DNA from: Cladocopium goreaui | Lineage: Eukaryota; Sar; Dinophyceae; Suessiales; Symbiodiniaceae | Assembly: GCA_947184155.2 (NCBI GenBank) | Contig: CAMXCT020002721.1 | Location: forward strand, 24,967-88,966 | DNA length: 64,000 nt | Reading direction: 5' to 3' | Shown: in pieces, positions 1 through 64,000 of the stretch | Layout of the letters: each line of letters starts with the position of its first letter | Position numbering within the stretch: position 1 is the first letter of the stretch | The notes under the pieces: model-generated | The model's input: only the letters and a program-made list of their open reading frames with translations | Told to the model about the DNA's origin: nothing | Database searches by the model: none | Translations under genes and position numbers: made by a program

Positions 1-796
1 GGGCAAATCCCAGCCAGCATCTGGGACCGCCCAGAGGTTTCCGAGTTGCTGTGTCAAAAAGGTGTCCGTACGTTTGCCATCTTCCAATGTCAGTTCTTCG
101 CACCTTCCTCCAAACCCACGCGTTTTCTCACGACGTTGGATCCTCTTGAAGTTGGTTACAAAGGTTTACATGAGCTGGATGCAGACGGACGATATTTAGG
201 TCCACTGCCCAAACAATGCCCCCACGGCGCAAATGCCCACAAAGCCTTGGTAGGGAAGAGGAAGATGGCACATGGAAAACAGCCCCCTCGGCTACTTATC
301 CACCGGATTTGTGCCAGTGGATTGCAAGTATCGCCTGGCCTGCCCTACTACGCCTGCGGGGGGGGGAAGGACAAACCAAGCGAACTTTGAAACAACCTGG
401 AGGTGAAGTCAACGGCAAAAGGGAGGAACAGAGGGTTGAAGAGAAGGAGGACTTCCACGGGAAATTGGTAGGTGCTTTGAAGGAAAATAGGGGCATGCCA
501 ATGGTATGTCGTTGGCATGCCAAACCACCATCAAGTTTCAATGATGGGTGCGGGTTATGCTCCCCAGGGAGGTGGCCACCGGGCAGAAGGAACTTTCAAG
601 ACGGCGAAAGGGGAGACTTCATCCGAAAGCTTGCGGGTGTGATTCGAAACTTTACCCATGAGGTCATCCCAGACCCACAACGCACTTTCTTTGCCCTGGC
701 GCTGGGGAAGTTGCAGGTGGCCCCTTTTAGCGATTCCCAGATGCAAGCTCTGAGGGCCGTTGGTTTGCGCTCCTGCCTTCCCCCGGGGAAGCGGCT
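1..796 (+). pseudogene. Methyltransferase-like C-terminal part and linker of retroelement polyprotein (frameshifted)
   Basis: Frame 1 from base 1 to about 245 encodes a segment with a W-DRPEV run, an FQCQFF run, KPTRFL and a Cys/His stretch (KQCPHG). It aligns by eye with the tail of the methyltransferase domain of the element at 55195-58101, which has FCMHGG, KLL and a Cys/His pair in the same order. The protein then continues in frame 3 (about 245-795: TAPSATYPPDLC, later LGKLQVAPFS) and passes to frame 2 near 795 as the RT part. Both shifts are of the type made by a one-base deletion. The 5' end lies outside the window. The role is probably the end of a SAM-dependent methyltransferase plus a linker to RT; this copy cannot make a continuous protein as written. 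Confidence 0.6.
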
Positions 797-2629
797 GTGG
801 TCCCGGAAGGGCAACCCTTCTTCTTGCATGCGGTGGCTCAAACCGCTCGAATGATGGGCGAGGAAGATGCCGACATACTTGACACTGGGCCGGACAACTA
901 TTGCGAGGGAAGAATGGTGGGATATGGCCACACGTTTCCGAGAGTGCCCCTGGTGTTCCGGCCAAAGATCAAGGAGCGGCGCTACGACGAATCAGACTTC
1001 AAAGCAGAGAACAGCAATTATGAATCGGCAAAGGAGCACTCGCAGCAGATTGAGGTGCAGTTTCAGGAGGAGGAGAAAATGGGCTTCATGTTTCCTCTGA
1101 CGGAAAAGGAGGCGCGCCGACGGTACGGAGAGCGGCTGAGGGTGGCGTCATTGGGGGCCATCCCGAAGGATGATGAGCGGGTCCGAGTGATTTTTGATGC
1201 CACCCATTTCGTACAAATCAACAATGGCATCACGATCCAGGATAGATTGGAATTTCCTGGACCTGAGGCCAGCGCCACTGTGATGGAAGAGACGCTGGAG
1301 GCTGGGCATCAGCTGATGATAGCGGTGGCAGCAGACATAGCCCTGGCCCATCGCAGATTCAAACACCGGGAGGAGGACATTGGCCTGCTCGGTTGCAAGG
1401 TTGAGGAGGACGGGCCAATCTGGTTCAACAAAGTGGGCACCTTTGGGGTGGCATGCGCGGCCTACCACTTTGCCCGGCTGGCCTCGCTTCTTGGTAGGCT
1501 GCGGCTCAACGGACAGGCGCACACCTTCCAGTTGCTATTTGCGGATGATCTGAAAATGTTGGCTGCCGGTGAGTACAAGTACCATTACATTTGGTACATG
1601 TTGGTGGGCTGGCTGATGGTGGGCGCCCCCTTCAGGTGGCCAAAGTTCAGAGGAGGTGTGTGCTTGGAGTTCGTAGGGTTTTACATGGACTATTGCAAGT
1701 TTGAAGTGGGCCTATCTGAAAAGAGGACAAATTGGATTGTCCAATGGATCAAGGAGGCCCGACTGAATGAGGGGGTCGTGGCTCAGCGAGATTTCGTTCA
1801 GCTGGTTGGTCGACTCGTCTATGCTGGACAAGCTTTGGCCTGGCTCAAACCCCTTATGGCTCCCTTGCACGCCTGGAAGGGGGCCGTTGCACCGGGCACG
1901 GTAGCTACGCTGCCCCAGACAGTATCAGTGGTGCTGTTATTCATCTCTAAGATGCTGGAGCGAGGTTTCAACCGCACCTCAGGTCGGAGCCCTTTGCGGG
2001 GAGGCAGCCAAGCTTTCCGCACCGATGCTAAGTGCGAAGCCAACCGCATTGTTTTTGGCGGATGGGAGCTGACCAACGGGACAGATCCGAAACAGGCCAG
2101 ATGGTTTGCCCTGGAGGTGACGTCGGAGGAGGTTCCCTGGTTGTTCGACACCGAGCATTTACCTTCCAGAAGCACGGTGGCGGAGCTATTAGCTTCCCTG
2201 ATTGCATTGGAGGTCTTCGGACACTTCGAGGCTGGTGCCCGACCACGGCAGGTGGTGCTGGAAGCGGGGACGGACAACCTCGCGACGGAGCACATCACGA
2301 GAAAAGGTGCCAGCAACAAGTTTCCTTTGTTTTACGTGCAGATGCAGTTAGGGTTGAAGTGCTACTTGCACGGCTTGGTCTTCCAGTTACGTTGGCGACC
2401 CCGGGAGACAAACGTGGAGGCCGATGACTTGACAAACTTGCGTTTTGATCGTTTTGACATGGCCTTGAGGTGTCAAGTGAAGTGGAAGGGACTCGACTGG
2501 TCCCTGATGGAAGAGTTGTTACAGTTCCGGGAGGAAGTCCAGAGGTGGAAGGAGGAAAAGAGAAAGCTCCCAGGAGTTCAGGTCAAAGCCTCGAAGAGGC
2601 AAAAGATGGCCGCCAAAACCAAATGGTGA
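797..2629 (+). CDS. Reverse transcriptase - RNase H of a dinoflagellate-type retroelement
   Basis: Copies element RNA into DNA and removes the RNA strand. The frame is open from 797 with no ATG near the start; it continues the upstream frames, so the true N-terminus lies further left. RT signals in order: VRVIFDATH, the palm motif AADIALAHRRFKH (first catalytic Asp, near base 1330), VGTFGVACAAYHFARL, and LFADDLKML carrying the catalytic Asp pair (about 1536-1560). RNase H follows with RTDAKCEAN (first Asp), AELLASLIALE (Glu), a TDN motif (Asp) and PRETNVEADDL (last Asp), so all four expected acidic positions are present. The C-terminus is Lys/Arg-rich. The stop lies only 13 bp before the B1 repeat. 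The sequence strongly resembles a polyprotein I remember as common in Symbiodiniaceae gene sets. Confidence 0.85.
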   Translation: MVPEGQPFFLHAVAQTARMMGEEDADILDTGPDNYCEGRMVGYGHTFPRVPLVFRPKIKERRYDESDFKAENSNYESAKEHSQQIEVQFQEEEKMGFMFPLTEKEARRRYGERLRVASLGAIPKDDERVRVIFDATHFVQINNGITIQDRLEFPGPEASATVMEETLEAGHQLMIAVAADIALAHRRFKHREEDIGLLGCKVEEDGPIWFNKVGTFGVACAAYHFARLASLLGRLRLNGQAHTFQLLFADDLKMLAAGEYKYHYIWYMLVGWLMVGAPFRWPKFRGGVCLEFVGFYMDYCKFEVGLSEKRTNWIVQWIKEARLNEGVVAQRDFVQLVGRLVYAGQALAWLKPLMAPLHAWKGAVAPGTVATLPQTVSVVLLFISKMLERGFNRTSGRSPLRGGSQAFRTDAKCEANRIVFGGWELTNGTDPKQARWFALEVTSEEVPWLFDTEHLPSRSTVAELLASLIALEVFGHFEAGARPRQVVLEAGTDNLATEHITRKGASNKFPLFYVQMQLGLKCYLHGLVFQLRWRPRETNVEADDLTNLRFDRFDMALRCQVKWKGLDWSLMEELLQFREEVQRWKEEKRKLPGVQVKASKRQKMAAKTKW

Positions 2630-2642
2630 TTCCGCTGAAGGT

Positions 2643-2916
2643 GGGGTGGTGAAATACTACATCACCATTGGTAGGGTGCAAGATGGACCCGTAAGTTTCA
2701 TTGGTGTGCGTAAGAAAAATCCGTAAGCAGGATTTGGACCTGAACTTACACAACCCTGGAGCTTCCGTCCCGGGAGGAAAAAGTCCGCTGCCAACTGATT
2801 GCATGTTTTTGGATTCTTGTATTTGGACAAGAGATGTTTCTCCTGGAGTGATTGTTCGCGACCGAGCGTGCGTAGGGACCGCGACTCTTCTCTACCCTTT
2901 CCCGATAGAGTTAAAG
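2643..2916 (+). repeat. B1 terminal repeat of the left retroelement (274 bp)
   Basis: Identical base for base to 3443-3716 (offset exactly 800). It begins with GGGGTGGTGAAATAC and ends with GATAGAGTTAAAG. It starts 13 bp after the RNase H stop codon. By analogy with 58130-58337 it is the inner copy of the short repeat in a split-direct-repeat tail. Three CGTAAG-like words occur inside it. ORFs called within it are present in both copies and are not supported as genes. Confidence 0.9.
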
Positions 2917-3442
2917 CGTAGTTGGGCGAATGCCCAACGAGCTTTTACGTAAGAGGGAAAGCAGGGTGGGGGGGTTGGGTCCGGATCCATAAGATGGATC
3001 CCTCGGGATTTGCCTTGCTGCCTGGGTGCTTGCTCCCTTCTCTGCTTGGGGGATTGGATCTTCTTCCCATAAGAAGGGAAGACCTCTAGTACGCGTAGAA
3101 GCGCGCGCGCGCGCCGCCCCCGTAAGATGGGGGATGAAATCTCAGATGTTCAACAGGAGCTGCCCCTGTAAGATAGGGGATCCATGCACATGTTCAACAG
3201 GAGCCACCCCCGTAAGATGGGGGAATTGAGACCTCCCCAAAAGAAGGGGAGACATTCTGACATGTCATCTTATTTATTATTTTATTGTACTGCCCCCTTA
3301 AGATGGGGGATTCAAGACGAATAAGAAGAACTTGGGAACACTAGATGATTTATTTATCAATGGGTAGCCTTCCTCCTCAAGGAAAGTTTGGCCCACCCAA
3401 TCGTTTCACTCTTCCCACCCTGTATGTCTCTCACTTGGTCCG
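2917..3442 (+). repeat. A2 segment with a cluster of mini-hairpins
   Basis: This is the 526-bp unit between the two 274-bp repeats and contains no gene. It carries at least eight short perfect hairpins: 2921-2938 (7-bp stem, loop GAAT), 2983-3001 (GGATCCAT stem, loop AAG), 3062-3082 (7-bp stem), 3117-3133, 3163-3179, 3207-3223, 3233-3251 and 3293-3309. Most have a C-run/G-run stem around a 7-nt loop of the form nTAAGAn or AAAAGAA, for example CCCCCGTAAGATGGGGG. By analogy with 58338-58891 this should be the right copy of the long repeat, with its partner (A1) left of the window; the partner was not seen. Confidence 0.65.
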
Positions 3443-3716
3443 GGGGTGGTGAAATACTACATCACCATTGGTAGGGTGCAAGATGGACCCGTAAGTTTCA
3501 TTGGTGTGCGTAAGAAAAATCCGTAAGCAGGATTTGGACCTGAACTTACACAACCCTGGAGCTTCCGTCCCGGGAGGAAAAAGTCCGCTGCCAACTGATT
3601 GCATGTTTTTGGATTCTTGTATTTGGACAAGAGATGTTTCTCCTGGAGTGATTGTTCGCGACCGAGCGTGCGTAGGGACCGCGACTCTTCTCTACCCTTT
3701 CCCGATAGAGTTAAAG
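3443..3716 (+). repeat. B2 terminal repeat of the left retroelement (274 bp)
   Basis: Second identical copy of the 274-bp repeat. It ends at TTAAAG, and the next bases (AGGGACATG) belong to the downstream reading frame, so 3716/3717 is taken as the outer border of the element. The zero divergence between the two copies suggests a recent insertion or recent homogenisation. Confidence 0.9.
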
Positions 3717-5479
3717 AGGGACATGTTGCAAAAGGAGCAAACGATCAAGCCATTGACCCCCCATCGCACGTATCAGAGCGCATCATTGCAAAACCAGCAC
3801 GGAAGTCGGGGGTATGTGATAAGAGAGCAGAGCCACCTATACATGCTGCCCTCAAGAAAAGTTCGACTCTGTCAGCCAACGATGGTACGCAGATTTGTAT
3901 CGACATCACTGGAGACCAGGAAACAATTGAACAGGAAGGGTTGATCAATTGCAGCAGGGACAATGCAGTTGAGGAGTCAGCTGTGCCAGCTCATCTCTCA
4001 ACACTTGCACCTTTTCTGGAGGCAAGCGGAAAATGGTTTCCGAATTTTGACCCTAACCTGCGACTACTCCTTGCCGGTAGAGCCCAGCAGCTAGCGATCC
4101 ATAGTAAACACTTTTCTAGCTTTAACGCTGCCCTCTATCTATTGTCAAAAGGCCCGTGGGTGCCGGCACACATTAGTGTTCATGTCAGACAAGCTGCCCT
4201 AGCCGCAGTAGGAGTTGGATGGAGCTGGGTCAATCAAGTCCCTACGGTTTTCCCCTTCAGTTGTTTCGATGCCAGTATCTCGCTTGCCACATTAGATGAT
4301 TTACCACCAAGTGAGGCTATGCAAGTTGATGCTGTTTTTGCGATCTATGCAACCTTGTGTGGGAATTTGAACCAAAACACGAGAGCCTTCCTTTTCACAA
4401 AATACGAGTGTCAATGCAATGTGTGTGCACATCAGCTGAATTTGTCTGTTGACCTCTTTAGTGCAGCCGTGACATCCTCCACCACCTTTGATGAGGTACT
4501 CCATCGCATGACTCCTATGTGGAATATGGCAGAGATCACAGAAAGACCAAAATGCTCATGCCTTAACCTTGAGAAAGCTTCCTGCTGCTGTCTCAAATTT
4601 GGGCCTGTAGCATTGATCCGACTAAAAGCAGAGCAAGGAGAAACACTCCCCAGAATAGAGGCTGGGCTCTTTCCGCTTGGCCACCAATTTACTTTCCAAA
4701 CCAGAACCTATGAAATTCGCTGCCTGGTAACGGTGAATCGGACTGACCAAGATAGTCCTTTGCTCGTTATACAGGCTGGACAGACCGGAAATATCTCAGT
4801 CTATGACCATAGCAACGGACTTAGAGTCCTTGATAGCAGCAGAATCAACAGCAAACTCTTTATTGTAGGTGTGCTAACTCTACCGGTCAAATCCCCAAAA
4901 GCCATTCTCACCACCAAAGACCTGATCACAATTGCGGGTGCGGTAGATAAAGCAAGTTACACTAAGAAGCAGCTCAGAGTTGTCAAGGGAATACTCAAGC
5001 CACCAAAGAAGAATAAAGAGCAAACATCTGGGCCAACATCTCAGGAAACTCAGATGCGCAGCAAAAAGAGGAAATCCCACTCGAAAGCAGTGAAGACTAA
5101 GTCAGGCAAACCGAGGCGTAGCCAGAGTGAAGGCGAGCTGGCCTTGCTCACTGCCATTGACCCAGAGGGCTTACCGCTGACTATCTTTGATGGAGCTGGC
5201 CCAGCAAGAGTAGGCATCATTTCTATGTTCGATGGGGTTGGATCTATCTATCACATCAAAAAAAAGAAACTTGGCAAGCCTCCTGCAGTTTATATTGCGG
5301 CCGAGCACGACCCGGTGCTGCGCCGATTGGTAGCAGCAGAATTAGGCATGAGAGAAGACCAACTCTGGGGATACAACTCAGAAGGAGTCGTTACAATATA
5401 TGTCAAGGATGTGTGGGATTTACTTCACAAAGACTCGCTGATACTGAGACAGGCAAAAGCAATGTACCCTAGCTACTGA
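3717..5479 (+). CDS. Cys-rich (USP-like?) region plus N-terminal part of C5-DNA methyltransferase
   Basis: The frame is open from 3599, but the first 118 bp are B2 repeat, so the element-derived protein starts at 3717 and its own N-terminus is lost. Around 4400-4600 lie three Cys clusters (CQCNVC, CSC, CCC), followed by a region that weakly recalls the C-terminal half of ubiquitin-specific proteases (LPRIE, a YEIR strand, YDHSNG), but no catalytic His is visible; this is only a guess. A basic Lys-rich linker follows. The C-terminal part (about 5210-5479) has IISMFDGVG, the SAM-binding motif I of C5-cytosine methyltransferases, then AAEHD (motif II type). The frame ends at a TGA just before the catalytic motif, which continues in another frame. 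Confidence 0.65.
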
Positions 5480-7209
5480 TCTCTGGCTCCCCTTGCCAAG
5501 ATCTAACATACGCGGGTTACTTGAACGGATTGCTTGGACTTACGGGCAAAAGGAGCATGCTCTTCTTTGTGGTATATGTGGTATTATGTCACGCTCAAAA
5601 GCTGTTTGGCTTCAAGTCCGTACGCTACCTAGCTGAAAATGCAGGCAGCATGCAAGTGGTGCAGGGAGACGGAAACCTGAACGCAGGGCATCCTCGCGAA
5701 CGCTCTGAACATTTTCAGCTCTTTCTTTACTGCCTAGGCCTGTCTAGCCAGATACCAACAAAACACTGGGTCTGGGATACTAGTTCCTTGTATGGAATCA
5801 GGAGACAAAGAGTATTCCTGCGAAGTCACCTTGACACAGGTACACCCTTGCCTGGCAGCACTCCAGGCAACGAACAGTGGGGCCCGCTTATTTACCTCAC
5901 GAATGAATCCACAATACTTGCTCCCTTGTTGAGAACCAGAGATTATACAGCAGGTGGTGCCCTCAAGCTATCATGGACAGCCTATCAGCCTCATGCACTG
6001 CTGTGGGACTATGCTTTCTTTGGAGGAAAGAGGTCATTTGCACTGTTATGTCAACTGACTCGAGATAAGAAAGTACCCCAGCTTCCGTGGGCCAGCATTG
6101 TCCCAGCGCATTTTCTCCCTGTTTGGAAGAAATTCCTAACAGTTATATGTGCTGCGAAATCAACGTCGTCCATCAAGGATGAACTTATTGAACAGCTTGC
6201 TCCCATATTCCACAACCCAAATATAACACTACCGATGCGTGTTCTCAATCTTCAGGAAGTGCGCAAACTATCTGGCCTTGAAGACATATTAACAGTCGAC
6301 AGGCATGGCCCAGCACTCCTCACTGATAAAGTAGTCAGGGATTTTTGTGGAAATAGTTTTCACCCTGCCCTTATTGATGCAGCATTAGGTACTGACCCGC
6401 AATTTCAAGCATGGGTGTGTAGAGATGCTGATGGACAACCGTGTCATAGCGAGGCTCCCCCTATCCATGATGTCTATGCCAAATACCAAGACCTACTCCG
6501 TGCAGTACTAGAACAGGGATCCAAGCGTGGAGTACAATTGAAGTCAGATCAAGTTGATTTTGAAGCAAAGTGGCGACATTATAGGATAGGTGATCCACCT
6601 GAAGCTGCAACCCCACCGACCGTCAAGCAACCTACAGTTTTCTCGTTTCTGCAAGCAGTTAAGACTACTGATAATCAAGCAAGTGCGAGAGCAAAGAGTG
6701 TACCTTTCTGCGATGCATGCCTCTTCCAGGCTCTTGAGCAGGCGCAGATGACGTGGCTCCAGAAATCTTCCTTGACATTCGAAAATGCAGCTTTGTCATC
6801 GCGGTTACTGAGGTCGACAGTTGGGAGTGGCATCGGATTTCGAGTCACGGAGCAGGATATCAAGCGTAAATACCTTGAGCTTTTGCAAGTATATACGAGC
6901 AGTGACAAGCTAACAGCCATTGAGCAACTGTTCACAATTTTCCAGGTGGCCACACTTGGGCCAACGCACCAGTTTTCCTTTGGCTTCATCATTTGGGCCC
7001 CGAAAACCGTGCAGCCTCCCCTCATTTATGTGGGGGCGCAGAAGCCCAGTCTTCTATTCTTGCTTATTGCACATGAAACTGACCAGCCCTTCCGGTTTGG
7101 CACTGCGGCTTATGACTACCTGCAAGCCTGCAAGACATTGATTTCCTTTCCAATAGCACTATTCCCAGATTTCCTGCAGATGTGGTACAGCTTACGCACA
7201 ACGTCATGA
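5473..7209 (+). CDS. C5-cytosine DNA methyltransferase, catalytic and target-recognition part
   Basis: Continues the upstream methyltransferase in the -1 frame. The shift lies at about 5473; the codon before it is the last of the upstream frame. Motifs in order: ISGSPCQDLTYAG (motif IV, with the nucleophilic Cys, at about 5479-5520), RYLAENAGSM (motif VI, ENV type), IRRQRVFL (motif VIII type), MRVLNLQEVRKLSG (motif IX) and CGNSFHPALI (motif X, at about 6346-6375). The full set I, IV, VI, VIII, IX and X supports a genuine cytosine-5 methyltransferase, closest in style to DNMT3-like enzymes. The remaining 280 residues, with a CDACLFQALEQ segment, are not recognised. No ATG is needed at the start if the two frames were once one. 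As written the enzyme is broken by the frame change. Confidence 0.8.
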   Translation, partial: LLISGSPCQDLTYAGYLNGLLGLTGKRSMLFFVVYVVLCHAQKLFGFKSVRYLAENAGSMQVVQGDGNLNAGHPRERSEHFQLFLYCLGLSSQIPTKHWVWDTSSLYGIRRQRVFLRSHLDTGTPLPGSTPGNEQWGPLIYLTNESTILAPLLRTRDYTAGGALKLSWTAYQPHALLWDYAFFGGKRSFALLCQLTRDKKVPQLPWASIVPAHFLPVWKKFLTVICAAKSTSSIKDELIEQLAPIFHNPNITLPMRVLNLQEVRKLSGLEDILTVDRHGPALLTDKVVRDFCGNSFHPALIDAALGTDPQFQAWVCRDADGQPCHSEAPPIHDVYAKYQDLLRAVLEQGSKRGVQLKSDQVDFEAKWRHYRIGDPPEAATPPTVKQPTVFSFLQAVKTTDNQASARAKSVPFCDACLFQALEQAQMTWLQKSSLTFENAALSSRLLRSTVGSGIGFRVTEQDIKRKYLELLQVYTSSDKLTAIEQLFTIFQVATLGPTHQFSFGFIIWAPKTVQPPLIYVGAQKPSLLFLLIAHETDQPFRFGTAAYDYLQACKTLISFPIALFPDFLQMWYSLRTTS

Positions 7210-7721
7210 GCAACTACCCAGTAACAATTCGGATCGATGAAGCCAAACATTTTATCCATCTAAGCGAATTTGCAGCAATCCGAAGCCCACTATGTGCAAT
7301 GTGTTTTTTAAGCACTGTAGGCGCACGACCCTGTTTTATTCATACACCCGGCACCACGGACACACTACTTCATCTCCTTGGAGGTCTTGAAGGAACAGGT
7401 GGGCTTAGCATTGTCGGAGTAATCAATAGAACTGTGCAAACCCTTACCCCAGACTGGGTAATTGTTCATATTGTGGACAATGAACAAGTACAACTGCTTT
7501 TGAACATCGGTGTGGCTTCGCCCTGTCGTATGTCAATGCCATTTATATGGTCACCAGCTTGGTATGCCCAACAGATCAGTGTGCGTCAAGCGCCAAGACA
7601 AATCGGAAAGTGTCTACTACAGGCTACTGCCGTGGATGTTTGCGGCGAATATCTTATATTTCCAGGTACGGAGGAGTGGAGTAGGGTGCTAATATCTCTA
7701 GGTGAAGCTCCTCCTGAGTAA
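7182..7721 (+). CDS. Unrecognised linker region of the LINE-like polyprotein (segment 1)
   Basis: About 179 residues in the frame one base back from the methyltransferase frame. The switch near 7180 joins a ...LFPDFLQ end to VQLTHNVMSNYPVTIR, which reads as one protein after a one-base deletion. There is a short Cys-containing run (SPLCAMC) and alternating hydrophobic strands, but no motif I can name. It overlaps the methyltransferase frame by 28 bp and the next segment by 20 bp, so it is part of the same element and not an independent gene. It starts at GTG in the open frame; the first in-frame ATG is in NVMSNY. Confidence 0.5.
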   Translation: MVQLTHNVMSNYPVTIRIDEAKHFIHLSEFAAIRSPLCAMCFLSTVGARPCFIHTPGTTDTLLHLLGGLEGTGGLSIVGVINRTVQTLTPDWVIVHIVDNEQVQLLLNIGVASPCRMSMPFIWSPAWYAQQISVRQAPRQIGKCLLQATAVDVCGEYLIFPGTEEWSRVLISLGEAPPE

Positions 7722-8154
7722 AGTGAACTGCCTCGACAGCATCATGATGCTGCTTCGTGCCTTACCTACTCCTCTCCTCCGTACCCTTAAAAAGACACTA
7801 ACAAGATGTATCAAACTGGCCTACGTTCAGGAACACGAATCACCGTGTCCGTCCTATCTTAGCAAAGTTCGGGATCTATCGATATTACCGAGAATACTGC
7901 AAGTGGACATGCCGTGGTGGAACCTTGCTCTCGAACAAATAGCGAGACTATTCCAGCAAGATCTTGAAGACTGTCGTCAATCTCTCGCTCTCGATATGAG
8001 GACCATCAGTGCATCTGTCATGGAAGAAGTCGGTAGGAGCATACTGCAGTATAGACACACGATTAGACAAGACCTGCCTTTTCGACTCAAAAGACTGCAC
8101 GTCTGCAGGTCTCAGGATGGACCCCTTCTCAAACGAGTAACGACCCTAAGTTGA
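7702..8154 (+). CDS. Unrecognised linker region of the LINE-like polyprotein (segment 2)
   Basis: About 150 residues, rich in Leu, Arg and Gln, with likely helices (KTLTRCIKLAYVQEH, ALEQIARLFQQDLEDCRQS). No family recognised. It sits between segment 1 and the endonuclease-RT ORF, overlapping both by a few bases. This is the one place in the element where the frame changes in the opposite (+1) direction. It could be a short ORF of its own with coupled translation, or further frameshifted polyprotein. Confidence 0.4.
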   Translation: MKLLLSKVNCLDSIMMLLRALPTPLLRTLKKTLTRCIKLAYVQEHESPCPSYLSKVRDLSILPRILQVDMPWWNLALEQIARLFQQDLEDCRQSLALDMRTISASVMEEVGRSILQYRHTIRQDLPFRLKRLHVCRSQDGPLLKRVTTLS

Positions 8155-11100
8155 GGCTGACCAAGCGCCTATTGCGTACTGGGCCGGTCTCCCTACAAGA
8201 AACTCGATGGCACGAGGAAACACCTGAGACGTTATATCACACTATCCCTGGTCTGCAGATTGCACATACCGCAGGTATTCCAACAGACAGGGGAGGGATA
8301 TCCGGAGGTGCAGCCGTCCTCATTCCACCTGGCTGGCGCTTGGACAAAACGGAAGAAATCATCCCAGGTCGAGCTGTTTTCGCCGTAATGCAGGATCGAT
8401 ACTCAACCATAGGACTTATTTCTACCTACTTGCATCCGAATAGTAAGGGCACTGAGCTACGTGAACTCGTCACCTGGCTGAAACAGCAGAAAAACGACCA
8501 CCCGCTATATATCAGCGGGGATTTCAATCAAGCTGACAGTGCTTTTCCGGACCTCTGGAATGACCTCTTAATACATGCAAGGGTCACGGATATTCAACCA
8601 AACTTACCCACCTTCGAAGGGCCGAATGGATATTCTGCTCTTGACAGGATATTATGTCCTACGGAATATCTAGCGGCAGCCCAAGTCGATGTACTCGTCG
8701 CCACGCATAGACGTCATCATTTGAGTGGACATTACCAACTTACCGCCACCTTCTTGGTTCGCCCATGTGTTAAAAGTAACATGAAAGACCCGATTCATCA
8801 AACCATCCCGTCAGATGTCTTCTGCCCCGGGCGTACGGAAGCCGACCCCTATGCCGTTCCCAACGATTTACAAGAACTGATACGACGCATACAAAGGCTG
8901 AGAAATGCCGACGATGTTGACTTTGTCGCTACACTATGGTCTTGGTGGAGACATCAACCCATACCATCAACGCATCCACGAGTCCCTGACCATGAACTTC
9001 TGCGGAAATTCCTCAGGATCCGTGCAGAAGTCTTGCATATTCCTATTAAGCAATATCAGGCCTTGCAAGCTGTCACATATCAGGTCTTTTCGTCCCACCC
9101 AGCGCCAGAAATACAGGCAGGCAAAATTAGTGTGAGGAGCGACATCCTCAAACAGATGTTTGATTTTTATGATCAAATCTCAGTCTCCCGTCACTACCCG
9201 AGCCTTGAACAAACCAATCTCCAAGCTAGAGGTATTGGGAGCAACGTCAGCTTCTGGAGCCGACTTCGGGCGATTTGCCCCAAAGGAGTTATGTACAATG
9301 GCCCAATATTAAATAGCAAAGGTGACCATTGTACTACGTCTTGCATGTTGGATGAAGCCATGCTTGACACACGGAAATTCTGGTTTGACGAACCCGTTGA
9401 TCAATTCCAGGAATGGAAACCAGTTCTACATGAATACCAAACAGCCACAGCGTGGCCCTCCATTGATCTTCCACAGAAACAAGATTTCCTCCGTACATTG
9501 CTCGGCACCAAAGACTCTGCCCCTGGCCCCGATGGTATCCCATACTCCGCTTGGCGATTATCCCCTGAAGATAGTTATCCAGTTCTTGAACAATTAATGG
9601 GAAAAATGATCTCAGGCGCTCGAGCAGCCCCTGTCCAAGTTGGGGTATGGATCCCTAAAGCTAAATTAGGCCCGACGGCGGATTATTTCAGGCCTCTTGG
9701 AATGCCCAATACCTGTGACAGGCTAGTAGATGGCACTATTGCTGCGGTAATTATGAAGGCAACCTGTGCATACATGCACCCCTCGCAGGTAGTGATGAAC
9801 TGCTTCAAAGAACCCCAACATGCAGTCAATGCCATCCAAGCATTGCTGGATAGTGATGTCCCCATGGCGGCTCTCCTAGTTGACTTATCGAAGGCCTTTG
9901 AACGAGTCAACCCTTATTGGATATTATACATCCTGCAAATGAGGGGGGCACCGACTTGGGTATGCAACTATGCCAAATATGTACTATTTGGAAGGCTAAT
10001 TCGCCACAAAGTACAGGGCAGATTATTACCACCCAGAGCTGTACATGTGGGAGTAGACATGGGCAGATCTTTTTCGGTCTTTCTCTTTTGCCTTGCGATG
10101 GATCCAATTTACCACTACCTGAACAGAATTCCTCGGGTATTAAGCGTGCAGGGTTATATAGATGACAACACGATTGCTGGCCCTGGGACTGATATTGGAT
10201 GGGTTCAGGATATCCAAACTTGCTATCAAGTTTGCCGCACAGCCGGATTCCAAATTGACTCTCATTCATGCTGGCAAGCAGTCTGTTCTGATTGCCCCCC
10301 GTTTGAGACCCAGGCGGTGACAGAAAGGAATGAGAGTCAAAGTCTCCTCCAACAGTCTTGTCATCCCACCGCCCTTTCAGCTATTATGGCTGCTATCCTG
10401 CCAAGGAAAACACTCATCCTGTCTAGAGCAGGAATGTGTATTGGCCTTACTCCGAGGAATGCTAGCCGAATTCTGAATGGAATGGATTACTCCTCCATCA
10501 GCTCTCTCCTAGCGATAGAGTGTCAATGCAGGTGCAAGACCGCCCTTGTTGTTAACAGCCCACTTCCAAGTTGGGTTCTTCGTCAACTAGACCAAGCTGG
10601 ATTTGGGGCTCACTGTGTGCAAGGTGTAGCCACATCTCTCGGATTGCTGTTACTTGGACGGTCGCAGCTAAACGACAAAGACCTATGGAAAGCTACTACA
10701 CATCCGTCAACACTGAAACACATCAATCCAAAAGCTGCCGAAAAATTTGTGCATAGACTACGATTGTTTAGGCAACCTGTATTATCAATCGTGTCCAGAA
10801 GCATTGCTTTCAACACTTTCGCTCAAAGTGTGGTCCTTTATACAACCTCTTACTTTGGTGCTGCCACTGAAGACTTGCAAATGCTCAGGGCTGCAGCAGC
10901 AGAACTTCTCCTTGGCCGAAGTTGGATACGGCATGATTTGCTAGCCTATGTCCTTCGATGGAGCGGGATATCTCCACTTCTTGACCCTGGCCTGAGCATA
11001 CTTGTGTCTGCGCTAGGCCTTTTCTTACGTAAGGGAGGTGAGCTTCACGAACTATATAGTGAATACCCCCCACCTGTCAATAGACAGACACACCAAGTTA

Positions 11101-11825
11101 GAGCCCTATGGCAGGTCTGGTCAAGCGTAGTAGGGGAAGAGCTATTAACTGCGGCTGCTTCAAGCAACGGAACCATCAAACAGAGAATCAATCAAGTCAA
11201 AACACTTATTTTACGTCATATGATGCAAGTCGCGTCCAGTTATATTCACAACAAAGTATTAGCATCAGGGTGGACGGGAGGAATCAGCTGGACGTGGCTC
11301 TCCCAAGCCTTTACAGCTAGCAAAAGATGGATTCCAAGCATGGCTAGATTTACTTTGCTCAGATGGGCTGTCAATGAAGATGATGACGATTGGCTAGCCC
11401 GGCGAGGAACAAGCAGAAGCAAAGGCTGTGTCTACTGTTCCAACACAGGTCGAGCATATCCCCTCGGTGGTTGTCAAGTGGCAATTTGCGAGAACTGTAT
11501 TTCCCTTAAGCAGATCACTGCGTTTACCATAAACGCGGTAGAACTACCTGAGCCGAGAGAACCTGCCAATATACAAAACCAAAATGCAGCAGTTGAAACC
11601 TGCCCATGCTTGCCCTGTGTTGCATGCACTAAGGGGGATAACACGGTTGGACACTGGATACGTTGGTGCCAAGTCCCAATCGTTGCTCTCAGGAACTTAA
11701 CTAATGACACCACCACCATTTCATCCCTCCTGGATGGCTCAAGAAGGAGCAAGAGACATCTAGCAATCGCTACCAGAGTAGTCCACCAATATCGTCTACT
11801 TTTATACGAGAAGCCGGTGCCATGA
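8151..11825 (+). CDS. LINE-type AP endonuclease - reverse transcriptase with C-terminal zinc-knuckle region
   Basis: 1,224 intact codons. The endonuclease nicks the target and the RT primes on it. Endonuclease motifs: LQETRW (residues 15-20), GDFNQ (123-127), YSALDRIL with Asp at 165, and LSGHYQL with His at 194 (the usual SDH is SGH here). RT motifs: APGPDGIP (about 457), PLGMP, LLVDLSKAFE with catalytic Asp near 578, DMGRSFSVFLF (about 635, in place of RQGDPLSP) and YIDDN (669-673), the catalytic pair. The C-terminus has two Cys clusters, CVYC..CQVAICENC (about 1091) and CPCLPCVAC..HWIRWC (about 1150), likely nucleic-acid-binding. The start codon is a TTG at the edge of the open frame; the endonuclease begins almost at once, so some N-terminal coding probably lies in the preceding frame. 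Confidence 0.88.
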   Translation: MRLTKRLLRTGPVSLQETRWHEETPETLYHTIPGLQIAHTAGIPTDRGGISGGAAVLIPPGWRLDKTEEIIPGRAVFAVMQDRYSTIGLISTYLHPNSKGTELRELVTWLKQQKNDHPLYISGDFNQADSAFPDLWNDLLIHARVTDIQPNLPTFEGPNGYSALDRILCPTEYLAAAQVDVLVATHRRHHLSGHYQLTATFLVRPCVKSNMKDPIHQTIPSDVFCPGRTEADPYAVPNDLQELIRRIQRLRNADDVDFVATLWSWWRHQPIPSTHPRVPDHELLRKFLRIRAEVLHIPIKQYQALQAVTYQVFSSHPAPEIQAGKISVRSDILKQMFDFYDQISVSRHYPSLEQTNLQARGIGSNVSFWSRLRAICPKGVMYNGPILNSKGDHCTTSCMLDEAMLDTRKFWFDEPVDQFQEWKPVLHEYQTATAWPSIDLPQKQDFLRTLLGTKDSAPGPDGIPYSAWRLSPEDSYPVLEQLMGKMISGARAAPVQVGVWIPKAKLGPTADYFRPLGMPNTCDRLVDGTIAAVIMKATCAYMHPSQVVMNCFKEPQHAVNAIQALLDSDVPMAALLVDLSKAFERVNPYWILYILQMRGAPTWVCNYAKYVLFGRLIRHKVQGRLLPPRAVHVGVDMGRSFSVFLFCLAMDPIYHYLNRIPRVLSVQGYIDDNTIAGPGTDIGWVQDIQTCYQVCRTAGFQIDSHSCWQAVCSDCPPFETQAVTERNESQSLLQQSCHPTALSAIMAAILPRKTLILSRAGMCIGLTPRNASRILNGMDYSSISSLLAIECQCRCKTALVVNSPLPSWVLRQLDQAGFGAHCVQGVATSLGLLLLGRSQLNDKDLWKATTHPSTLKHINPKAAEKFVHRLRLFRQPVLSIVSRSIAFNTFAQSVVLYTTSYFGAATEDLQMLRAAAAELLLGRSWIRHDLLAYVLRWSGISPLLDPGLSILVSALGLFLRKGGELHELYSEYPPPVNRQTHQVRALWQVWSSVVGEELLTAAASSNGTIKQRINQVKTLILRHMMQVASSYIHNKVLASGWTGGISWTWLSQAFTASKRWIPSMARFTLLRWAVNEDDDDWLARRGTSRSKGCVYCSNTGRAYPLGGCQVAICENCISLKQITAFTINAVELPEPREPANIQNQNAAVETCPCLPCVACTKGDNTVGHWIRWCQVPIVALRNLTNDTTTISSLLDGSRRSKRHLAIATRVVHQYRLLLYEKPVP

Positions 11826-12160
11826 GGCATCAAGCTGCTGCCCCATTGATGGAGACCGAAACTTGGATTACCAATCTCACTCAAAAAGTCTATTTAGATC
11901 TACCCACAGACCTGAGAGTAGCTCACATACGAATGCAGCGGACCAATGCAGTTTGCGATCTTGACGATTCTAGCCTCGCATGTCTAGATAGATCTCCCCT
12001 GCATATCTCGTGCACGCTTGTTCCTGCGCGAGTCTGTTGTGCTACGAAAACGTGCGATACAAACCAAACAGTTGGTGTCGTCCAACTTGGAACGGAAGCA
12101 GTGCAATTAATTCAACAGTCTTTCCAAGTTGGAATTGGGGTACACCAAATGTTGAGTTAA
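11822..12160 (+). CDS. Linker ORF between RT and RNase H (ATGA overlap)
   Basis: 112 codons starting with an ATG that overlaps the RT stop codon by one base in the pattern ATGA. There are several Cys residues but no known motif. Its reading frame (-1 relative to RT) is open across the gap towards RNase H, which then continues in yet another frame. It may be either a coupled ORF or a deletion-type frameshift within the same polyprotein. Confidence 0.4.
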   Translation: MRHQAAAPLMETETWITNLTQKVYLDLPTDLRVAHIRMQRTNAVCDLDDSSLACLDRSPLHISCTLVPARVCCATKTCDTNQTVGVVQLGTEAVQLIQQSFQVGIGVHQMLS

Positions 12161-13811
12161 CGGTCTACCGATGTGGGTGTGGAGAGTTCCACCTGAAAAT
12201 TGCCGCTCTGATGCCGATAGGTCCTGACGATGTTCTATGTAGCAACATACAACAGGGGGCAGGTACCTTGATTGTTCAATTTGATGGATCTTGCTATGCT
12301 GACAAAGGAGTAGGAGAGGCGCAGGGGCAGCCTTATTGGAATTGCAGACACAAGGCTTAACTCTCCTGCAATGGAGGGCTCTAGCACTGCCCAAGTGCCC
12401 GGACAATATTTTTGCGGAAGCAATGTCTGCAAATCTAGGTGCTGACCTACTGAGTGAAGAATTGGTGCGGAGGAAGTTCGTAGTTCAGCAAGCATATTTG
12501 CAAGGGGACATCCTCCCAATCATCAAACACCTTTCATTTGCAGGACGCTTTCGGAGAATAGACTTACAACCAATTGTACAACAAATAAGACGAAAACAAG
12601 CCAATTTATTTGACTTTGGTACCTGGATGTACCGTCCCAGAGAAGCAAATATAATCGCTGACTATTTGGTGGGAATAGCCAGTCGTGCTGCTTCTGAGCT
12701 TGCGGATGACCAATCTCAACCCGTTGAAATACCTGCTCCAGCCCCGTATCACATGGCAATGCAAGCCGGAGCCATTGTATTAGAAGAACGGCCATGCGGA
12801 GAGACCATACTCTTACTAACTGAACTCCCAAGCAGTGGATTGCCGCAGGTACGGCAGTTTCTCACAAAAACGGGTTATGAGCGCTACAAGCGCGATATAG
12901 AGGCCTACCTAGCGAGTACAGCTAACCTTACTCAACCGCGCGTGGTTGAATACATGCCCACTTCATTGGACAATCTAGGTCGGTTATATGGACGAGGCCC
13001 ACGTGCGCAGCGACTCCCGCGCACAGTCCGGCTTCTTCTATTCGGTCGGACGCATCAGGAAGTTGACATGGCTGGCTCCTTTTATGAGATCATGAGGCGC
13101 CTCAGCCAGGACCCCCATCTTCCACCCATCGCTGATCTCCGTGCAGTTATCAATGACTTGTTAGGGTTAGCCCCCCAAGATCAACGTCAGCTAGCGATCA
13201 AGAGACACCCGCTGATCGTGATGAATGCTGGGGCACCCTTTGCCTGTGCAAAGCTTGAACGGGACCTAGGATTCTCCTTCCCAGTACCATTAGTGCACCT
13301 CAGCACCAAAATTGAAGGCGCTACCCGTAAAGTGGTTGCCACCTATCTGCCTAGACTAAGACCTCGTTATCACAACAGTGACAAAGGGGCGACATTTCGT
13401 GTACTTGAATGGTATGAAGAATTTGTTATGTTAACTTTTTATAAAGAGCTCACCAGACGAGTACACCTTAAATCTGTCATTTGGTTGCACGACGGGCTCT
13501 GGATCCCCAAAGAAGTATCCCTAGAGGCTATTTTGACGGCTGAACGAGGTATGCTCCAGCATCTCCAACTAGAACAAACTCCTTTATTTCGAATTAAAGA
13601 CTTGTGGACAGAGACAAAGGAAATTATAGATATAAAGAGTGAAGCATGCCCTGATCACCGTCATGGGCCTGCAATGCCATACCAGGCAGAAAGAGCCGAT
13701 CCAGCGGTGCCACTAGGAAGAAGAAGAATTCGATGGAACACGCAAGCGCCAACAACAGGATATGAAACCTTTGTGGAGCGCACTGCTAAACGGGGCAGGG
13801 CATCGCGGTAA
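12150..13811 (+). CDS. RNase H domain and conserved C-terminal extension of the LINE-like element (frameshifted)
   Basis: Degrades RNA in RNA-DNA hybrids. The first part, in frame 1 to about 12318, gives LIVQFDGSCYADKG (first catalytic Asp). Then frame 3 gives GAGAALLELQTQG, AEAMSANLGADLL (Glu), LQGDILPIIKHL (Asp) and PREANIIADYLVG (last Asp), so the RNase H fold is complete once the one-base shift near 12318 is allowed for. About 300 residues follow with a YHNSDKGATFRVLEWYEE segment and VIWLHDGLWI; I remember similar tails on other dinoflagellate LINE proteins but cannot assign a function. A basic end (RAKRGRASR-like) closes the protein. The next 240 bp up to the following ORF hold only a weak 8-bp inverted repeat (13962-13969 / 13990-13997). 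Confidence 0.72.
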
Positions 13812-14094
13812 GTAAGCTGGCCCTGTCTACCATTTGTCACTATTTTCAAACGAAAGGATCAGGGAACAATTAGCGCTTTCTGCCTGTTTGAAGCCACTTG
13901 AATCAAAGACAGGCCTTAAAATGCCGAACATCCAAAAGATAGTGCTACCCCCACCCATAACAGCTACTGAATAGTCGACTTCTCCCGTCCAGTAGCTAGA
14001 TTACTTGAGGATAACGTGAAGCTTTCCTATTCCACCGCTCACCTGCAGTGTGTATGCTCAAGCCAACTGTAGCACTACAAAGCTAGACAACCTC

Positions 14095-14517
14095 ATGCGT
14101 ACAGTCCTCGAAGCGATGGAGTGCACAGGTTTTCCCCCGCAAGTGAAAACCATGGCAGTAGAAGCAGAGAAGAAAAGGAAGCATACTCGCTCTTGGGATC
14201 AACCCACTCGAATCAGCAAGATTAAGAGTGCACTTGAAGAAGTCATCGCCACCACCGACCCAAAGGAAGCAGAGACACATCAGATTCTAGGACACTTGAC
14301 TGCGGCCCATAAGGCTATGGAAATGGCGTGCAGTATCCTCCAGGGCAATGAGCAGATGCAGAAGACCCTGAATACATCTCCTAGGCCGAAGCACCAAGTG
14401 ACCATGGTAGGGCGATCTATCCTTTTCCATCAATGGCAAGCCCGACGAAGTAACCCAACCTGTTCGACTAGCGAGACGAGACCGAGCTGCCAGACACCAG
14501 TCCGCCAACAGCGATGA
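14095..14517 (+). CDS. Small helical protein, family unknown
   Basis: The frame opens at 14050, but the first in-frame ATG is at 14095, giving 141 residues. The first two thirds look helical and charged (EAEKKRKH, KIKSALEEVIATTDPKEAE, LTAAHKAMEMACSILQG); the last third is Ser/Arg/Cys-rich and may be out of frame. No homologue recognised. It is the first of a series of short + strand ORFs separated by 0.5-1.2 kb non-coding stretches, all on the same strand as the helicase polyprotein further on. Coding status is likely rather than certain. Confidence 0.4.
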   Translation: MRTVLEAMECTGFPPQVKTMAVEAEKKRKHTRSWDQPTRISKIKSALEEVIATTDPKEAETHQILGHLTAAHKAMEMACSILQGNEQMQKTLNTSPRPKHQVTMVGRSILFHQWQARRSNPTCSTSETRPSCQTPVRQQR

Positions 14518-15699
14518 GGACTCAGGCGGTAAGTTAAAGCAGCAAGCTAGTTTAGTATGATTGGATGCAAGTGCTGACAACGGTAGAAAGAAAAAGGATC
14601 AATGCGTTCACAGTGCACATATGTGACTTGCTATAACTGGTCAGACTGCCCAAGGGGCGCAAGTCATCAACCGGCATTTCTTCTCCCGCGATCCCATCCT
14701 CACCGCCTATTACAACATTATACACTGTGTGGTTCAGCCGCAAACACTCTGGCTCAAAGGATCAATATATCTGATGTTTGTTACCCCCCCTCGCTATAGC
14801 ACCTAGTGTGGGGAGTTAGTTGAGGGTGCCTCTAAGGCCCTTTGATGCCCCTGACGTGGCTTGAGCGCTGAGGTTTAATAGGGATGATGCTTAAGTGTAA
14901 CTTAAGAAGCACGAATTGGGGTGTGGGGAGGTCGTGGGTGGCAAAGGGTGTAATATGAGGAGAGGAACACATGAGGGGAATTTGTTAGCGTGTGGTATAA
15001 TGCTCCTTGGGCGGATGGCAGATACATAGCCCTAAGCGGGCAAGTTCCTGACACATGGAAGGGAGATAGAGGGGTAGTAGGATTGGAGTGAGGGGGATAA
15101 CCACGCATGCAGAGAAATTGGGGGTGGTTGATGTGGGGGGGTAGAATCGGTGTAGATGGAAGAGATGGTACGGGGAATAGTCTGCGGCTTGCGCGATAAA
15201 GGTGCTGAGCCTAAAGTAAACGTTATAAGGGATAATAAAAAGTTAACGTGCCCAGGGGAAATGAGTTGGAAGAAAGGGGAGGATAGGTGAGAGCACGGAA
15301 AATAGTGGTGTCATGGGCAGAAAGGGTACACGAAATGGATAACAGAGACAGTGAGCAGGGGAGGGAGTGACTTGTTGAGAAATGGGGTGACAGACGCTTA
15401 GAAAACAGACTAATCGATATCTTTTCTCATACCTAGCAAGTTAGTTGTGAGGTTCAGTGTTGAACGAATGCGTACTAAAAGGAGTCTGATTGCATTTTCC
15501 TCACTAATTTGAATTGTCTGGCTGCATTATCATGAGTAAGCGTGACTTTTCTGCCGTATCAGTGTATGTTATAACCACTTCTTAGGTTATCTCGCATGTC
15601 AAGCTGCCGGAATGTACCAGGTCTAATTTTAATTGGTTAGAGGAAACAGCCAACCTGAAATCACAGTTTTTCTGTGTCTTCCCTGATTATGAGCTGGTG
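14518..15699 (+). other. Non-coding spacer, G-rich on this strand
   Basis: About 1.2 kb without a supported ORF. The part 14900-15400 is purine-rich on the + strand (GGGG and GTGGGG runs). I see no repeat longer than a few bases, no member of the CRTAGAC hairpin family, and no RNA gene. Confidence 0.5.
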
Positions 15700-16053
15700 A
15701 TGGACGAAGAACGGCTCATCCATATCAAGGACACCCAACGACACGCTGTGTGTAGCGCCTTGCTGGAGAACCTGCAGAGTGCCCACTACAGTTTGCTCAA
15801 AGCCAAGCAGCAAGTGAGACAACTCCCCTGGATGACCAGGGATATACGACAAAAGCTTGACGAGAGCATCAAAGAACAGGTAGACCTTCTGCATATGACC
15901 ACAGACTACAAAGTACACCTAGCAAAGGTACTTGACACTGCGCAAAGAGACTTGCTTATCCCTGTCACTTACCCGCAAGAAATTGACCTAGCGCCTGATG
16001 AAGATGAAGAACTACGTGACATTCGAGCAAATGTGTTCCCTCCTTCAGATTGA
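15700..16053 (+). CDS. Small coiled-coil protein, family A member 1
   Basis: 117 residues from the ATG at 15700, starting MDEERLIHI. It aligns without gaps over about 65 residues with the protein at 17039 (MEEDKLIRM...), sharing the acidic start, an LP turn at about residue 43 and a following helix. Heptad-like Leu/Ile spacing suggests a coiled coil; the C-terminus is acidic (APDEDEELRD). The existence of a diverged paralogue 1.3 kb downstream supports it being a real gene. Function unknown; a structural or oligomerising role is only a guess. Confidence 0.55.
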   Translation: MDEERLIHIKDTQRHAVCSALLENLQSAHYSLLKAKQQVRQLPWMTRDIRQKLDESIKEQVDLLHMTTDYKVHLAKVLDTAQRDLLIPVTYPQEIDLAPDEDEELRDIRANVFPPSD

Positions 16054-17038
16054 TCGAAATGTCTCAGGGACAAAGTTCGAATATCGAGATGAACTGTGAA
16101 TATATGAACAACCATCGACATCAGGCAAGGCAACTATCGCAAGATTAGTGCCCACATACTTTGATACAGCAAGGGTAGTGCACTCCTCCAATTTCAGCAC
16201 TGACAAACTAAGTCAAGGTTTTTTGAGTGATGGGTGGGCCACTAGTGCCCCCCCTGTTCTATTTTGTAGTGTTTAGTCCGTGTGGTACGACGAGATCAAT
16301 TGGTCAATACGACGTGTGCTGAGTACCAAAAGGGCTCCAGGCATCTGACCTGTGGCAGAGTGAACTCTCCTGCTTGTCCCCATCTCCCATCAATTTAATA
16401 GGGGCAAGACCCTTTCGTGCAGTCAAGCAAAGAAATCATTTCACATCACCACACAATCCTGCCAATTATTGTTTGTTAGTGAGAATTGACGAAGCTAGAC
16501 TATTGCCTTGAACTTGGCACTTTTTGTGCACCGGCAACATGTTGCTCAGGCTCAAGTGTAGACAAACGTTTCCTCTAAGATCTGCCGTGATGCCCTATCC
16601 CCTACCAGCAACTCATGTGCAATTCTTCTATGGTACTGTTTCCCTTTATCTATAGTAAGAAAATGGTGCCCCGAGACGTCTCGAAATTATCCTAATACGT
16701 CAATATTGAGATCTGATCCTAGGACCGGGCACTCGCTCCGACCAAGATGTTTGCTGTTCAAATCACTTTCTAGAGTGTCTCCTTGAATGATGGTATAATT
16801 GGCACTGACCACCATCTTATTTAAGATGTCTAAATCGGTAGCTTGCCTGAACACGGTGTTTTTCCGGCCATAGACGTGTCGGGGTTTCACCTGACAGGCA
16901 TCTACTGCAACCACCCCCCTAACCTGTCACTCTCTCGTAAGGGAACAACTTTCTCTCCCTGTTTTAACTGATGCCTATATATATATATATATCTATCTCC
17001 TATATTAACATTAGCTCATCAGTGTCAAAACTGAAGCC
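16054..17038 (+). other. Non-coding spacer with one conserved hairpin
   Basis: Almost 1 kb without a supported ORF on either strand. It holds the first copy of the CRTAGAC-loop hairpin family (16845-16899) about 140 bp before the next ORF, and an AT dinucleotide run at about 16977-16992. Confidence 0.55.
16845..16899 (+). repeat. CRTAGAC-loop hairpin, copy 1
   Basis: Outer stem GCCTG/CAGGC, then GGTG/CACC; inner stem CCGGC/GTCGG (16864-16868 with 16878-16882) closing the 9-nt loop CATAGACGT. Same architecture as copies 2 and 3 with different stem bases. Lies 139 bp upstream of the ATG at 17039. Confidence 0.8.
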
Positions 17039-17350
17039 ATGGAAGAGGACAAGTTGATCCGAATGGCAGCAGCCATCAGTGAATACACTATCAGCAGTAT
17101 GCTGCGAGAAACGGTTTCTGGGGTAGCTGAGACGCTTAATCAAGCTGCCCCAACAGTGCAAACCCTCCCGGGTATTCCTCAGCATCTAGTGAATGATATT
17201 GCTAGAGCGCAGCAGGCGCTAGAGCAATTAGAACGAAGCGCAGTCAACTACCAGAAAGAACGAGCAGCTGACGTGGCAGATGCACAGAAAGCTATCATGC
17301 AACACCGTCATCATGCAACACCGTCATCTTCGAGGGAAAGAGGAGCTTGA
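17039..17350 (+). CDS. Small coiled-coil protein, family A member 2
   Basis: 103 residues from an ATG in good context (GCCATGG). Gap-free similarity to the protein at 15700: same M-D/E-E-E/D-R/K-LI start, LP turn and following amphipathic helix (ARAQQALEQLERSAV). The last dozen residues (HRHHATPSSSRERGA) include a local duplication of the codons for ATMQHRHHATPSS-like sequence (about 17297-17325), so the C-terminal end may be recent. Function unknown; paralogy argues for a real gene. Confidence 0.55.
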   Translation: MEEDKLIRMAAAISEYTISSMLRETVSGVAETLNQAAPTVQTLPGIPQHLVNDIARAQQALEQLERSAVNYQKERAADVADAQKAIMQHRHHATPSSSRERGA

Positions 17351-18078
17351 TTCGAATTTCAATTCCGAGCCATGGAAGTGTACAGAGTGTCCCTTTTGTC
17401 AGTGAATGCCGTAGCAGGAAAATGAATATGCATTGAAACGTATACAGCATCTTCCTCAACAATGGGAGTACAGAGACCACTAAAACGACACAAACATTTG
17501 TACGACTGATCTTCATCTGACGACTTTGCATAAGGAATCATATCATGCGCTCCAAATAAAGTCGCTGCGTTACTGCACTACATTTTAGTGAAGCGTCATC
17601 ACCTGATCGAATGTTTGTTTGTTTGCTTCATTGTATTCTAGCGTCGACATTTACCGGCGCAACCTTTTTGTTTGTTCTGTGGCTCACAGCACCAGCAAGA
17701 AGATACGTCTCCACTGGAGCTCGCAGCACGCCGAAAGAATAAGATGTGTGCCAGTCCTCTGAAGTCACGCAGTCAAGATGTTTTTCATTTCAGCGGCTTC
17801 CCCATGACCTGGAGTGTGGTGTATTTCTAGTGTCCACTACTGTTCATGGTAACACTCGATGTAACCTGCAACACAGTCACCTGTACACGGTGCTCCTCTG
17901 ACCGTAGACGAGTCGGGTTGCACCTGTCAGGGTTTCATGACTGCTGTACAATCACGCTGTTGCCTTTACAAGCGCTAGATAACATGACTCCCGATTAATA
18001 ATCGATTTCCCCTACATCTCTCCTGGTGGAGAAACGACAAGGGTGTATTACGGTATAACACAAAGCTCTGTGCTAGCC
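17351..18078 (+). other. Non-coding spacer with one conserved hairpin
   Basis: About 730 bp with no supported ORF; contains hairpin copy 2 at 17880-17931, followed by a short T-rich stretch before the next ORF. Confidence 0.5.
17880..17931 (+). repeat. CRTAGAC-loop hairpin, copy 2
   Basis: Outer stem CCTG/CAGG and GGTGC/GCACC; inner stem CTGAC/GTCGG (17898-17902 with 17912-17916) around the loop CGTAGACGA. Nearly the same as copy 3 at 20370. Lies about 150 bp upstream of the ATG at 18079. Confidence 0.85.
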
Positions 18079-18882
18079 ATGGCATCGCCGTCACTTACTT
18101 TCCTGGAGAACTACCACTGGAAGGGCTACGCGGTCGATCCCATTGTCAACAACTCTAATACGATGGTGTGTTTGCATCGAGGAAATTTCCCAATGCACCG
18201 ACATTGCAAAAATATGGAAATAGGGTGTGTGCCTTTCAATCTTCTAGAGGCATGGGTATGGATCCATATGGAGAAGTGGAACATCCTATGGGCGGATGAT
18301 GAGGCGTGGCTCCCACCGGATGTGAATGTTGTCTCACGGGAGCGCCTACTCCACGGATTCCATAAGGTCATTACCCATGACACTGACGAGGATTACCTTC
18401 AGGAGTGGGTGGAAGTAGCAGGTAGGGGTTTTTACCCCTTCGCAGCTGAGATCCGACACTATGGCTATGCCTGCTGGGCGAATTCACGGCGCTTTGCCAT
18501 CGTAGCGCGAAGTACTGAACAATGTGCTATTATTGCAGAGGTCATGCACGCTTACAACCTGTTGGGAAACCGCATCGAAGTATATGCCCCCCAGGCAGAT
18601 GGGATTGCTCTCACAGACCGTACTAGAATTAATAGAGCGATTCACGAAGATGATCGGTCTTGCTTTGACTTTCGGCAATCCCAAGCTTGCCGTGATGCAA
18701 TCGCTGGGAAATTCCCCAACAGTGCCAGTGAGGAGGAAAGAATCTTCCACCTCAGCGAAAGGATCCATCTATTGCAGAAACAGCATAATGACTTAGTCCA
18801 TGAAGCAAACCGAGCTATCTATCAAGTACAGCAGAGCTGGCAGATGCTCAGTGAAGCCTATGCGGCACTTTTCGCTGGGTAA
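18079..18882 (+). CDS. Unknown protein, family B member 1
   Basis: 267 residues from the ATG at 18079 (AGCCATGGC; the frame opens 36 bp earlier at a GTG). No known domain. It is rich in Trp and His in its first half (EAWVWIHMEKWNILWADDEAW). The segment VEVAGRGFYPF..SRRFAIVARS, and further on HEDDRSCFD, match VEMGGRTMWPF..PRRFAIISNH and NEDTRICWA in the ORF at 21595-22778 in the same order, so the two are diverged paralogues. The C-terminus is a predicted helix (SERIHLLQKQHNDLVHEANRA-like). Repeated retention of the family in this cluster argues for a real function in whatever element the cluster belongs to. Confidence 0.6.
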   Translation: MASPSLTFLENYHWKGYAVDPIVNNSNTMVCLHRGNFPMHRHCKNMEIGCVPFNLLEAWVWIHMEKWNILWADDEAWLPPDVNVVSRERLLHGFHKVITHDTDEDYLQEWVEVAGRGFYPFAAEIRHYGYACWANSRRFAIVARSTEQCAIIAEVMHAYNLLGNRIEVYAPQADGIALTDRTRINRAIHEDDRSCFDFRQSQACRDAIAGKFPNSASEEERIFHLSERIHLLQKQHNDLVHEANRAIYQVQQSWQMLSEAYAALFAG

Positions 18883-19306
18883 CCTGTATCACCACAGTCA
18901 TTGGCATTGCCCCAGTATTCAGTTGGAGACGCTAGATCGCTCTCTTGAAAAAGCAGGGCAACGAAAGGTTACCACCGGGATTTTCAGACTAGTGCTGTGC
19001 AGCATTCAAATTTGTCAAAACTTGCCAAGGTGTGATCTGTGTACATGACCTTTCGCACATGACTGCTGAAGCTTTTGGCCGATGAAATGAGACATTAGTC
19101 TAGGGCGGTGTTTTCCAATGTCGCAGCTGACCATCACACTAGCTCGGGAGAGATTTCCTTCTTCAACCACTGGATTATGCTATCCTCATTGTTGGGTACT
19201 CCCTTAATCACGTTCCCAAGCTGTTCCTGAAGGGTACACTCTCCCTCCCGTAAGCCCCTCGACATACACAGCAAAATTATGTGTTACAATTTCACCCGTA
19301 AGACTC
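18883..19306 (+). other. Non-coding spacer
   Basis: 424 bp with no supported ORF and no member of the hairpin family that I can find. Confidence 0.45.
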
Positions 19307-20053
19307 ATGGCCTATGCGCGCTTCAGACACGGTAGCCATCAGGTACCATCATCGGTCAGAATGCTGGTGCATGGCCTGGAAGCTGCCCAAGATTTGACCA
19401 GTACTTTAAGAGACTTCCGCCGTACGGTTAAGCTGCTGCAGAGTGGTCTCGTCATACTATTTCCGGACGAAACGTCCGGATTACATTTATTATACAGCAC
19501 ACTTGACAGAGACTTAATGCAAGTGGAACGCACGTGTCAGTTTCTCACCCATCAGCTCCTTACAGCGATGGCAGAGACACATGACGACATCGTACAATTG
19601 GCGGCGTTCAGTAGCCCAGCGGACAGAGGAGTCTGGATCAACCGACTCTTCTTGATTCCCGCTGGTCCAGGGTCATTAACTGACGGATCAGGCAGATATC
19701 CAGTCCCCCTCGACGCTCATCCTTTTCGAGTAGTGGTCAGGACTGTACTGATCACGGCCAGCTTGGGAGGTTTCATCGATACAGAGGCACTTGCTGCCCC
19801 CGTTTCGTCCCTGGTGGAGCTAACCTTTGCGCTCTTGCGAGTGAATAGACCTTGGAACATCAGGACGTGGACTGAAGTTGCTGACGGCGTTGATACTATT
19901 GTTGTGTCGGTGTCCCAAGATACTCTGCTCAGAGACGTAGTCAGAGAACTCCAACCGTTTGTGCGCATTCAGATCCTCATGCAGGACCCACCTACTGCAG
20001 TGGTAAGTGACTCCACCAGTGAGCTGCTATCCCCGAGGGTAGTGTTACTGTGA
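19307..20053 (+). CDS. Unknown protein between family A and B paralogues
   Basis: 248 residues from an ATG at 19307. The first 60 residues are helical (MLVHGLEAAQDLTSTLRDFRRTV) and recall the general shape, not the sequence, of the family A coiled-coil proteins. The rest is hydrophobic and strand-like (RVVVRTVLITASLGG, ELTFALLRV, DTIVVSVSQDTLLRD). No family recognised, no transmembrane segment and no Cys motif. The intact 248-codon frame, its strand and its place in the series make it a likely gene. Confidence 0.5.
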   Translation: MAYARFRHGSHQVPSSVRMLVHGLEAAQDLTSTLRDFRRTVKLLQSGLVILFPDETSGLHLLYSTLDRDLMQVERTCQFLTHQLLTAMAETHDDIVQLAAFSSPADRGVWINRLFLIPAGPGSLTDGSGRYPVPLDAHPFRVVVRTVLITASLGGFIDTEALAAPVSSLVELTFALLRVNRPWNIRTWTEVADGVDTIVVSVSQDTLLRDVVRELQPFVRIQILMQDPPTAVVSDSTSELLSPRVVLL

Positions 20054-20369
20054 AAAAACAAACAGTTGATGAGAATGGCATTCAAAAGTAGATAACTACA
20101 GGATGTAAATGGTGAAGGTAACTCATCACAGTAGGTCACAGTTCTCCTTATCATTATACTGTCGGTTGAGCATGTAAAGTCGTCCTGACGCAGCCATTTC
20201 ATCCTCAAACCTTTTGAGCAACATAAAACGTACCTGCCACATAGCTTACACGCTCGCACTGCACACAGATCCACTTTCACTCAAGTTGATAATATGGTGT
20301 TTTCTCTACGAATCTGTGGCTTAAGCTGAGGGGTTGTATCTAGCCACTAACCCAACTTCCAATAAGTTA

Positions 20370-20421
20370 CCTGAACACGGTGCTTCTCTGACCGTAGACG
20401 TGTCGGGTTGCACCTGTCAGG
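20370..20421 (+). repeat. CRTAGAC-loop hairpin, copy 3
   Basis: CCTG/CAGG and GGTGC/GCACC outer pairs; inner stem CTGAC/GTCGG (20388-20392 with 20402-20406) with loop CGTAGACGT. Differs from copy 2 at only a few unpaired positions. It lies directly before the open frame that begins at 20432. Confidence 0.85.
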
Positions 20422-20662
20422 CTATGAATGATTGCCTCAAAGTCATGCCCCTGCCCCTATAAACAATGAAAGCACCCACTCCCCTCTCAGCTATTCTCTC
20501 ATTTTTAACCTGGTGGATTACTACCTAGTGTGTATCTATCTGGGAGATACTCCTCTTGTGTTCCCTGTGTCCCTCACTGTTCGGGGGTCTGGACAACGGC
20601 TAACCTGGCGATACTGTAAGTGTGTGTCAAGAGAGTCTAGAGCTACTTTTTGGAACCTAGGC

Positions 20663-21058
20663 ATGAAGCACCTGGATGTAATCGACGGGGAGCTGGCAGC
20701 AGTCCCAGCTGAAGAACGGCCAGCTGCGGGCATTATTGGACAAAATCTTGAACTAGTCATACTTACGTTGCGATCGCCGGACGCCGAAGTATGGACAGCA
20801 AGCACAGCAACAGCTGCAGCGGCTAGACTTGGTAGCACTCAGTACCAAGAATATATCCTGCTCTCTAACGGATTGATACAGCGCACTCCATGTGAGTGCA
20901 CCCTCACGGACGAGGCCATCAGTTATATTGATCATCAACTGATAGACCAGCTTTGCGTTGAGGGCATAACCATCACGGATGCCTCTTCGGTTCGAGTGGC
21001 AACAGTCTTCGTCCAGCAAAGTTATACAGAGCTTGCCTGTTTCCGTTCCTTCTTCTAA
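20663..21058 (+). CDS. Unknown protein of about 131 residues
   Basis: The frame is open from 20432, but the first in-frame ATG is at 20663 (MKHLDVIDGELAAV). The protein is Ala/Glu/Thr-rich with strand-like ends (VRVATVFVQQSYTELACF). No family recognised. If translation used a non-ATG start, up to 77 residues more would be added, but that part reads as low-quality sequence. A modest case for a gene based on length, strand and position after a conserved hairpin. Confidence 0.4.
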   Translation: MKHLDVIDGELAAVPAEERPAAGIIGQNLELVILTLRSPDAEVWTASTATAAAARLGSTQYQEYILLSNGLIQRTPCECTLTDEAISYIDHQLIDQLCVEGITITDASSVRVATVFVQQSYTELACFRSFF

Positions 21059-21594
21059 GCCACATGAGTCGGCGACTGGCGCCCCACGAGAAAACATGTG
21101 TAGCGCGGAGTCGAGTAACAGTGCACTTCTGGTACATGTCGCTATTCAGTATATGTGTACCTTGAATTTTGCATATCAAGCAGTCTATTGGCGAGTGGCA
21201 TGAGTGCATGTTAGCTGTATTGAATAGCATAAGTATATACTGCATATTGCCGCTTTTCGGCTCAAATTATCCCCTGCCCAGACATATTGGCAAGGCGTGG
21301 GCTCTCACACTTCTGGCCGTAGACTGGCTCAGGGGTGTACCCTCGCCTTACCCTGCCCTCCCTCTTTCTCTCCCTCTCTGTCTGCCCTCCTTTTCTCTTC
21401 TCTGTGGCCTGCCCGTCCCATCCCCTTGTTGCCACCTTCTGTCCTCCCTCTGTATTGCTCCGTGGTACCAATACCCTCTGCCGTGTCACCTCGCCTGTCT
21501 ACCCTCCCTGGTCTATCTGGCACATTGTTCTGTGCCATTCCTTTTAATCTCACACATAGAACGGGAGTAGCTGGCGATAGTTAGCAGAGTCACC
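21059..21594 (+). other. Non-coding spacer with pyrimidine-rich tract and one hairpin
   Basis: 536 bp; contains hairpin copy 4 (21313-21332) followed by a C/T-rich tract (about 21340-21545). The ORFs in this tract arise from skewed base composition and are not supported. Confidence 0.5.
21307..21338 (+). repeat. CRTAGAC-loop hairpin, copy 4
   Basis: Inner stem CTGGC/GC-T-CAG with one bulged T (21313-21332) closing a loop that begins CGTAGACT; outer pairs ACAC (21307-21310) with GTGT (21335-21338). Here the stem bases differ from copies 1-3 but remain paired. About 260 bp upstream of the ATG at 21595. Confidence 0.8.
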
Positions 21595-22778
21595 ATGACG
21601 CGATGGAAAGGGGACAAGTGGAGATTGAAGGCAGGCCCACAGCTTGGCCCAACGAACAGCAATGAGTCAGCTGAGGGTACCACTACAGGAAATAACCCAG
21701 AACCCCGCCGCTGTGGCTACAAAGAGTCCTTTGTCCAAGAATATGATGGCATCAAGGTGTACCATCACCAAGGCAGCTATCAGCATCTCGGCCCACAGAT
21801 CTATTCTTGGGCTTTCTATGAATATCGAATGGTTATCAACTCGGAGTGTTGGAACATCATTATATTGATGAGAACATGAAGGAAGTTCCAAGCAGTTTCC
21901 CAGGCTCTAGCTCCGCTAAGCTCACACACGACTTCTGCCATGTTGATTCCGAAAGCAGCGATGACGTATACACTAGCTTCAGTTTCGTAGAAATGGGAGG
22001 CCGCACCATGTGGCCCTTCTACACCACAGAGTCCTTCCAGGAAGACCTATGGATCTGGGTTAGTCCTCGCAGATTCGCCATCATTTCCAACCATCCGAAT
22101 AATGAAAAGCTGAACCACTTCTATTCGAACAAAATGCATGAACATCATATTCTAGCCAACAGAGCGAAGTGCTGGAGCACCTATATAGTGGACACCGATG
22201 GCAGCAAGAAGAAGGACTGCCTCATTGCCCTCAACGAAGATACAAGGATTTGTTGGGCCGATCAAGAGACCTTCGCCACAGGGTTTGAAGACAAGTATGA
22301 TATGCGACAGACAGCACATAAAGGAGCAATGTCCTATGGGAAACGCAAACACCCAGGCCCCACAGGGCAAGGCAGTGCCAAACCTTTCGATGCTACAGGT
22401 ACCTATAGTGCCCGAGACATGCAAGCTCTAAATGCTACCTTTGCCAATCCAGGCCAATCGGCCTCCTTACCAGCTGAGCAAGCCAAGGGAGAGGCAATGG
22501 CTGCACAATGGACATGCGGACAAGTGCCGCTACTTGCACCTATGGCAGAAGGAGTTGACAGGAAAGACCCGCAACTAGCCTATGCAAGAACACTGCTAAC
22601 CGTTTTTCAAGAGGCAGTGAATCAAATGGCCACTGTTGTGAAGAACCTGGAACAAATCCAGATAGAAAGTGTGGCCGGAGGTGGTGCGAGCCCAACCAAG
22701 GAGTTGACACAGGAGCAATCACAGGACGAGAACCAAGATGCTGAAGCAGGAAAGCAGCAGCAGGACTCACATCAGTGA
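21595..22778 (+). CDS. Unknown protein, family B member 2 (frameshifted near 21850)
   Basis: Starts at an ATG in good context (CACCATGAC) in frame 1 (MTRWKGDKWRLK...) and passes to frame 3 at about 21850, joining SECWNII to YIDENMKEVPS, which mirrors NILWADDEAWLPP of the paralogue at 18079. The common core (VEMGGRTMWPF, PRRFAII, NEDTRICWADQ) supports homology. The C-terminal third is different: Gln/Glu/Ser-rich with a predicted helix (TVFQEAVNQMATVVKNLEQIQ) and an acidic, Gln-rich end. The one-base break may be decay or sequence error. Function unknown. Confidence 0.55.
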
Positions 22779-23301
22779 ACGCGCGCAGTACGTCGGATGT
22801 ACATGATCGTAGCGAAGACTGCCGACATGCATCATTCTGACGGTGAAAGAAAAAGGCGTGCCTGTCCGATCGGGAGTTAGTGATCAGTCACAGGTAAGGT
22901 GCCGAAGGCCTCAGACCTTGAGAACTGACCTGTTTGCCTTGGCATGTTACTTCTATCTGCTCCCCATAAGGTACACTCAGGCTGACTTCTTCCCCTGCTC
23001 TCCCCTATTACTTTCTTGTCCTCCGCAGCTTCTGATGTCTGTTTATGGGCTCAAACCACTGATTGTCCTACAGCAGTCGCCTTGCATCCCGCCTGATTTA
23101 GGTGTTCGGATCAACTCATGACTGACCGTTAGGACTGCCCCCTAATGTATACCTTCTCCTCAAGTCTTGTTATCATAACATAGACCCGGGCAAGCCGGCG
23201 GCGGAAGTTTCCCAAACATAAATGACCTATAGTTCAAAGACACCCTGTCCTGACCGTGTCCTTCCCTCGACAACCGTTTGATTTTTTCAGCGAGAGACGA
23301 A
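22779..23301 (+). other. Non-coding spacer
   Basis: About 520 bp with no supported ORF, RNA gene or repeat, leading into the first satellite block. Confidence 0.45.
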
Positions 23302-23705
23302 GCAAAGTCTTCACACTCCACACTTCACACTGCACTCTTCGCACTCCAAACTTCAAACTTCACACTCCACACTTCACACTTCACACTTCACACTTCTCAC
23401 TTCTCACTGCTTCCTTCGCACTCCAAACCTCACACTTCACACTTCACACTTCACACTGCGCTCTTCGCACTCCAAACTGAAACTTCACACTCCACACTTC
23501 ACACTCCACACTTCACACTTCAGACTTCACACTTCTCACTGCTTCCTTCACACTCCAAACCTCACACTTCACACTTCACACTGCGCTCTTCGCACTCCAA
23601 ACTTAAACTTCACACTCCACACTTCACACTTCTCACTTCCCACTGCTTCCTTCACACTGCACACTTCACACTGCAGTCTTCATGCCCCACACTTCACACT
23701 GCTCT
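23302..23705 (+). repeat. CACTTCACACT minisatellite
   Basis: Irregular tandem array built from words such as TTCACACT, CTCCACACTTCAC and TCTTCGCACTCCAAAC. A higher-order period is visible: groups ending in CTCTTCGCACTCCAAAC or CTTCCTTCRCACTCCAAAC recur about every 80-130 bp. The ORFs here (Ser/His/Thr-rich) are products of the repeat and are not genes. Confidence 0.85.
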
Positions 23706-23732
23706 AAACCTACGTGCAACCAAAAAACACCA

Positions 23733-24592
23733 GCGCCAAAATGGAGAAAATCTGCTAACAAATCCATTTCGCAGCCTTCATGCAGCCACTCCAAGACGAT
23801 TTACGAGATCCAGCTGCAAAAGACATTACGCATGCAGCCAAAGCAAGAAGCAACCTTGACGCAGCCATTCCAATGCGATCTGCGGAGACTTCTCGACGCC
23901 AAAGCGAAAAAAAGACGATTTTGAAGCACTTTTTAAAAGGATTTTTAGAAGGAAAATCACTAGCGCCAAAATGGAGAAAATCTGCTAACAAATCCATGTC
24001 GCAGCCTTCATGCAGCCACTCCAATACGATTTACGAGATCCAGCTGCAAAAGACAATAGTATTACGAATGCAGCCACAGCACGAAGCAACCTTGACGCAG
24101 CCATTACAATGCGATCTGCAGAGACTGAGTTGCAAAACACAATAGAACTACGCGCAACGGCGTCGGAAATTGTAGCTCCAAAACCGGATCTCGACGCCAG
24201 AGCGAAAAAAAGACGATTTTGAAGCACTTTTTAAAAGGATTTTTAGAAGGAAAATCATTAGCGCCAAAATGGAGAAAATCTGCTGACAAATCACTGTGGC
24301 AGCCTTCATGCAGCCACTCCAATACGATTTACGAGATCCAGCTGCAAGAGACATTACGCATGCAGCCAAAGCAAGAAGCAACCTTGACGCAGCCATTCCA
24401 ATGCGATCTGCGGAGACAGAGTTGCAAAACACAATAGAACTACGCGCAATGGCGTCGGAAATTTTAGCTCCAAAACCGGATCTCGACGCCAGAGCGAAAA
24501 AAAGACGATTTTGAAGCACTTTTTCAAAGGATTTTTAGAAGGAAAATCACTAGCACCAAAATGGAGAAAATCTGCTGACAAATCACTTCCGC
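23733..24592 (+). repeat. Tandem repeat, unit 230-298 bp, about three copies plus a partial
   Basis: The words GCGCCAAAATGGAGAAAATC, GCAGCCTTCATGCAGCCACT and GAAGCACTTTTTAAAAGGAT recur with unit starts near 23733, 23963, 24261 and 24553. Spacing differs because a roughly 65-bp piece (TTGCAAAACACAATAGAACT and following bases) is missing from the first unit. The repeated short ORFs on both strands are shadows of this array. Confidence 0.85.
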
Positions 24593-25735
24593 CGCAGAGG
24601 TAGATCATCGAGGTTCGGGGACGGACTTTGTATGGAAAAACATAGGGTTTCGTGCATCTGCTATCTCTCAAAGACGCATTTCGTGCGAGACTTCCTCCAA
24701 AACTCCATCGGCAACTCATCCACCAGCACCATTTGCAACCCCATTTACAATGCGGGAACGATCCTACAGTTGCAAATCACAATGGAATTCTGTCGACCGC
24801 ACATGCACGAAAAACAGTTGAAACCCCATTTACAATGCGGAACCGATCCGAGACCGATCCGAGAATATCCGAGCATGATCCGACCACACACGAGACCGTC
24901 TCGCACCCGTCGCACCGCAGAGGTAGATCATCGAGGTTCGGGGACGGACTTTGTATGGAAAAACATAGGGTTTCGTGCATCTGCTATCTCTCAAAGACGC
25001 ATTTCGTGCGAGACTTCCTCCAAAACTCCATCGGCAACTCATCCACCAGCACCACTTGCAACCCCATTTACAATGCGGGAACGATCCTACAGTTGCAAAT
25101 CACAATGGAATTCTGTCGACCACACATGCACGAAAAACAGTTGAAACCCCATTTACAATGCGGAACCGATCCGAGACCGATCCGAGAATATCCGAGCCGA
25201 TGATCCGACCACACACGAGACCGTCTCGCACCCGTCGCACCGCAGAGGTAGATCATCGAGGTTCGGGGACGGACTTTGTATGGAAAAACATAGGGTTTCG
25301 TGCATCTGCTATCTCTCAAAAACGCATTTCGTGCGAGACTTCCTCCAAACTCCATCGGCAACTCATCCACCAGCACCACTTGCAATCCCATTTACAGTGA
25401 GGGAACGATCCTAGAGTTGCAAATCACAATGGAATTCTGTCGACACTCGACCAAATGCACGAAAAACAGTGACACCCCATTTACAATGCGGAAACGATCC
25501 GAGAACCGATCCGATAATCCGAGCATGATCCGACCACACACGAGACCGTCTCGCAACCGTCGCACCGCAGAGGTAGATCATCGAGGTTCGGGGACGGATT
25601 TTGTATGGAAAAACATAGGCTTTCGTGCATCTGCTATCTCTCAAAAACGCATTTCGTGCGAGACTTCCTTCAAAACTCCATCGGCAACTCATCCACCAGC
25701 ACCACTTGCAATCCCATTTACATTCAGGGAACAAT
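24593..25735 (+). repeat. Tandem repeat, unit 323-325 bp, about 3.5 copies
   Basis: Unit starts (CGCAGAGGTAGATCATCGAG) fall at 24593, 24916, 25241 and 25566. Copies 1 to 3 differ by few substitutions and small indels. Each unit contains GATCCGAGACCGATCCGAGA-like subrepeats. The array follows the preceding one without a gap and shares its left edge at the partial fourth unit, so it arose by amplification next to it. Confidence 0.88.
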
Positions 25736-26780
25736 TTCTTTGCTAACTCTTTCTGTGACTAACTCTTTCCCTCACTAACTCTTTCTTTGACTAACTCTTT
25801 CCCTGACTACCTGTTTCTTTGCTAACTCTTTCCCTCACTAACTCTTTCTTTGACTAACTCTTTCCCTGACTAACTCTTTCTTTGCTAACTCTTTCTTTGA
25901 CTAACTCTTTCCCTCACTAACTCTTTCCCTCACTAACTGTTTCTTTGCTAACTCTTTCTTTGACTAACTCTTTCCCTCACTATCTCTTTCTTTGACTAAC
26001 TCTTTCCCTGACTAACTCTTTCTTTGACTAACTCTTTCTTTGACTAACTCTTTCCCTTTCACTAACTCTTTCTTTGACTAACTCTTTCCCTCACTAACTC
26101 TTTCTTTGACTAACTGTTTCTTTGACTAACTCTTTGTTTGACTTTTTCTTTGACTAACTCTTCCCTGACTAACTCTTTCTTTGACTAACTCTTTCTTTGA
26201 CTAACTCTTTCCCTCTACTAACTCTTTCTTTGACTAACTCTTTCCCTGACTAACTGTTTCTTTGACTAACTCTTTGTTTGACTAACTCTTTCTTTGACTA
26301 ACTCTTTCTAACTCTTTCTTTGACTAACTCTTTCTTTGACTAACTCTTTCCCTGACTAACTGTTTCTTTGACTCTTGCTAACTCTTTCTTGACTAACTCT
26401 TTCTTTGACTAACTCTTCCCTCACTACTCACTAACTCTTTCTTTGACTAATAACTCTTTCCCTCACTAACTCTTTCTTTGACTAACTCTTTCCCTCACTA
26501 ACTCTTTCTTTGACTAACTCTTTCCCTGACTAACTGTTTCTTTAACTCTTTCTTTGACTAACTTTTCTTTCTGACTAACTCTTTCCCTCACTAACTCTTT
26601 CTTTGACTAACTCTTTCCCTGAATAACTGTTTCTTTGCTAACTCTTTCTTTGACTAACTCTTCCCCTCACTAACTCTTTCTTTGACTAACTCTTTCCCTG
26701 ACTAACTGTTTCTTTGCTAACTCTTTCTTTGACTAACTCTTTCCCTCACTAACTGTTTCTTTGACTAACTCTTTCCCTGA
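25736..26780 (+). repeat. 16-bp satellite CTAACTCTTTCTTTGA
   Basis: About 1 kb of a 16-mer with two main variants, CTAACTCTTTCTTTGA and CTAACTCTTTCCCTSA, that alternate irregularly. CTAACTGTTTCTTTG is a third variant. The strand is strongly pyrimidine-rich. The first codons of the frame that leads into the ankyrin ORF fall within this array and are not part of the gene. Confidence 0.92.
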
Positions 26781-26843
26781 CATTCTAAAAGTCCGTAACA
26801 CGGAAGTTTCTCCCCCTAAACTTCCTTTGATTAGATATATTCA

Positions 26844-27954
26844 AATGCGGCTAGCTGTGCGCCATGTCATCAATGGGAACGAAGAGCTGATCACACAGGT
26901 GGTTGCTGGTGTGACAGTCGGATGGGATATCATGCAACAGATAGCCTTGAGGCTTGCCTTAGATTCCCCGTTTCAGATTGTTTTTTACCTGAACAGCACA
27001 GCGGCAATCCTCTCTCCGGTACGAGCCATCAGTTCTCATATGACGTCCATGGACTTGGAAGTATGCTATCTGGTGCAAAAATTACAATACCCAACCGCCG
27101 AGCACTACCAATCGCTAATGACCGCTCTATATGAAAAAGATGTCATTGAACTTCTTCACCTTCTAGGCCAAGGGATTGATCTCACGTGGAGTGTTCCAGA
27201 TGGTGGACACACCAGCTCATTGCTCACACTGGCAATCTTCCGAGACAACGACAGTGACACATATAAGTTTCAGGCCTCCAGAGACTTGCACTTCCCCCGG
27301 CCTGGGGTCAGCCTCACGTATTTGCTTCTGCAATCTTTGGCTAACCCTAACATCCTCCCGCCGAAGCAGCAGCCGACTACTATGTTGGAACTGGCAGTAG
27401 AACTCGGCAATTCGCACCTTGTCCAGTTACTCCTAGACGAAGGAGCAACGGTGAACCCTGAGGGTGACGTGGTGCCGCCTTTGATGACAGCCGTTTTGCA
27501 TCGACATAGAGGAAATGTTCAACTGCTACTGGATGCGCGGGCAGACCCGTGGAAGACTACACCCATCGTCTCGCTGTGTGACCAGCCATGGTACTGGTTT
27601 GGCTTCCTGTCACGCCATGAATCTGTCAACGTGGTACAAATATCCCTTGTCCAAGGTCCAGAGGATACAGTGGCTGATCTCCTCCCCAATGACGCTCAGA
27701 CCCAGCAAAGTGCAGAAGGGACTGCACACCCAAGTTTTGATGACACTGCCATGACGGAACATGCGAAGCTCCTTCTAGGCAGCATAGTCCGAAAGTATCA
27801 CAGCACCAGACCTCAACTAATGCGAGGGTGCTATACGTCGCACCGATGGAGACGTGTTTTGGAAGGCCTCTACCTACCTGTTCGAATCAGAGAAGAACTT
27901 CACCGACCTGCTGGATTGGCCCGGCCTGGAACATTTTTGGATCAGGTAGATTGA
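26844..27954 (+). CDS. Ubiquitin-like plus ankyrin-repeat protein
   Basis: The frame opens in the satellite at 26761, but the natural start is the ATG at 26844 (MRLAVRHVINGNEELI), giving about 370 residues. The first 75 residues fit a ubiquitin-like beta-grasp pattern (AVRHVINGNEE..QIALRLALDSPFQIVFY..LEVCYLV), as I remember for many dinoflagellate ankyrin proteins. Ankyrin-type repeats follow: YEKDVIELLHLLGQGIDL, TTMLELAVELGNSHLVQLLLDEGATVN and TAVLHRHRGNVQLLLDARADP. The C-terminus is not recognised. Likely a protein-protein interaction factor of the host, or captured cargo. It is bounded by satellite on its left and by the hairpin-bearing spacer on its right. Confidence 0.65.
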
Positions 27955-28481
27955 TGCCACTTAACATAATGCTTGTAGCACGCATCAGCAAAGGAGTGAG
28001 CACCTGCTGCCATGATGGACGTATTTCTGCTCATTCTAGTGAGTATGTTTTGGCATCCTTAACTCTTTCCAACAACTAGTTACAACAATTCACAACTTTC
28101 TCCTTTTATTGCCGTTGTTATCACAAGGTGTATCTACCGCGAGGAAATCGGAGAGGTCGACTCGTAAGAAGTCACGTTCACTTAGGTAAGGCTACGTAGG
28201 TAGAGATATCCCATGGCCGCCCTAGGCATGGTTAATTGACTCCGTGCCTGCGCATCTTTGCCCATTATGGCTCAAATCAGTGAATATTGGTGCGTCTCCT
28301 CGCCCCAGCTTAGAGCTTACCCTAGCACAGTACTCTTACAACTGTCCCTGCTTTCCTTGCAGTCTGTTTCTGGGGGAGTTTCGTTGTCGTGCTGTGGGTG
28401 CTTCATTGGCCGTATCTTTCCTCTCTTTTGCCTTAACTCCAGCTGCTCCCTTCTTTCTTACTTGGTGACCAGTGGGTACCT

Positions 28482-28521
28482 GGCTTTTCTGGCCGTAGAC
28501 TGGCTCAGGACTGTCAGTGCC
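28482..28521 (+). repeat. CRTAGAC-loop hairpin, copy 5
   Basis: Inner stem CTGGC/GC-T-CAG (28489-28508), loop beginning CGTAGACT; outer pair GGC/GCC at 28482 and 28519. Same inner sequence as copy 4. Confidence 0.75.
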
Positions 28522-28790
28522 TCACACCCCCTTTTTTCTCTCATTTCCCGCTGATCGTGCTCCAATTTATCTACTGTCTCTCACTCTCTCCCGTGGTTTC
28601 AGTGCTGGGTGGTACGTCCCCCTCCCCCCTTCCTCTCCTTCCCCGGGTCCCTTTCCCCCCCTGGTGTTGTCTTTTTTTGGTTGTTTGTTTCGCTGGGTTT
28701 TTTGGTCTGGTGTTGCTCGCTCTGCCTGCATACCCGGTTCTATCCTTGCTTTTTGGTTTGGTTGTTGTTTGGTTCCCTAGGGTTCGGTGC

Positions 28791-28828
28791 CTGGTCTTTC
28801 TGGCCGTAGACTGGTCCAGGATTTCCAG
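28791..28828 (+). repeat. CRTAGAC-loop hairpin, copy 6
   Basis: Inner stem in CTGGCCGTAGACTGGTCCAG (28800-28819); outer pair CTGG (28791-28794) with CCAG (28825-28828). Compared with copies 4 and 5 the stem partner changes from GGC to GGT, keeping a G-T pair. Confidence 0.78.
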
Positions 28829-28920
28829 CACCTTCTCTCCCCTCCCCTATTGGTTTGGATCGGCTCTTTCTTTTCGGATCGGTTATCTCTTTGTGCTACC
28901 TCCCCTGCAAATACTCCAGT

Positions 28921-28957
28921 GTGGTACTTCTGGCCGTAGACTGGTCAGGGGTATCAC
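28921..28957 (+). repeat. CRTAGAC-loop hairpin, copy 7
   Basis: Inner element CTGGCCGTAGACTGGTCAG (28930-28948, no bulge); outer 7-bp stem GTGGTAC (28921-28927) with GTATCAC (28951-28957), one wobble pair. Confidence 0.82.
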
Positions 28958-28997
28958 GACGCTGGCCCCCCCAACTAATACCATTTGTGCACTGTCT

Positions 28998-29017
28998 CTG
29001 GCCGTAGACTGGTCCAG
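28998..29017 (+). repeat. CRTAGAC-loop hairpin, copy 8
   Basis: Inner element CTGGCCGTAGACTGGTCCAG, identical to copy 6. The outer stem is weak here. It ends 24 bp before the start codon of the polyprotein at 29042, the closest spacing of any copy to an ORF. Confidence 0.75.
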
Positions 29018-29041
29018 GGGCTTTGCCTCCCAATTCTGGTT

Positions 29042-29677
29042 ATGGACCTCCTTACTAGGCAGCAAGCGAAACACCATTGGTTCGAAGCTGATCCCCTAGC
29101 GCAATTTGATGACCTGTTGGAAGCCTTAGGCCTCTACAAGGACATTTCAATTGAGTACGGTTTGAATCAGTCTGTACATCATCAGTGGCGGTTTGGAGAC
29201 CCCCACAAAAAGTCCGGTGAACCTGATAGGCACGACTATGAGATAAAGGTCGTGGATGGTGTTGAGGTTGGGCCGGGACCAGTGTGGCACAGCCTGTATC
29301 GATGGATTGTCAGCCAAGCCGCTGACTTCCTAGCCTTCCATACTGTCTACCTCATCACTGACAATCGAGACCTTTTGGCGGAGACTGTGTCCAGCACCGC
29401 AGGGCTAAGTCACTGGCCCATGGTCGCTGCGTGGTGGAAGGAGCGAATACGATATGTGGGCCCGTATGGGGAACGTACCACAGTTGTATTTGTACCCATA
29501 TCGGCAGACACGGGGCTGGATAAGGTGCACCCCACGTGGGCTGGCACCTACATTTTGGATGCGTGTGTTTTTCTTTTCCCAGACATCAACTTTGCTCTCA
29601 TCGATAGTGACTGTGTGCCTGTAACACTGTTCGAAATTCAGGAGCTGTGGCTGTCATGTGCAGAGCATGACCCCTGA
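29042..29677 (+). CDS. Glycosyltransferase-like N-terminal domain of a polyprotein
   Basis: 211 residues from the ATG at 29042 to a TGA at 29675-29677. Near its end is GTYILDACVFLFP followed by FALIDSDCVPVTLFE, which has the DxD metal-binding signature and surroundings of a nucleotide-sugar glycosyltransferase fold; DYEIKVVDGV may be an earlier strand. I remember near-identical DSDCVPVTLFE motifs in dinoflagellate predicted proteins. The same frame is open immediately after the TGA for another 4.6 kb, so this is probably the first domain of a longer protein made by readthrough, or one interrupted by a nonsense change. Activity is not established by the sequence. Confidence 0.6.
   Translation: MDLLTRQQAKHHWFEADPLAQFDDLLEALGLYKDISIEYGLNQSVHHQWRFGDPHKKSGEPDRHDYEIKVVDGVEVGPGPVWHSLYRWIVSQAADFLAFHTVYLITDNRDLLAETVSSTAGLSHWPMVAAWWKERIRYVGPYGERTTVVFVPISADTGLDKVHPTWAGTYILDACVFLFPDINFALIDSDCVPVTLFEIQELWLSCAEHDP
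29675..29677 (+). promoter_or_regulatory. Single in-frame TGA between glycosyltransferase-like and helicase ORFs
   Basis: Context CCC TGA AAA GAA. The frame is open upstream from 28985 and downstream to 34288, so removing this one codon gives a continuous frame of about 1,770 codons. It could be a programmed readthrough site or a nonsense mutation. Confidence 0.6.
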
Positions 29678-32600
29678 AAAGAAGAATGCCGACAACCTGA
29701 AGCAATCCCGAGCAGTCCGATTGCCCCTGCACAGAAGAGAGCAAGATCAGTTGACACGGGACAAGCCACGCAACAGCAACCTGGCCCCCCTATCAAGCTG
29801 CCTAAATCACGGAGCGTAGAGAACCTTGTGGCCAGTGCTGTACGGTCGCCACCTCCTGCCCATACAGGAAATTTCGAGGATGAGGTTGACTTTGGTGGGT
29901 CAGAACCCTCGAGCCCACACCCAACTGAGCGGGAAGAAGAAAAGAGCAGAAACTCCACGCCCACGGCCCAGTCGTGTCCAGGATCGACTGACAAGCGAGC
30001 TACCACTGAAGCACAAAAACCTGTGGCCAACAAAGGTGTCATCCTGGTAAGTGAAGCCTTCACGGAAATCAATGCTGGACTAGTTATTGTGTTGGCATCT
30101 GGACATCGCAGCCCAATTCAGGAGTCTGACCTTGTGGACCCTGAGCGTGACCCAGATGAACTTGCCGCTATTGCCAGCACGGCCTACCTTGGCCATGTCG
30201 AAAGCTACCTATCGACCACCCAACCGCCTTGCGATACTGAAACTGCCGTGTCCAGTGGCTTGCTAGGATCACCGCTTTTAGGCACCGCCACTCGATGTGC
30301 GGCTGATTGGTGTCATGCCTGGAGCATATTGGGGCAATGGTCAGGTTTGGTCACTTTTCCTGTACCTGCAACGGGTCAGTGGCCTCGGCATGGACACTTG
30401 CGAGGCATCCTTGACGGCTTCCAAGGCAGACAACCCAATTTTCATAAGTGGGCCCGGCCCGCCTATGAGCAAGGGGCCCTGCCAACACTCAGTCTCCTCC
30501 CGGGCGAGGTTGCGATTAAAGTGTTACCAGGAGACAAGATTTATCAGGCTGTGGAAATTGAACCGGGCTTCATGAGCCCTGCCATACTGCATGGTTTTGG
30601 AACAAGGGCCAAGCAACGGCTACCATCGCGACTTGAGGAATTGGCGCAGTTTGGCTGGTTACCACTAGCAGCAGCCCTGTTTGGGACAGCAGAGTGGCAG
30701 CCACAGTGGCTCCACCACAACTTTCTCCCAGTCATAGGCCTGCGTGTCCATGCGAAGATCCCACCGTCCCCGCTCTCGTATCAGCAACAAGTGGCGCTGC
30801 TCGGCTTGTGGGAACGAAGACCTGCAATTGGAACTCAGTGCCGGGCCCTTGCCCAGGCCGCTGAACTCACATTTGGCCTCCCAACCGTTTTTCGCGCACC
30901 AGAGGATTGGACAACAGAAATGAAAGGAGAAGTATTTGATCTCGTGCAGTGTTCCCAGCGGATCTATATGGGGGATGCAGCCAACATTTCGCAAGCTCCG
31001 CAAGCTCTGGTTGATCGACCGAAGAAATGGGCACAATGGATTCTTTCGATGAATAGTCTGTGGCAAGAGGACTCTCCCCTGCCGGATCGACCCCTCACAG
31101 TGCACTGCAGTGGATTGGGTGGCGGGTTGCTAAGCCCTGACCATGAGTACGACATTTTCTTTCAGAATCATGCGCAAATGAAAGTGTATGGCCCCTCACT
31201 GGCGATGACAGATGATTGGGAGCAGCGCATCACTCAACTCGGGCTGACTAAAACTACGCATGAGTACGCAATCTACCAGCTTTTCTCCACTGCCCTGGGA
31301 TGGAGTGCATGGAAGGTATTTTTGCCGGATAGATTTGCCAATCGAAAGCTTCTGATCACCCGTGCTATACGGCTACTGACTGCGGCGACCATCCGGCCAG
31401 CACATGCAAGGCCTCCCCATCCCACATGGGTCACTGCAGTTCGTCAAATCTTCAGGTGCTATCACCCACAGGGCAAGTTGCTGCTTTTGCGAGCCTGTTT
31501 TCCTCATTATGTGACAGCATCCATCCCAGACGGAATTAGGGACATCGATGTACTTGGCTTCTCGGCGGGATCGTACACTGGATTGGCAATCCATAAAGTG
31601 CTCAATGAATTCGATTGCTTCCCAGGTACCACTAAGGTAGCAGCAATTGCCTCTCCGCCCGAAATGCTGAGGCTGGCAACTGGGGAACGAAGAGTGGTGC
31701 TTCTGCATTGTCTTGAGGACCGACTCTGCGTGTGGCATCCTGACACCCTCTCAGACCTTAGCTATAATGTCGTCCTCATCGACGGGCAGCCATCCTGGAG
31801 TGGCCGAGCACGACATGCATATGGCCACCTATTGTTTACACCAATTGAAGAAGGCACTCATCATATTGATTATCTCCAGATTACGACCCCGGAGGTCATA
31901 CCGCATGGGATACGATGTGAGGGGCTCTTACGAGTGCTCTCATGGGTTAGCTTTGATCTCCCTGATCATTGCAAACGCACCCTAAGTTCGCTTCTCCAGG
32001 CTGCTGGCAAGGGATGCCCTGATCTACATATGGTGCCATGTAATGGCAGAGATGTAAGAGATGACCCCCTTGCTACGGAACAGGATTTGCGACAGGTCTT
32101 GATTGACATGATCCCAATCCCTGGGCAGGCGAACGCGGAAGGGGGAGAACTCATGAGGAGCCTGCTAGCTGAATTCCTCCGTGGCTTCTCTCTGCGCACA
32201 TTGATCTTCCTGCTGGATATGGTGTTGCCTCAATTGGACGCTTACCATGCTGGTCGTCAGCTACAGCACTTACAACCCTGGACCAGCGTTGTGTTGGCGC
32301 AACGACAAGAGCGCGGTCAACCGGGAGTCGAGCTGGTGGTCCGATATGGATATGAGGCCTTTGCTGGTTTTCATGTGGTGCAGCTGCTCACAGAGGGTAT
32401 TCCTCTTTTGCTCTTCAGCGACCCGAAGGCGGTTCCTTCCGTGTCGCCATGGAGTCTGTGTGTAAATGGCAACTTAGGGAGGATGGAACCCATTCCCATG
32501 GCAGGTAGGGCACTGTTTGGGCGTTTCCAGCTCCCCGATGGCCCGCGTCGCTGTGCCATTTTCCTGGTCCAAGAAAAAGTAATGCAAGGTACTAGTCGAT

Positions 32601-34288
32601 CCGCGGATTCCCGTGCATACCGTCGAATTGCCCCAAAGTCACTTGAGCTAGTCCTGGTCTCCAGGCCTGTCGCATTTGCCTTTTGTGGCCGCCTTCTAGT
32701 GCAACAGCCAGCGGAGGTGGAATATTTTGACCCAGTGCGAGACTGGCCGCAACCTATTGTTTTCCGTGCAAGCTTCTCTGTGTTGATGGAAGAAATGGCA
32801 TTCCTTGGTGACACACGAAGTCGATGTGAATTGCTGGTTTTTGCACAGGCCAACCCGGCACGACTCCCACTGACAATGGGCATTCTCCAGCCCAATATCC
32901 CAGTGCGAAGGATGATGAGTGAACGCAGGACAAAACTGACAGATGCATTGGTCCGAGTGCTTTGTCGCCTATTGACACCCATTGGAGTTGTTCTCCCAGG
33001 TCCGCATGATGAGTATATGCGCGACAGCCTACTCTCTTTGGCAGGGCATGAGGATGGGCATGTCCTTACTGTGGCGGTAGCATTGCTCCTGGCGATCCTC
33101 ACTGGCCGTTCTGACCTTTGTATCGCAGGCGTTTTTGGTGCCGGAAAGACGCGTTCCCTGGCAGTTTTGTTAATTGCCCTCAGCTGCGAACTAAGTGACT
33201 TCTATGCGATCGTTTACACCAAAGAAAACGTTGCTGCAAAAGCCCTAGCTGACCAAATCAGTGACCTTGCCCCACCAACGCAAACAGCATTTGGACGGCT
33301 ACTGGGCCGCATCGAGGAAGGCAAGGGCGAAGCTTATGCAACAAAAATTGATGTTCGATGCAGTGATCGCAATAGAGTTATTGCTGAGAAACGCATTTTG
33401 ATTGCGACTGGAGGCTCCGCTACGGCGGAAATGGCCATGAAATACTCATCATTTAGTCTCTGGCTCTCCAAGGTGTGGCTTGCATTTATGGATGAAAGCC
33501 AGCAGTACGGCAATTACCATGAAATTGCCGCACTTGCTGCAATCCAGCAACCGGCACTGATTGTTTTTGTTGGTGACCACAGGCAAACACCTGGAGGCCT
33601 ATCCAAGGGAAGGGCTGCAGCAGCGAATAGGCAGAAGCTTCTTCACCGTCCCCTGTGGCTACGAGCCTTGAATCGCCCTGGTGATTATTTGCCCCCTGCC
33701 CGGCTCACCAAGTTAATTGCACTCCTCTGGCCGGATGCGAGCCAGGATAACGACTCTGAAGTGGCTGGGCTACTCAACCTTGGCCAAGCACCACACACAG
33801 GAATTTGGACTACTGAAACAACTGCCCAGCACCTACCAACTTCACTGGCGCGCCTTTTCAGTGAGGAAACGCTCAGCCATCTGAATGTTCAGAGTTGCCT
33901 GATTTCTGCAATACTAGCTGTCCTGCTTATTGCTACTGCGCCAGAAGAATTTGGCATCCCTGAGTGTACAACTACGGTGGAAGCAGCTGGCCTAGATGGT
34001 CCACATAGATGGGGTATCATACTGCCCAACAGCTCCAGAGTGTCCCTGTTGACGTACAAAGCCATCGTCGCAGTTAGGTACCCGGAATTGGTGCTACATG
34101 ATCAGGATCCCATCCAAATAGGCCATTTTGTCCCCCACGATCACACTGTTGGGCACGGAGGTTTCCGTACAGTGCTATGGGAAGTACCCAGAGATTCCAG
34201 AGACCTCCTGGCTGCTATTGAGGATATTGTAGTGTTTCTCAGTGCTATCGGGACCTCAATCAAGGAGCGACAGCGCAGCTCCTGGTAA
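29678..34288 (+). CDS. Large protein with alpha/beta-hydrolase-like domain and SF1 helicase
   Basis: About 1,537 codons in frame with the upstream ORF; no ATG start is needed if the TGA is read through (GTG at 29828 otherwise). The first 130 residues are Pro/Ser/Glu-rich. At 31555-31581 GFSAGSYTG matches the nucleophile elbow G-x-S-x-G of alpha/beta hydrolases, with KVAAIASPPEM after it. Helicase motifs: Walker A GVFGAGKTRS (33129-33158), DESQQ (motif II, about 33490) and VGDHRQTP (motif III, about 33568), characteristic of superfamily 1 helicases of the UPF1/DNA2 type. The frame ends at 34288 before the last motifs, which are found in the next two frames. Likely an RNA or DNA unwinding enzyme of a large mobile or viral-like unit; the role is inferred. 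Confidence 0.72.
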   Translation, partial: KEECRQPEAIPSSPIAPAQKRARSVDTGQATQQQPGPPIKLPKSRSVENLVASAVRSPPPAHTGNFEDEVDFGGSEPSSPHPTEREEEKSRNSTPTAQSCPGSTDKRATTEAQKPVANKGVILVSEAFTEINAGLVIVLASGHRSPIQESDLVDPERDPDELAAIASTAYLGHVESYLSTTQPPCDTETAVSSGLLGSPLLGTATRCAADWCHAWSILGQWSGLVTFPVPATGQWPRHGHLRGILDGFQGRQPNFHKWARPAYEQGALPTLSLLPGEVAIKVLPGDKIYQAVEIEPGFMSPAILHGFGTRAKQRLPSRLEELAQFGWLPLAAALFGTAEWQPQWLHHNFLPVIGLRVHAKIPPSPLSYQQQVALLGLWERRPAIGTQCRALAQAAELTFGLPTVFRAPEDWTTEMKGEVFDLVQCSQRIYMGDAANISQAPQALVDRPKKWAQWILSMNSLWQEDSPLPDRPLTVHCSGLGGGLLSPDHEYDIFFQNHAQMKVYGPSLAMTDDWEQRITQLGLTKTTHEYAIYQLFSTALGWSAWKVFLPDRFANRKLLITRAIRLLTAATIRPAHARPPHPTWVTAVRQIFRCYHPQGKLLLLRACFPHYVTASIPDGIRDIDVLGFSAGSYTGLAIHKVLNEFDCFPGTTKVAAIASPPEMLRLATGERRVVLLHCLEDRLCVWHPDTLSDLSYNVVLIDGQPSWSGRARHAYGHLLFTPIEEGTHHIDYLQITTPEVIPHGIRCEGLLRVLSWVSFDLPDHCKRTLSSLLQAAGKGCPDLHMVPCNGRDVRDDPLATEQDLRQVLIDMIPIPGQANAEGGELMRSLLAEFLRGFSLRTLIFLLDMVLPQLDAYHAGRQLQHLQPWTSVVLAQRQERGQPGVELVVRYGYEAFAGFHVVQLLTEGIPLLLFSDPKAVPSVSPWSLCVNGNLGRMEPIPMAGRALFGRFQLPDGPRRCAIFLVQEKVMQGTSRSADSRAYRRIAPKSLELVLVSRPVAFAFCGRLLVQQPAEVEYFDPVRDWPQPIVFRASFSVLMEEMAFLGDTRSRCELLVFAQANPARLPLTMGILQPNIPVRRMMSERRTKLTDALVRVLCRLLTPIGVVLPGPHDEYMRDSLLSLAGHEDGHVLTVAVALLLAILTGRSDLCIAGVFGAGKTRSLAVLLIALSCELSDFYAIVYTKENVAAKALADQISDLAPPTQTAFGRLLGRIEEGKGEAYATKIDVRCSDRNRVIAEKRILIATGGSATAEMAMKYSSFSLWLSKVWLAFMDESQQYGNYHEIAALAAIQQPALIVFVGDHRQTPGGLSKGRAAAANRQKLLHRPLWLRALNRPGDYLPPARLTKLIALLWPDASQDNDSEVAGLLNLGQAPHTGIWTTETTAQHLPTSLARLFSEETLSHLNVQSCLISAILAVLLIATAPEEFGIPECTTTVEAAGLDGPHRWGIILPNSSRVSLLTYKAIVAVRYPELVLHDQDPIQIGHFVPHDHTVGHGGFRTVLWEVPRDSRDLLAAIEDIVVFLSAIGTSIKERQRSSW

Positions 34289-34305
34289 TGTGAAATCGCA
34301 CGGCA

Positions 34306-36620
34306 GTGCACACACAACTCCTGCAGCATGGCTTTCAGGCAGCTTGGTTTGGAGGCCTGCGAATAGCCACAACTTCGTCTGCAGCAGGGGCCACCGCGCG
34401 AATAGCAGTTGTTGTCCAGACAGGGTGTGGTTTCCTCAGCGGGGGCCGTCGGGGAGCAACGTTGACTGTCTTGGGCGAGCCACTGTCGCGCTCACCAGAG
34501 CCATTAAACATACATACATTGTCTCCCCCATTGATATGGCTGGGCTGATTGGGATGGCTCAGACGCTTGCGGTCTATCACTACGGGTACTACACCCTTAA
34601 AGATAGACTTGTCCAGTTTCATGAGCCCAAGCACGTGCCATCGGACGCAGAAGCGGTCCTTGAGTGGGGACTCAATACACCTTTTAATTCACAAGACAAA
34701 CCGCCCCTTGCCATTGCTATGGTAGTGACCGTGAATGGCGTGCGATCCCTGAGAAGGTATCGGCTGGTCATTGCACAAAAGTCAAAGCTGCGGCTTACGC
34801 AGGAAGTCAATGCAGCGTTAGCCTCCCACAGTCGTGACCACCGCCTCACGGCGAGTAGTTTCTTTCCGTGTTCTATTGATAGGGAATACCTGTATGGCTA
34901 TGCCGGCGATGGATATCGCTCTCCACTTTGGCTGTGTGCTTCCCACAATGGCTCCCCAGTTCTTGTACACAGGCTCAGAGGAAGCAAGATATATTTTCAT
35001 CAAGCCACCAAAGACCGGCGAATATTACTCATCCCAGGTATCCACTATTTTGATGCTCATAGGCTGCAACCACTGCTATTGCAAGCTCCTGCGCTGCAAG
35101 TGCATATGAGAGAGAGCCCTCTGGTAGGCCCTGAAGGGGCTGGCAAGACAGTGGATGATCCCTCGTCGGAGGAAGAGCAAGCCACCACTGAAAGTGAATC
35201 TGAGGTAGAGAAAGAAGACGATGACGAGGATACACCTCCGGAGGAACCATGGTGCCCGCCAATCCCACCGGCAGTGGATGATCCTACGGAAATGGAAATC
35301 AAAGGTGCTGCGGACAAGCTGGCCACTATGATGAACAGTTCACAGCCTCAAGCCAACGTTTTCTATCAGCCCGACAACCTAGGTGCTCTTCCACACCTGT
35401 GGCTGCAAGCCAAGCTCACTATCTCCCTGACGTCTATGCAGGAAAAGTTTGCCCGCCTTTTCATGTCAATTGCGTCAGAGCTGTGGCTGCGGGATGCGAT
35501 CGATACTGTTGAGGAGGTATTTGCACATGCTGCCCGTAGTTTCACACTCCGGCTGGCTGAAACACTTTCGCAGTACATATGCTCGCTCACTCGACGAGCA
35601 GAGTCTCTGGCTACCCCAGAGACGGAATGCCTGCTGTATGCCACTTTTTGGTTTCGTCCAATTCTCTCTGAGCTCATTGGGGCAGCCAAAGAGAGTGCAG
35701 AAGTGAACCGAAAACGTGCCCCCAGTGGCCCTGTGAAAGTTGTCGTCACAAACCAGCCCCACTCTCGGCGCCACACCGGGGTCGACCTGGTTAGTGGGAC
35801 TTCGGCCTTACTGGCGTGGTTTCCGGCTAGCTGGGCCAGCAGGATTGCGCCGTGTTTTTTAGGGGAAGAAGGCGGTGCCATCCAAGCCCCACAAGAGGTT
35901 TCCTTCTCATGTCCCCATCGAGTTTTTGAGGGGCTGCAGAGAGAAGCGGTTGATCAAGTACCGCAGGCAGTTAAATTCACTGACAAAAACGCTCCAGGAT
36001 TGAGTCTGGCCTTGGACGAGGAATTCCAAGCAGCTGACTGCTTTTCAGAACTCATCCGAGGGTACACAATGGGTGTAGTCGAACCCTACATCATGATGGG
36101 CCTGCAACCCACTGGACCCACGAGAGTCAACCTGGAAGTAATTGTACCATCCCCCAAAGGACTTACCCCTGCAATGTGGAAGCAGACAGCCACTCTGTGT
36201 CCACTTGAGTGGCCGTCCAACTATAGCCTCCTGAGGTTGTGGCATACGCCCAAAAGTTTCCACCAGTATGCTGCACAACTCAAGCAGCAAGTACAGCATC
36301 GCCATATGTTCACTCACTGGGAAGTCAACCGCGCTAAGTTAGCAAGCAGGGTGCTGTTCCAACGACCAGCCCATTACTTACCAGAAACGATTCTGCAACA
36401 GCACGTGCGAGAGCGTACCTTCCCTGATCGGAAACTACGCAGAAGAGCACCAGATAATGACGTGGTTACTTTTCAAACTAAATGCAACGAGCTACGTCTC
36501 CCGGCTGCAAGGGCAGAAAGGGCGAACCCTGTCTCCTTTGCAATTGGGAACAGCTGGAATGATACTCTCCGAGCAGACAAGCAACACCACCTCGAATATA
36601 CTACACGAAGTCAGACATAG
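34306..36620 (+). CDS. SF1 helicase C-terminal motifs and acidic/unknown tail (frameshifted)
   Basis: Frame 1 (34306 to about 34473) gives IAVVVQTGCGFLSGG, then frame 3 from 34473 gives GRATVALTRAIKHTYIV, the helicase motif VI (VALTRA). Both frame changes are of the -1 type and complete the helicase that starts upstream. The remaining 700 residues contain a strongly acidic linker (about 35150-35240, SEEEQATTESESEVEKEDDD-like) and then a helical region (LATMMNSSQ, EKFARLFMSIASELWLRD) of unknown role. The stop is at 36618-36620. No domain recognised after the helicase. Confidence 0.65.
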
Positions 36621-36838
36621 ATTCTTTCCTTCCTTCTCCCCCGCTGGCTATTTGGGTCGCACTATCTGCACTGTCTCTGTGTCCTTTTGGTCTGATGCAG
36701 TTTTCTCTTTTGGCCCCCCTTGCTGCGGTTGGTTGGGGCCCTTTTTGCTCCGGTAGGGACCTAACCTTTAGCTCCTCCATGTCCTGCATGTCCCTCACTA
36801 GTTCTGACCATTTGGCTTTTGAATTTCCACTGGCGTAT

Positions 36839-36880
36839 CTGTCCATAGACGTGACAGGTGCACTGGTGCCTCATCCTCCC
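36839..36880 (+). repeat. CRTAGAC-loop hairpin, copy 9
   Basis: Inner stem CTGTC/GACAG (36839-36843 with 36853-36857), loop CATAGACGT, followed by GTGCAC. Perfect 5-bp stem with a fourth pair (T-A) not used by the other sub-groups except copy 10. Located 220 bp after the helicase ORF stop. Confidence 0.82.
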
Positions 36881-36911
36881 AATAGTATGGTGTTTGGGCT
36901 AGTTTTTCTTT

Positions 36912-36954
36912 GTACTTATGTGTCTGTCCGTAGACGTGACAGGTGCACTCGTAC
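36912..36954 (+). repeat. CRTAGAC-loop hairpin, copy 10
   Basis: Inner stem CTGTC/GACAG (36924-36928 with 36938-36942), loop CGTAGACGT; next pair GTG/CAC (36920-36922 with 36946-36948) and outer GTAC/GTAC (36912 and 36951). 66 bp spacing from copy 9. Confidence 0.83.
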
Positions 36955-39900
36955 TTTTTCATTTCACTACTTTGGTTCTGCTCTTTTGTTTCGTGTGCAC
37001 GCCCCTCATCCTTTTTCAATGATTCGAATTGCAATACACCTTTACTAAGGTCAAACGCACTACGCTCTGCAAAATTATGGTCTGTGCTGCCCTCTGTCCC
37101 TTTGGTGGTTTTGGGGTCCCCTTGATGTGTTGCCCTGCTGGGCTCTTGGGATCGTTTTTTGTTTTGTGCTCCTGTTGGTGCGTCTCGTTGTCTTCCTGGT
37201 TCTGTTGCGCTCTGCTGGTCCTGTCTTGTTGTTCGCCTTTTGTTTGGCTCCTTTCTCTGTCCTGGGTTGCCTTCCCTCCCCCCGCGGTTTGTCCTGTTTG
37301 GTGCCCTGGTCCAGTTTGTACTTAGTTTTGCTGGTACCTCCCTCTGGGTATCTGGTTGCAGCTGTGACGGCTTAGCTGCCCTGCTTTCGTGCTGGGAGTG
37401 TGGTTGTGCTCTGTCATCCTTCCGTCATATGTCTCATGGCAGCAAAGGCTAATTGCCCTGTGTGGGGTTTTCACCCTCTACACCATGTTGCAGGTGACGT
37501 CAGGGAGCTTAGCTTGGCCACACTGAGGTATTCATCGGGATGATGATCCAGTTCCCATATTGGACTCCGCTAAGCTGCACTATTGCTATTCTAATGTGAT
37601 TGGTGCAGCCTTCTCCGCCCCTGTCCTCCTCTGCCTCCCCGGCACCCCCCTCCTGTTTGGTTGTTGCTTGGTCTGGTTGTCCGGTTGTGCACTTGCTGGG
37701 TCTCCGTTTTGCCTGTTTGCGTCTCTGGTGGACCTTGCGTGCCCTCCTCTGCTTGTCTACCCTCCCCTGCTCTCACTCAGGAACGAACGAATGGAGCTTA
37801 GATTGAGTGTACGAACATCGTTGACTTGTTTGGTTTTGTCTGTTTACTTTAGGTACTGACTGGAGAGGCACTGACACAACATTCTTGTGACCCACTAAGG
37901 TTACTCAGGACAGCCGATTTGTTTGGTGCCCATAAGGCCGTTTTTGTTTGCTTTGCCTTTCTTGCTGACTTGACCTTTCTCTCTTTAAGGGGCTGCCTTT
38001 TTCATTTGTCTTGAATTCGTTTGTTTCCTCTGGGTCTCCTTGGTATGTCCTCTGTCTGGGTACTCTACATGGGTAGCTGCATCCATCCGAGAGGGGCGGT
38101 AGTTAGCCGGCCGATGCCATGGACCAGACTGTGCTGCAGTGAGCTTCACCGGTGCACTCCGGTGGTTCTCCCTGTAGGACAGCCTGGGGCGCCCGCGAGC
38201 AGCACAAGACTGCCAGCATGGTTCGTCAGTTGGTAGAAAGATGTGGTGAATCTGCAGCCTGCCTATTCTGTGGGAGAGTGGCATTACGGCCTTGGTTTCG
38301 CTACAATCTTCTTCTGTGCGTACTGCAATGCACTGCAGGTCTTTCAGGGACGATGACATCCTGAAATGTCCTGAACAGTTCTGTAGTGTGTATGTCTTGC
38401 GAACCTGCATCAAAGAGAGCTACGCTGCCTAAGACAGCACATGTATGGTGGAACTTGCGACTACAAATTTGCGAATACAATGGTTTTTTGCATGTCGCTC
38501 AGCTTTGCGAATACTGCCTAGGAAATTCGCTGGCTGAGACCAATCAATCGGATAGCTGCATCTTCCCCTATGAAACTAGGGGCATGCCGGTATTGGCGAT
38601 GGTATTCTTGGAAGCTTTTCCCTGGCCTACGTTGCTTCCCGTATGCCATCACTGTCCACCCCCCCTCTTGGGGGGGATCTGACTTTCTCAACATCACGAC
38701 TTCGTGGTCACGGCTGACAGATATGATGACGACTACTATGTCCATGAAGGCCCTCTGACGAGCTGATCTGAGAGGACACTGAGAGAGGCTTAATTTGTAG
38801 CCCTGCTTTCTTGTACAGCTTGGCTCTTGCTAGAGTAAACTTACAAGCTAAGGCCTTCATGTCTGCCTGAAAGCCGTGATCCCTAATTCATTTGGCACGT
38901 TTTTGATAGTGATGCAGTGGACAAGCCACTGCGTCCCATGGCAAATCGATTTGGTGGGTGTTTTGTTTGGGCTCTGGCCCCGTTTTGTGTGTTGTTTTTG
39001 TTGTTTGCCGTTTGCTTCGCTGTTTCCGCTGGCGAAATGCAAGTCTGGCTGGGGGATTTGCGGGTCGTCGTGTTTGGTTGGCTGCTGTGTTTTTTTGTGT
39101 GTTGTTTCAATCGATTTGCCGCCTCAATGGACTTTATATGTCCTTGTACAAATGTCTTTCCAGCTTATTCTCATGTAAGGACCGAGCCTTTAGTGCGACA
39201 TCGGCCACACTCGAGGAAAAAAACCCAAAGGACACTGGAGGACACCCATGCCTCATTGCAGCAAACAGAACTCCTTGCAGGCGCAATCAACGAGCAAGAT
39301 TGCAGAGCCGTACGCAGCTTGCTGTTGCCTAAAGAGTCTGCGCATCCGTGTAGAGGCCCGAGCCAATGTCACAGAACGTGAAGTTATAAGTCGACAGCTG
39401 CAGCTCATGCAAGCGAGCGTGCAACACTACCCGACAGAGGACCTCAACACAGCTGACACAAGTTGCCTGTCCAGGATTTCGGCTGGTCTCTGTTCAGAGA
39501 AAAACGCTCGCATCTCTGTATCAATGTGACTGAGCCAGCTACCATGGTCAACCGACCGCATCGAATGCAATAGACTGCAACACCTGCCTTGTTGACCGCT
39601 TAAGGAGCTCCACGCTTGCAAGCCTGCATCAATGCTGTCGAGCTAGCGATCATCGCTAACTCGGGGGATTCTGGCTGGGGGGATCCCTGGTTTCCGCATT
39701 GAGCTTTGTTGCTTCTTTCACCCTCTGACCTGGCCCCTTGGTGTGTTTCTGTGTTTTCTTTGTTTTGCTTCTTGTTCAGGGGCCATTCTCATAATGACAC
39801 ACAAGATGTCATCATGCATGTAATTCCCATTGCTGGTTGCGATCCCACTTCTCTGTGTTGTGTTTGTTTTGGTTTGGTTGTGGTTGTGTGTTTTTTTGCT

Positions 39901-41602
39901 TGCTTGTTTTCTGTTGTTTTTGGTTTGGTTTTTTGTTTGGTTTCTTGCTGGGACAGCTCCCTGGACTGCGTACAGGTCCACTACCAGCACTTTTGTGGCT
40001 TTCGACAAGTTGACAGCCCTGCATGTAAATTACAATTCATCTGTTTGCCGCGATTGAATGTGTGCAACGACCTGGCGGAAGCCATGAAGGCGTTGGACGG
40101 AAAAAAAAAAAGCAACCCAGCAGATCAACCATCCCGGTTAGATTTTTCTCCGATCTGGCTACGTGATGCAGAAAGGTTTGAACTTGTCCTGCCAGAGCAC
40201 TTGTCGCAGTGGGGAATCAACGGGTGCACTGACTTTGAAGAAACATGAATCACTGAGTCGAAGTTCAGACATGGATAGGCAGCATGAACCTATCCGGCAC
40301 CACTCATTTGAAGCTGGAATCACGGCCAGCATCTCGAAACTTCCCCGACAGTGCAGACCTGGAGGATAAAAAGGGACGCTTTGAATCACAGCTGCTTCAC
40401 CTTTCGTTTGCATTCATGTCCAAATTTTTTCGATGCGGATCGAAACCTTTTCATCATTTTCAATTTGAGGATGTTTAATCATAGATTTCTAGCGTACCCC
40501 CCCAAAGCCCCCCCCCCAGAAAAAAAACAGGATTTTAGCCAAAAAGGAAATAAGACAGGAATAAGCTTAATTTCGTGCAAAACAACGGCAACCTTATTCC
40601 AGCCTTAATTCAGATTTGCAATAAACCCGTTAAGGCTGAAATAACGCTTATTCCTGTATTATTTCTCTTCCATGCCCAAAACTGTTGTGAACGTGATTTT
40701 TCCCGAAGGTTCCTGCCTTATTCCTGTGTTATTCCTGTACTATTTCTTTTTGGGTTAATTTTCCCAATGGTTTGAAAACAGATTCAAATTCAAATTGCTG
40801 TAGAGATGTAATTTAATATTGTGCAACTTGTGCAACTTAAAACCTCATTGTGGACACCTCAAAAAACCGTGGTTTGAAGTTTCTTCCATCAAAACAACCA
40901 GCATTGCAGAATAAGACATCCAATATCCACAGTTGAGGCATCCTGTACCCACATCAATTGAGCCAGGAGCCCTACTAAACAGAGATCACAATGATTTTCT
41001 GGTGATTTATAGGGAACGGGGATTGAAGGGGATTAATCGGGATGTAATGGAAGGGAATTTCAGCTTGCTGACAATACTTTCTCTCTAACCTCCCAAACAG
41101 GACTTGCAGTCCGGTCTGTAAAATATCTTTGTAGTTGCGTTATGCGTCCCTAACTGTGCGTCAAATGCTTAAACCCAGCGCCTGCTAAACCACAACGCCA
41201 AACACAACATCTTAAACCTCAACCTAAACAATGTCAAAACCACAAATCTGTTTCTATTTTTACATGTCGTTTCCAGTGATGTCTCACAGTACATGTGAAA
41301 CATGTATCTGTTTTATGTTGAAAGTGTTTATCAATTTTATGTTCGTGTGGCTGTCCCTGCTTAAGGGTGTGGTGGGCGGGTGCGTCCTTTTTACATACCA
41401 TGGACAATTTCTGTGGAATCAGGGGGAAGGTGCTTCGTAGGGGCACTCCCAAGCACCGTGGCGAGTGTCTTTTTGCTGCCTTGAAACCTAGCTTCCGGTT
41501 TGAGTCTTTTCAACTTGTCACAGTTGCTTTTACCGCTGGATTTGTTGCTGGTTTTATTTTTGCAGTTTGGTACCTTATCAACTCCTGAGCAGAGAGTCGA
41601 CC
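36955..41602 (+). other. Long T-rich non-coding region
   Basis: 4.6 kb with no supported gene. From 37000 to 40000 the + strand is rich in T and TGTTT words, giving hydrophobic frames on + and Lys/Gln/Thr-rich shadows on -, which I reject. No member of the hairpin family is seen after 36954. A foldback occurs at 40547-40665. The last 400 bp, AT-rich, lead to the first recombinase module. Confidence 0.55.
40547..40665 (+). repeat. Foldback with two nested stems
   Basis: Outer arms GAAATAAGACAGGAATAAGC (40547-40566) and GCTTATTCCTGTATTATTTC (40646-40665) pair at 19 of 20 positions; inner arms CAGCCTTAA (40600-40608) and TTAAGGCTG (40630-40638) pair perfectly. A further related word (TTATTCCTGTGTTATTCCTG) follows at about 40718. 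No ORF; small MITE-like or cruciform-forming sequence. Confidence 0.8.
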
Positions 41603-43667
41603 ATGGACCCGGACGCAGACAATGCTTCAGAAGGGTCACGTGCTTTGAGAGGTTTTCGCAGGAGATGGGCCCGGGCCTCGTCTGAGCCTGCAACTGAACG
41701 TTCAGAAGTCATTTCATTGCACAGTGACAACAATTTGAATGTTTTTCCACAACTGTTTGGTGAATACAGTCCTAGTGTTGCCGATGACCTTGATGCGGCG
41801 GGCTGGCAGTTTGCTGAACCTTCAGTTGATCATTTGGAATCATCACAGTTTGAGTCCTTGAAACGGCCTCTTGATGTCAATTCGGAGAACCTTCATGATT
41901 CATGTCCTGTGGTGCTTGACCCCTGTGGCAGCGAGCCATCGTGGAGGGCAACGGCATTGGAGGCAGAGATCAAGAGGGCTAAGACTAATTTGGACAAGTT
42001 GCCATGGGAGGTAGATGGATCAGTTTTCAAAACTCGTGACTTGTGGCAGGGTACAGCTGTTTCTTTGCTGGACAAGATGTTTACACCTGCAACATTTGGT
42101 GCGCAGGATGTTTTGGCTTCTCAGGTTGTGACCACCAGGCCATCCAGGGAGACGATTTGTCAGGACCTCCCAGTGGTGCCCTTCATGCTGAAGAGGGCTA
42201 GGCGTGAGCCTTTGGATGAGGACATACGCAGACTGGCATTGCAGAAATACACAACTGGGGACTAGTTTGAGAGGGCGTTTTGATGGTGGATCTTTGCATG
42301 AAGATATTGATCAGTCATTCAGAGATGCATTTCGTATGAAAGCTTCCTCTACGTTGCAAAAGAGGGCGTCGTCCATGACGAGACTTGCAAAGCTCCTCAG
42401 GGAGGTTGGGCAGTTGTACCCATTGCGGTTGTCAGAGCCTGAGTTGTACTCAGCCCTATGCAATATGAGGACCGCTGGAGCAGGGGCTACAGCAGCTCAG
42501 CATATAATTGAAGCCCTGCATTTTGTTGATGCTACTGCCAAACTGTTGGTTGCAGACCTTTCACATGTGGTGTCAGCACGTTGCCGTGGTGTTGCCAGAG
42601 ACATGTTCTTGGGTAAGAATCCGTTATGTCAGAAGCAGCCCCTGACAGTGGAGCAAGTGTGGCACTTGGAAAATCTGATGCATACTTCTGGAACAGTTTT
42701 GCAATGCATTCTTGGTCAGCTGTTATTTTGCATCCATTCTTGCTGTCGTTGGAAAGATGCTCAGTTTGGGCATGGTGAATCTTTGGTCCATGCAGATGCG
42801 CTGACTTCGAAGACAGCGTTGACAATGGAGGCCAAGACGCGCTACTTGCCCTATGCTGCACTAGGCACTGGAGTGTCATCAACTGACTGGGCAGCTCAGT
42901 GGATTGCTGCACGTCAAACGGAAGAGCTTGAGTGCTGTGACTTTGTTTTGCCAAGTTTTTCAGAGAAGCATTCTAGCTGGGTGGGCACTCCAATGAGCGC
43001 AGCAGAGGCGACAGTTTGGCTGAGGGAGTTTCTTGAAAGTGCTGAGACACCTTTTCAGCCACAGCTGATTGGATCCCACTCATGCAAAACTACGCTTTTG
43101 ACTTGGGCCGGAAGGTGCACCAAATTGGTTTTCACCCCTACTGAGCGTCGACTTTTGGGCCATCATTTGGATACAAACATGAAGAGCGTCATGTGCTACT
43201 CGCGTGAGTGCTACACAAGCCTGTATGCCAAGGTGTTGGGCATGATTCGTTTGATACGGTCAGGTGATTTTCAACCAGACCAACCGGCCATTGACAGGGT
43301 GGTCCAACTGGCTGAGGGAATCGATGAATGTGCAGCTGGTGCACAACAGGTGGATGAAGATGAAGCGGCAGGCTCGGATTCCGATTCAAGTTTGGCATCC
43401 TTGGAGAGTTTGCCTGATTGCGAGACAGAAGAATGTGGACGAAGCGAACAGTGCATATCGTTGTTTCCTACCTTTCCAGGTGTCCCAGAAACATCGCTTC
43501 TTGTGCATAAGGTGTCAGGACTTGTGCACATTGTGGGTGAGGATGACTTTTTGAGCTGTGGGCGCCCTACGTCCCGAAACTTCAGGTCGTATGCACTTGT
43601 GTCAGACAGGGATCATTTGGATGCCTGCCGCCATTGCCTTAGAAGCTTCCGAAATAGGGAGGAATGA
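41603..43667 (+). CDS. Tyrosine recombinase, module 1 (frameshift near 42260)
   Basis: Site-specific recombinase expected to integrate a circular element copy. The N-terminal part starts at the ATG at 41603 (MDPDADNASEG, in GACCATGG) and is acidic and Ser-rich; the frame changes near 42260 (by +1 here), and the catalytic part continues to 43667. Catalytic signature: Arg in CRWKDAQ (about 42745), SHSCKTTLLTW (H-x-x-K, about 43077), LLGHHLD (second His, about 43155) and the Tyr in MCYSRE (about 43195). The domain order and signatures match recombinases of modules 2 and 3. The C-terminus is acidic (DEDEAAGSDSDS). Family: DIRS/Ngaro-type or Crypton-type YR; the choice cannot be made from one domain. 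Confidence 0.8.
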
Positions 43668-44197
43668 TCGGCGTTTTCGCATGTGAAATAAAAGTTGCGT
43701 AAGCTGTTTTTGTGATGCATTCAGAACTCAAGGTACATGAAGACTGGACTTGTTCAGAAGTTGATTAGGGAACATGTTCACATGCTGTATTTCAATTGCG
43801 AGTGCATTCATTGACACCACATCCGATTGGTGCATGGCTTGATTGTCCCAACATCGAGAGCGTGATCTTGCAGTTGGACAAAACTCAAGGCCGTGTGAAA
43901 TCACTCGAATGCAGTTGAAATGTTGTGCAGATGTGAATCCCTAAGCAATAGAAACTTTTGAGTCCAATTTCATGGCCATGACATTTTTCTGAAACTGTGC
44001 ATTACACCTGGAAACCCAGCTTGCTGGAAACTTTTTCAAGTGCGTTGCAGGATGTGAATTTTCAAATGTTTTGACCGTGCGTCACCTTTGAAAACTCAGC
44101 TTGCTGGAAACATTTTTAAATTTTTGTGAGATGTGAACCTTTGTCAAATGACTTGTTTGAATTTCACCTTAGCTCACTCTAGCGGTGCCGTAGATCC
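43668..44197 (+). other. Spacer between recombinase and Gag-like genes, module 1
   Basis: 530 bp, AT-rich, no ORF. Two similar stretches (AGCTTGCTGGAAACWTTTT at about 44019 and 44098) suggest a local duplication. It may hold the promoter of the Gag-MT transcription unit, since the recombinase and Gag frames are far apart in every module. Confidence 0.45.
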
Positions 44198-45412
44198 ATG
44201 TCTGCAACGACATTAGAGTCAGTGGCAGCTTTCAGAGCGCGTGCAAAGCAGATTGGAGTTGAGGACAGATACATAGATCGTTTCGAAGTGAGAAATTTTG
44301 CGGCATTTGGCCGTTATGCTTTCGCAATAGTTTACTCTCCCCAGCATACAGATGAGACTCCGCTGATTGACTTCCTGACTGATGTGCTGGGTGAACGCCC
44401 GGGGGCAGACCAGCTGGCTTGTTTGAGACGGCTATTCTTCGAATCCCACTCCATGGCCTTGACTGACGTTAGGCTGCGCATAGAGTCATCACCTGACCCT
44501 GCAGCTTCGACCAGAAAGCTGGCAACAGCAGAACGCGTTGCTCGCCAGAAGGAGCAAGAGGCCAGATTGGGTGGAATCATCTTCACTCCAGAAACCACCC
44601 CTTCAAATCATTTAGTTGATCTCTACGTGGAGATGCTGGAGACGGGTACTTTGGTTTACGTGAAGCCAGAACAATGCTGCAGCCGAGCCCAAGAAGTTAG
44701 CTCCATCAAACGAGATGCCACGGTGTCCACCGACTCGGCAGGTATGCTCAAGGTCGGCTCGAAGTCAACAGAGCCTAATTGTGAGGCCAACTCAGAACTC
44801 AAACTACGTGCGGCATGGCAGCGCAGAAGCTTGGCGATGGATCTGGCAGGCATAGCCAGTTTCAATGTGGTTGAGGGTTGGGTACAGCTCTTATTTACTC
44901 ACCTTCTTAGAGACCAACCTCGTGGCTACTCAAAGATCGGTCTACAGCAGATTCTGGACTGTGATAAACAACTGTTCACGTTGGCTTCCCATCGAACTAT
45001 GGGGACCCTACAACAAGGAGCAAACCAGGTCAAGCCTTTGGATCAAGTGCTGGGTGAGTTGAGGGAGTCCAGTGAAGTGCTCCACTTCCTATCGCCCTTA
45101 CCTGCAGTGAGGCATCATGAGCCGCCTTCGTCTTCAGGGGGCCGACCTGAGAAAGTTCAGAAGGTGGATAAGCCCACCGCGAAAGGTGGTGGCAAAGGCT
45201 CCAACAAGGGCAATGCTGGGCCGAAAGTGCAACTTCCTGAAGGGTGCACTTCTCATGACGATGAGAACAGACCTTTGTGCTTTGCTTACCAGAACAACAA
45301 ATGCAAGTTCAAGGGCCCAGCAGGAAAGCGATGCGCCAGAGGGTATCATAAGTGCTACAAGAAGGGGTGCTATCGGCTCAAGCCGTATTATCTTTGCACC
45401 CACACAGACTGA
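44198..45412 (+). CDS. Gag-like protein with CCCH-type zinc finger, module 1
   Basis: 404 residues from the ATG at 44198. Likely packages the element RNA. The N-terminal half is helical and matches the equivalents in modules 2 and 3 in position of LRRLFFESHSMALTDVRLR, LATAERVARQKEQ, SNHLVDLYVEMLETGTLVYV and SELKLRAAWQRRSLAMD. A Gly/Lys-rich linker (KGGGKGSNKGN) precedes a Cys/His cluster C-x7-C-x9-C-x4-H at the C-terminus (CFAYQNNKC..RCARGYHKC). The TGA stop is followed in the same frame by the methyltransferase. Confidence 0.72.
   Translation: MSATTLESVAAFRARAKQIGVEDRYIDRFEVRNFAAFGRYAFAIVYSPQHTDETPLIDFLTDVLGERPGADQLACLRRLFFESHSMALTDVRLRIESSPDPAASTRKLATAERVARQKEQEARLGGIIFTPETTPSNHLVDLYVEMLETGTLVYVKPEQCCSRAQEVSSIKRDATVSTDSAGMLKVGSKSTEPNCEANSELKLRAAWQRRSLAMDLAGIASFNVVEGWVQLLFTHLLRDQPRGYSKIGLQQILDCDKQLFTLASHRTMGTLQQGANQVKPLDQVLGELRESSEVLHFLSPLPAVRHHEPPSSSGGRPEKVQKVDKPTAKGGGKGSNKGNAGPKVQLPEGCTSHDDENRPLCFAYQNNKCKFKGPAGKRCARGYHKCYKKGCYRLKPYYLCTHTD
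45410..45412 (+). promoter_or_regulatory. In-frame TGA between Gag-like and methyltransferase, module 1
   Basis: Context GAC TGA CTT GAG. The frame is open on both sides. An ATG follows 16 bp later, so reinitiation is also possible here. Confidence 0.65.
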
Positions 45413-46282
45413 CTTGAGGGAGTGGCCATGGAAGTTTCACAACAAGATTCACCCCCTCTCTTCATCGAGCTTTTTGCTGGGAGGGCATCTTTGTCCCGAG
45501 CTGCGATTCAATCGGGTTTGCGGGTCATTAGCGTTGACCACGAAGTGGTACAGCCGTTTGCACCTATTGTGACGCTGGATTTAACATCGAGCAGCGGTCA
45601 GAAGATTTTATGGGACGTTTTAACGTCTCCAGGTGTCGAAGCAGTTCATCTTGGTTTGCCGTGCGGCACTTCCAGCCGTGCCCGTGAAAGGCCGATTCCT
45701 AGAGAAATGCGGCTGGCAGGGGTTCCAGAGCCACCCCCCCTACGCTCAGCTGAGTTCCCTTTGGGGATTCCTGGTCTTGCGCATCACCATCAAAGGCGCA
45801 TTGATAGCGCCAACTGTTTATATGCCCTGGCCATCGAGATCATTTTGTGGTGTCACCGCCATAAGGTAGTGATCAGCATTGAGAATCCTGCAAACAGTTG
45901 GTTGTGGGCAGTTTTAGTGAAACTTGCCAGGGAACACTCCACAGAAGCGGCGACTGCCCTCAACTATTTACAGTTTGTTTATTTTCATGCTTGTTGCCAT
46001 GGCTCTACACGAAGGAAACATACCGCCTGGCTCTCAACGCCTGGGGTGTTCGATGCCTTGTCAGCAGCTTGCAACAATGACCATGCCCACGAACAGTGGG
46101 GAGTGCGATGGCAATCAGGATCCTGGGTGTTTGATACTTCAACAGAAGCCCATTACCCACACTTGCTAGCGCAGCGAGCGGTGGAGTGCCTGTTACTACT
46201 CTTTGGTACAAAGATCGTGACCTTATTTGGCCAAAGGAAAAATGTTTTTGTCAAACAAAAACATAGTGGGCAAACTTTTTGA
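45413..46282 (+). CDS. Methyltransferase-like protein (C5-MTase-like motifs), module 1
   Basis: From the ATG at 45428 (MEVSQQDSPPLF) it has 285 residues. SAM-binding motif FIELFAGRASLSRA (Phe/Ala-Gly type motif I), acidic DHE after the second strand, LGLPCGTSSRARE (Pro-Cys motif like motif IV of C5-cytosine methyltransferases) and ISIENPANSWLW (ENP, like motif VI). A His/Cys run (HACCHGSTRRKH) and a closing LLLLFGTKIV helix follow. Differs from the larger DNMT at 5.2-7.2 kb, which has a PCQ motif. Known DIRS elements carry an adenine-type methyltransferase; this one has Cys and ENP motifs instead. Substrate unknown. The frame is continuous with Gag except for the TGA. Confidence 0.7.
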   Translation, partial: LEGVAMEVSQQDSPPLFIELFAGRASLSRAAIQSGLRVISVDHEVVQPFAPIVTLDLTSSSGQKILWDVLTSPGVEAVHLGLPCGTSSRARERPIPREMRLAGVPEPPPLRSAEFPLGIPGLAHHHQRRIDSANCLYALAIEIILWCHRHKVVISIENPANSWLWAVLVKLAREHSTEAATALNYLQFVYFHACCHGSTRRKHTAWLSTPGVFDALSAACNNDHAHEQWGVRWQSGSWVFDTSTEAHYPHLLAQRAVECLLLLFGTKIVTLFGQRKNVFVKQKHSGQTF

Positions 46283-46449
46283 ATTTTAAATAAACTACGC
46301 TTTGTGGATGTCGCTTGTTTTTTCCTCTCATGTGGTGATGTTTGTGTCAAACACAGAACATAAACCTTGCTGCCTGAAATAAACAAACATGAAACAGTTT
46401 TACCAACCTGTTGATCTTGTATAGTGTAGTACAGGTGAATAAACTTCGA

Positions 46450-48591
46450 ATGTCGAAGTCCTTTCCGCTCACCAGCCTTGAACGTGGTGTGACAACAGCA
46501 TGGGGGAGTAGGTTCATGGAGCTTTCGCAGTTTGGCGGGTCGGGTGTTGCTTTGGATACAGACAACATTGAGCACGACACACGGGCGCCTTCCTTGGGCG
46601 ATGGACCATGTAGCGGCGATGCAGACCCTTTTGGTCAAAGCGGTGGAGCTCTGGACCTAGAACAGAATTTTCTTTTGGATAGCCGTTTGCCAATTCCATC
46701 AGAAGTTTACTCCCCTGGCATGTCTGATCAATTTGAAGACGTTTCTGGTGTTGTTCAGAAGGGTTACAACAAGGACCAATCTCTTGACAGTTCATGGATG
46801 CAGCTGGAACAGAAGCCTGTCAGTTTCTTCTGGGAACAGGGTTTTTGGGCGGATATTTTTGGTAACAATGACAGTGAAAGTGCAGCGTCGACGGTGGTGC
46901 GTCAGTTTTCGTTGCATAGACCTGCAGTTGTGTCTGAACCTATAGTTGAATCCGATGCGTCTGCAACAGTTGGGACCTCAGATGTGCCACAGAAGCGTTT
47001 TAAAGCAGCTTCTTATTTGGACGTGGTTACAAAGAGTTCAGTCCAGTCATGGAAAGAACACAGAGACAGCATGTGGGAGGTTGCAATCCGTAGGTGGCAT
47101 AGCAGTGCAATGACCTGGAAGGGAGATGACTGTTTTGTGAAGATGCTGCAGTCCAAGAGTGATTTCAGAGGGCAGTGTCAAATACTGGTTGACATTCTTC
47201 ACCATAAGTCACCTGCTACTTTGCTCAAACGTTCAAACAGCTTGTCAAGACTGGTGAACGACCTACATGCACACAATCAGGAGTTTCCTTGCAGTGAGTC
47301 TGAGTTGTATGACCACTTGTGTCGTCAGCGGAGTGAGGGTGCCCCTTCATCCAGGTTGAAAGCTTTGTTGGAAGCAGTTACTTTTGTAAGGCATGTTTTT
47401 GGATGTGAGAGTTTGGACTTTGCTGTCAAGAGCAGAAGGTGCATGGGAGCGGCCAGCTCAAAAACGGTGGAAACTGTCAAACAAGCCCCACCGTTGACTG
47501 TGGAGCATTTGAAATGCATTCATGCAGTTTTGGAGACGGACCCAGACCCATGGAATGTTGTTTTCTGCGGCATGGTTTTATTTTGTGTGTATGGCAGGGC
47601 TCGTTGGAGTGATGCACAACATTCACAGTTTGTGGAATGGGACTGCGATTCAGGTGGTAACATTTGCTTTGTGGAGTGTTCAACAGCTGTCCATAAAACA
47701 TGCAGGGCTCTCAACATGCGTCATGCTTTCCTGCCGCTTACAGCGCCTGGTTTGGGGGTCACAGAAAAAGGATGGGCTGTGCATTGGAACAAAGCTCGAA
47801 TGGACCTGGACATAGAGGACCTGAAGATTTTCCCACTCATGCCAGCGCCTGATGAAGGGGGCGTTCCATCAGTTAGGCCATTATCAACGGCAGAGGCAGC
47901 CAAGTGGTTACAGTTGATACTTGTGCAACAGTCGGCAAAGATGTCAATGCAACCACCTTTGAAGTACACCACGCATTCGTTTAAGGCGACATGTCTCTCT
48001 TACCTTGCGAAGTTCGGTGCTGCATTTGAGGACCGCTTGGCGTTGGGGTACCACACTGACCAGGTGAGAATGGCCCTTCGATACAGTCGAGATGGGGCGT
48101 CCAGACCTTTGAGGGTTTTAGAGGAATGCATTCATGCAATCAGAGTAGGACGGTTTTTTCCAGATGAAACACGCAGTGGTCGTTTTGCTGAACTTGTTTC
48201 AAACCGGCAGGGAGTCGGGAGCTCAGTTGGTGAGACAGTTGTGGACGATGTCAAACATGAGACAGTAGGAACTGTCGATGGAAGTGCAATTGCCGATGAA
48301 ACAATTGACTTGGTTTCTGATTATGCGACCACGTGCAGCAGCAGCAGTGATGATGACGAGGCGGTTGTTTTGCCAAAGGTGCCAAACCGACTTTTGCTCA
48401 TACCAGATGATGTGGACATTTGGAAACATGTGAAACTTAGGACAGTGCACTTGGCTCCCAAAGGGAACATTAGAGTGCTGTCATGTGGCAGGAAAATCAC
48501 TGACCGTTTCAAGAAAGAAGGCATCGACCATAGGTTTGATGTGATCAAATGCACAACATGTTTCAAAACGATTGCACCTGGAAACCGTTAG
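46450..48591 (+). CDS. Tyrosine recombinase, module 2 (intact)
   Basis: 713 residues from the ATG at 46450 (MSKSFPLTSLERG); unlike modules 1 and 3 it is a single uninterrupted frame. The first 260 residues are variable, and a core domain follows: HHKSPATLLKRSNSLSRL (SAM-like domain), VKQAPPLTVEHL, YGRARWSDAQ (catalytic Arg, about 47594), THSFKATCLSYL (H-x-x-K, about 47970), LALGYHTD (Tyr-His, about 48042) and LRYSRDGAS (catalytic Tyr, about 48078). The acidic C-terminal tail (SSSDDDEAVV) ends with Cys residues (CGRK, CTTC). Because the frame is whole, this is the best candidate among the three for a working recombinase. Confidence 0.85.
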   Translation: MSKSFPLTSLERGVTTAWGSRFMELSQFGGSGVALDTDNIEHDTRAPSLGDGPCSGDADPFGQSGGALDLEQNFLLDSRLPIPSEVYSPGMSDQFEDVSGVVQKGYNKDQSLDSSWMQLEQKPVSFFWEQGFWADIFGNNDSESAASTVVRQFSLHRPAVVSEPIVESDASATVGTSDVPQKRFKAASYLDVVTKSSVQSWKEHRDSMWEVAIRRWHSSAMTWKGDDCFVKMLQSKSDFRGQCQILVDILHHKSPATLLKRSNSLSRLVNDLHAHNQEFPCSESELYDHLCRQRSEGAPSSRLKALLEAVTFVRHVFGCESLDFAVKSRRCMGAASSKTVETVKQAPPLTVEHLKCIHAVLETDPDPWNVVFCGMVLFCVYGRARWSDAQHSQFVEWDCDSGGNICFVECSTAVHKTCRALNMRHAFLPLTAPGLGVTEKGWAVHWNKARMDLDIEDLKIFPLMPAPDEGGVPSVRPLSTAEAAKWLQLILVQQSAKMSMQPPLKYTTHSFKATCLSYLAKFGAAFEDRLALGYHTDQVRMALRYSRDGASRPLRVLEECIHAIRVGRFFPDETRSGRFAELVSNRQGVGSSVGETVVDDVKHETVGTVDGSAIADETIDLVSDYATTCSSSSDDDEAVVLPKVPNRLLLIPDDVDIWKHVKLRTVHLAPKGNIRVLSCGRKITDRFKKEGIDHRFDVIKCTTCFKTIAPGNR

Positions 48592-49035
48592 CAGTGGATC
48601 TGTGGCAACACGCCACAAGAGTGCTGGGAAAACGGGGGGCATGGCAGCTTGCGGAACTACATAGTAGTAGGGCAAGAGCTGCCAGAAAATTTTTCAAGGA
48701 AACGTTGTTTAAAATTTCCATTAGTTTGCGGCATGTGGGAGTCACAACAATCATTTGCAGAAACAGCTTGGCCTGCAATGGAGGGTTCATTGAATTGAAT
48801 GGACCATTGCAAAGTGCGGCTCAGAGCAAGAACAGGGTGTTGTGAACTCCGCTTCAACTGCTTGCGTTTATGAGCAGAAAACAGGGTTTGTGGATTCATA
48901 TCAAACCGTTTGCTGTTTTCAGGAAACATGTTTGTGCACATGGGTTGTTGCAATGGCATGCATCAGGTAGGTCAGTAGGATGTGGATTTGTCAGGACCAA
49001 CTTTTGTTTTAGACAGCCGTGGTTCGACCGTGATC
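48592..49035 (+). other. Spacer between recombinase and Gag-like genes, module 2
   Basis: 444 bp without a supported ORF; no repeat or shared block with the other spacers that I can see by eye. Confidence 0.4.
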
Positions 49036-50259
49036 ATGGCTTTGGTGGACTCTCAGGCGACCTTTCAGTTGCATTGCGATAAAATTGACCCGTCAGGATG
49101 GTTGAAACGGATGATGGCTCAGAACCAACTGAGGACATTCAGCGATTTAGGTTTTGCAGTGGGTACACCACAGGCGCCTGCTTCAACAAGTGAATTTGAC
49201 ACTTTTTGCAATCAGCTGAATGGCAATGTCGACATGTCCATATCAGAAGTGTCAAGGGTTCGGAGGCTTCATTTTGAAGCTTGTACATTGATAGTGGCTC
49301 ATACAAAGCAGCAGGTTTCTTTGGACTCCAGTGTAGAAGGAAACAGAAAGCTTCCCGCAGCCGAGAAACAGGCGAGGCTCCAACAGCAGCAGGCACGTTT
49401 GTCTGGAGTCAACATTACAGGAGAACTCCAACCCAGTCATGCGTTGATTGACCTTGCAGCTTCGATGTTAGAATCAAACACTGTCATTTGGATAGGGCCT
49501 TCGAAATGCTCAAAGCGCGAGACTGAAATCCAGATTGCGGCCACGAAAGAAAAATCCCAGATTCTTTCTGTAGAACAACAGACAGTGAGGGTCACAGCTG
49601 CAGATTCAACATTGAAGGTTGAGAACAACACGGAGTTGCAGTTGCAGTGGAGCCTTCAGAGGAGAGGCATTGCGCTGGATCAATGCCGGTTAATCGAATG
49701 GGATGTGCATCAGAAGTGGGTGCAGTACCTACTTGGACTACTATCAAAACCAGCCCCAGAGGGGTATTGCAAAATCAAAATGGACCAGGTCATCAAGGCC
49801 GACAAAGAGCTTTTTATGATTTTGTCAGAGGAACATCAACAGACTGGAGAAAGGTTGACAGATACTCCGAGCCCTATGAACATCGCTTTCCAGAAGTTGG
49901 TGACTGACCCGCGGGTGACGATGTATGTGTTGCCAGTGCCCCAGCATTCTGTGGCAAAACCGGCAGCTACAGCTACAACTGGAACACCATCCAATAGCTC
50001 TGGCAAAAATGGTGCCAAAGGGCAAGGGAAAGTGAGAAAGGAGGGTAAACAATTGCAAAGGGCGAAGTCAATATGCCCTAGCGAGCTCAAGGAGTTCAAG
50101 CAGGTGGACGAGCAAGGCAGGCCGATTTGTTGGGCTTACAACATGAAGTCAGGTTGCAAAGAGAGCGTCCAGAACGGCAGGTGCAAAAAGGGGGCACATA
50201 TTTGCATGAAGTGCCACCGCAACAACCATGGAGTGAGCACTTGCCGCTCCAATGTCTGA
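49036..50259 (+). CDS. Gag-like protein with CCCH-type zinc finger, module 2
   Basis: 407 residues from the ATG at 49036 (MALVDSQATFQ; the frame opens at a GTG 54 bp upstream). Same plan as in modules 1 and 3: RVRRLHFEACTLIV, LPAAEKQARLQQQQ, SHALIDLAASMLESNTVIW, TELQLQWSLQRRGIALD, a Lys-rich linker (GKNGAKGQGKVRKEGK) and the Cys/His end CWAYNMKSGCK..RCKKGAHICMKCHRNNHGVSTC, which holds one more Cys than module 1. Probably an RNA-binding structural protein of the element. Sequence identity to the other two is low, so the modules are old or are different families. Confidence 0.7.
   Translation: MALVDSQATFQLHCDKIDPSGWLKRMMAQNQLRTFSDLGFAVGTPQAPASTSEFDTFCNQLNGNVDMSISEVSRVRRLHFEACTLIVAHTKQQVSLDSSVEGNRKLPAAEKQARLQQQQARLSGVNITGELQPSHALIDLAASMLESNTVIWIGPSKCSKRETEIQIAATKEKSQILSVEQQTVRVTAADSTLKVENNTELQLQWSLQRRGIALDQCRLIEWDVHQKWVQYLLGLLSKPAPEGYCKIKMDQVIKADKELFMILSEEHQQTGERLTDTPSPMNIAFQKLVTDPRVTMYVLPVPQHSVAKPAATATTGTPSNSSGKNGAKGQGKVRKEGKQLQRAKSICPSELKEFKQVDEQGRPICWAYNMKSGCKESVQNGRCKKGAHICMKCHRNNHGVSTCRSNV
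50257..50259 (+). promoter_or_regulatory. In-frame TGA between Gag-like and methyltransferase, module 2
   Basis: Context GTC TGA AAT GAG. Frame open from here to 50610 with no ATG close to the stop. Confidence 0.6.
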
Positions 50260-50610
50260 AATGAGGCCGGGAGTCCATCAACAGTTTCACAGGAGAAACC
50301 CTACAATGCAGTGACAGACGAAACGTTGTTACAACAGGGTACAAACACTTGTCGCAAAGCGAGAAGTTCAGATACAGGTTTCAATCTCGGCGAGGCTAAA
50401 CGAAAACTTGTTGCCTTGCAGAACAAAGTAGTTTCACAGCATGATGGCACAACGAACCTTCATGATGACAGGTTAGAGGGAAAATCGTTGAGCGATGTGT
50501 TGATGGTGGAGATCTATGCAGGATCAGCAAGACTGGCCAGAGCATGCAGACATGTGGGGTGCCGTAGCGTTGCAGTGGACAAGACAACTGACAGATCACA
50601 TGGTACAAAA
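50260..50610 (+). pseudogene. Methyltransferase N-terminal fragment, module 2 (truncated)
   Basis: In frame with Gag after a TGA. About 117 codons: a 75-residue linker, then LMVEIYAGSARLARACRHVG and VAVDKTTDRSHGTK, the SAM-binding motif I and first acidic strand of the methyltransferase domain seen in modules 1 and 3. The A1 repeat of element 3 begins at 50611 and replaces the rest. A few more codons read into A1 are chance. Confidence 0.7.
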
Positions 50611-51165
50611 GTTTGGCTTCAACTTGTTGTGGCCTTTGTTTGTTGGGAGTAGTGAGCTTGCGAACGTACCGCCTGTAACAAAAAAAAGAAAAATCTGATG
50701 AACTGAAAACCAACTGACGGTGTTGGTGAGCCTGGCGGTGTTTTCAGCTCAGCTTTCAGAGTCAAGCAAATATAGCTGATCCTCCTGTGAAGAGTTGAAG
50801 ATGTTAAACATGTTCAAATTGTTCAAGCTATTTTAAGATGTGTGGAAGTGCGGTGAAATCTGCTGAAACTTCCGTAGTTGGACGCCTTTTCCATTCCGCA
50901 CTTGTGCGGCGGCAGATGCTCCTGGCTGAATGCTGGAAACCAACTGAAGTTTCCAAACAACTTCTGTTTATTATCATGTTGTGACATTTACATCTGTCAC
51001 TGTTGTTTGAAGGATGATCTTTACTTCTCACTTTTTATTTAGATCAGATTGATGTCAGTCTTCTCACCTTTTGCTCTGTTGCGAACATTTTGATTTTATG
51101 TTCCGCGCAATTTTGGCTAGGGTGTGGAGGGTGGGTTGCACTTGACCCGTTCGATTTTTCTATCC
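50611..51165 (+). repeat. A1 repeat of element 3
   Basis: 555 bp, from GTTTGGCTTC to TTTTTCTATCC. Differs from A2 at 58338-58891 by one extra A in a poly-A run and by a substitution in CCAAACRACTTC. Contains a short perfect hairpin, CCGCAC-TT-GTGCGG, at 50896-50909. It lies immediately upstream of the recombinase ATG at 51187, so it may carry the promoter. Confidence 0.92.
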
Positions 51166-51186
51166 GATTTTTCCATATCGCCATGG

Positions 51187-53369
51187 ATGCCTGACAGAAT
51201 TTTGGAAGATCTTGATTTTACGGGACGTGCATTCTCTGACAGAACTTTCAGTTTTCATTTGAACACTGCCTGGATTTGCAAGTGTTTTGTTTTCATGGTA
51301 CTTGTGCGTGATTCACACAGTTTGGGCGATTTACCAGATGCAGCTGGTGCTGCGCAGTGGCCTGTTTCGCAAGGGGACAATGGAGGCCAGAGCGACATGG
51401 ACTGGGAACACGTACCACTTCCAGATGCTTTGAATGATCATGATTTTGGACAAGATTCACATTTCAGTCCTTTGTTTGGATACGAGGAAAAGGAATTTGC
51501 AGAGCAGCAAATTGAGGAAGAATATTCACTCGCTGCAAGTTTGGTCAGACCAGATGACGTTGAAAACCAGACTGGACGCTTCATGGTGCCCACAGCCAAG
51601 GCACGGGCTGATAGGAACTTGGCTGAAACAGTTGACATGGATGTCAGTCGAACCATTGACAACCTTGTGATTCAACATGTGGCTGGGTCTTCTTCACTGC
51701 CAAGTTCTTTTTTGAATAGAATGGATTTTGACAATGTATTTTCACTGGACAGCATTTGGAGGCAACCACAGCTGCCTATGTATGGGCGGTTTGAATCTGT
51801 TCAGGGCGTTGTGCATAGTGCAGTGAGCTCGCATGAGGAACCGGTGCAAGGAGTCTCAGATTTCAAACGCAAAAGACTGTTGGCAACGGCATTTGCCAAA
51901 ACAGATGATCAGCTGGTTGATTGTGCAATGCGGCAACTCAAAGAGATAGTTCTTTTTCAACCTTTGGATTCAAGACTGGGCAGAGCACTTCTGGATTTTT
52001 CAGGAAAGCTGGTACCAGAGTCGAAAATTTCAACTTCCTTTATTGATGCTGTTGCTGGCAAGGCGCCTGGCACAGTATCTAAAAGGGTTGCAGACTATCA
52101 CCGTTTTGCACGATGGGCAGTTGATGGGGGACGTTGCTATCCCATGAACATTTCAGAGACTGTGGTGTACGACTATGCCAAGCACTTGCAACTGTCCGGA
52201 GCCTCTGCAACATCTCTGCAGTCATTTATCAAAGCAATTGGATTTTCGAACATCACATTGGCTTTGCGAGGGTGGATGTTGCTCAAATTTTTTCTGGCAG
52301 AGTGAACGGAGTTAGCAGGACTATGCTTTCAGGCAAAAGGGAGTTGAAGCAAGCTCCACCACTTACTGCTGATGCGTTGTACGCTTTGGAGAAACATGTC
52401 TGTGAGTGCAACGATGTGGAGGCATGCATTGGAGGATTCATGATTTTTTGTTTGCTGGCATCTGCAAGATTTGCTGACGCAGCTCGTGCGGAGACCGTGC
52501 ATTTGGACATGAGTGGTCACATATCACTGCTGGAGACGTCAAGCATGAAATTCAAGACAGCGCATACGGCTGGCAAGGAAGCTAGGAATGTTGCCCTTCC
52601 TATGCTGGCCCTGGGCAATGGGCTTTACGAAAAGGACTCTTGGGCATGGACATGGATTCGTGCCCGGAAGCGACAAAAGATGGATCATTTCAATTTTTTG
52701 ATGCCGGCCTGGAATGAAGAAACATCACAATGGTTGAATCGTCCAATGACATCTGGTGAAGGTGTATACTTTCTACGTGAGCTGCTGTGCAACTCTGGTA
52801 TGAGTGAGGCTCAGGCGGCTTCATACAGCACACACACCTTGAAGGCTACTGCACTGTCTTGGGCGGCAACATCTGGAGCCATGTCAATTGATGAGAGGCG
52901 TATCATGGGGCACCATTTTGACTCCAGGTTAGCAATGCCATTGATATACTCGAGAGATGCGCTTGCCGAGATTCAAACCAAGTTGTGGCGCATTCTGGAC
53001 TCCATTCGAAAGGGTTACTTTGACCCTGATGCAACTCGGGCTGCTCGGATTGCTGCACAGACTTTGCAAGATGCAGAACATGTCGATATTGAGAACTATT
53101 CTGACGAGTCAGTTGACCCCATTGAGCTGGGTGCAAGCGAAACTCTGCCAGTGCCTCAAGCAAAGAAACCTGTGCACAATGGACCGTTGACTGAAGAAAT
53201 TTTCAAGTCATGTTTGCAGCATGTTTTGTCAGGAGTTTTGCATGTAGCAGTGGACTGTGAAAATTTGGCATGTTCACGAAAAGTTTCTGCGAACTACAAG
53301 AAGCCTTCTTTTGATTTTGAAATGGCATGTGAATTTCCATTTTGTGCTCAGTGTGCACAGCATTCTTGA
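51187..53369 (+). CDS. Tyrosine recombinase, element 3 (frameshift near 52255)
   Basis: Starts at the ATG at 51187 (MPDRILEDLDFTG), 22 bp after A1. The N-terminal part ends in frame 1 with AIGFSNITL, and the catalytic part resumes in the -1 frame with GFARVDVAQIFSG, KQAPPLTADAL, ASARFADAAR (catalytic Arg, about 52460), STHTLKATALSWA (H-x-x-K, about 52828), IMGHHFD (second His) and PLIYSRDAL (catalytic Tyr, about 52945). The shift is the only break. All five catalytic positions are retained, so decay must be recent, or the break is a sequence error or a recoding site. The Cys-rich end (CENLACSRK..CEFPFCAQCAQHS) resembles a zinc-binding end also seen in modules 1 and 2. Confidence 0.8.
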
Positions 53370-53970
53370 TAGTGAGTGCTTAGTGCAACAGAAGCGTGAG
53401 TTGGGGCGGGCGAGAGACAAACAAGGCGGGAATCTGTTCAGCAAACATGTCGAATCTTGCTTACTGGCGATGCATTGGCTGGTATGATTTTTGAATCTCG
53501 CTGTTGCATTACCCAGCTTGACTTGACTTCAATTTGTTGCAGCATGAATTTAGCTGACAACACAGGGAATGAGTGAATTGAATTCCTTTGTGGTGACTTG
53601 CACAACATGAAATTGAATTTCATCGACCTGATGCGTGAATTGCTCAGAGTCAGCGCATGACTTGCGCACCAATGATCCGATGCACAACTGTCGGAGCCTT
53701 TGAAAAACAGTGAACAGCTTCATGAATGTATGTTTTCTTGCAGTGTGAATTTCATTGCATCAATGACACATGTTTGAAGGTTCACGACTGTGGTTCAACT
53801 TATGAAGAAACATTGCGTTTCAATTTCGATCTTGTTGAACACTGTTTTTCATGCGTTGATTTTCAAATCAATAACTCACTTTAGTGGACGTTTCGCTCTT
53901 GACTTGACAATCTTTTGCAAGATAACAATAAAACTGTATCACTCAGCGACGGCTGGTCGAAAGTGCAGCC
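53370..53970 (+). other. Spacer between recombinase and Gag-like genes, element 3
   Basis: About 600 bp with no ORF, AT-rich with many TGAATTTC/TTGAATT words. As in the other modules, the Gag start lies far from the recombinase stop, suggesting separate expression. Confidence 0.45.
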
Positions 53971-55194
53971 ATGTCCGGACTTGATTCGAAACATGCTTTC
54001 AGCTCACGTGCGCTGGAAGTAGGGATGCAAGAGGACCTGCTAGAGAAGCTCAAGGGAGCTGGGTTGGACACGTTTGGGAGCCTTGCTTTTTCAAGTGATG
54101 CAACGCCAACTTCAAACACTGAAGAGAAGTTCAAGAAAGCAGTCCAAGATTTGATTTTGGTCGAGGTTGCCCCAGCTGAAATGATTCCACTTCGTAGGCT
54201 GTGGTTTGAAGCGCATGCCATGGTGCTCTCTGACATACGTAGCAGAACAGAAAGAACTGAGGCTGACCAGCCTAGGAAAATGCCACTTGCAGAGAGACTT
54301 GCTAGGATTGACAAACAGAAAAAGGAATTGAAAGGCCTGATCATCGACGCGTCAGTCGAACCAAGTCATGGATTGGTTGACAAGTTTCAAAACATGATCG
54401 AGGATGGTTGCTTGCTTTATGTAGGACCTGAGAAGTGCATGTCACGAGAAGAAGAAATTACCAAGGAAAAGAAAGAGTCAGCGCTGAGCATTGACCATGC
54501 TGGAGGTCTCAAAGTCACCAAGAAGGCTCAGGACTTGCAATGTGATGTTTCGGGCGAGCTTAGACTACGTGCGGCATTTACACGCCGATCTTTGGCCATG
54601 CATCAGACCAATTTGGTGACCTTTGATTTGATTGAAGAGTGGAATCAACAGATGTTTGCTGCGTTGTTGCGGCCGCCTCCAGCTGGACACAAGTATGTCA
54701 CGACACAGCAGATCTTGAGTGCTGACAAGCAACTGTGGATGCACATCTCACAGCAAACCCGTGGCAAGTTGATTTCTGGCATAGGTGAGAAACCACCTTT
54801 GGATGAGCAATTGAAAAATTACATGAGGTCTCCTGAAGTTCTTTGCTTCATGACTCCATTGCCATCAGTGCGCGCTGAAGCGCCTTCAGGACATCGTTCC
54901 GAGCCATACAGTCGAGGGGAACAGAGCAGTGGATCCGGCAAAGGCAAAGGGAAGAACAAATTTCAGTCGAAAGGTGCTGCGTCAGGTCCCAGCTCTGGGC
55001 CCACTATCAAAGAGATGCTCACCAACATGCCAGACGGCTGCGCCAGCAAGCTGCCGAACGGTCAATGGCTGTGTGTTTTCTACAACAGAGGGATTTGCAA
55101 ACATCAGAAGAAAGCACGTTGTCATTTGGGGCTTCACCAATGTTACTACAAGGGTTGCACAGAGAAGCGACCTTACATTGAGTGTAAGCACTGA
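53971..55194 (+). CDS. Gag-like protein with CCCH-type zinc finger, element 3
   Basis: 407 residues from the ATG at 53971 (MSGLDSKHAFSS). Same layout as the others: LRRLWFEAHAMVLSDIRSR, MPLAERLARIDKQKK, SHGLVDKFQNMIEDGCLLYV, GELRLRAAFTRRSLAMH, a Ser/Gly/Lys linker and the end CVFYNRGICKHQKKARCHLGLHQC..GC. The closer match to module 1 (SLAM, LRAA, LYV) than to module 2 suggests that modules 1 and 3 are sister lineages. The frame continues after the TGA into the polyprotein. Confidence 0.75.
   Translation: MSGLDSKHAFSSRALEVGMQEDLLEKLKGAGLDTFGSLAFSSDATPTSNTEEKFKKAVQDLILVEVAPAEMIPLRRLWFEAHAMVLSDIRSRTERTEADQPRKMPLAERLARIDKQKKELKGLIIDASVEPSHGLVDKFQNMIEDGCLLYVGPEKCMSREEEITKEKKESALSIDHAGGLKVTKKAQDLQCDVSGELRLRAAFTRRSLAMHQTNLVTFDLIEEWNQQMFAALLRPPPAGHKYVTTQQILSADKQLWMHISQQTRGKLISGIGEKPPLDEQLKNYMRSPEVLCFMTPLPSVRAEAPSGHRSEPYSRGEQSSGSGKGKGKNKFQSKGAASGPSSGPTIKEMLTNMPDGCASKLPNGQWLCVFYNRGICKHQKKARCHLGLHQCYYKGCTEKRPYIECKH
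55192..55194 (+). promoter_or_regulatory. In-frame TGA between Gag-like and methyltransferase-RT, element 3
   Basis: Context CAC TGA CTT GGT. The next 63 bases contain no stop and no ATG, and the methyltransferase begins at once (IVFLEICAGS), so translation by readthrough is the simplest explanation. Confidence 0.72.
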
Positions 55195-58101
55195 CTTGGT
55201 GAGCCGAAACAAGACAATACAATTTCTCACCCTCATGCAGACAAACCAATAGTCTTTTTGGAAATCTGTGCGGGCTCAGCTGCGCTCTCTGCATCAATGC
55301 AACGCATGGGCTGGCAAGTTTTTCCGATTGACTATCATGCAAATCGTTTCAAAAACAAGATGCACATTTTTGAGTTGGATTTGTCATTGCATGAGAATAT
55401 TTCACTCCTTGAAGGCATGATCGAACAGATGAAGCCGGTAGGAGCCCATTTTGGGCTTATGTGTGGAACTTGCAGCCGAGCACGAGAAGTGCCGGTTGCA
55501 CATGCATTACGCTCTCAAGGAGCACCTCAACCTGCGCCACTCCGTGACGCGTTGCATCCACTTGGCCTGCCAAATTTGAGCACTCTGAACCAGCAGAGAG
55601 TTGACGCTGCAAATACTGTTTATAGACATGCTGTGCGCTTGTTGCATGCACTTTTTCGTGTTGGAGCATTCATTACACTGGAAAATCCTTTACGATCGTG
55701 GTTATGGACAGTACTTGCAACACTGGTCAAGCAATATGCACGCGAACACAAGTGCCCTGAATTTGCTGAGTGGTATTTTTGTTTTCACCCCGTGGAATTT
55801 GATTTTTGCATGCACGGAGGAAACCGTGCCAAGTCAACCAAGTTGCTGGTGTCGACCCGACAGTTTGAGCCACTGGGGATTATGTGCGACAAGTCCCACA
55901 ACCATGAGCCATGGACAATTGTCAGTGGATTTGATAAGTGGATTTTTTCTACTGCAGCGGAAGCTCAATATCCTTCAATGTTCTGTGATCGATATGCTGA
56001 ATGTGCAAGTACAATGGTCGCTGCTAATGCACTGGAGTATAACTCAAAATTTTTTCGACTGCAATCTTTAATGGCCCAATCCATTCAAGCCAAAGGTCAT
56101 GACCAATTGATCCCTGAATTTTCCCAAATTATTGTCACTACGGTACTCCCTCAACTGCCACACAAAATTTTGGCTCGCTTGGGACACGGGGGAGACGACA
56201 GCGAGAGGTCAGCTGAAAGCTACAAGGTTGGCATTTATTTCAACCATCATGATCACCTCAAGCGTTCTTTAGAATTGCAGCACCCTGCATTTACGCACAA
56301 GGGTGTACCAGATGATTTGAAGAAAGCTATTTTCTTTGTGGCAACACACTCGATGGCAGATGTTGCCCTGTTCCGCATCAGCAAGCTGGGAGAATGTGTT
56401 GAAATTGCAAAGCGACTGGCTCTTGCGGAGAAACTGGCGAAAGTCAAAATGGACAAGAACGTGGCGGAGGTGACCAAGGCAAAACGCATTGAACTTTGGG
56501 AAAAACTGCTGACCCAGGTTGGGTTCGAAGACATGGAGGTTGTGCGCTATATGCGCGAAGGAGTTCCCCTGACTGGCTGGGAAGACGAAAGCGCTTTGTA
56601 CAAACAACGATGGGCTCCACCTACAATGACAACCGAACAGTTGGACCACAGTGCTTTGTGGCGACGAAAAGCCCTTATGGGCAAAGCCTTTACTGACGAA
56701 GAACGTGGGCTTGCAAAACTGCTTATGGAAGAAACTATGAAAGAGGTATCTGCTGGTTTTCTGGATGGTCCCTTTTTGGAGTCTGATATAACAGAAAGGC
56801 TTGGGCGTGCGGACTGGTCAATGTCCCAACGGTTCCTTCTTTTGCAAGGTGAAGACCTTAAACCTAGAGTGATTGACAACTACAAAACGTCGGGAGTGAA
56901 TGCGGCCTTTGGAACATCGTCGCACCTTGACCTGCACGACACCGACGTAATCAGTTGCTTTCTTGCGTTTGCTTTGGGTGTTTTCTGCGGAGATCCACAT
57001 ATCGACATCGAACTTTCTTCAGGTGACCACCTCACTGGTCGAAGGCACCCTGACTACGACCGAAAGCCTTTGCTGCTGGGCAGGGGCATCGACTTGAGCA
57101 AGGCGTACAAGCAGGTCAGTGTTGCTCCTCAGTCTGCTAGACATAGCGTTTTGGGAGTGCGAAGTGAATCTGGCGAATGGAAGTTCTTTATATCGAAGTC
57201 ACTGCCTTTTGGAGCCACGTCCAGCGTTTTTGCATTCAACAAGATCACGCGCGGTATCTGGACTTTGATGGTTCGAAAATTTCACCTCCTTACCACTGTA
57301 TTTTATGATGATTTTCCTGTTATTGAGTTTGAACCTTTGGCGGCAACAACTACGAACGTGGTGCAGCACCTTTTGGATTTGCTTGGGTGGAAGCATGCTA
57401 CGACTGGTAAAAAGAGTGTTGATTTTTCTGACACCATGCAGGTGTTGGGAGTAGCATTCCACTTGCAGAACTTTTGGAACAAACAAGTGACAGTGGCGAA
57501 CCGCCCAAGTCGGATACAGAGGATTTTGGAGATGCTTGAATCATACGCTGCCAAGGGTACTGTGTCTGCACCCCAGGCGGCGACTATGCATGGATTGCTG
57601 AATTATGCTGGTGGCTTTGTGGTTGGACGTTGTTTGAAGCCTGCCGCCAGACAGTTTGCAAGTTTGCAGTCAGGTTCATCAGATACAGAGCTCATATCGC
57701 GCTTGTGCAATGATACATGCAGGATCATTAACCGAATGCGACCACGAGAAATTCGCTTCCTGAGCAGCGATCGTCCGGCAGTGATTTACACGGACGGTGC
57801 GTACGAGAATGGGAATGGAACCTGGGGTGCAGTTGTCATAATCCCTCAACTTGGCATTAATGCAAGTCACTGGGGAACCATCCCACCAGTCCTGATGGAG
57901 CACTGGACATCTATTGGACTTCAGCAGAAAATTTGTCAAATTGAGTTGGTTGCAGTTTTGCTTGTGAGGTATTTTTACCGCAATGAACTTTCCAATTCTT
58001 CAGCACTGTACTTCGTTGACAACGAGGCAATCTCGGGAGGAAACCTTGCAGGCGATATATGCTTGCCTGAAACAATGCTCTTGGAAGTTACAAGAAAGTG
58101 A
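55195..58101 (+). CDS. Methyltransferase - reverse transcriptase - RNase H polyprotein (RNase H end missing)
   Basis: 968 codons in frame with Gag, no ATG before the first domain. Methyltransferase: LEICAGSAALSAS (about 55258), GLMCGTCSRARE (Cys motif), TLENPLRSWLW (ENP), then CMHGG and a CDKSHNHEPW Cys/His run. Next come a charged helical linker (AKRLALAEKLAKVK) and RT: LKPRVIDNYKTSG, RGIDLSKAYKQV (catalytic Asp, about 57090), KSLPFGATSSVFAFN and VFYDDFP (catalytic Asp pair, about 57300). RNase H: VIYTDGAYENGNG (first Asp), IELVAVLLV (Glu) and YFVDNEAISG (third Asp). The usual last Asp (ADxxSR type) is missing; the ORF ends MLLEVTRK 28 bp before B1. The methyltransferase is N-terminal, unlike in DIRS-1, where it is C-terminal. 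Confidence 0.88.
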   Translation, partial: LGEPKQDNTISHPHADKPIVFLEICAGSAALSASMQRMGWQVFPIDYHANRFKNKMHIFELDLSLHENISLLEGMIEQMKPVGAHFGLMCGTCSRAREVPVAHALRSQGAPQPAPLRDALHPLGLPNLSTLNQQRVDAANTVYRHAVRLLHALFRVGAFITLENPLRSWLWTVLATLVKQYAREHKCPEFAEWYFCFHPVEFDFCMHGGNRAKSTKLLVSTRQFEPLGIMCDKSHNHEPWTIVSGFDKWIFSTAAEAQYPSMFCDRYAECASTMVAANALEYNSKFFRLQSLMAQSIQAKGHDQLIPEFSQIIVTTVLPQLPHKILARLGHGGDDSERSAESYKVGIYFNHHDHLKRSLELQHPAFTHKGVPDDLKKAIFFVATHSMADVALFRISKLGECVEIAKRLALAEKLAKVKMDKNVAEVTKAKRIELWEKLLTQVGFEDMEVVRYMREGVPLTGWEDESALYKQRWAPPTMTTEQLDHSALWRRKALMGKAFTDEERGLAKLLMEETMKEVSAGFLDGPFLESDITERLGRADWSMSQRFLLLQGEDLKPRVIDNYKTSGVNAAFGTSSHLDLHDTDVISCFLAFALGVFCGDPHIDIELSSGDHLTGRRHPDYDRKPLLLGRGIDLSKAYKQVSVAPQSARHSVLGVRSESGEWKFFISKSLPFGATSSVFAFNKITRGIWTLMVRKFHLLTTVFYDDFPVIEFEPLAATTTNVVQHLLDLLGWKHATTGKKSVDFSDTMQVLGVAFHLQNFWNKQVTVANRPSRIQRILEMLESYAAKGTVSAPQAATMHGLLNYAGGFVVGRCLKPAARQFASLQSGSSDTELISRLCNDTCRIINRMRPREIRFLSSDRPAVIYTDGAYENGNGTWGAVVIIPQLGINASHWGTIPPVLMEHWTSIGLQQKICQIELVAVLLVRYFYRNELSNSSALYFVDNEAISGGNLAGDICLPETMLLEVTRK

Positions 58102-58129
58102 AGCTCTTTACATGTCGAAAAAAAAAAAC

Positions 58130-58337
58130 GGGGGTGACAGGCGACATGACTTGTTGACCTGAAACAGTTACCAGACACTTGACTTGTGTTTGTGCGGTTT
58201 CACCCCCGACTCAATTAAGATAAGCAAAGACAAAAAGAAATATTAAATACATGTCCGACCTTAGCGATTTGCGTGGCGTTTTGAGTTTTACGTTTGTTTG
58301 AATAAGAAATTTAATTTACAAAGGGACGAGCACAAAC
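58130..58337 (+). repeat. B1 repeat of element 3
   Basis: 208 bp, from GGGGGTGACAGGCGAC to GACGAGCACAAAC; followed without a gap by A2. A 12-A run and a C precede it (58117-58129). B2 differs by two inserted bases (CTTAGCG versus CTTCGAGCG) and one T/C change (TTTGTGCGG versus TTTGCGCGG). Both this repeat and the 274-bp repeat of the left element begin with GGGG(G)TG. Confidence 0.92.
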
Positions 58338-58891
58338 GTTTGGCTTCAACTTGTTGTGGCCTTTGTTTGTTGGGAGTAGTGAGCTTGCGAACGTACCGCC
58401 TGTAACAAAAAAAGAAAAATCTGATGAACTGAAAACCAACTGACGGTGTTGGTGAGCCTGGCGGTGTTTTCAGCTCAGCTTTCAGAGTCAAGCAAATATA
58501 GCTGATCCTCCTGTGAAGAGTTGAAGATGTTAAACATGTTCAAATTGTTCAAGCTATTTTAAGATGTGTGGAAGTGCGGTGAAATCTGCTGAAACTTCCG
58601 TAGTTGGACGCCTTTTCCATTCCGCACTTGTGCGGCGGCAGATGCTCCTGGCTGAATGCTGGAAACCAACTGAAGTTTCCAAACGACTTCTGTTTATTAT
58701 CATGTTGTGACATTTACATCTGTCACTGTTGTTTGAAGGATGATCTTTACTTCTCACTTTTTATTTAGATCAGATTGATGTCAGTCTTCTCACCTTTTGC
58801 TCTGTTGCGAACATTTTGATTTTATGTTCCGCGCAATTTTGGCTAGGGTGTGGAGGGTGGGTTGCACTTGACCCGTTCGATTTTTCTATCC
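58338..58891 (+). repeat. A2 repeat of element 3
   Basis: 554 bp, nearly identical to A1. It is followed by 36 bp (58892-58927, CCTCCCAAAC...) that are not present after A1, then by B2. Short ORFs found in both A copies are not genes. Confidence 0.92.
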
Positions 58892-58927
58892 CCTCCCAAA
58901 CTTCGTTTTCCCTCCCTTATCTTGTGG

Positions 58928-59137
58928 GGGGGTGACAGGCGACATGACTTGTTGACCTGAAACAGTTACCAGACACTTGACTTGTGTTTGCGCGGTTTCA
59001 CCCCCGACTCAATTAAGATAAGCAAAGACAAAAAGAAATATTAAATACATGTCCGACCTTCGAGCGATTTGCGTGGCGTTTTGAGTTTTACGTTTGTTTG
59101 AATAAGAAATTTAATTTACAAAGGGACGAGCACAAAC
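58928..59137 (+). repeat. B2 repeat of element 3
   Basis: 210 bp, the outer right end of the element, ending GAGCACAAAC. The flanking sequence (AATATAAATATATATA) is not part of any coding region, so the host site had been an AT repeat or was altered. Confidence 0.9.
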
Positions 59138-59460
59138 AATATAAATATATATATATATGTATGCACATATATATATATACATGTTCTTCTATTTATCCAT
59201 GTATCTATCTATTCATCTAAATCTATCCATTTATCTCCCTTTTCAACCTATTCTACGTATTCTACCTATCCTATCAACCTATCTACCTATCTACCTACCT
59301 ACCTATCTATCTGCCTATGTATCTATCCATCCATCCATCCATCCATCCATGCATCCGTCCATCCATCCATCCATCCATCCAACCATCCATCCATCCATCC
59401 GTCCATCCATCCATCCATCCATCCATCCATACATACTCTTATGTTCACATATATATATAT
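59138..59460 (+). repeat. AT dinucleotide and CATC/TCTA-type tetranucleotide repeats
   Basis: AT runs at 59138-59180 and 59446-59462; between them ATCT, ACCT and then a long (ATCC)n stretch, 59322-59430, broken by single-base changes. The ORF crossing it is a product of the repeat. Confidence 0.9.
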
Positions 59461-59678
59461 GTATAAACACATGGATGTCTACCATGTCCTCTAGTCATCC
59501 AAGTACAGTGCCACTGTTTTTTACCAGGTGTGGACAGGAGATTCCGCCGATGACTCCCCCACCGAAGGCGCCTTTTGACCTTGACTTCGGGCCAAGGGGA
59601 GACTGGAATCCTGGAACTAGCCACAAGAGCGGGACCTTTCAGGTGGGAATGGATCAAATCATCATGTACTACATGTAC

Positions 59679-59835
59679 TACCCTCTGGTAAACTGTCACA
59701 GTTTGCGAACTGTACTACCTTTAATGGGATTTAATGGCATTTAATGGCATTTAATGGCATTTAATGGCATTTAATGGCATTTAATGGGATTTAATGGGAT
59801 TTACCCTCTGGTAAACTGTCACAGTTTGCGAACTG
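59679..59835 (+). repeat. Decamer array between two 34-bp direct repeats
   Basis: 59679-59712 and 59802-59835 are the same 34-bp sequence (TACCCTCTGGTAAACTGTCA...), each containing the inverted repeat AAACTG-TCA-CAGTTT. Between them are eight copies of TTAATGGSAT (59721-59800). Confidence 0.9.
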
Positions 59836-60270
59836 GAAAGATCCACCATGCTATTAATGGCTAAATCAACTATTTCGACTGGGCCATTTTCAATAGCTAT
59901 GTTAAATTACCAGAGTGTATTATGTATGTGTATTATATATATATACACATATGTACATATTTTGATAGTGTATCATCAAGACATATTCAAAATTTGCATT
60001 ATAATGCGTATGGAAAAACAGATGTATTCTGTTCTATTAGTGAAATGAGCACAATATCACGCATCTTCCTTGACCAACAGGCTGTTTTTTTTTGGGTTTC
60101 ATCAGTACTTGGTTTCCCTTGCATGTCATTTGAAATTTCCAGGGAGGCTACCCAAGTTCCTCGAAAGTTCCCGTGGAAATCTCCCCGGAAACCACCAAAA
60201 AAGATGTTCATTCCCCAGCGGCCCAGCGGTATGCAGGGAAGCACTGGAAAATTGGATGACATCCTTGAAC

Positions 60271-60310
60271 CCCAGGGAACCCCAGGGAACCCCAGGGAAC
60301 CCCAGGGAAG
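60271..60310 (+). repeat. CCCAGGGAAC decamer, four copies
   Basis: Perfect tandem array except for the last base. No gene around it. Confidence 0.9.
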
Positions 60311-61557
60311 TGGGAAACCGCAAGAGCTTCTCAATTTCAATTGCTCTTTGTGTTGATGCAGTTCTCAAACATCTCTGATAGAAGATATCATCATGTGACT
60401 TTGGTTGCTCCAAAAACGGGTATGCGTCTTCTCTGTTCGGGGACCTGGGATCAGGTCAACTCATAGTTGACAATCCATGTTTCAGCCTCCTTCGGCATAC
60501 GGCAATCGTTCCATGGGTTTCTTCATCATCCAATCAGATGTTGGCGATTGCATCCAGGCGCCAGAAGCTGCAAGGTGCGGGACATCGGGACATGAGACGA
60601 AGTCTGGAGAATGTTTTGACCAACAAAAAACTGATAGGTTTTACTGGATTTTAAGCAACAAACATGAGGAGTTGAACCAACGAGTTGGGGGGATTTTTGA
60701 GGGGATTTGAGGGGATTTCAATTTACAAAAAATGGGGCATTTTTCACTGGATTTCAACCAACAGCAAAGCAGATATCGCCCCATCAATGGCTTGGCCCCT
60801 CCGGTAATCAAAGTTGAAATGGAAAAATCACCTAGAAATGATTAGCGGAGGGTACGGGGATTTGGGTGACAATGGTGACATTAGCCGTTTACTAAGCCTC
60901 GTACTAAGTGGGATGCACAAGATGATGTGGTACAATGCCCTATCCCAGAAACCTACCATTTGACATGCGGATGGTACAAGACAATCACCCCCAAAAAACA
61001 GGGTACATGAGAGACTATTGCAATTATCCCACCATGATATATGATCAAATCCCAACACTGTCACTATCCCATACTTCTCTCAGACTTCTCCCAGCATTTT
61101 CCCATTCGCCATTTTACGGTTGCCTCAGGGAAACAGCCCGGAACCGCGTGGTGAAACCGCAGTTGGAGGCGGCTTGATCGCCGTTTTGGAACGTTGGTTC
61201 ATGTTGGTTCTATTCATCATCAATCCATTGGAAAGGATATCAACGTTGATATCTTAGGGAAAGGAAAGAGATGGACAAAAAAATCATTTCCAAGTTCCCC
61301 TAAGATATCAGCTATATCCTAAGATAGCCATTGAGGAACTAAGATGAACTATATCAAAAAAATCATACAATGGAGTCTCGTGATGCAAAAGATTCTGAGG
61401 GAACCTGTTGGGAACGACCAAAACAATATAAAACAATGGACCGAGGCCATTCTGTCTGAGATGAACGCCATTAGTGATGAGGCGGGGATGGAAGTTGATT
61501 GGATGGGCCCCAAGCATCGGATCAGTGCTTTATGAGCCATAAGCCGAAAAAAAACTG
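60311..61557 (+). other. No supported gene
   Basis: Mixed sequence with short GGGGATTT duplications (about 60690-60720); open frames are short and without recognisable features on either strand. Confidence 0.45.
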
Positions 61558-61623
61558 AGGATATCCCATATAAAACTGGGGATATCCCATATGTAACTGG
61601 GGATATCCCATATGTAACTGGGG
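61558..61623 (+). repeat. 21-bp tandem repeat, three copies
   Basis: Unit GATATCCCATATGTAACTGGG with starts at 61560, 61581 and 61602; the first copy has AAAA for GT in the centre. Confidence 0.88.
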
Positions 61624-62379
61624 TATAATTGGTATACTAGGCTTATTAAGCCAATCCCTGTTCTCTGTATGTCTCAAAACTGAGTTCCCCGACCCCCAAT
61701 CGTCTGTCATAATTGATCACCCTTGACCAAAAATCATGTTGGGCTGGCCGCATGTTCAAACAGAGCCACGTATGATTTTAACTTGGCTTTATATACGTAT
61801 CCTATTCTATCTCATATCCACCCCCATGAATCAAACCCTAATACCCATCAAATGGTCGGTTTTGAACCTCCATTTTCAGTGCAAACCATAGGTTTAAACC
61901 CATGTTTCAAGAATTGATGGCTTCCAATACTCCAATAAAATACGAGGAATCCCCCCGTAAGTTCATTTATGCTTCCCCCGAAAATTGCCATAGCCTTGAG
62001 CCATAGAAATACCTATCACCCCTAGCCATAAATAGCGAAATCATGCCATTCCCCTAATCTTCACTGGTTGGTGGTTTGGAACATGGCTTCTATTTTTCCC
62101 ATCATATTGGGAATGTCATCATCCCAACTGACTTTTACTCCATCATTTTTCAGAGGGGTAGAAACATACCACCAACCAGTAAGTTACCAGGAAGCAGTCA
62201 TTCTAGTCAATCCGGATTGAGTCGGTTGTCGTCAACAAATACTCCGAGATGGAGCTGAGTCCCCATTGAACGGTGAACGGTGAAGGAACTCGCCGGCTTG
62301 ATCTGTGTGGCCATGGAACGGCGACCGTGGCTACTCCCCTCGGTGCGCGTCAAGCGACGGCGCTTGGGAGGGATTTTAC
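61624..62379 (+). other. No supported gene
   Basis: About 750 bp with no coding signal on either strand and no repeat beyond a few bases. Confidence 0.4.
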
Positions 62380-62640
62380 TATATGGATATATATATATAT
62401 ATGTGGATATATATATATAATATATGGATATAAACATATATACATATATGGATATATATATATGGATATATATACATACATGTGGAAAAACCAAGACTAT
62501 GTATATAAATATGTATAAACATGTATAACTTTCTAAAATTATACTAGTATGTATAATAATGACACTAATAATAATGATAATAATAATAATAGTAATAGTG
62601 ATGATAATGATAATAATAGAAATATATATATATGCATATA
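62380..62640 (+). repeat. AT-rich simple repeats
   Basis: (GGATATATAT)-like units at 62380-62480, then (AATAATAGT/ATGATA)-type repeats at about 62550-62625 and another AT run to 62640. Confidence 0.88.
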
Positions 62641-63735
62641 TATGTCTGTAGATGTATATATTTGACCATCAATATTTGGATTTCTTGGGGACAAAGTGGG
62701 ATTTTTCAAACCAACCTTAACCATATGGCTGTGTTTGAAAGTGGGGTATACTCGCAACATGGCCTGGTCGAGGCCACCAGTCGGAGCGGGATTGTCCCTG
62801 GGTATGTTTGCACAAGGGTACTACCAAAAAGTGGAGGGTTAACCGTTGACCAAGAAAAATGGGGCTGAAACCAAAAAATACAAGATTGATCACCCCCAAG
62901 ATTCTTTTCAATCAGCTGGTTGAAAAACTATTTTAACAAACAACGTGTGGTTCTGTAGGATTAAAGCCGGATTCAGAAACTCAACTGCATTCAGAACTAG
63001 GCTTCAGAAACTAGACGTCGGATTTTTTGGAACCGTGACCGCCAGTGACCGGTGTGACCGGTTAGGGGTTCAAGTCACACGTGGCCGGTCCTATTTCAAC
63101 TCTAAAATCCTGCCGAGATTGGCGTGGAGGTACTTGGCAACAATGGTGATGCGTGAGACTGATCCCATTGGGGAAAAAAAGCGGCAATCCATGGTCCTTG
63201 GAAAGACACTGGCAATCCATTGCTGTTTCTGTTGAATTTGTGCGTTCCAAGCAGCTTTGAAGCTTTGAGGACTGCGTCAGCCACTCAATTATCTCAATTC
63301 TGGTCTTCCAGTCTTCAAATTTCCCTTCGATGAGTGTGGGATTTCAGCATATAAATTCAAACCTTGCGCATTTCTTGGCATGTTCTGCCAGTGGAATTTT
63401 CCGTGCGGATCGTTTTCACCCCAGCAACCTTTGCGGGGTGACCGTTCTCAGCTTCACCGGACCTTGGCTCAAGTCCAGTGCAGTGGCTGCTGATTTCTGC
63501 GTGCCTTGCGCAGGAGCTGTTGCACCGTGTTGCAGGTTGGATTTGTTGTGCACAAACATCTTGATGATTTATAATGAGCTAAAGCCAAAACATAAATCAT
63601 CCCCGATAGAGGTTTGTTGTTGGGTGTACCACATTTATTCAATTTGTTCCTTGAGCAGTAAGAACAACGTAGGGCATCTGCATCCAAAAAAATAGCATCA
63701 AAAAAAATACTAGGATCAAAAAAAAATATTACTCG
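62641..63735 (+). other. No supported gene
   Basis: About 1.1 kb; short frames only, none with recognisable motifs. Confidence 0.4.
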
Positions 63736-63738
63736 AGT

Positions 63739-63856
63739 GGAAAGGAAGGAAGGAAGGAAGGAAGGAAGGAAGGAAGGAAGGAAGGAAGGAAGGAAGGAAG
63801 CTGGAAGGAACCAAGGCTGGAAGGAAGGAAAGAAGGAAGGAGGGTAGGAAGCAAGG
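63739..63856 (+). repeat. (GGAA)n microsatellite
   Basis: Perfect GGAA/AAGG tetranucleotides to about 63800, then interrupted copies. Confidence 0.92.
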
Positions 63857-64000
63857 AAAGCAGCAAATTAGAAAGTTGCAGCTTCATCACGTTGCAAGGG
63901 CCATGCCGAAGACCAAAAAACTGAAGACCAAAAGGGCAACATCCCTTAGGTGCATTTCTGCTAAAATAGCAGGGATTCTAGTAGCCAATTATATATCCCT

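Follow-up and report, generated by a model that had tools for sequence, protein, structure and literature searches.

In the window (the whole 64-kb stretch of Cladocopium goreaui DNA analysed here), a run of ORFs is accompanied by ten short hairpins on the same strand (Table 1). The hairpins occur in tandem arrays, and four precede g7. None of the copies falls within an ORF taken as a gene, nor within the LINE ORF at 8151–11825, which bears out an earlier note on this DNA that had placed them all in non-coding sequence and outside the LINE element. The same note had five copies (hp1–hp4 and hp8) preceding ORFs; the distances to the respective ATGs are 170, 176, 270, 277 and 39 nt.

Table 1. 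Hairpins and ORFs of the region, with positions in the window
Feature	Position	Strand	Loop (start)	Remarks
hp1	16845..16899	+	CATAGACGT (16869)	upstream of g1
g1	17039..17350	+		ORF, 103 aa
hp2	17880..17931	+	CGTAGACGA (17903)	upstream of g2
g2	18079..18882	+		ORF, 267 aa; 47 homologues; no Pfam family
hp3	20370..20421	+	CGTAGACGT (20393)	upstream of g4
g4	20663..21058	+		ORF, 131 aa; no Pfam family
hp4	21292..21349	+	CGTAGACTG (21318)	upstream of g5; held-out model match, E 3e-4
g5	21595..22778	+		ORF split over two frames: 21595–21879, 21876–22778
hp5	28472..28525	+	CGTAGACTG (28494)	first of four upstream of g7; held-out model match, E 4.4e-6
hp6	28786..28832	+	CGTAGACTG (28805)	held-out model match, E 3.3e-6
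hp7	28921..28957	+	CGTAGACTG (28935)	16-bp stem without a break
hp8	28989..29026	+	CGTAGACTG (29003)	39 nt 5' of g7 ATG; held-out model match, E 6.5e-4
g7	29042..36620	+		giant SF1-helicase-like gene; ORF pieces 29042–29677, 29828–34288, 34242–36620
hp9	36828..36868	+	CATAGACGT (36844)	3' of g7
hp10	36912..36954	+	CGTAGACGT (36929)	3' of g7; weakest fold

The homologues of g2 and g7 are numerous and belong to high-copy clusters, of up to 1018 member sequences for g7 and 417 for g2. PHROGs gave no match for seven ORFs, and Pfam searches with relatives of g7 gave only weak helicase matches under the cut-offs, together with two unconvincing families for the N-terminal piece. Among PDB sequences there was no match to the middle piece of g7 (E up to 0.1) and a single one to the last piece (E 0.69). 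The predicted structures of g2 (mean pLDDT 50.4) and of the N-terminal piece of g7 (56.6) were unusable, and the latter found no PDB match at E up to 0.001. No related locus was found for the helicase part of g7 in viral contigs, or for profiles of g2 and of the g7 N-terminus in viral and genome contigs. The hairpin pattern had two matches in viral contigs, which were taken as chance on a rough estimate; their outer arms look unlike those of the window.

A motif for the 5' side of the hairpins (TCYGNCCRTAGAC) picks out exactly ten sites in the 64-kb window, all on the + strand, where 0.01 are expected. The heptamer CRTAGAC occurs 14 times on the + strand and 4 times on the − strand; when a stem of 6 bp or more is also required (one 3' bulge tolerated), 10 and 2 occurrences are left, against a mean of 0.1 and a maximum of 1 in 150 dinucleotide shuffles (strands pooled). 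One of the minus-strand stems, at 35438, is opposite the g7 frame and reaches only E 0.43 with a covariance model. The ten inner-stem starts given in the earlier note are all correct, the loops beginning 5 nt downstream of each. That note had also proposed a covariance model; one built from six copies recovers the remaining four in the window (hp4, hp5, hp6 and hp8) with E values of 3e-6 to 6.5e-4. The next-best match, at 63947 (E 0.031), was inspected and taken as chance.

In the alignment of the window copies, the loop is C-R-UAGAC-NN (9 nt) in 10/10, and C-R-N-A-G-A-C is the part that most relatives have in common with the window. The fixed core reads UC-Y-G-N-C ... G-N-C-R-G-G, and folding predicts 14–22 base pairs per copy within a 62-nt stretch. 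Possible kissing partners of the loop (GTCTA/GTCTAC) show no clustering at the hairpins when their positions in the window are compared by eye.

The 3' sides, which played no part in site selection, pair better with their own 5' sides than with those of other copies (−26.2 vs −19.7 kcal/mol for own and crossed arms), and 0/200,000 permutations are as good. If only one of the similar copies hp1–hp3 is retained the figure is 3/200,000, and 31/200,000 if the test is limited to hp4–hp10. When the ten copies are aligned, the core of six pairs is paired in 60/60 cells; two of its pairs have changed on both sides (compensated) and four are invariant, and the covariation score is equalled in 4/500 shuffles. 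Within the core alone the covariation is thus modest, and most of the evidence comes from the arms beneath it. These covariation and arm tests cover the ten copies of the 64-kb window. The modest core, and the fold of hp10 (249/1000 random 3' sides fold equally well), are what could be said for chance or low complexity, or for conservation of a peptide encoded by upstream reading frames. The first two are contradicted by the shuffle counts, the arm permutations, the held-out model matches and the ten sites against 0.01 expected, the peptide by the reading frames of the leaders (see below), and this whole class of explanation is extremely improbable.

A G.U pair is invariant in 10/10 copies of the core alignment and, together with the orientation of the ORFs, favours RNA of the + strand. 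The + strand also folds more stably than the − strand in 10/10 copies; this was rejected as proof of strand, as energy-matched windows give all ten in favour of + in 4863/20,000 draws and a mean strand difference as low in 2462/20,000.

Where gene calls of the homologues extend into the leader, the hairpin could be sought in translation. Its signature, which had been broadened once the first leaders had been inspected, is present in 12/13 leaders of g7 and 2/9 of g2, over two reading frames, against a background of 1 match in 116,923 other residues. The strict signature is lacking in 7/9 g2 leaders and in the g7 leader P0135. In 15 leaders (P0234 among them by a looser pattern), the closest loop starts 34–97 nt upstream of the ATG, a range to be read with the short leaders in mind, which reveal only nearby hairpins. 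The stretch of hp6 has an identical translated counterpart in P0176, and hp7 and hp8 have counterparts in P0092 and P0174, where the two hairpins before g7 are placed 106 and 39 nt from the start, compared with 107 and 39 nt in the window. Some relatives deviate: the core implied by P0084 has an A-C mismatch, and the loops implied by P0086, P0088 and P0145 are without AGAC. On these translated leaders, relatives of g2 and g7 seem to bear the same hairpin before their start. A conserved peptide would not permit the signature to occur in more than one frame, as it does here in two, nor the stops present in the third frame of all ten window copies. The earlier note held that compensatory change implies a selected structure; the structure is supported by the comparison of own and crossed arms and by the presence of the hairpin in leaders of homologous genes, while the compensatory changes of the core contribute only modestly.

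A DNA-level element has also to be considered, either a single-stranded recombination site (a cassette border like integron attC) or a mobile hairpin that has inserted itself into the spacers. Arms that covary and have an extra base on the 3' side, and the order ORF–hairpin–ORF, are formally alike, and the orientation of the hairpins is uniform. Integron attC sites have core-site triplets conserved at their arm ends and a recombinase from the same system; by eye the hairpins share no such letters there, in a 43-column alignment in which some copies are truncated before their arm ends. The invariant G.U pair suits RNA better than DNA, the order and spacing of the two hairpins before g7 are kept in P0092 and P0174, and the proximity to the ATG favours a role in the 5' leader over recombination. 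A DNA-level origin is improbable.

The explanation we prefer, to which we give about an even chance, is that the genes of one high-copy multigene element carry, in their 5' leaders, cis-acting RNA stem-loops of a new family, probably bound by a protein. The position before the ATG supports a 5'-UTR regulatory hairpin of this kind, with putative protein binding. Either the host or the element would supply a trans-acting protein that reads the loop and the upper stem, while in the lower stem double-strandedness would suffice; arrays of two to four hairpins would offer several binding sites. Bound near the start codon, such a protein could control translation of the element's mRNAs or mark them as the element's own, and the choice between these two purposes is a guess. 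Several features count against the leader reading. Neither the motif nor the covariance model finds a hairpin upstream of g3 or g6 in the window, no gene was recognised downstream of hp9 and hp10, which themselves follow g7, and the hairpins of g1, g2, g4 and g5 are 170–277 nt off, with 0–4 ATGs intervening.

Part of this pattern would suit a 3'-end or termination signal of the preceding gene, like the hairpins that end giant-virus transcripts: hp9 and hp10 are at least 208 nt past the g7 stop and no gene was recognised beyond them, and every spacer hairpin also comes after some stop. But hp8 is 39 nt from the g7 ATG and ~1050 nt past the g6 stop, the hairpins of relatives are 34–97 nt from the ATG (in leaders that, being short, reveal only near ones), and termination hairpins need no fixed loop sequence, which makes such a signal quite improbable.

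A signal for RNA processing or trans-splicing is a more serious competitor, although less likely than the leader reading. In this case a long precursor would be cut (e.g. by an RNase III-type enzyme) or joined to the spliced leader before each gene, and hairpins in the spacers or outrons would mark the sites. Most spacers of the same-orientation ORF run do hold hairpins, and the long stem with an AG-containing loop resembles the yeast Rnt1 sites (see below). The stretches after hp4, hp5, hp6 and hp10 are free of AG for 227, 85, 91 and 107 nt, and the spacer 3' of hp4 is 71% pyrimidine, as upstream of a 3' splice site. However, in 16 stretches counted AG is as frequent as expected from base composition and not rarer, so exclusion of AG as a splice-site mark was rejected. 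From the hp8 loop to the g7 ATG, AGs occur only within hp8, which means that hp8 cannot be entirely outron. The C-AG of the 3' core is not kept in hp1–hp3 (alignment), and an array of four hairpins before one gene is hard to reconcile with cutting.

Returning to the cis-acting leader stem-loops, a bolder version can be put forward tentatively. The hairpins may serve as an RNA address label for a eukaryotic element of a class not yet described, which would be present in many copies, hold several genes, one of them for a giant helicase protein, and resemble a transposon or a virus; a protein encoded by the element would then read the C-R-N-AGAC loop, so that only its own transcripts are translated, processed or copied. 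Gene control in dinoflagellates is thought to be mostly post-transcriptional, according to the parts consulted of PMC12787238, and the hairpins point to an undescribed RNA control signal. They also point to a large element with several genes; apart from ankyrin repeats and a weak match to helicases, the family libraries searched recognise little of it. The loop could serve as bait for a protein that binds it, and dinoflagellate genomes can be scanned with the covariance model to count the genes that carry the hairpin. The literature searched, mostly outside subscription papers and available in part, describes no such hairpin or element, and no repeated structured leader element of several genes.

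The earlier note recognised no known ribozyme, and Rfam agrees, with 0 matches at gathering level over the whole window; permissive scans of the four stretches holding the ten copies gave three chance-level matches (E 3.5–4.4), none on the hairpins. The dinoflagellate spliced leader has 22 nt and contains CCGTAG...TGGCTCA, which is partly common to hp4 and hp5 by eye; the TCYGNC ahead of CCGTAG and the varying 3' half belong to the hairpins only. Relict spliced leaders are also found before retroposed genes, according to the parts consulted of PMC10235124 and PMC12787238. Such a relict is not present here, as neither CCGTAGCCAT nor GCCATTTTGGC occurs in the window. Introner elements of Amoebophrya, also hairpin-forming inverted repeats in a dinoflagellate, are located within genes, flanked by direct repeats where they meet the exons, and, in the sections of PMC7789003 available, have no family-specific inverted-repeat motif. 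The window hairpins, in contrast to introners as described in those sections, precede genes and have a fixed loop; no copy is inside an ORF taken as a gene, so they are not introners.

The s2m of (+)RNA viruses and insects is a conserved hairpin of 41–43 nt, sometimes in two back-to-back copies, with its function given as unknown; it is found near the genome 3' end and its sequence itself is conserved (PMC8515862, in part). Both are conserved hairpins that can be present in multiple copies, whereas, on that partial account, the window hairpins differ in having variable arms and a place before the ATG. Sites of the RNase III Rnt1 have a stem capped by an AGNN tetraloop and are cut about 14–16 bp below it. 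Stem length, AGAC in the loop and intergenic place are alike, but AGAC is here within a 9-nt loop, in which the bases flanking it are unpaired in most copies (folding, alignment), and not in a closed tetraloop, and the hairpins form tandem arrays. The iron-responsive element has a CAGUGN hexaloop and a bulged C; with C-R-UAGAC-NN in 10/10 loops and no Rfam match, the hairpins are not members of that family. They resemble it, and similar protein-read 5'-UTR hairpins, in being short stem-loops with a conserved loop and a variable paired stem, common to several mRNAs and near the coding start; they differ in a 9-nt C-R-N-AGAC loop in place of the 6-nt CAGUGN, in their tandem arrays and in belonging to one high-copy element.

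The positions that the earlier note gave for the ten hairpins (hp1 to hp10) are all correct. A pattern describing their 5' half only, TCYGNCCRTAGAC, has 10 matches in the window, all on the + strand, against 0.01 expected. Since the 3' side was not used in choosing the sites, its pairing is a fair test: random window stretches put in its place folded equally well in at most 42 of 1000 cases for nine of the ten copies, the exception being hp10 (249 of 1000). When left and right arms were swapped between copies around one common core, the native combinations were the more stable (-26.2 vs -19.7 kcal/mol). Native stability was reached by 0 of 200,000 such permutations of all ten copies, by 3 of 200,000 with a single member of hp1-hp3, and by 31 of 200,000 for hp4-hp10 alone. 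A covariance model built from hp1, 2, 3, 7, 9 and 10 recovered the four omitted copies, hp6, hp5, hp4 and hp8 (E values 3.3e-6, 4.4e-6, 3e-4 and 6.5e-4, in that order), the match ranked after them within the window having an E of 0.031. No Rfam ribozyme, hammerhead included, was matched.

In the ten-copy alignment, a core with the 5' arm U-C-Y-G-N-C and the 3' arm G-N-C-R-G-G encloses a 9-nt loop, C-R-U-A-G-A-C-N-N; hp4, 5, 6 and 8 have a single additional base on the 3' side of the core. Four core pairs are invariant, including a U.G in all ten copies, and two show compensated variation (UA/UG/CG and GU/AU/UA). Core pairing extends to 60 of 60 cells, in an alignment itself fitted to the structure. 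The lower-stem sequence varies by group (hp1-3, hp4-8, hp9-10), and most lower stems are interrupted by internal loops, while hp7 is a 16-bp stem without interruption.

ORFs around the hairpins, all in a single orientation
ORF	Position	Remarks
g1	17039-17350	
g2	18079-18882	
g3	19307-20053	
g4	20663-21058	
g5	21595-22778	two frames
g6	within 26761-27954	ankyrin repeats
g7	29042-36620	three ORF pieces

The giant gene g7 has SF1 helicase motifs, seen by eye, spread across its last two pieces, with weak Pfam support (AAA_19, E 0.0011, under the cut-off); a family and fold search with the N-terminal piece recognised nothing. A lipase-like GFSAGS motif is visible in the middle part, both in the window and in the homologue P0010. 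The small ORF at 15700-16053 and g1 encode similar protein starts (MDEERLIHIK... and MEEDKLIRMA...), and from these they are perhaps paralogues; the two were unpaired in an all-against-all comparison (E up to 1e-3). Several large tandem-repeat arrays lie between g5 and g6 (23226-26791), and 1064 nt there (25728-26791, +) are without an AG dinucleotide.

The window looks eukaryotic, judging from minisatellites and a LINE-type element (8151-11825) whose long ORF combines an RVT_1 reverse transcriptase domain (E 7.5e-11) with a weakly matching endonuclease; a bacterial search found no tRNA in the window. Related ORF sets recur over 42192-58098 (e.g. 44183/48979/53932, 42192/46393/52125 and 45413/55195), the ORF at 55195 giving a weak reverse transcriptase match, and the region comprises several related retroelement-like units. 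Two pairs of long direct repeats, each with a listed identity of 100%, occur at 50681-50980 / 58407-58706 and 2643-2916 / 3443-3716. The sequence TTGGCTCAAG at 63464-63473, equal to the final 10 nt of the spliced leader of dinoflagellates, is perhaps a relict leader, or else due to chance.

Homologue clusters hold up to 1018 member sequences for g7 and up to 417 for g2, so the hairpin region is high-copy DNA. The g7 relatives include two models labelled symbB, the label of Breviolum minutum, which makes a dinoflagellate a likely source of the window. Contigs of equal size recur across the homologue lists (43,695 for P0094 and P0207; 559,195 for P0004 and P0226), so that g2 and g7 probably occur together elsewhere too. 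We infer that the whole of 16.8-37 kb is one element; no ends of it were found.

These relatives (P numbers) were compared as protein sequences. Some of their gene models start within the leader, the residues before the start Met, and the hairpin is then readable in translation, as L-A-V-D-W-S-G (frame b, for example) or S-G-R-R-L-V-Q (frame c); in the third frame, every one of the ten window copies is interrupted by a stop. Among the matches listed for g7 (n=186; 66 from one search and 120 among 205 matches of another), the start Met is included in 58, and a leader of at least 15 residues precedes it in 13, of which 12 carry this signature, some two or three times. For g2 (n=47) the corresponding numbers are 28 and 9, with the signature in 2. 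These leader counts are not a blind test, as the signature was broadened once the first leaders were known. Outside leaders there is 1 match in 116,923 residues (g2 and g7 homologues, among matches listed), in P0176, where CLVFLAVDWSRISS is a translated hp6 continuing into a shortened gene. With a looser pattern P0234 (g2) and P0135 (g7) join the carriers, and P0086 and P0145 gain a second hairpin, at the cost of four matches within proteins; antisense forms are absent from the 22 leaders.

By back-reading, LTKDVSG, LTRDVSG and SDQRRVR would all fit one loop, C-A-R-A-G-A-C-G-U, and LAADWSG would fit C-G-C-A-G-A-C-U-G, which together would give a common loop C-R-N-A-G-A-C. SDQGRVR (P0086, P0088, P0145) deviates from it, and LTADWPG in P0084 would imply an A-C mismatch in the core.

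The nearest loop starts 34-97 nt from the ATG in 15 leaders, P0234 included (among matches listed). Short leaders reveal near hairpins only; each of the four leaders of at least 270 nt also has a hairpin less than 100 nt from the ATG. In P0092 and P0174 the hairpins lie 106 and 39 nt from the ATG, vs 107 and 39 in the window. The hairpins of g1, g2, g4 and g5 are 170-277 nt from their ATGs, and g3 and g6 are without a preceding hairpin. After hp9-hp10, downstream of g7, ORF lists show no recognised gene over the next few kb.

The favoured reading is a protein-read RNA stem-loop; its main rival is a processing or trans-splicing signal, which would suit the AG-free stretches of 85-227 nt after hp4, hp5, hp6 and hp10. 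However, AG is no rarer than composition predicts, and from the hp8 loop to the ATG of g7 the only AGs are within hp8. Arrays near the start codon would suit translation control, or a marking of the element's own mRNAs, with a protein reading the fixed loop and upper stem of the hairpin RNA. The constant loop and upper stem, combined with arms that vary yet remain paired, suggest the look of a protein-read RNA stem-loop.
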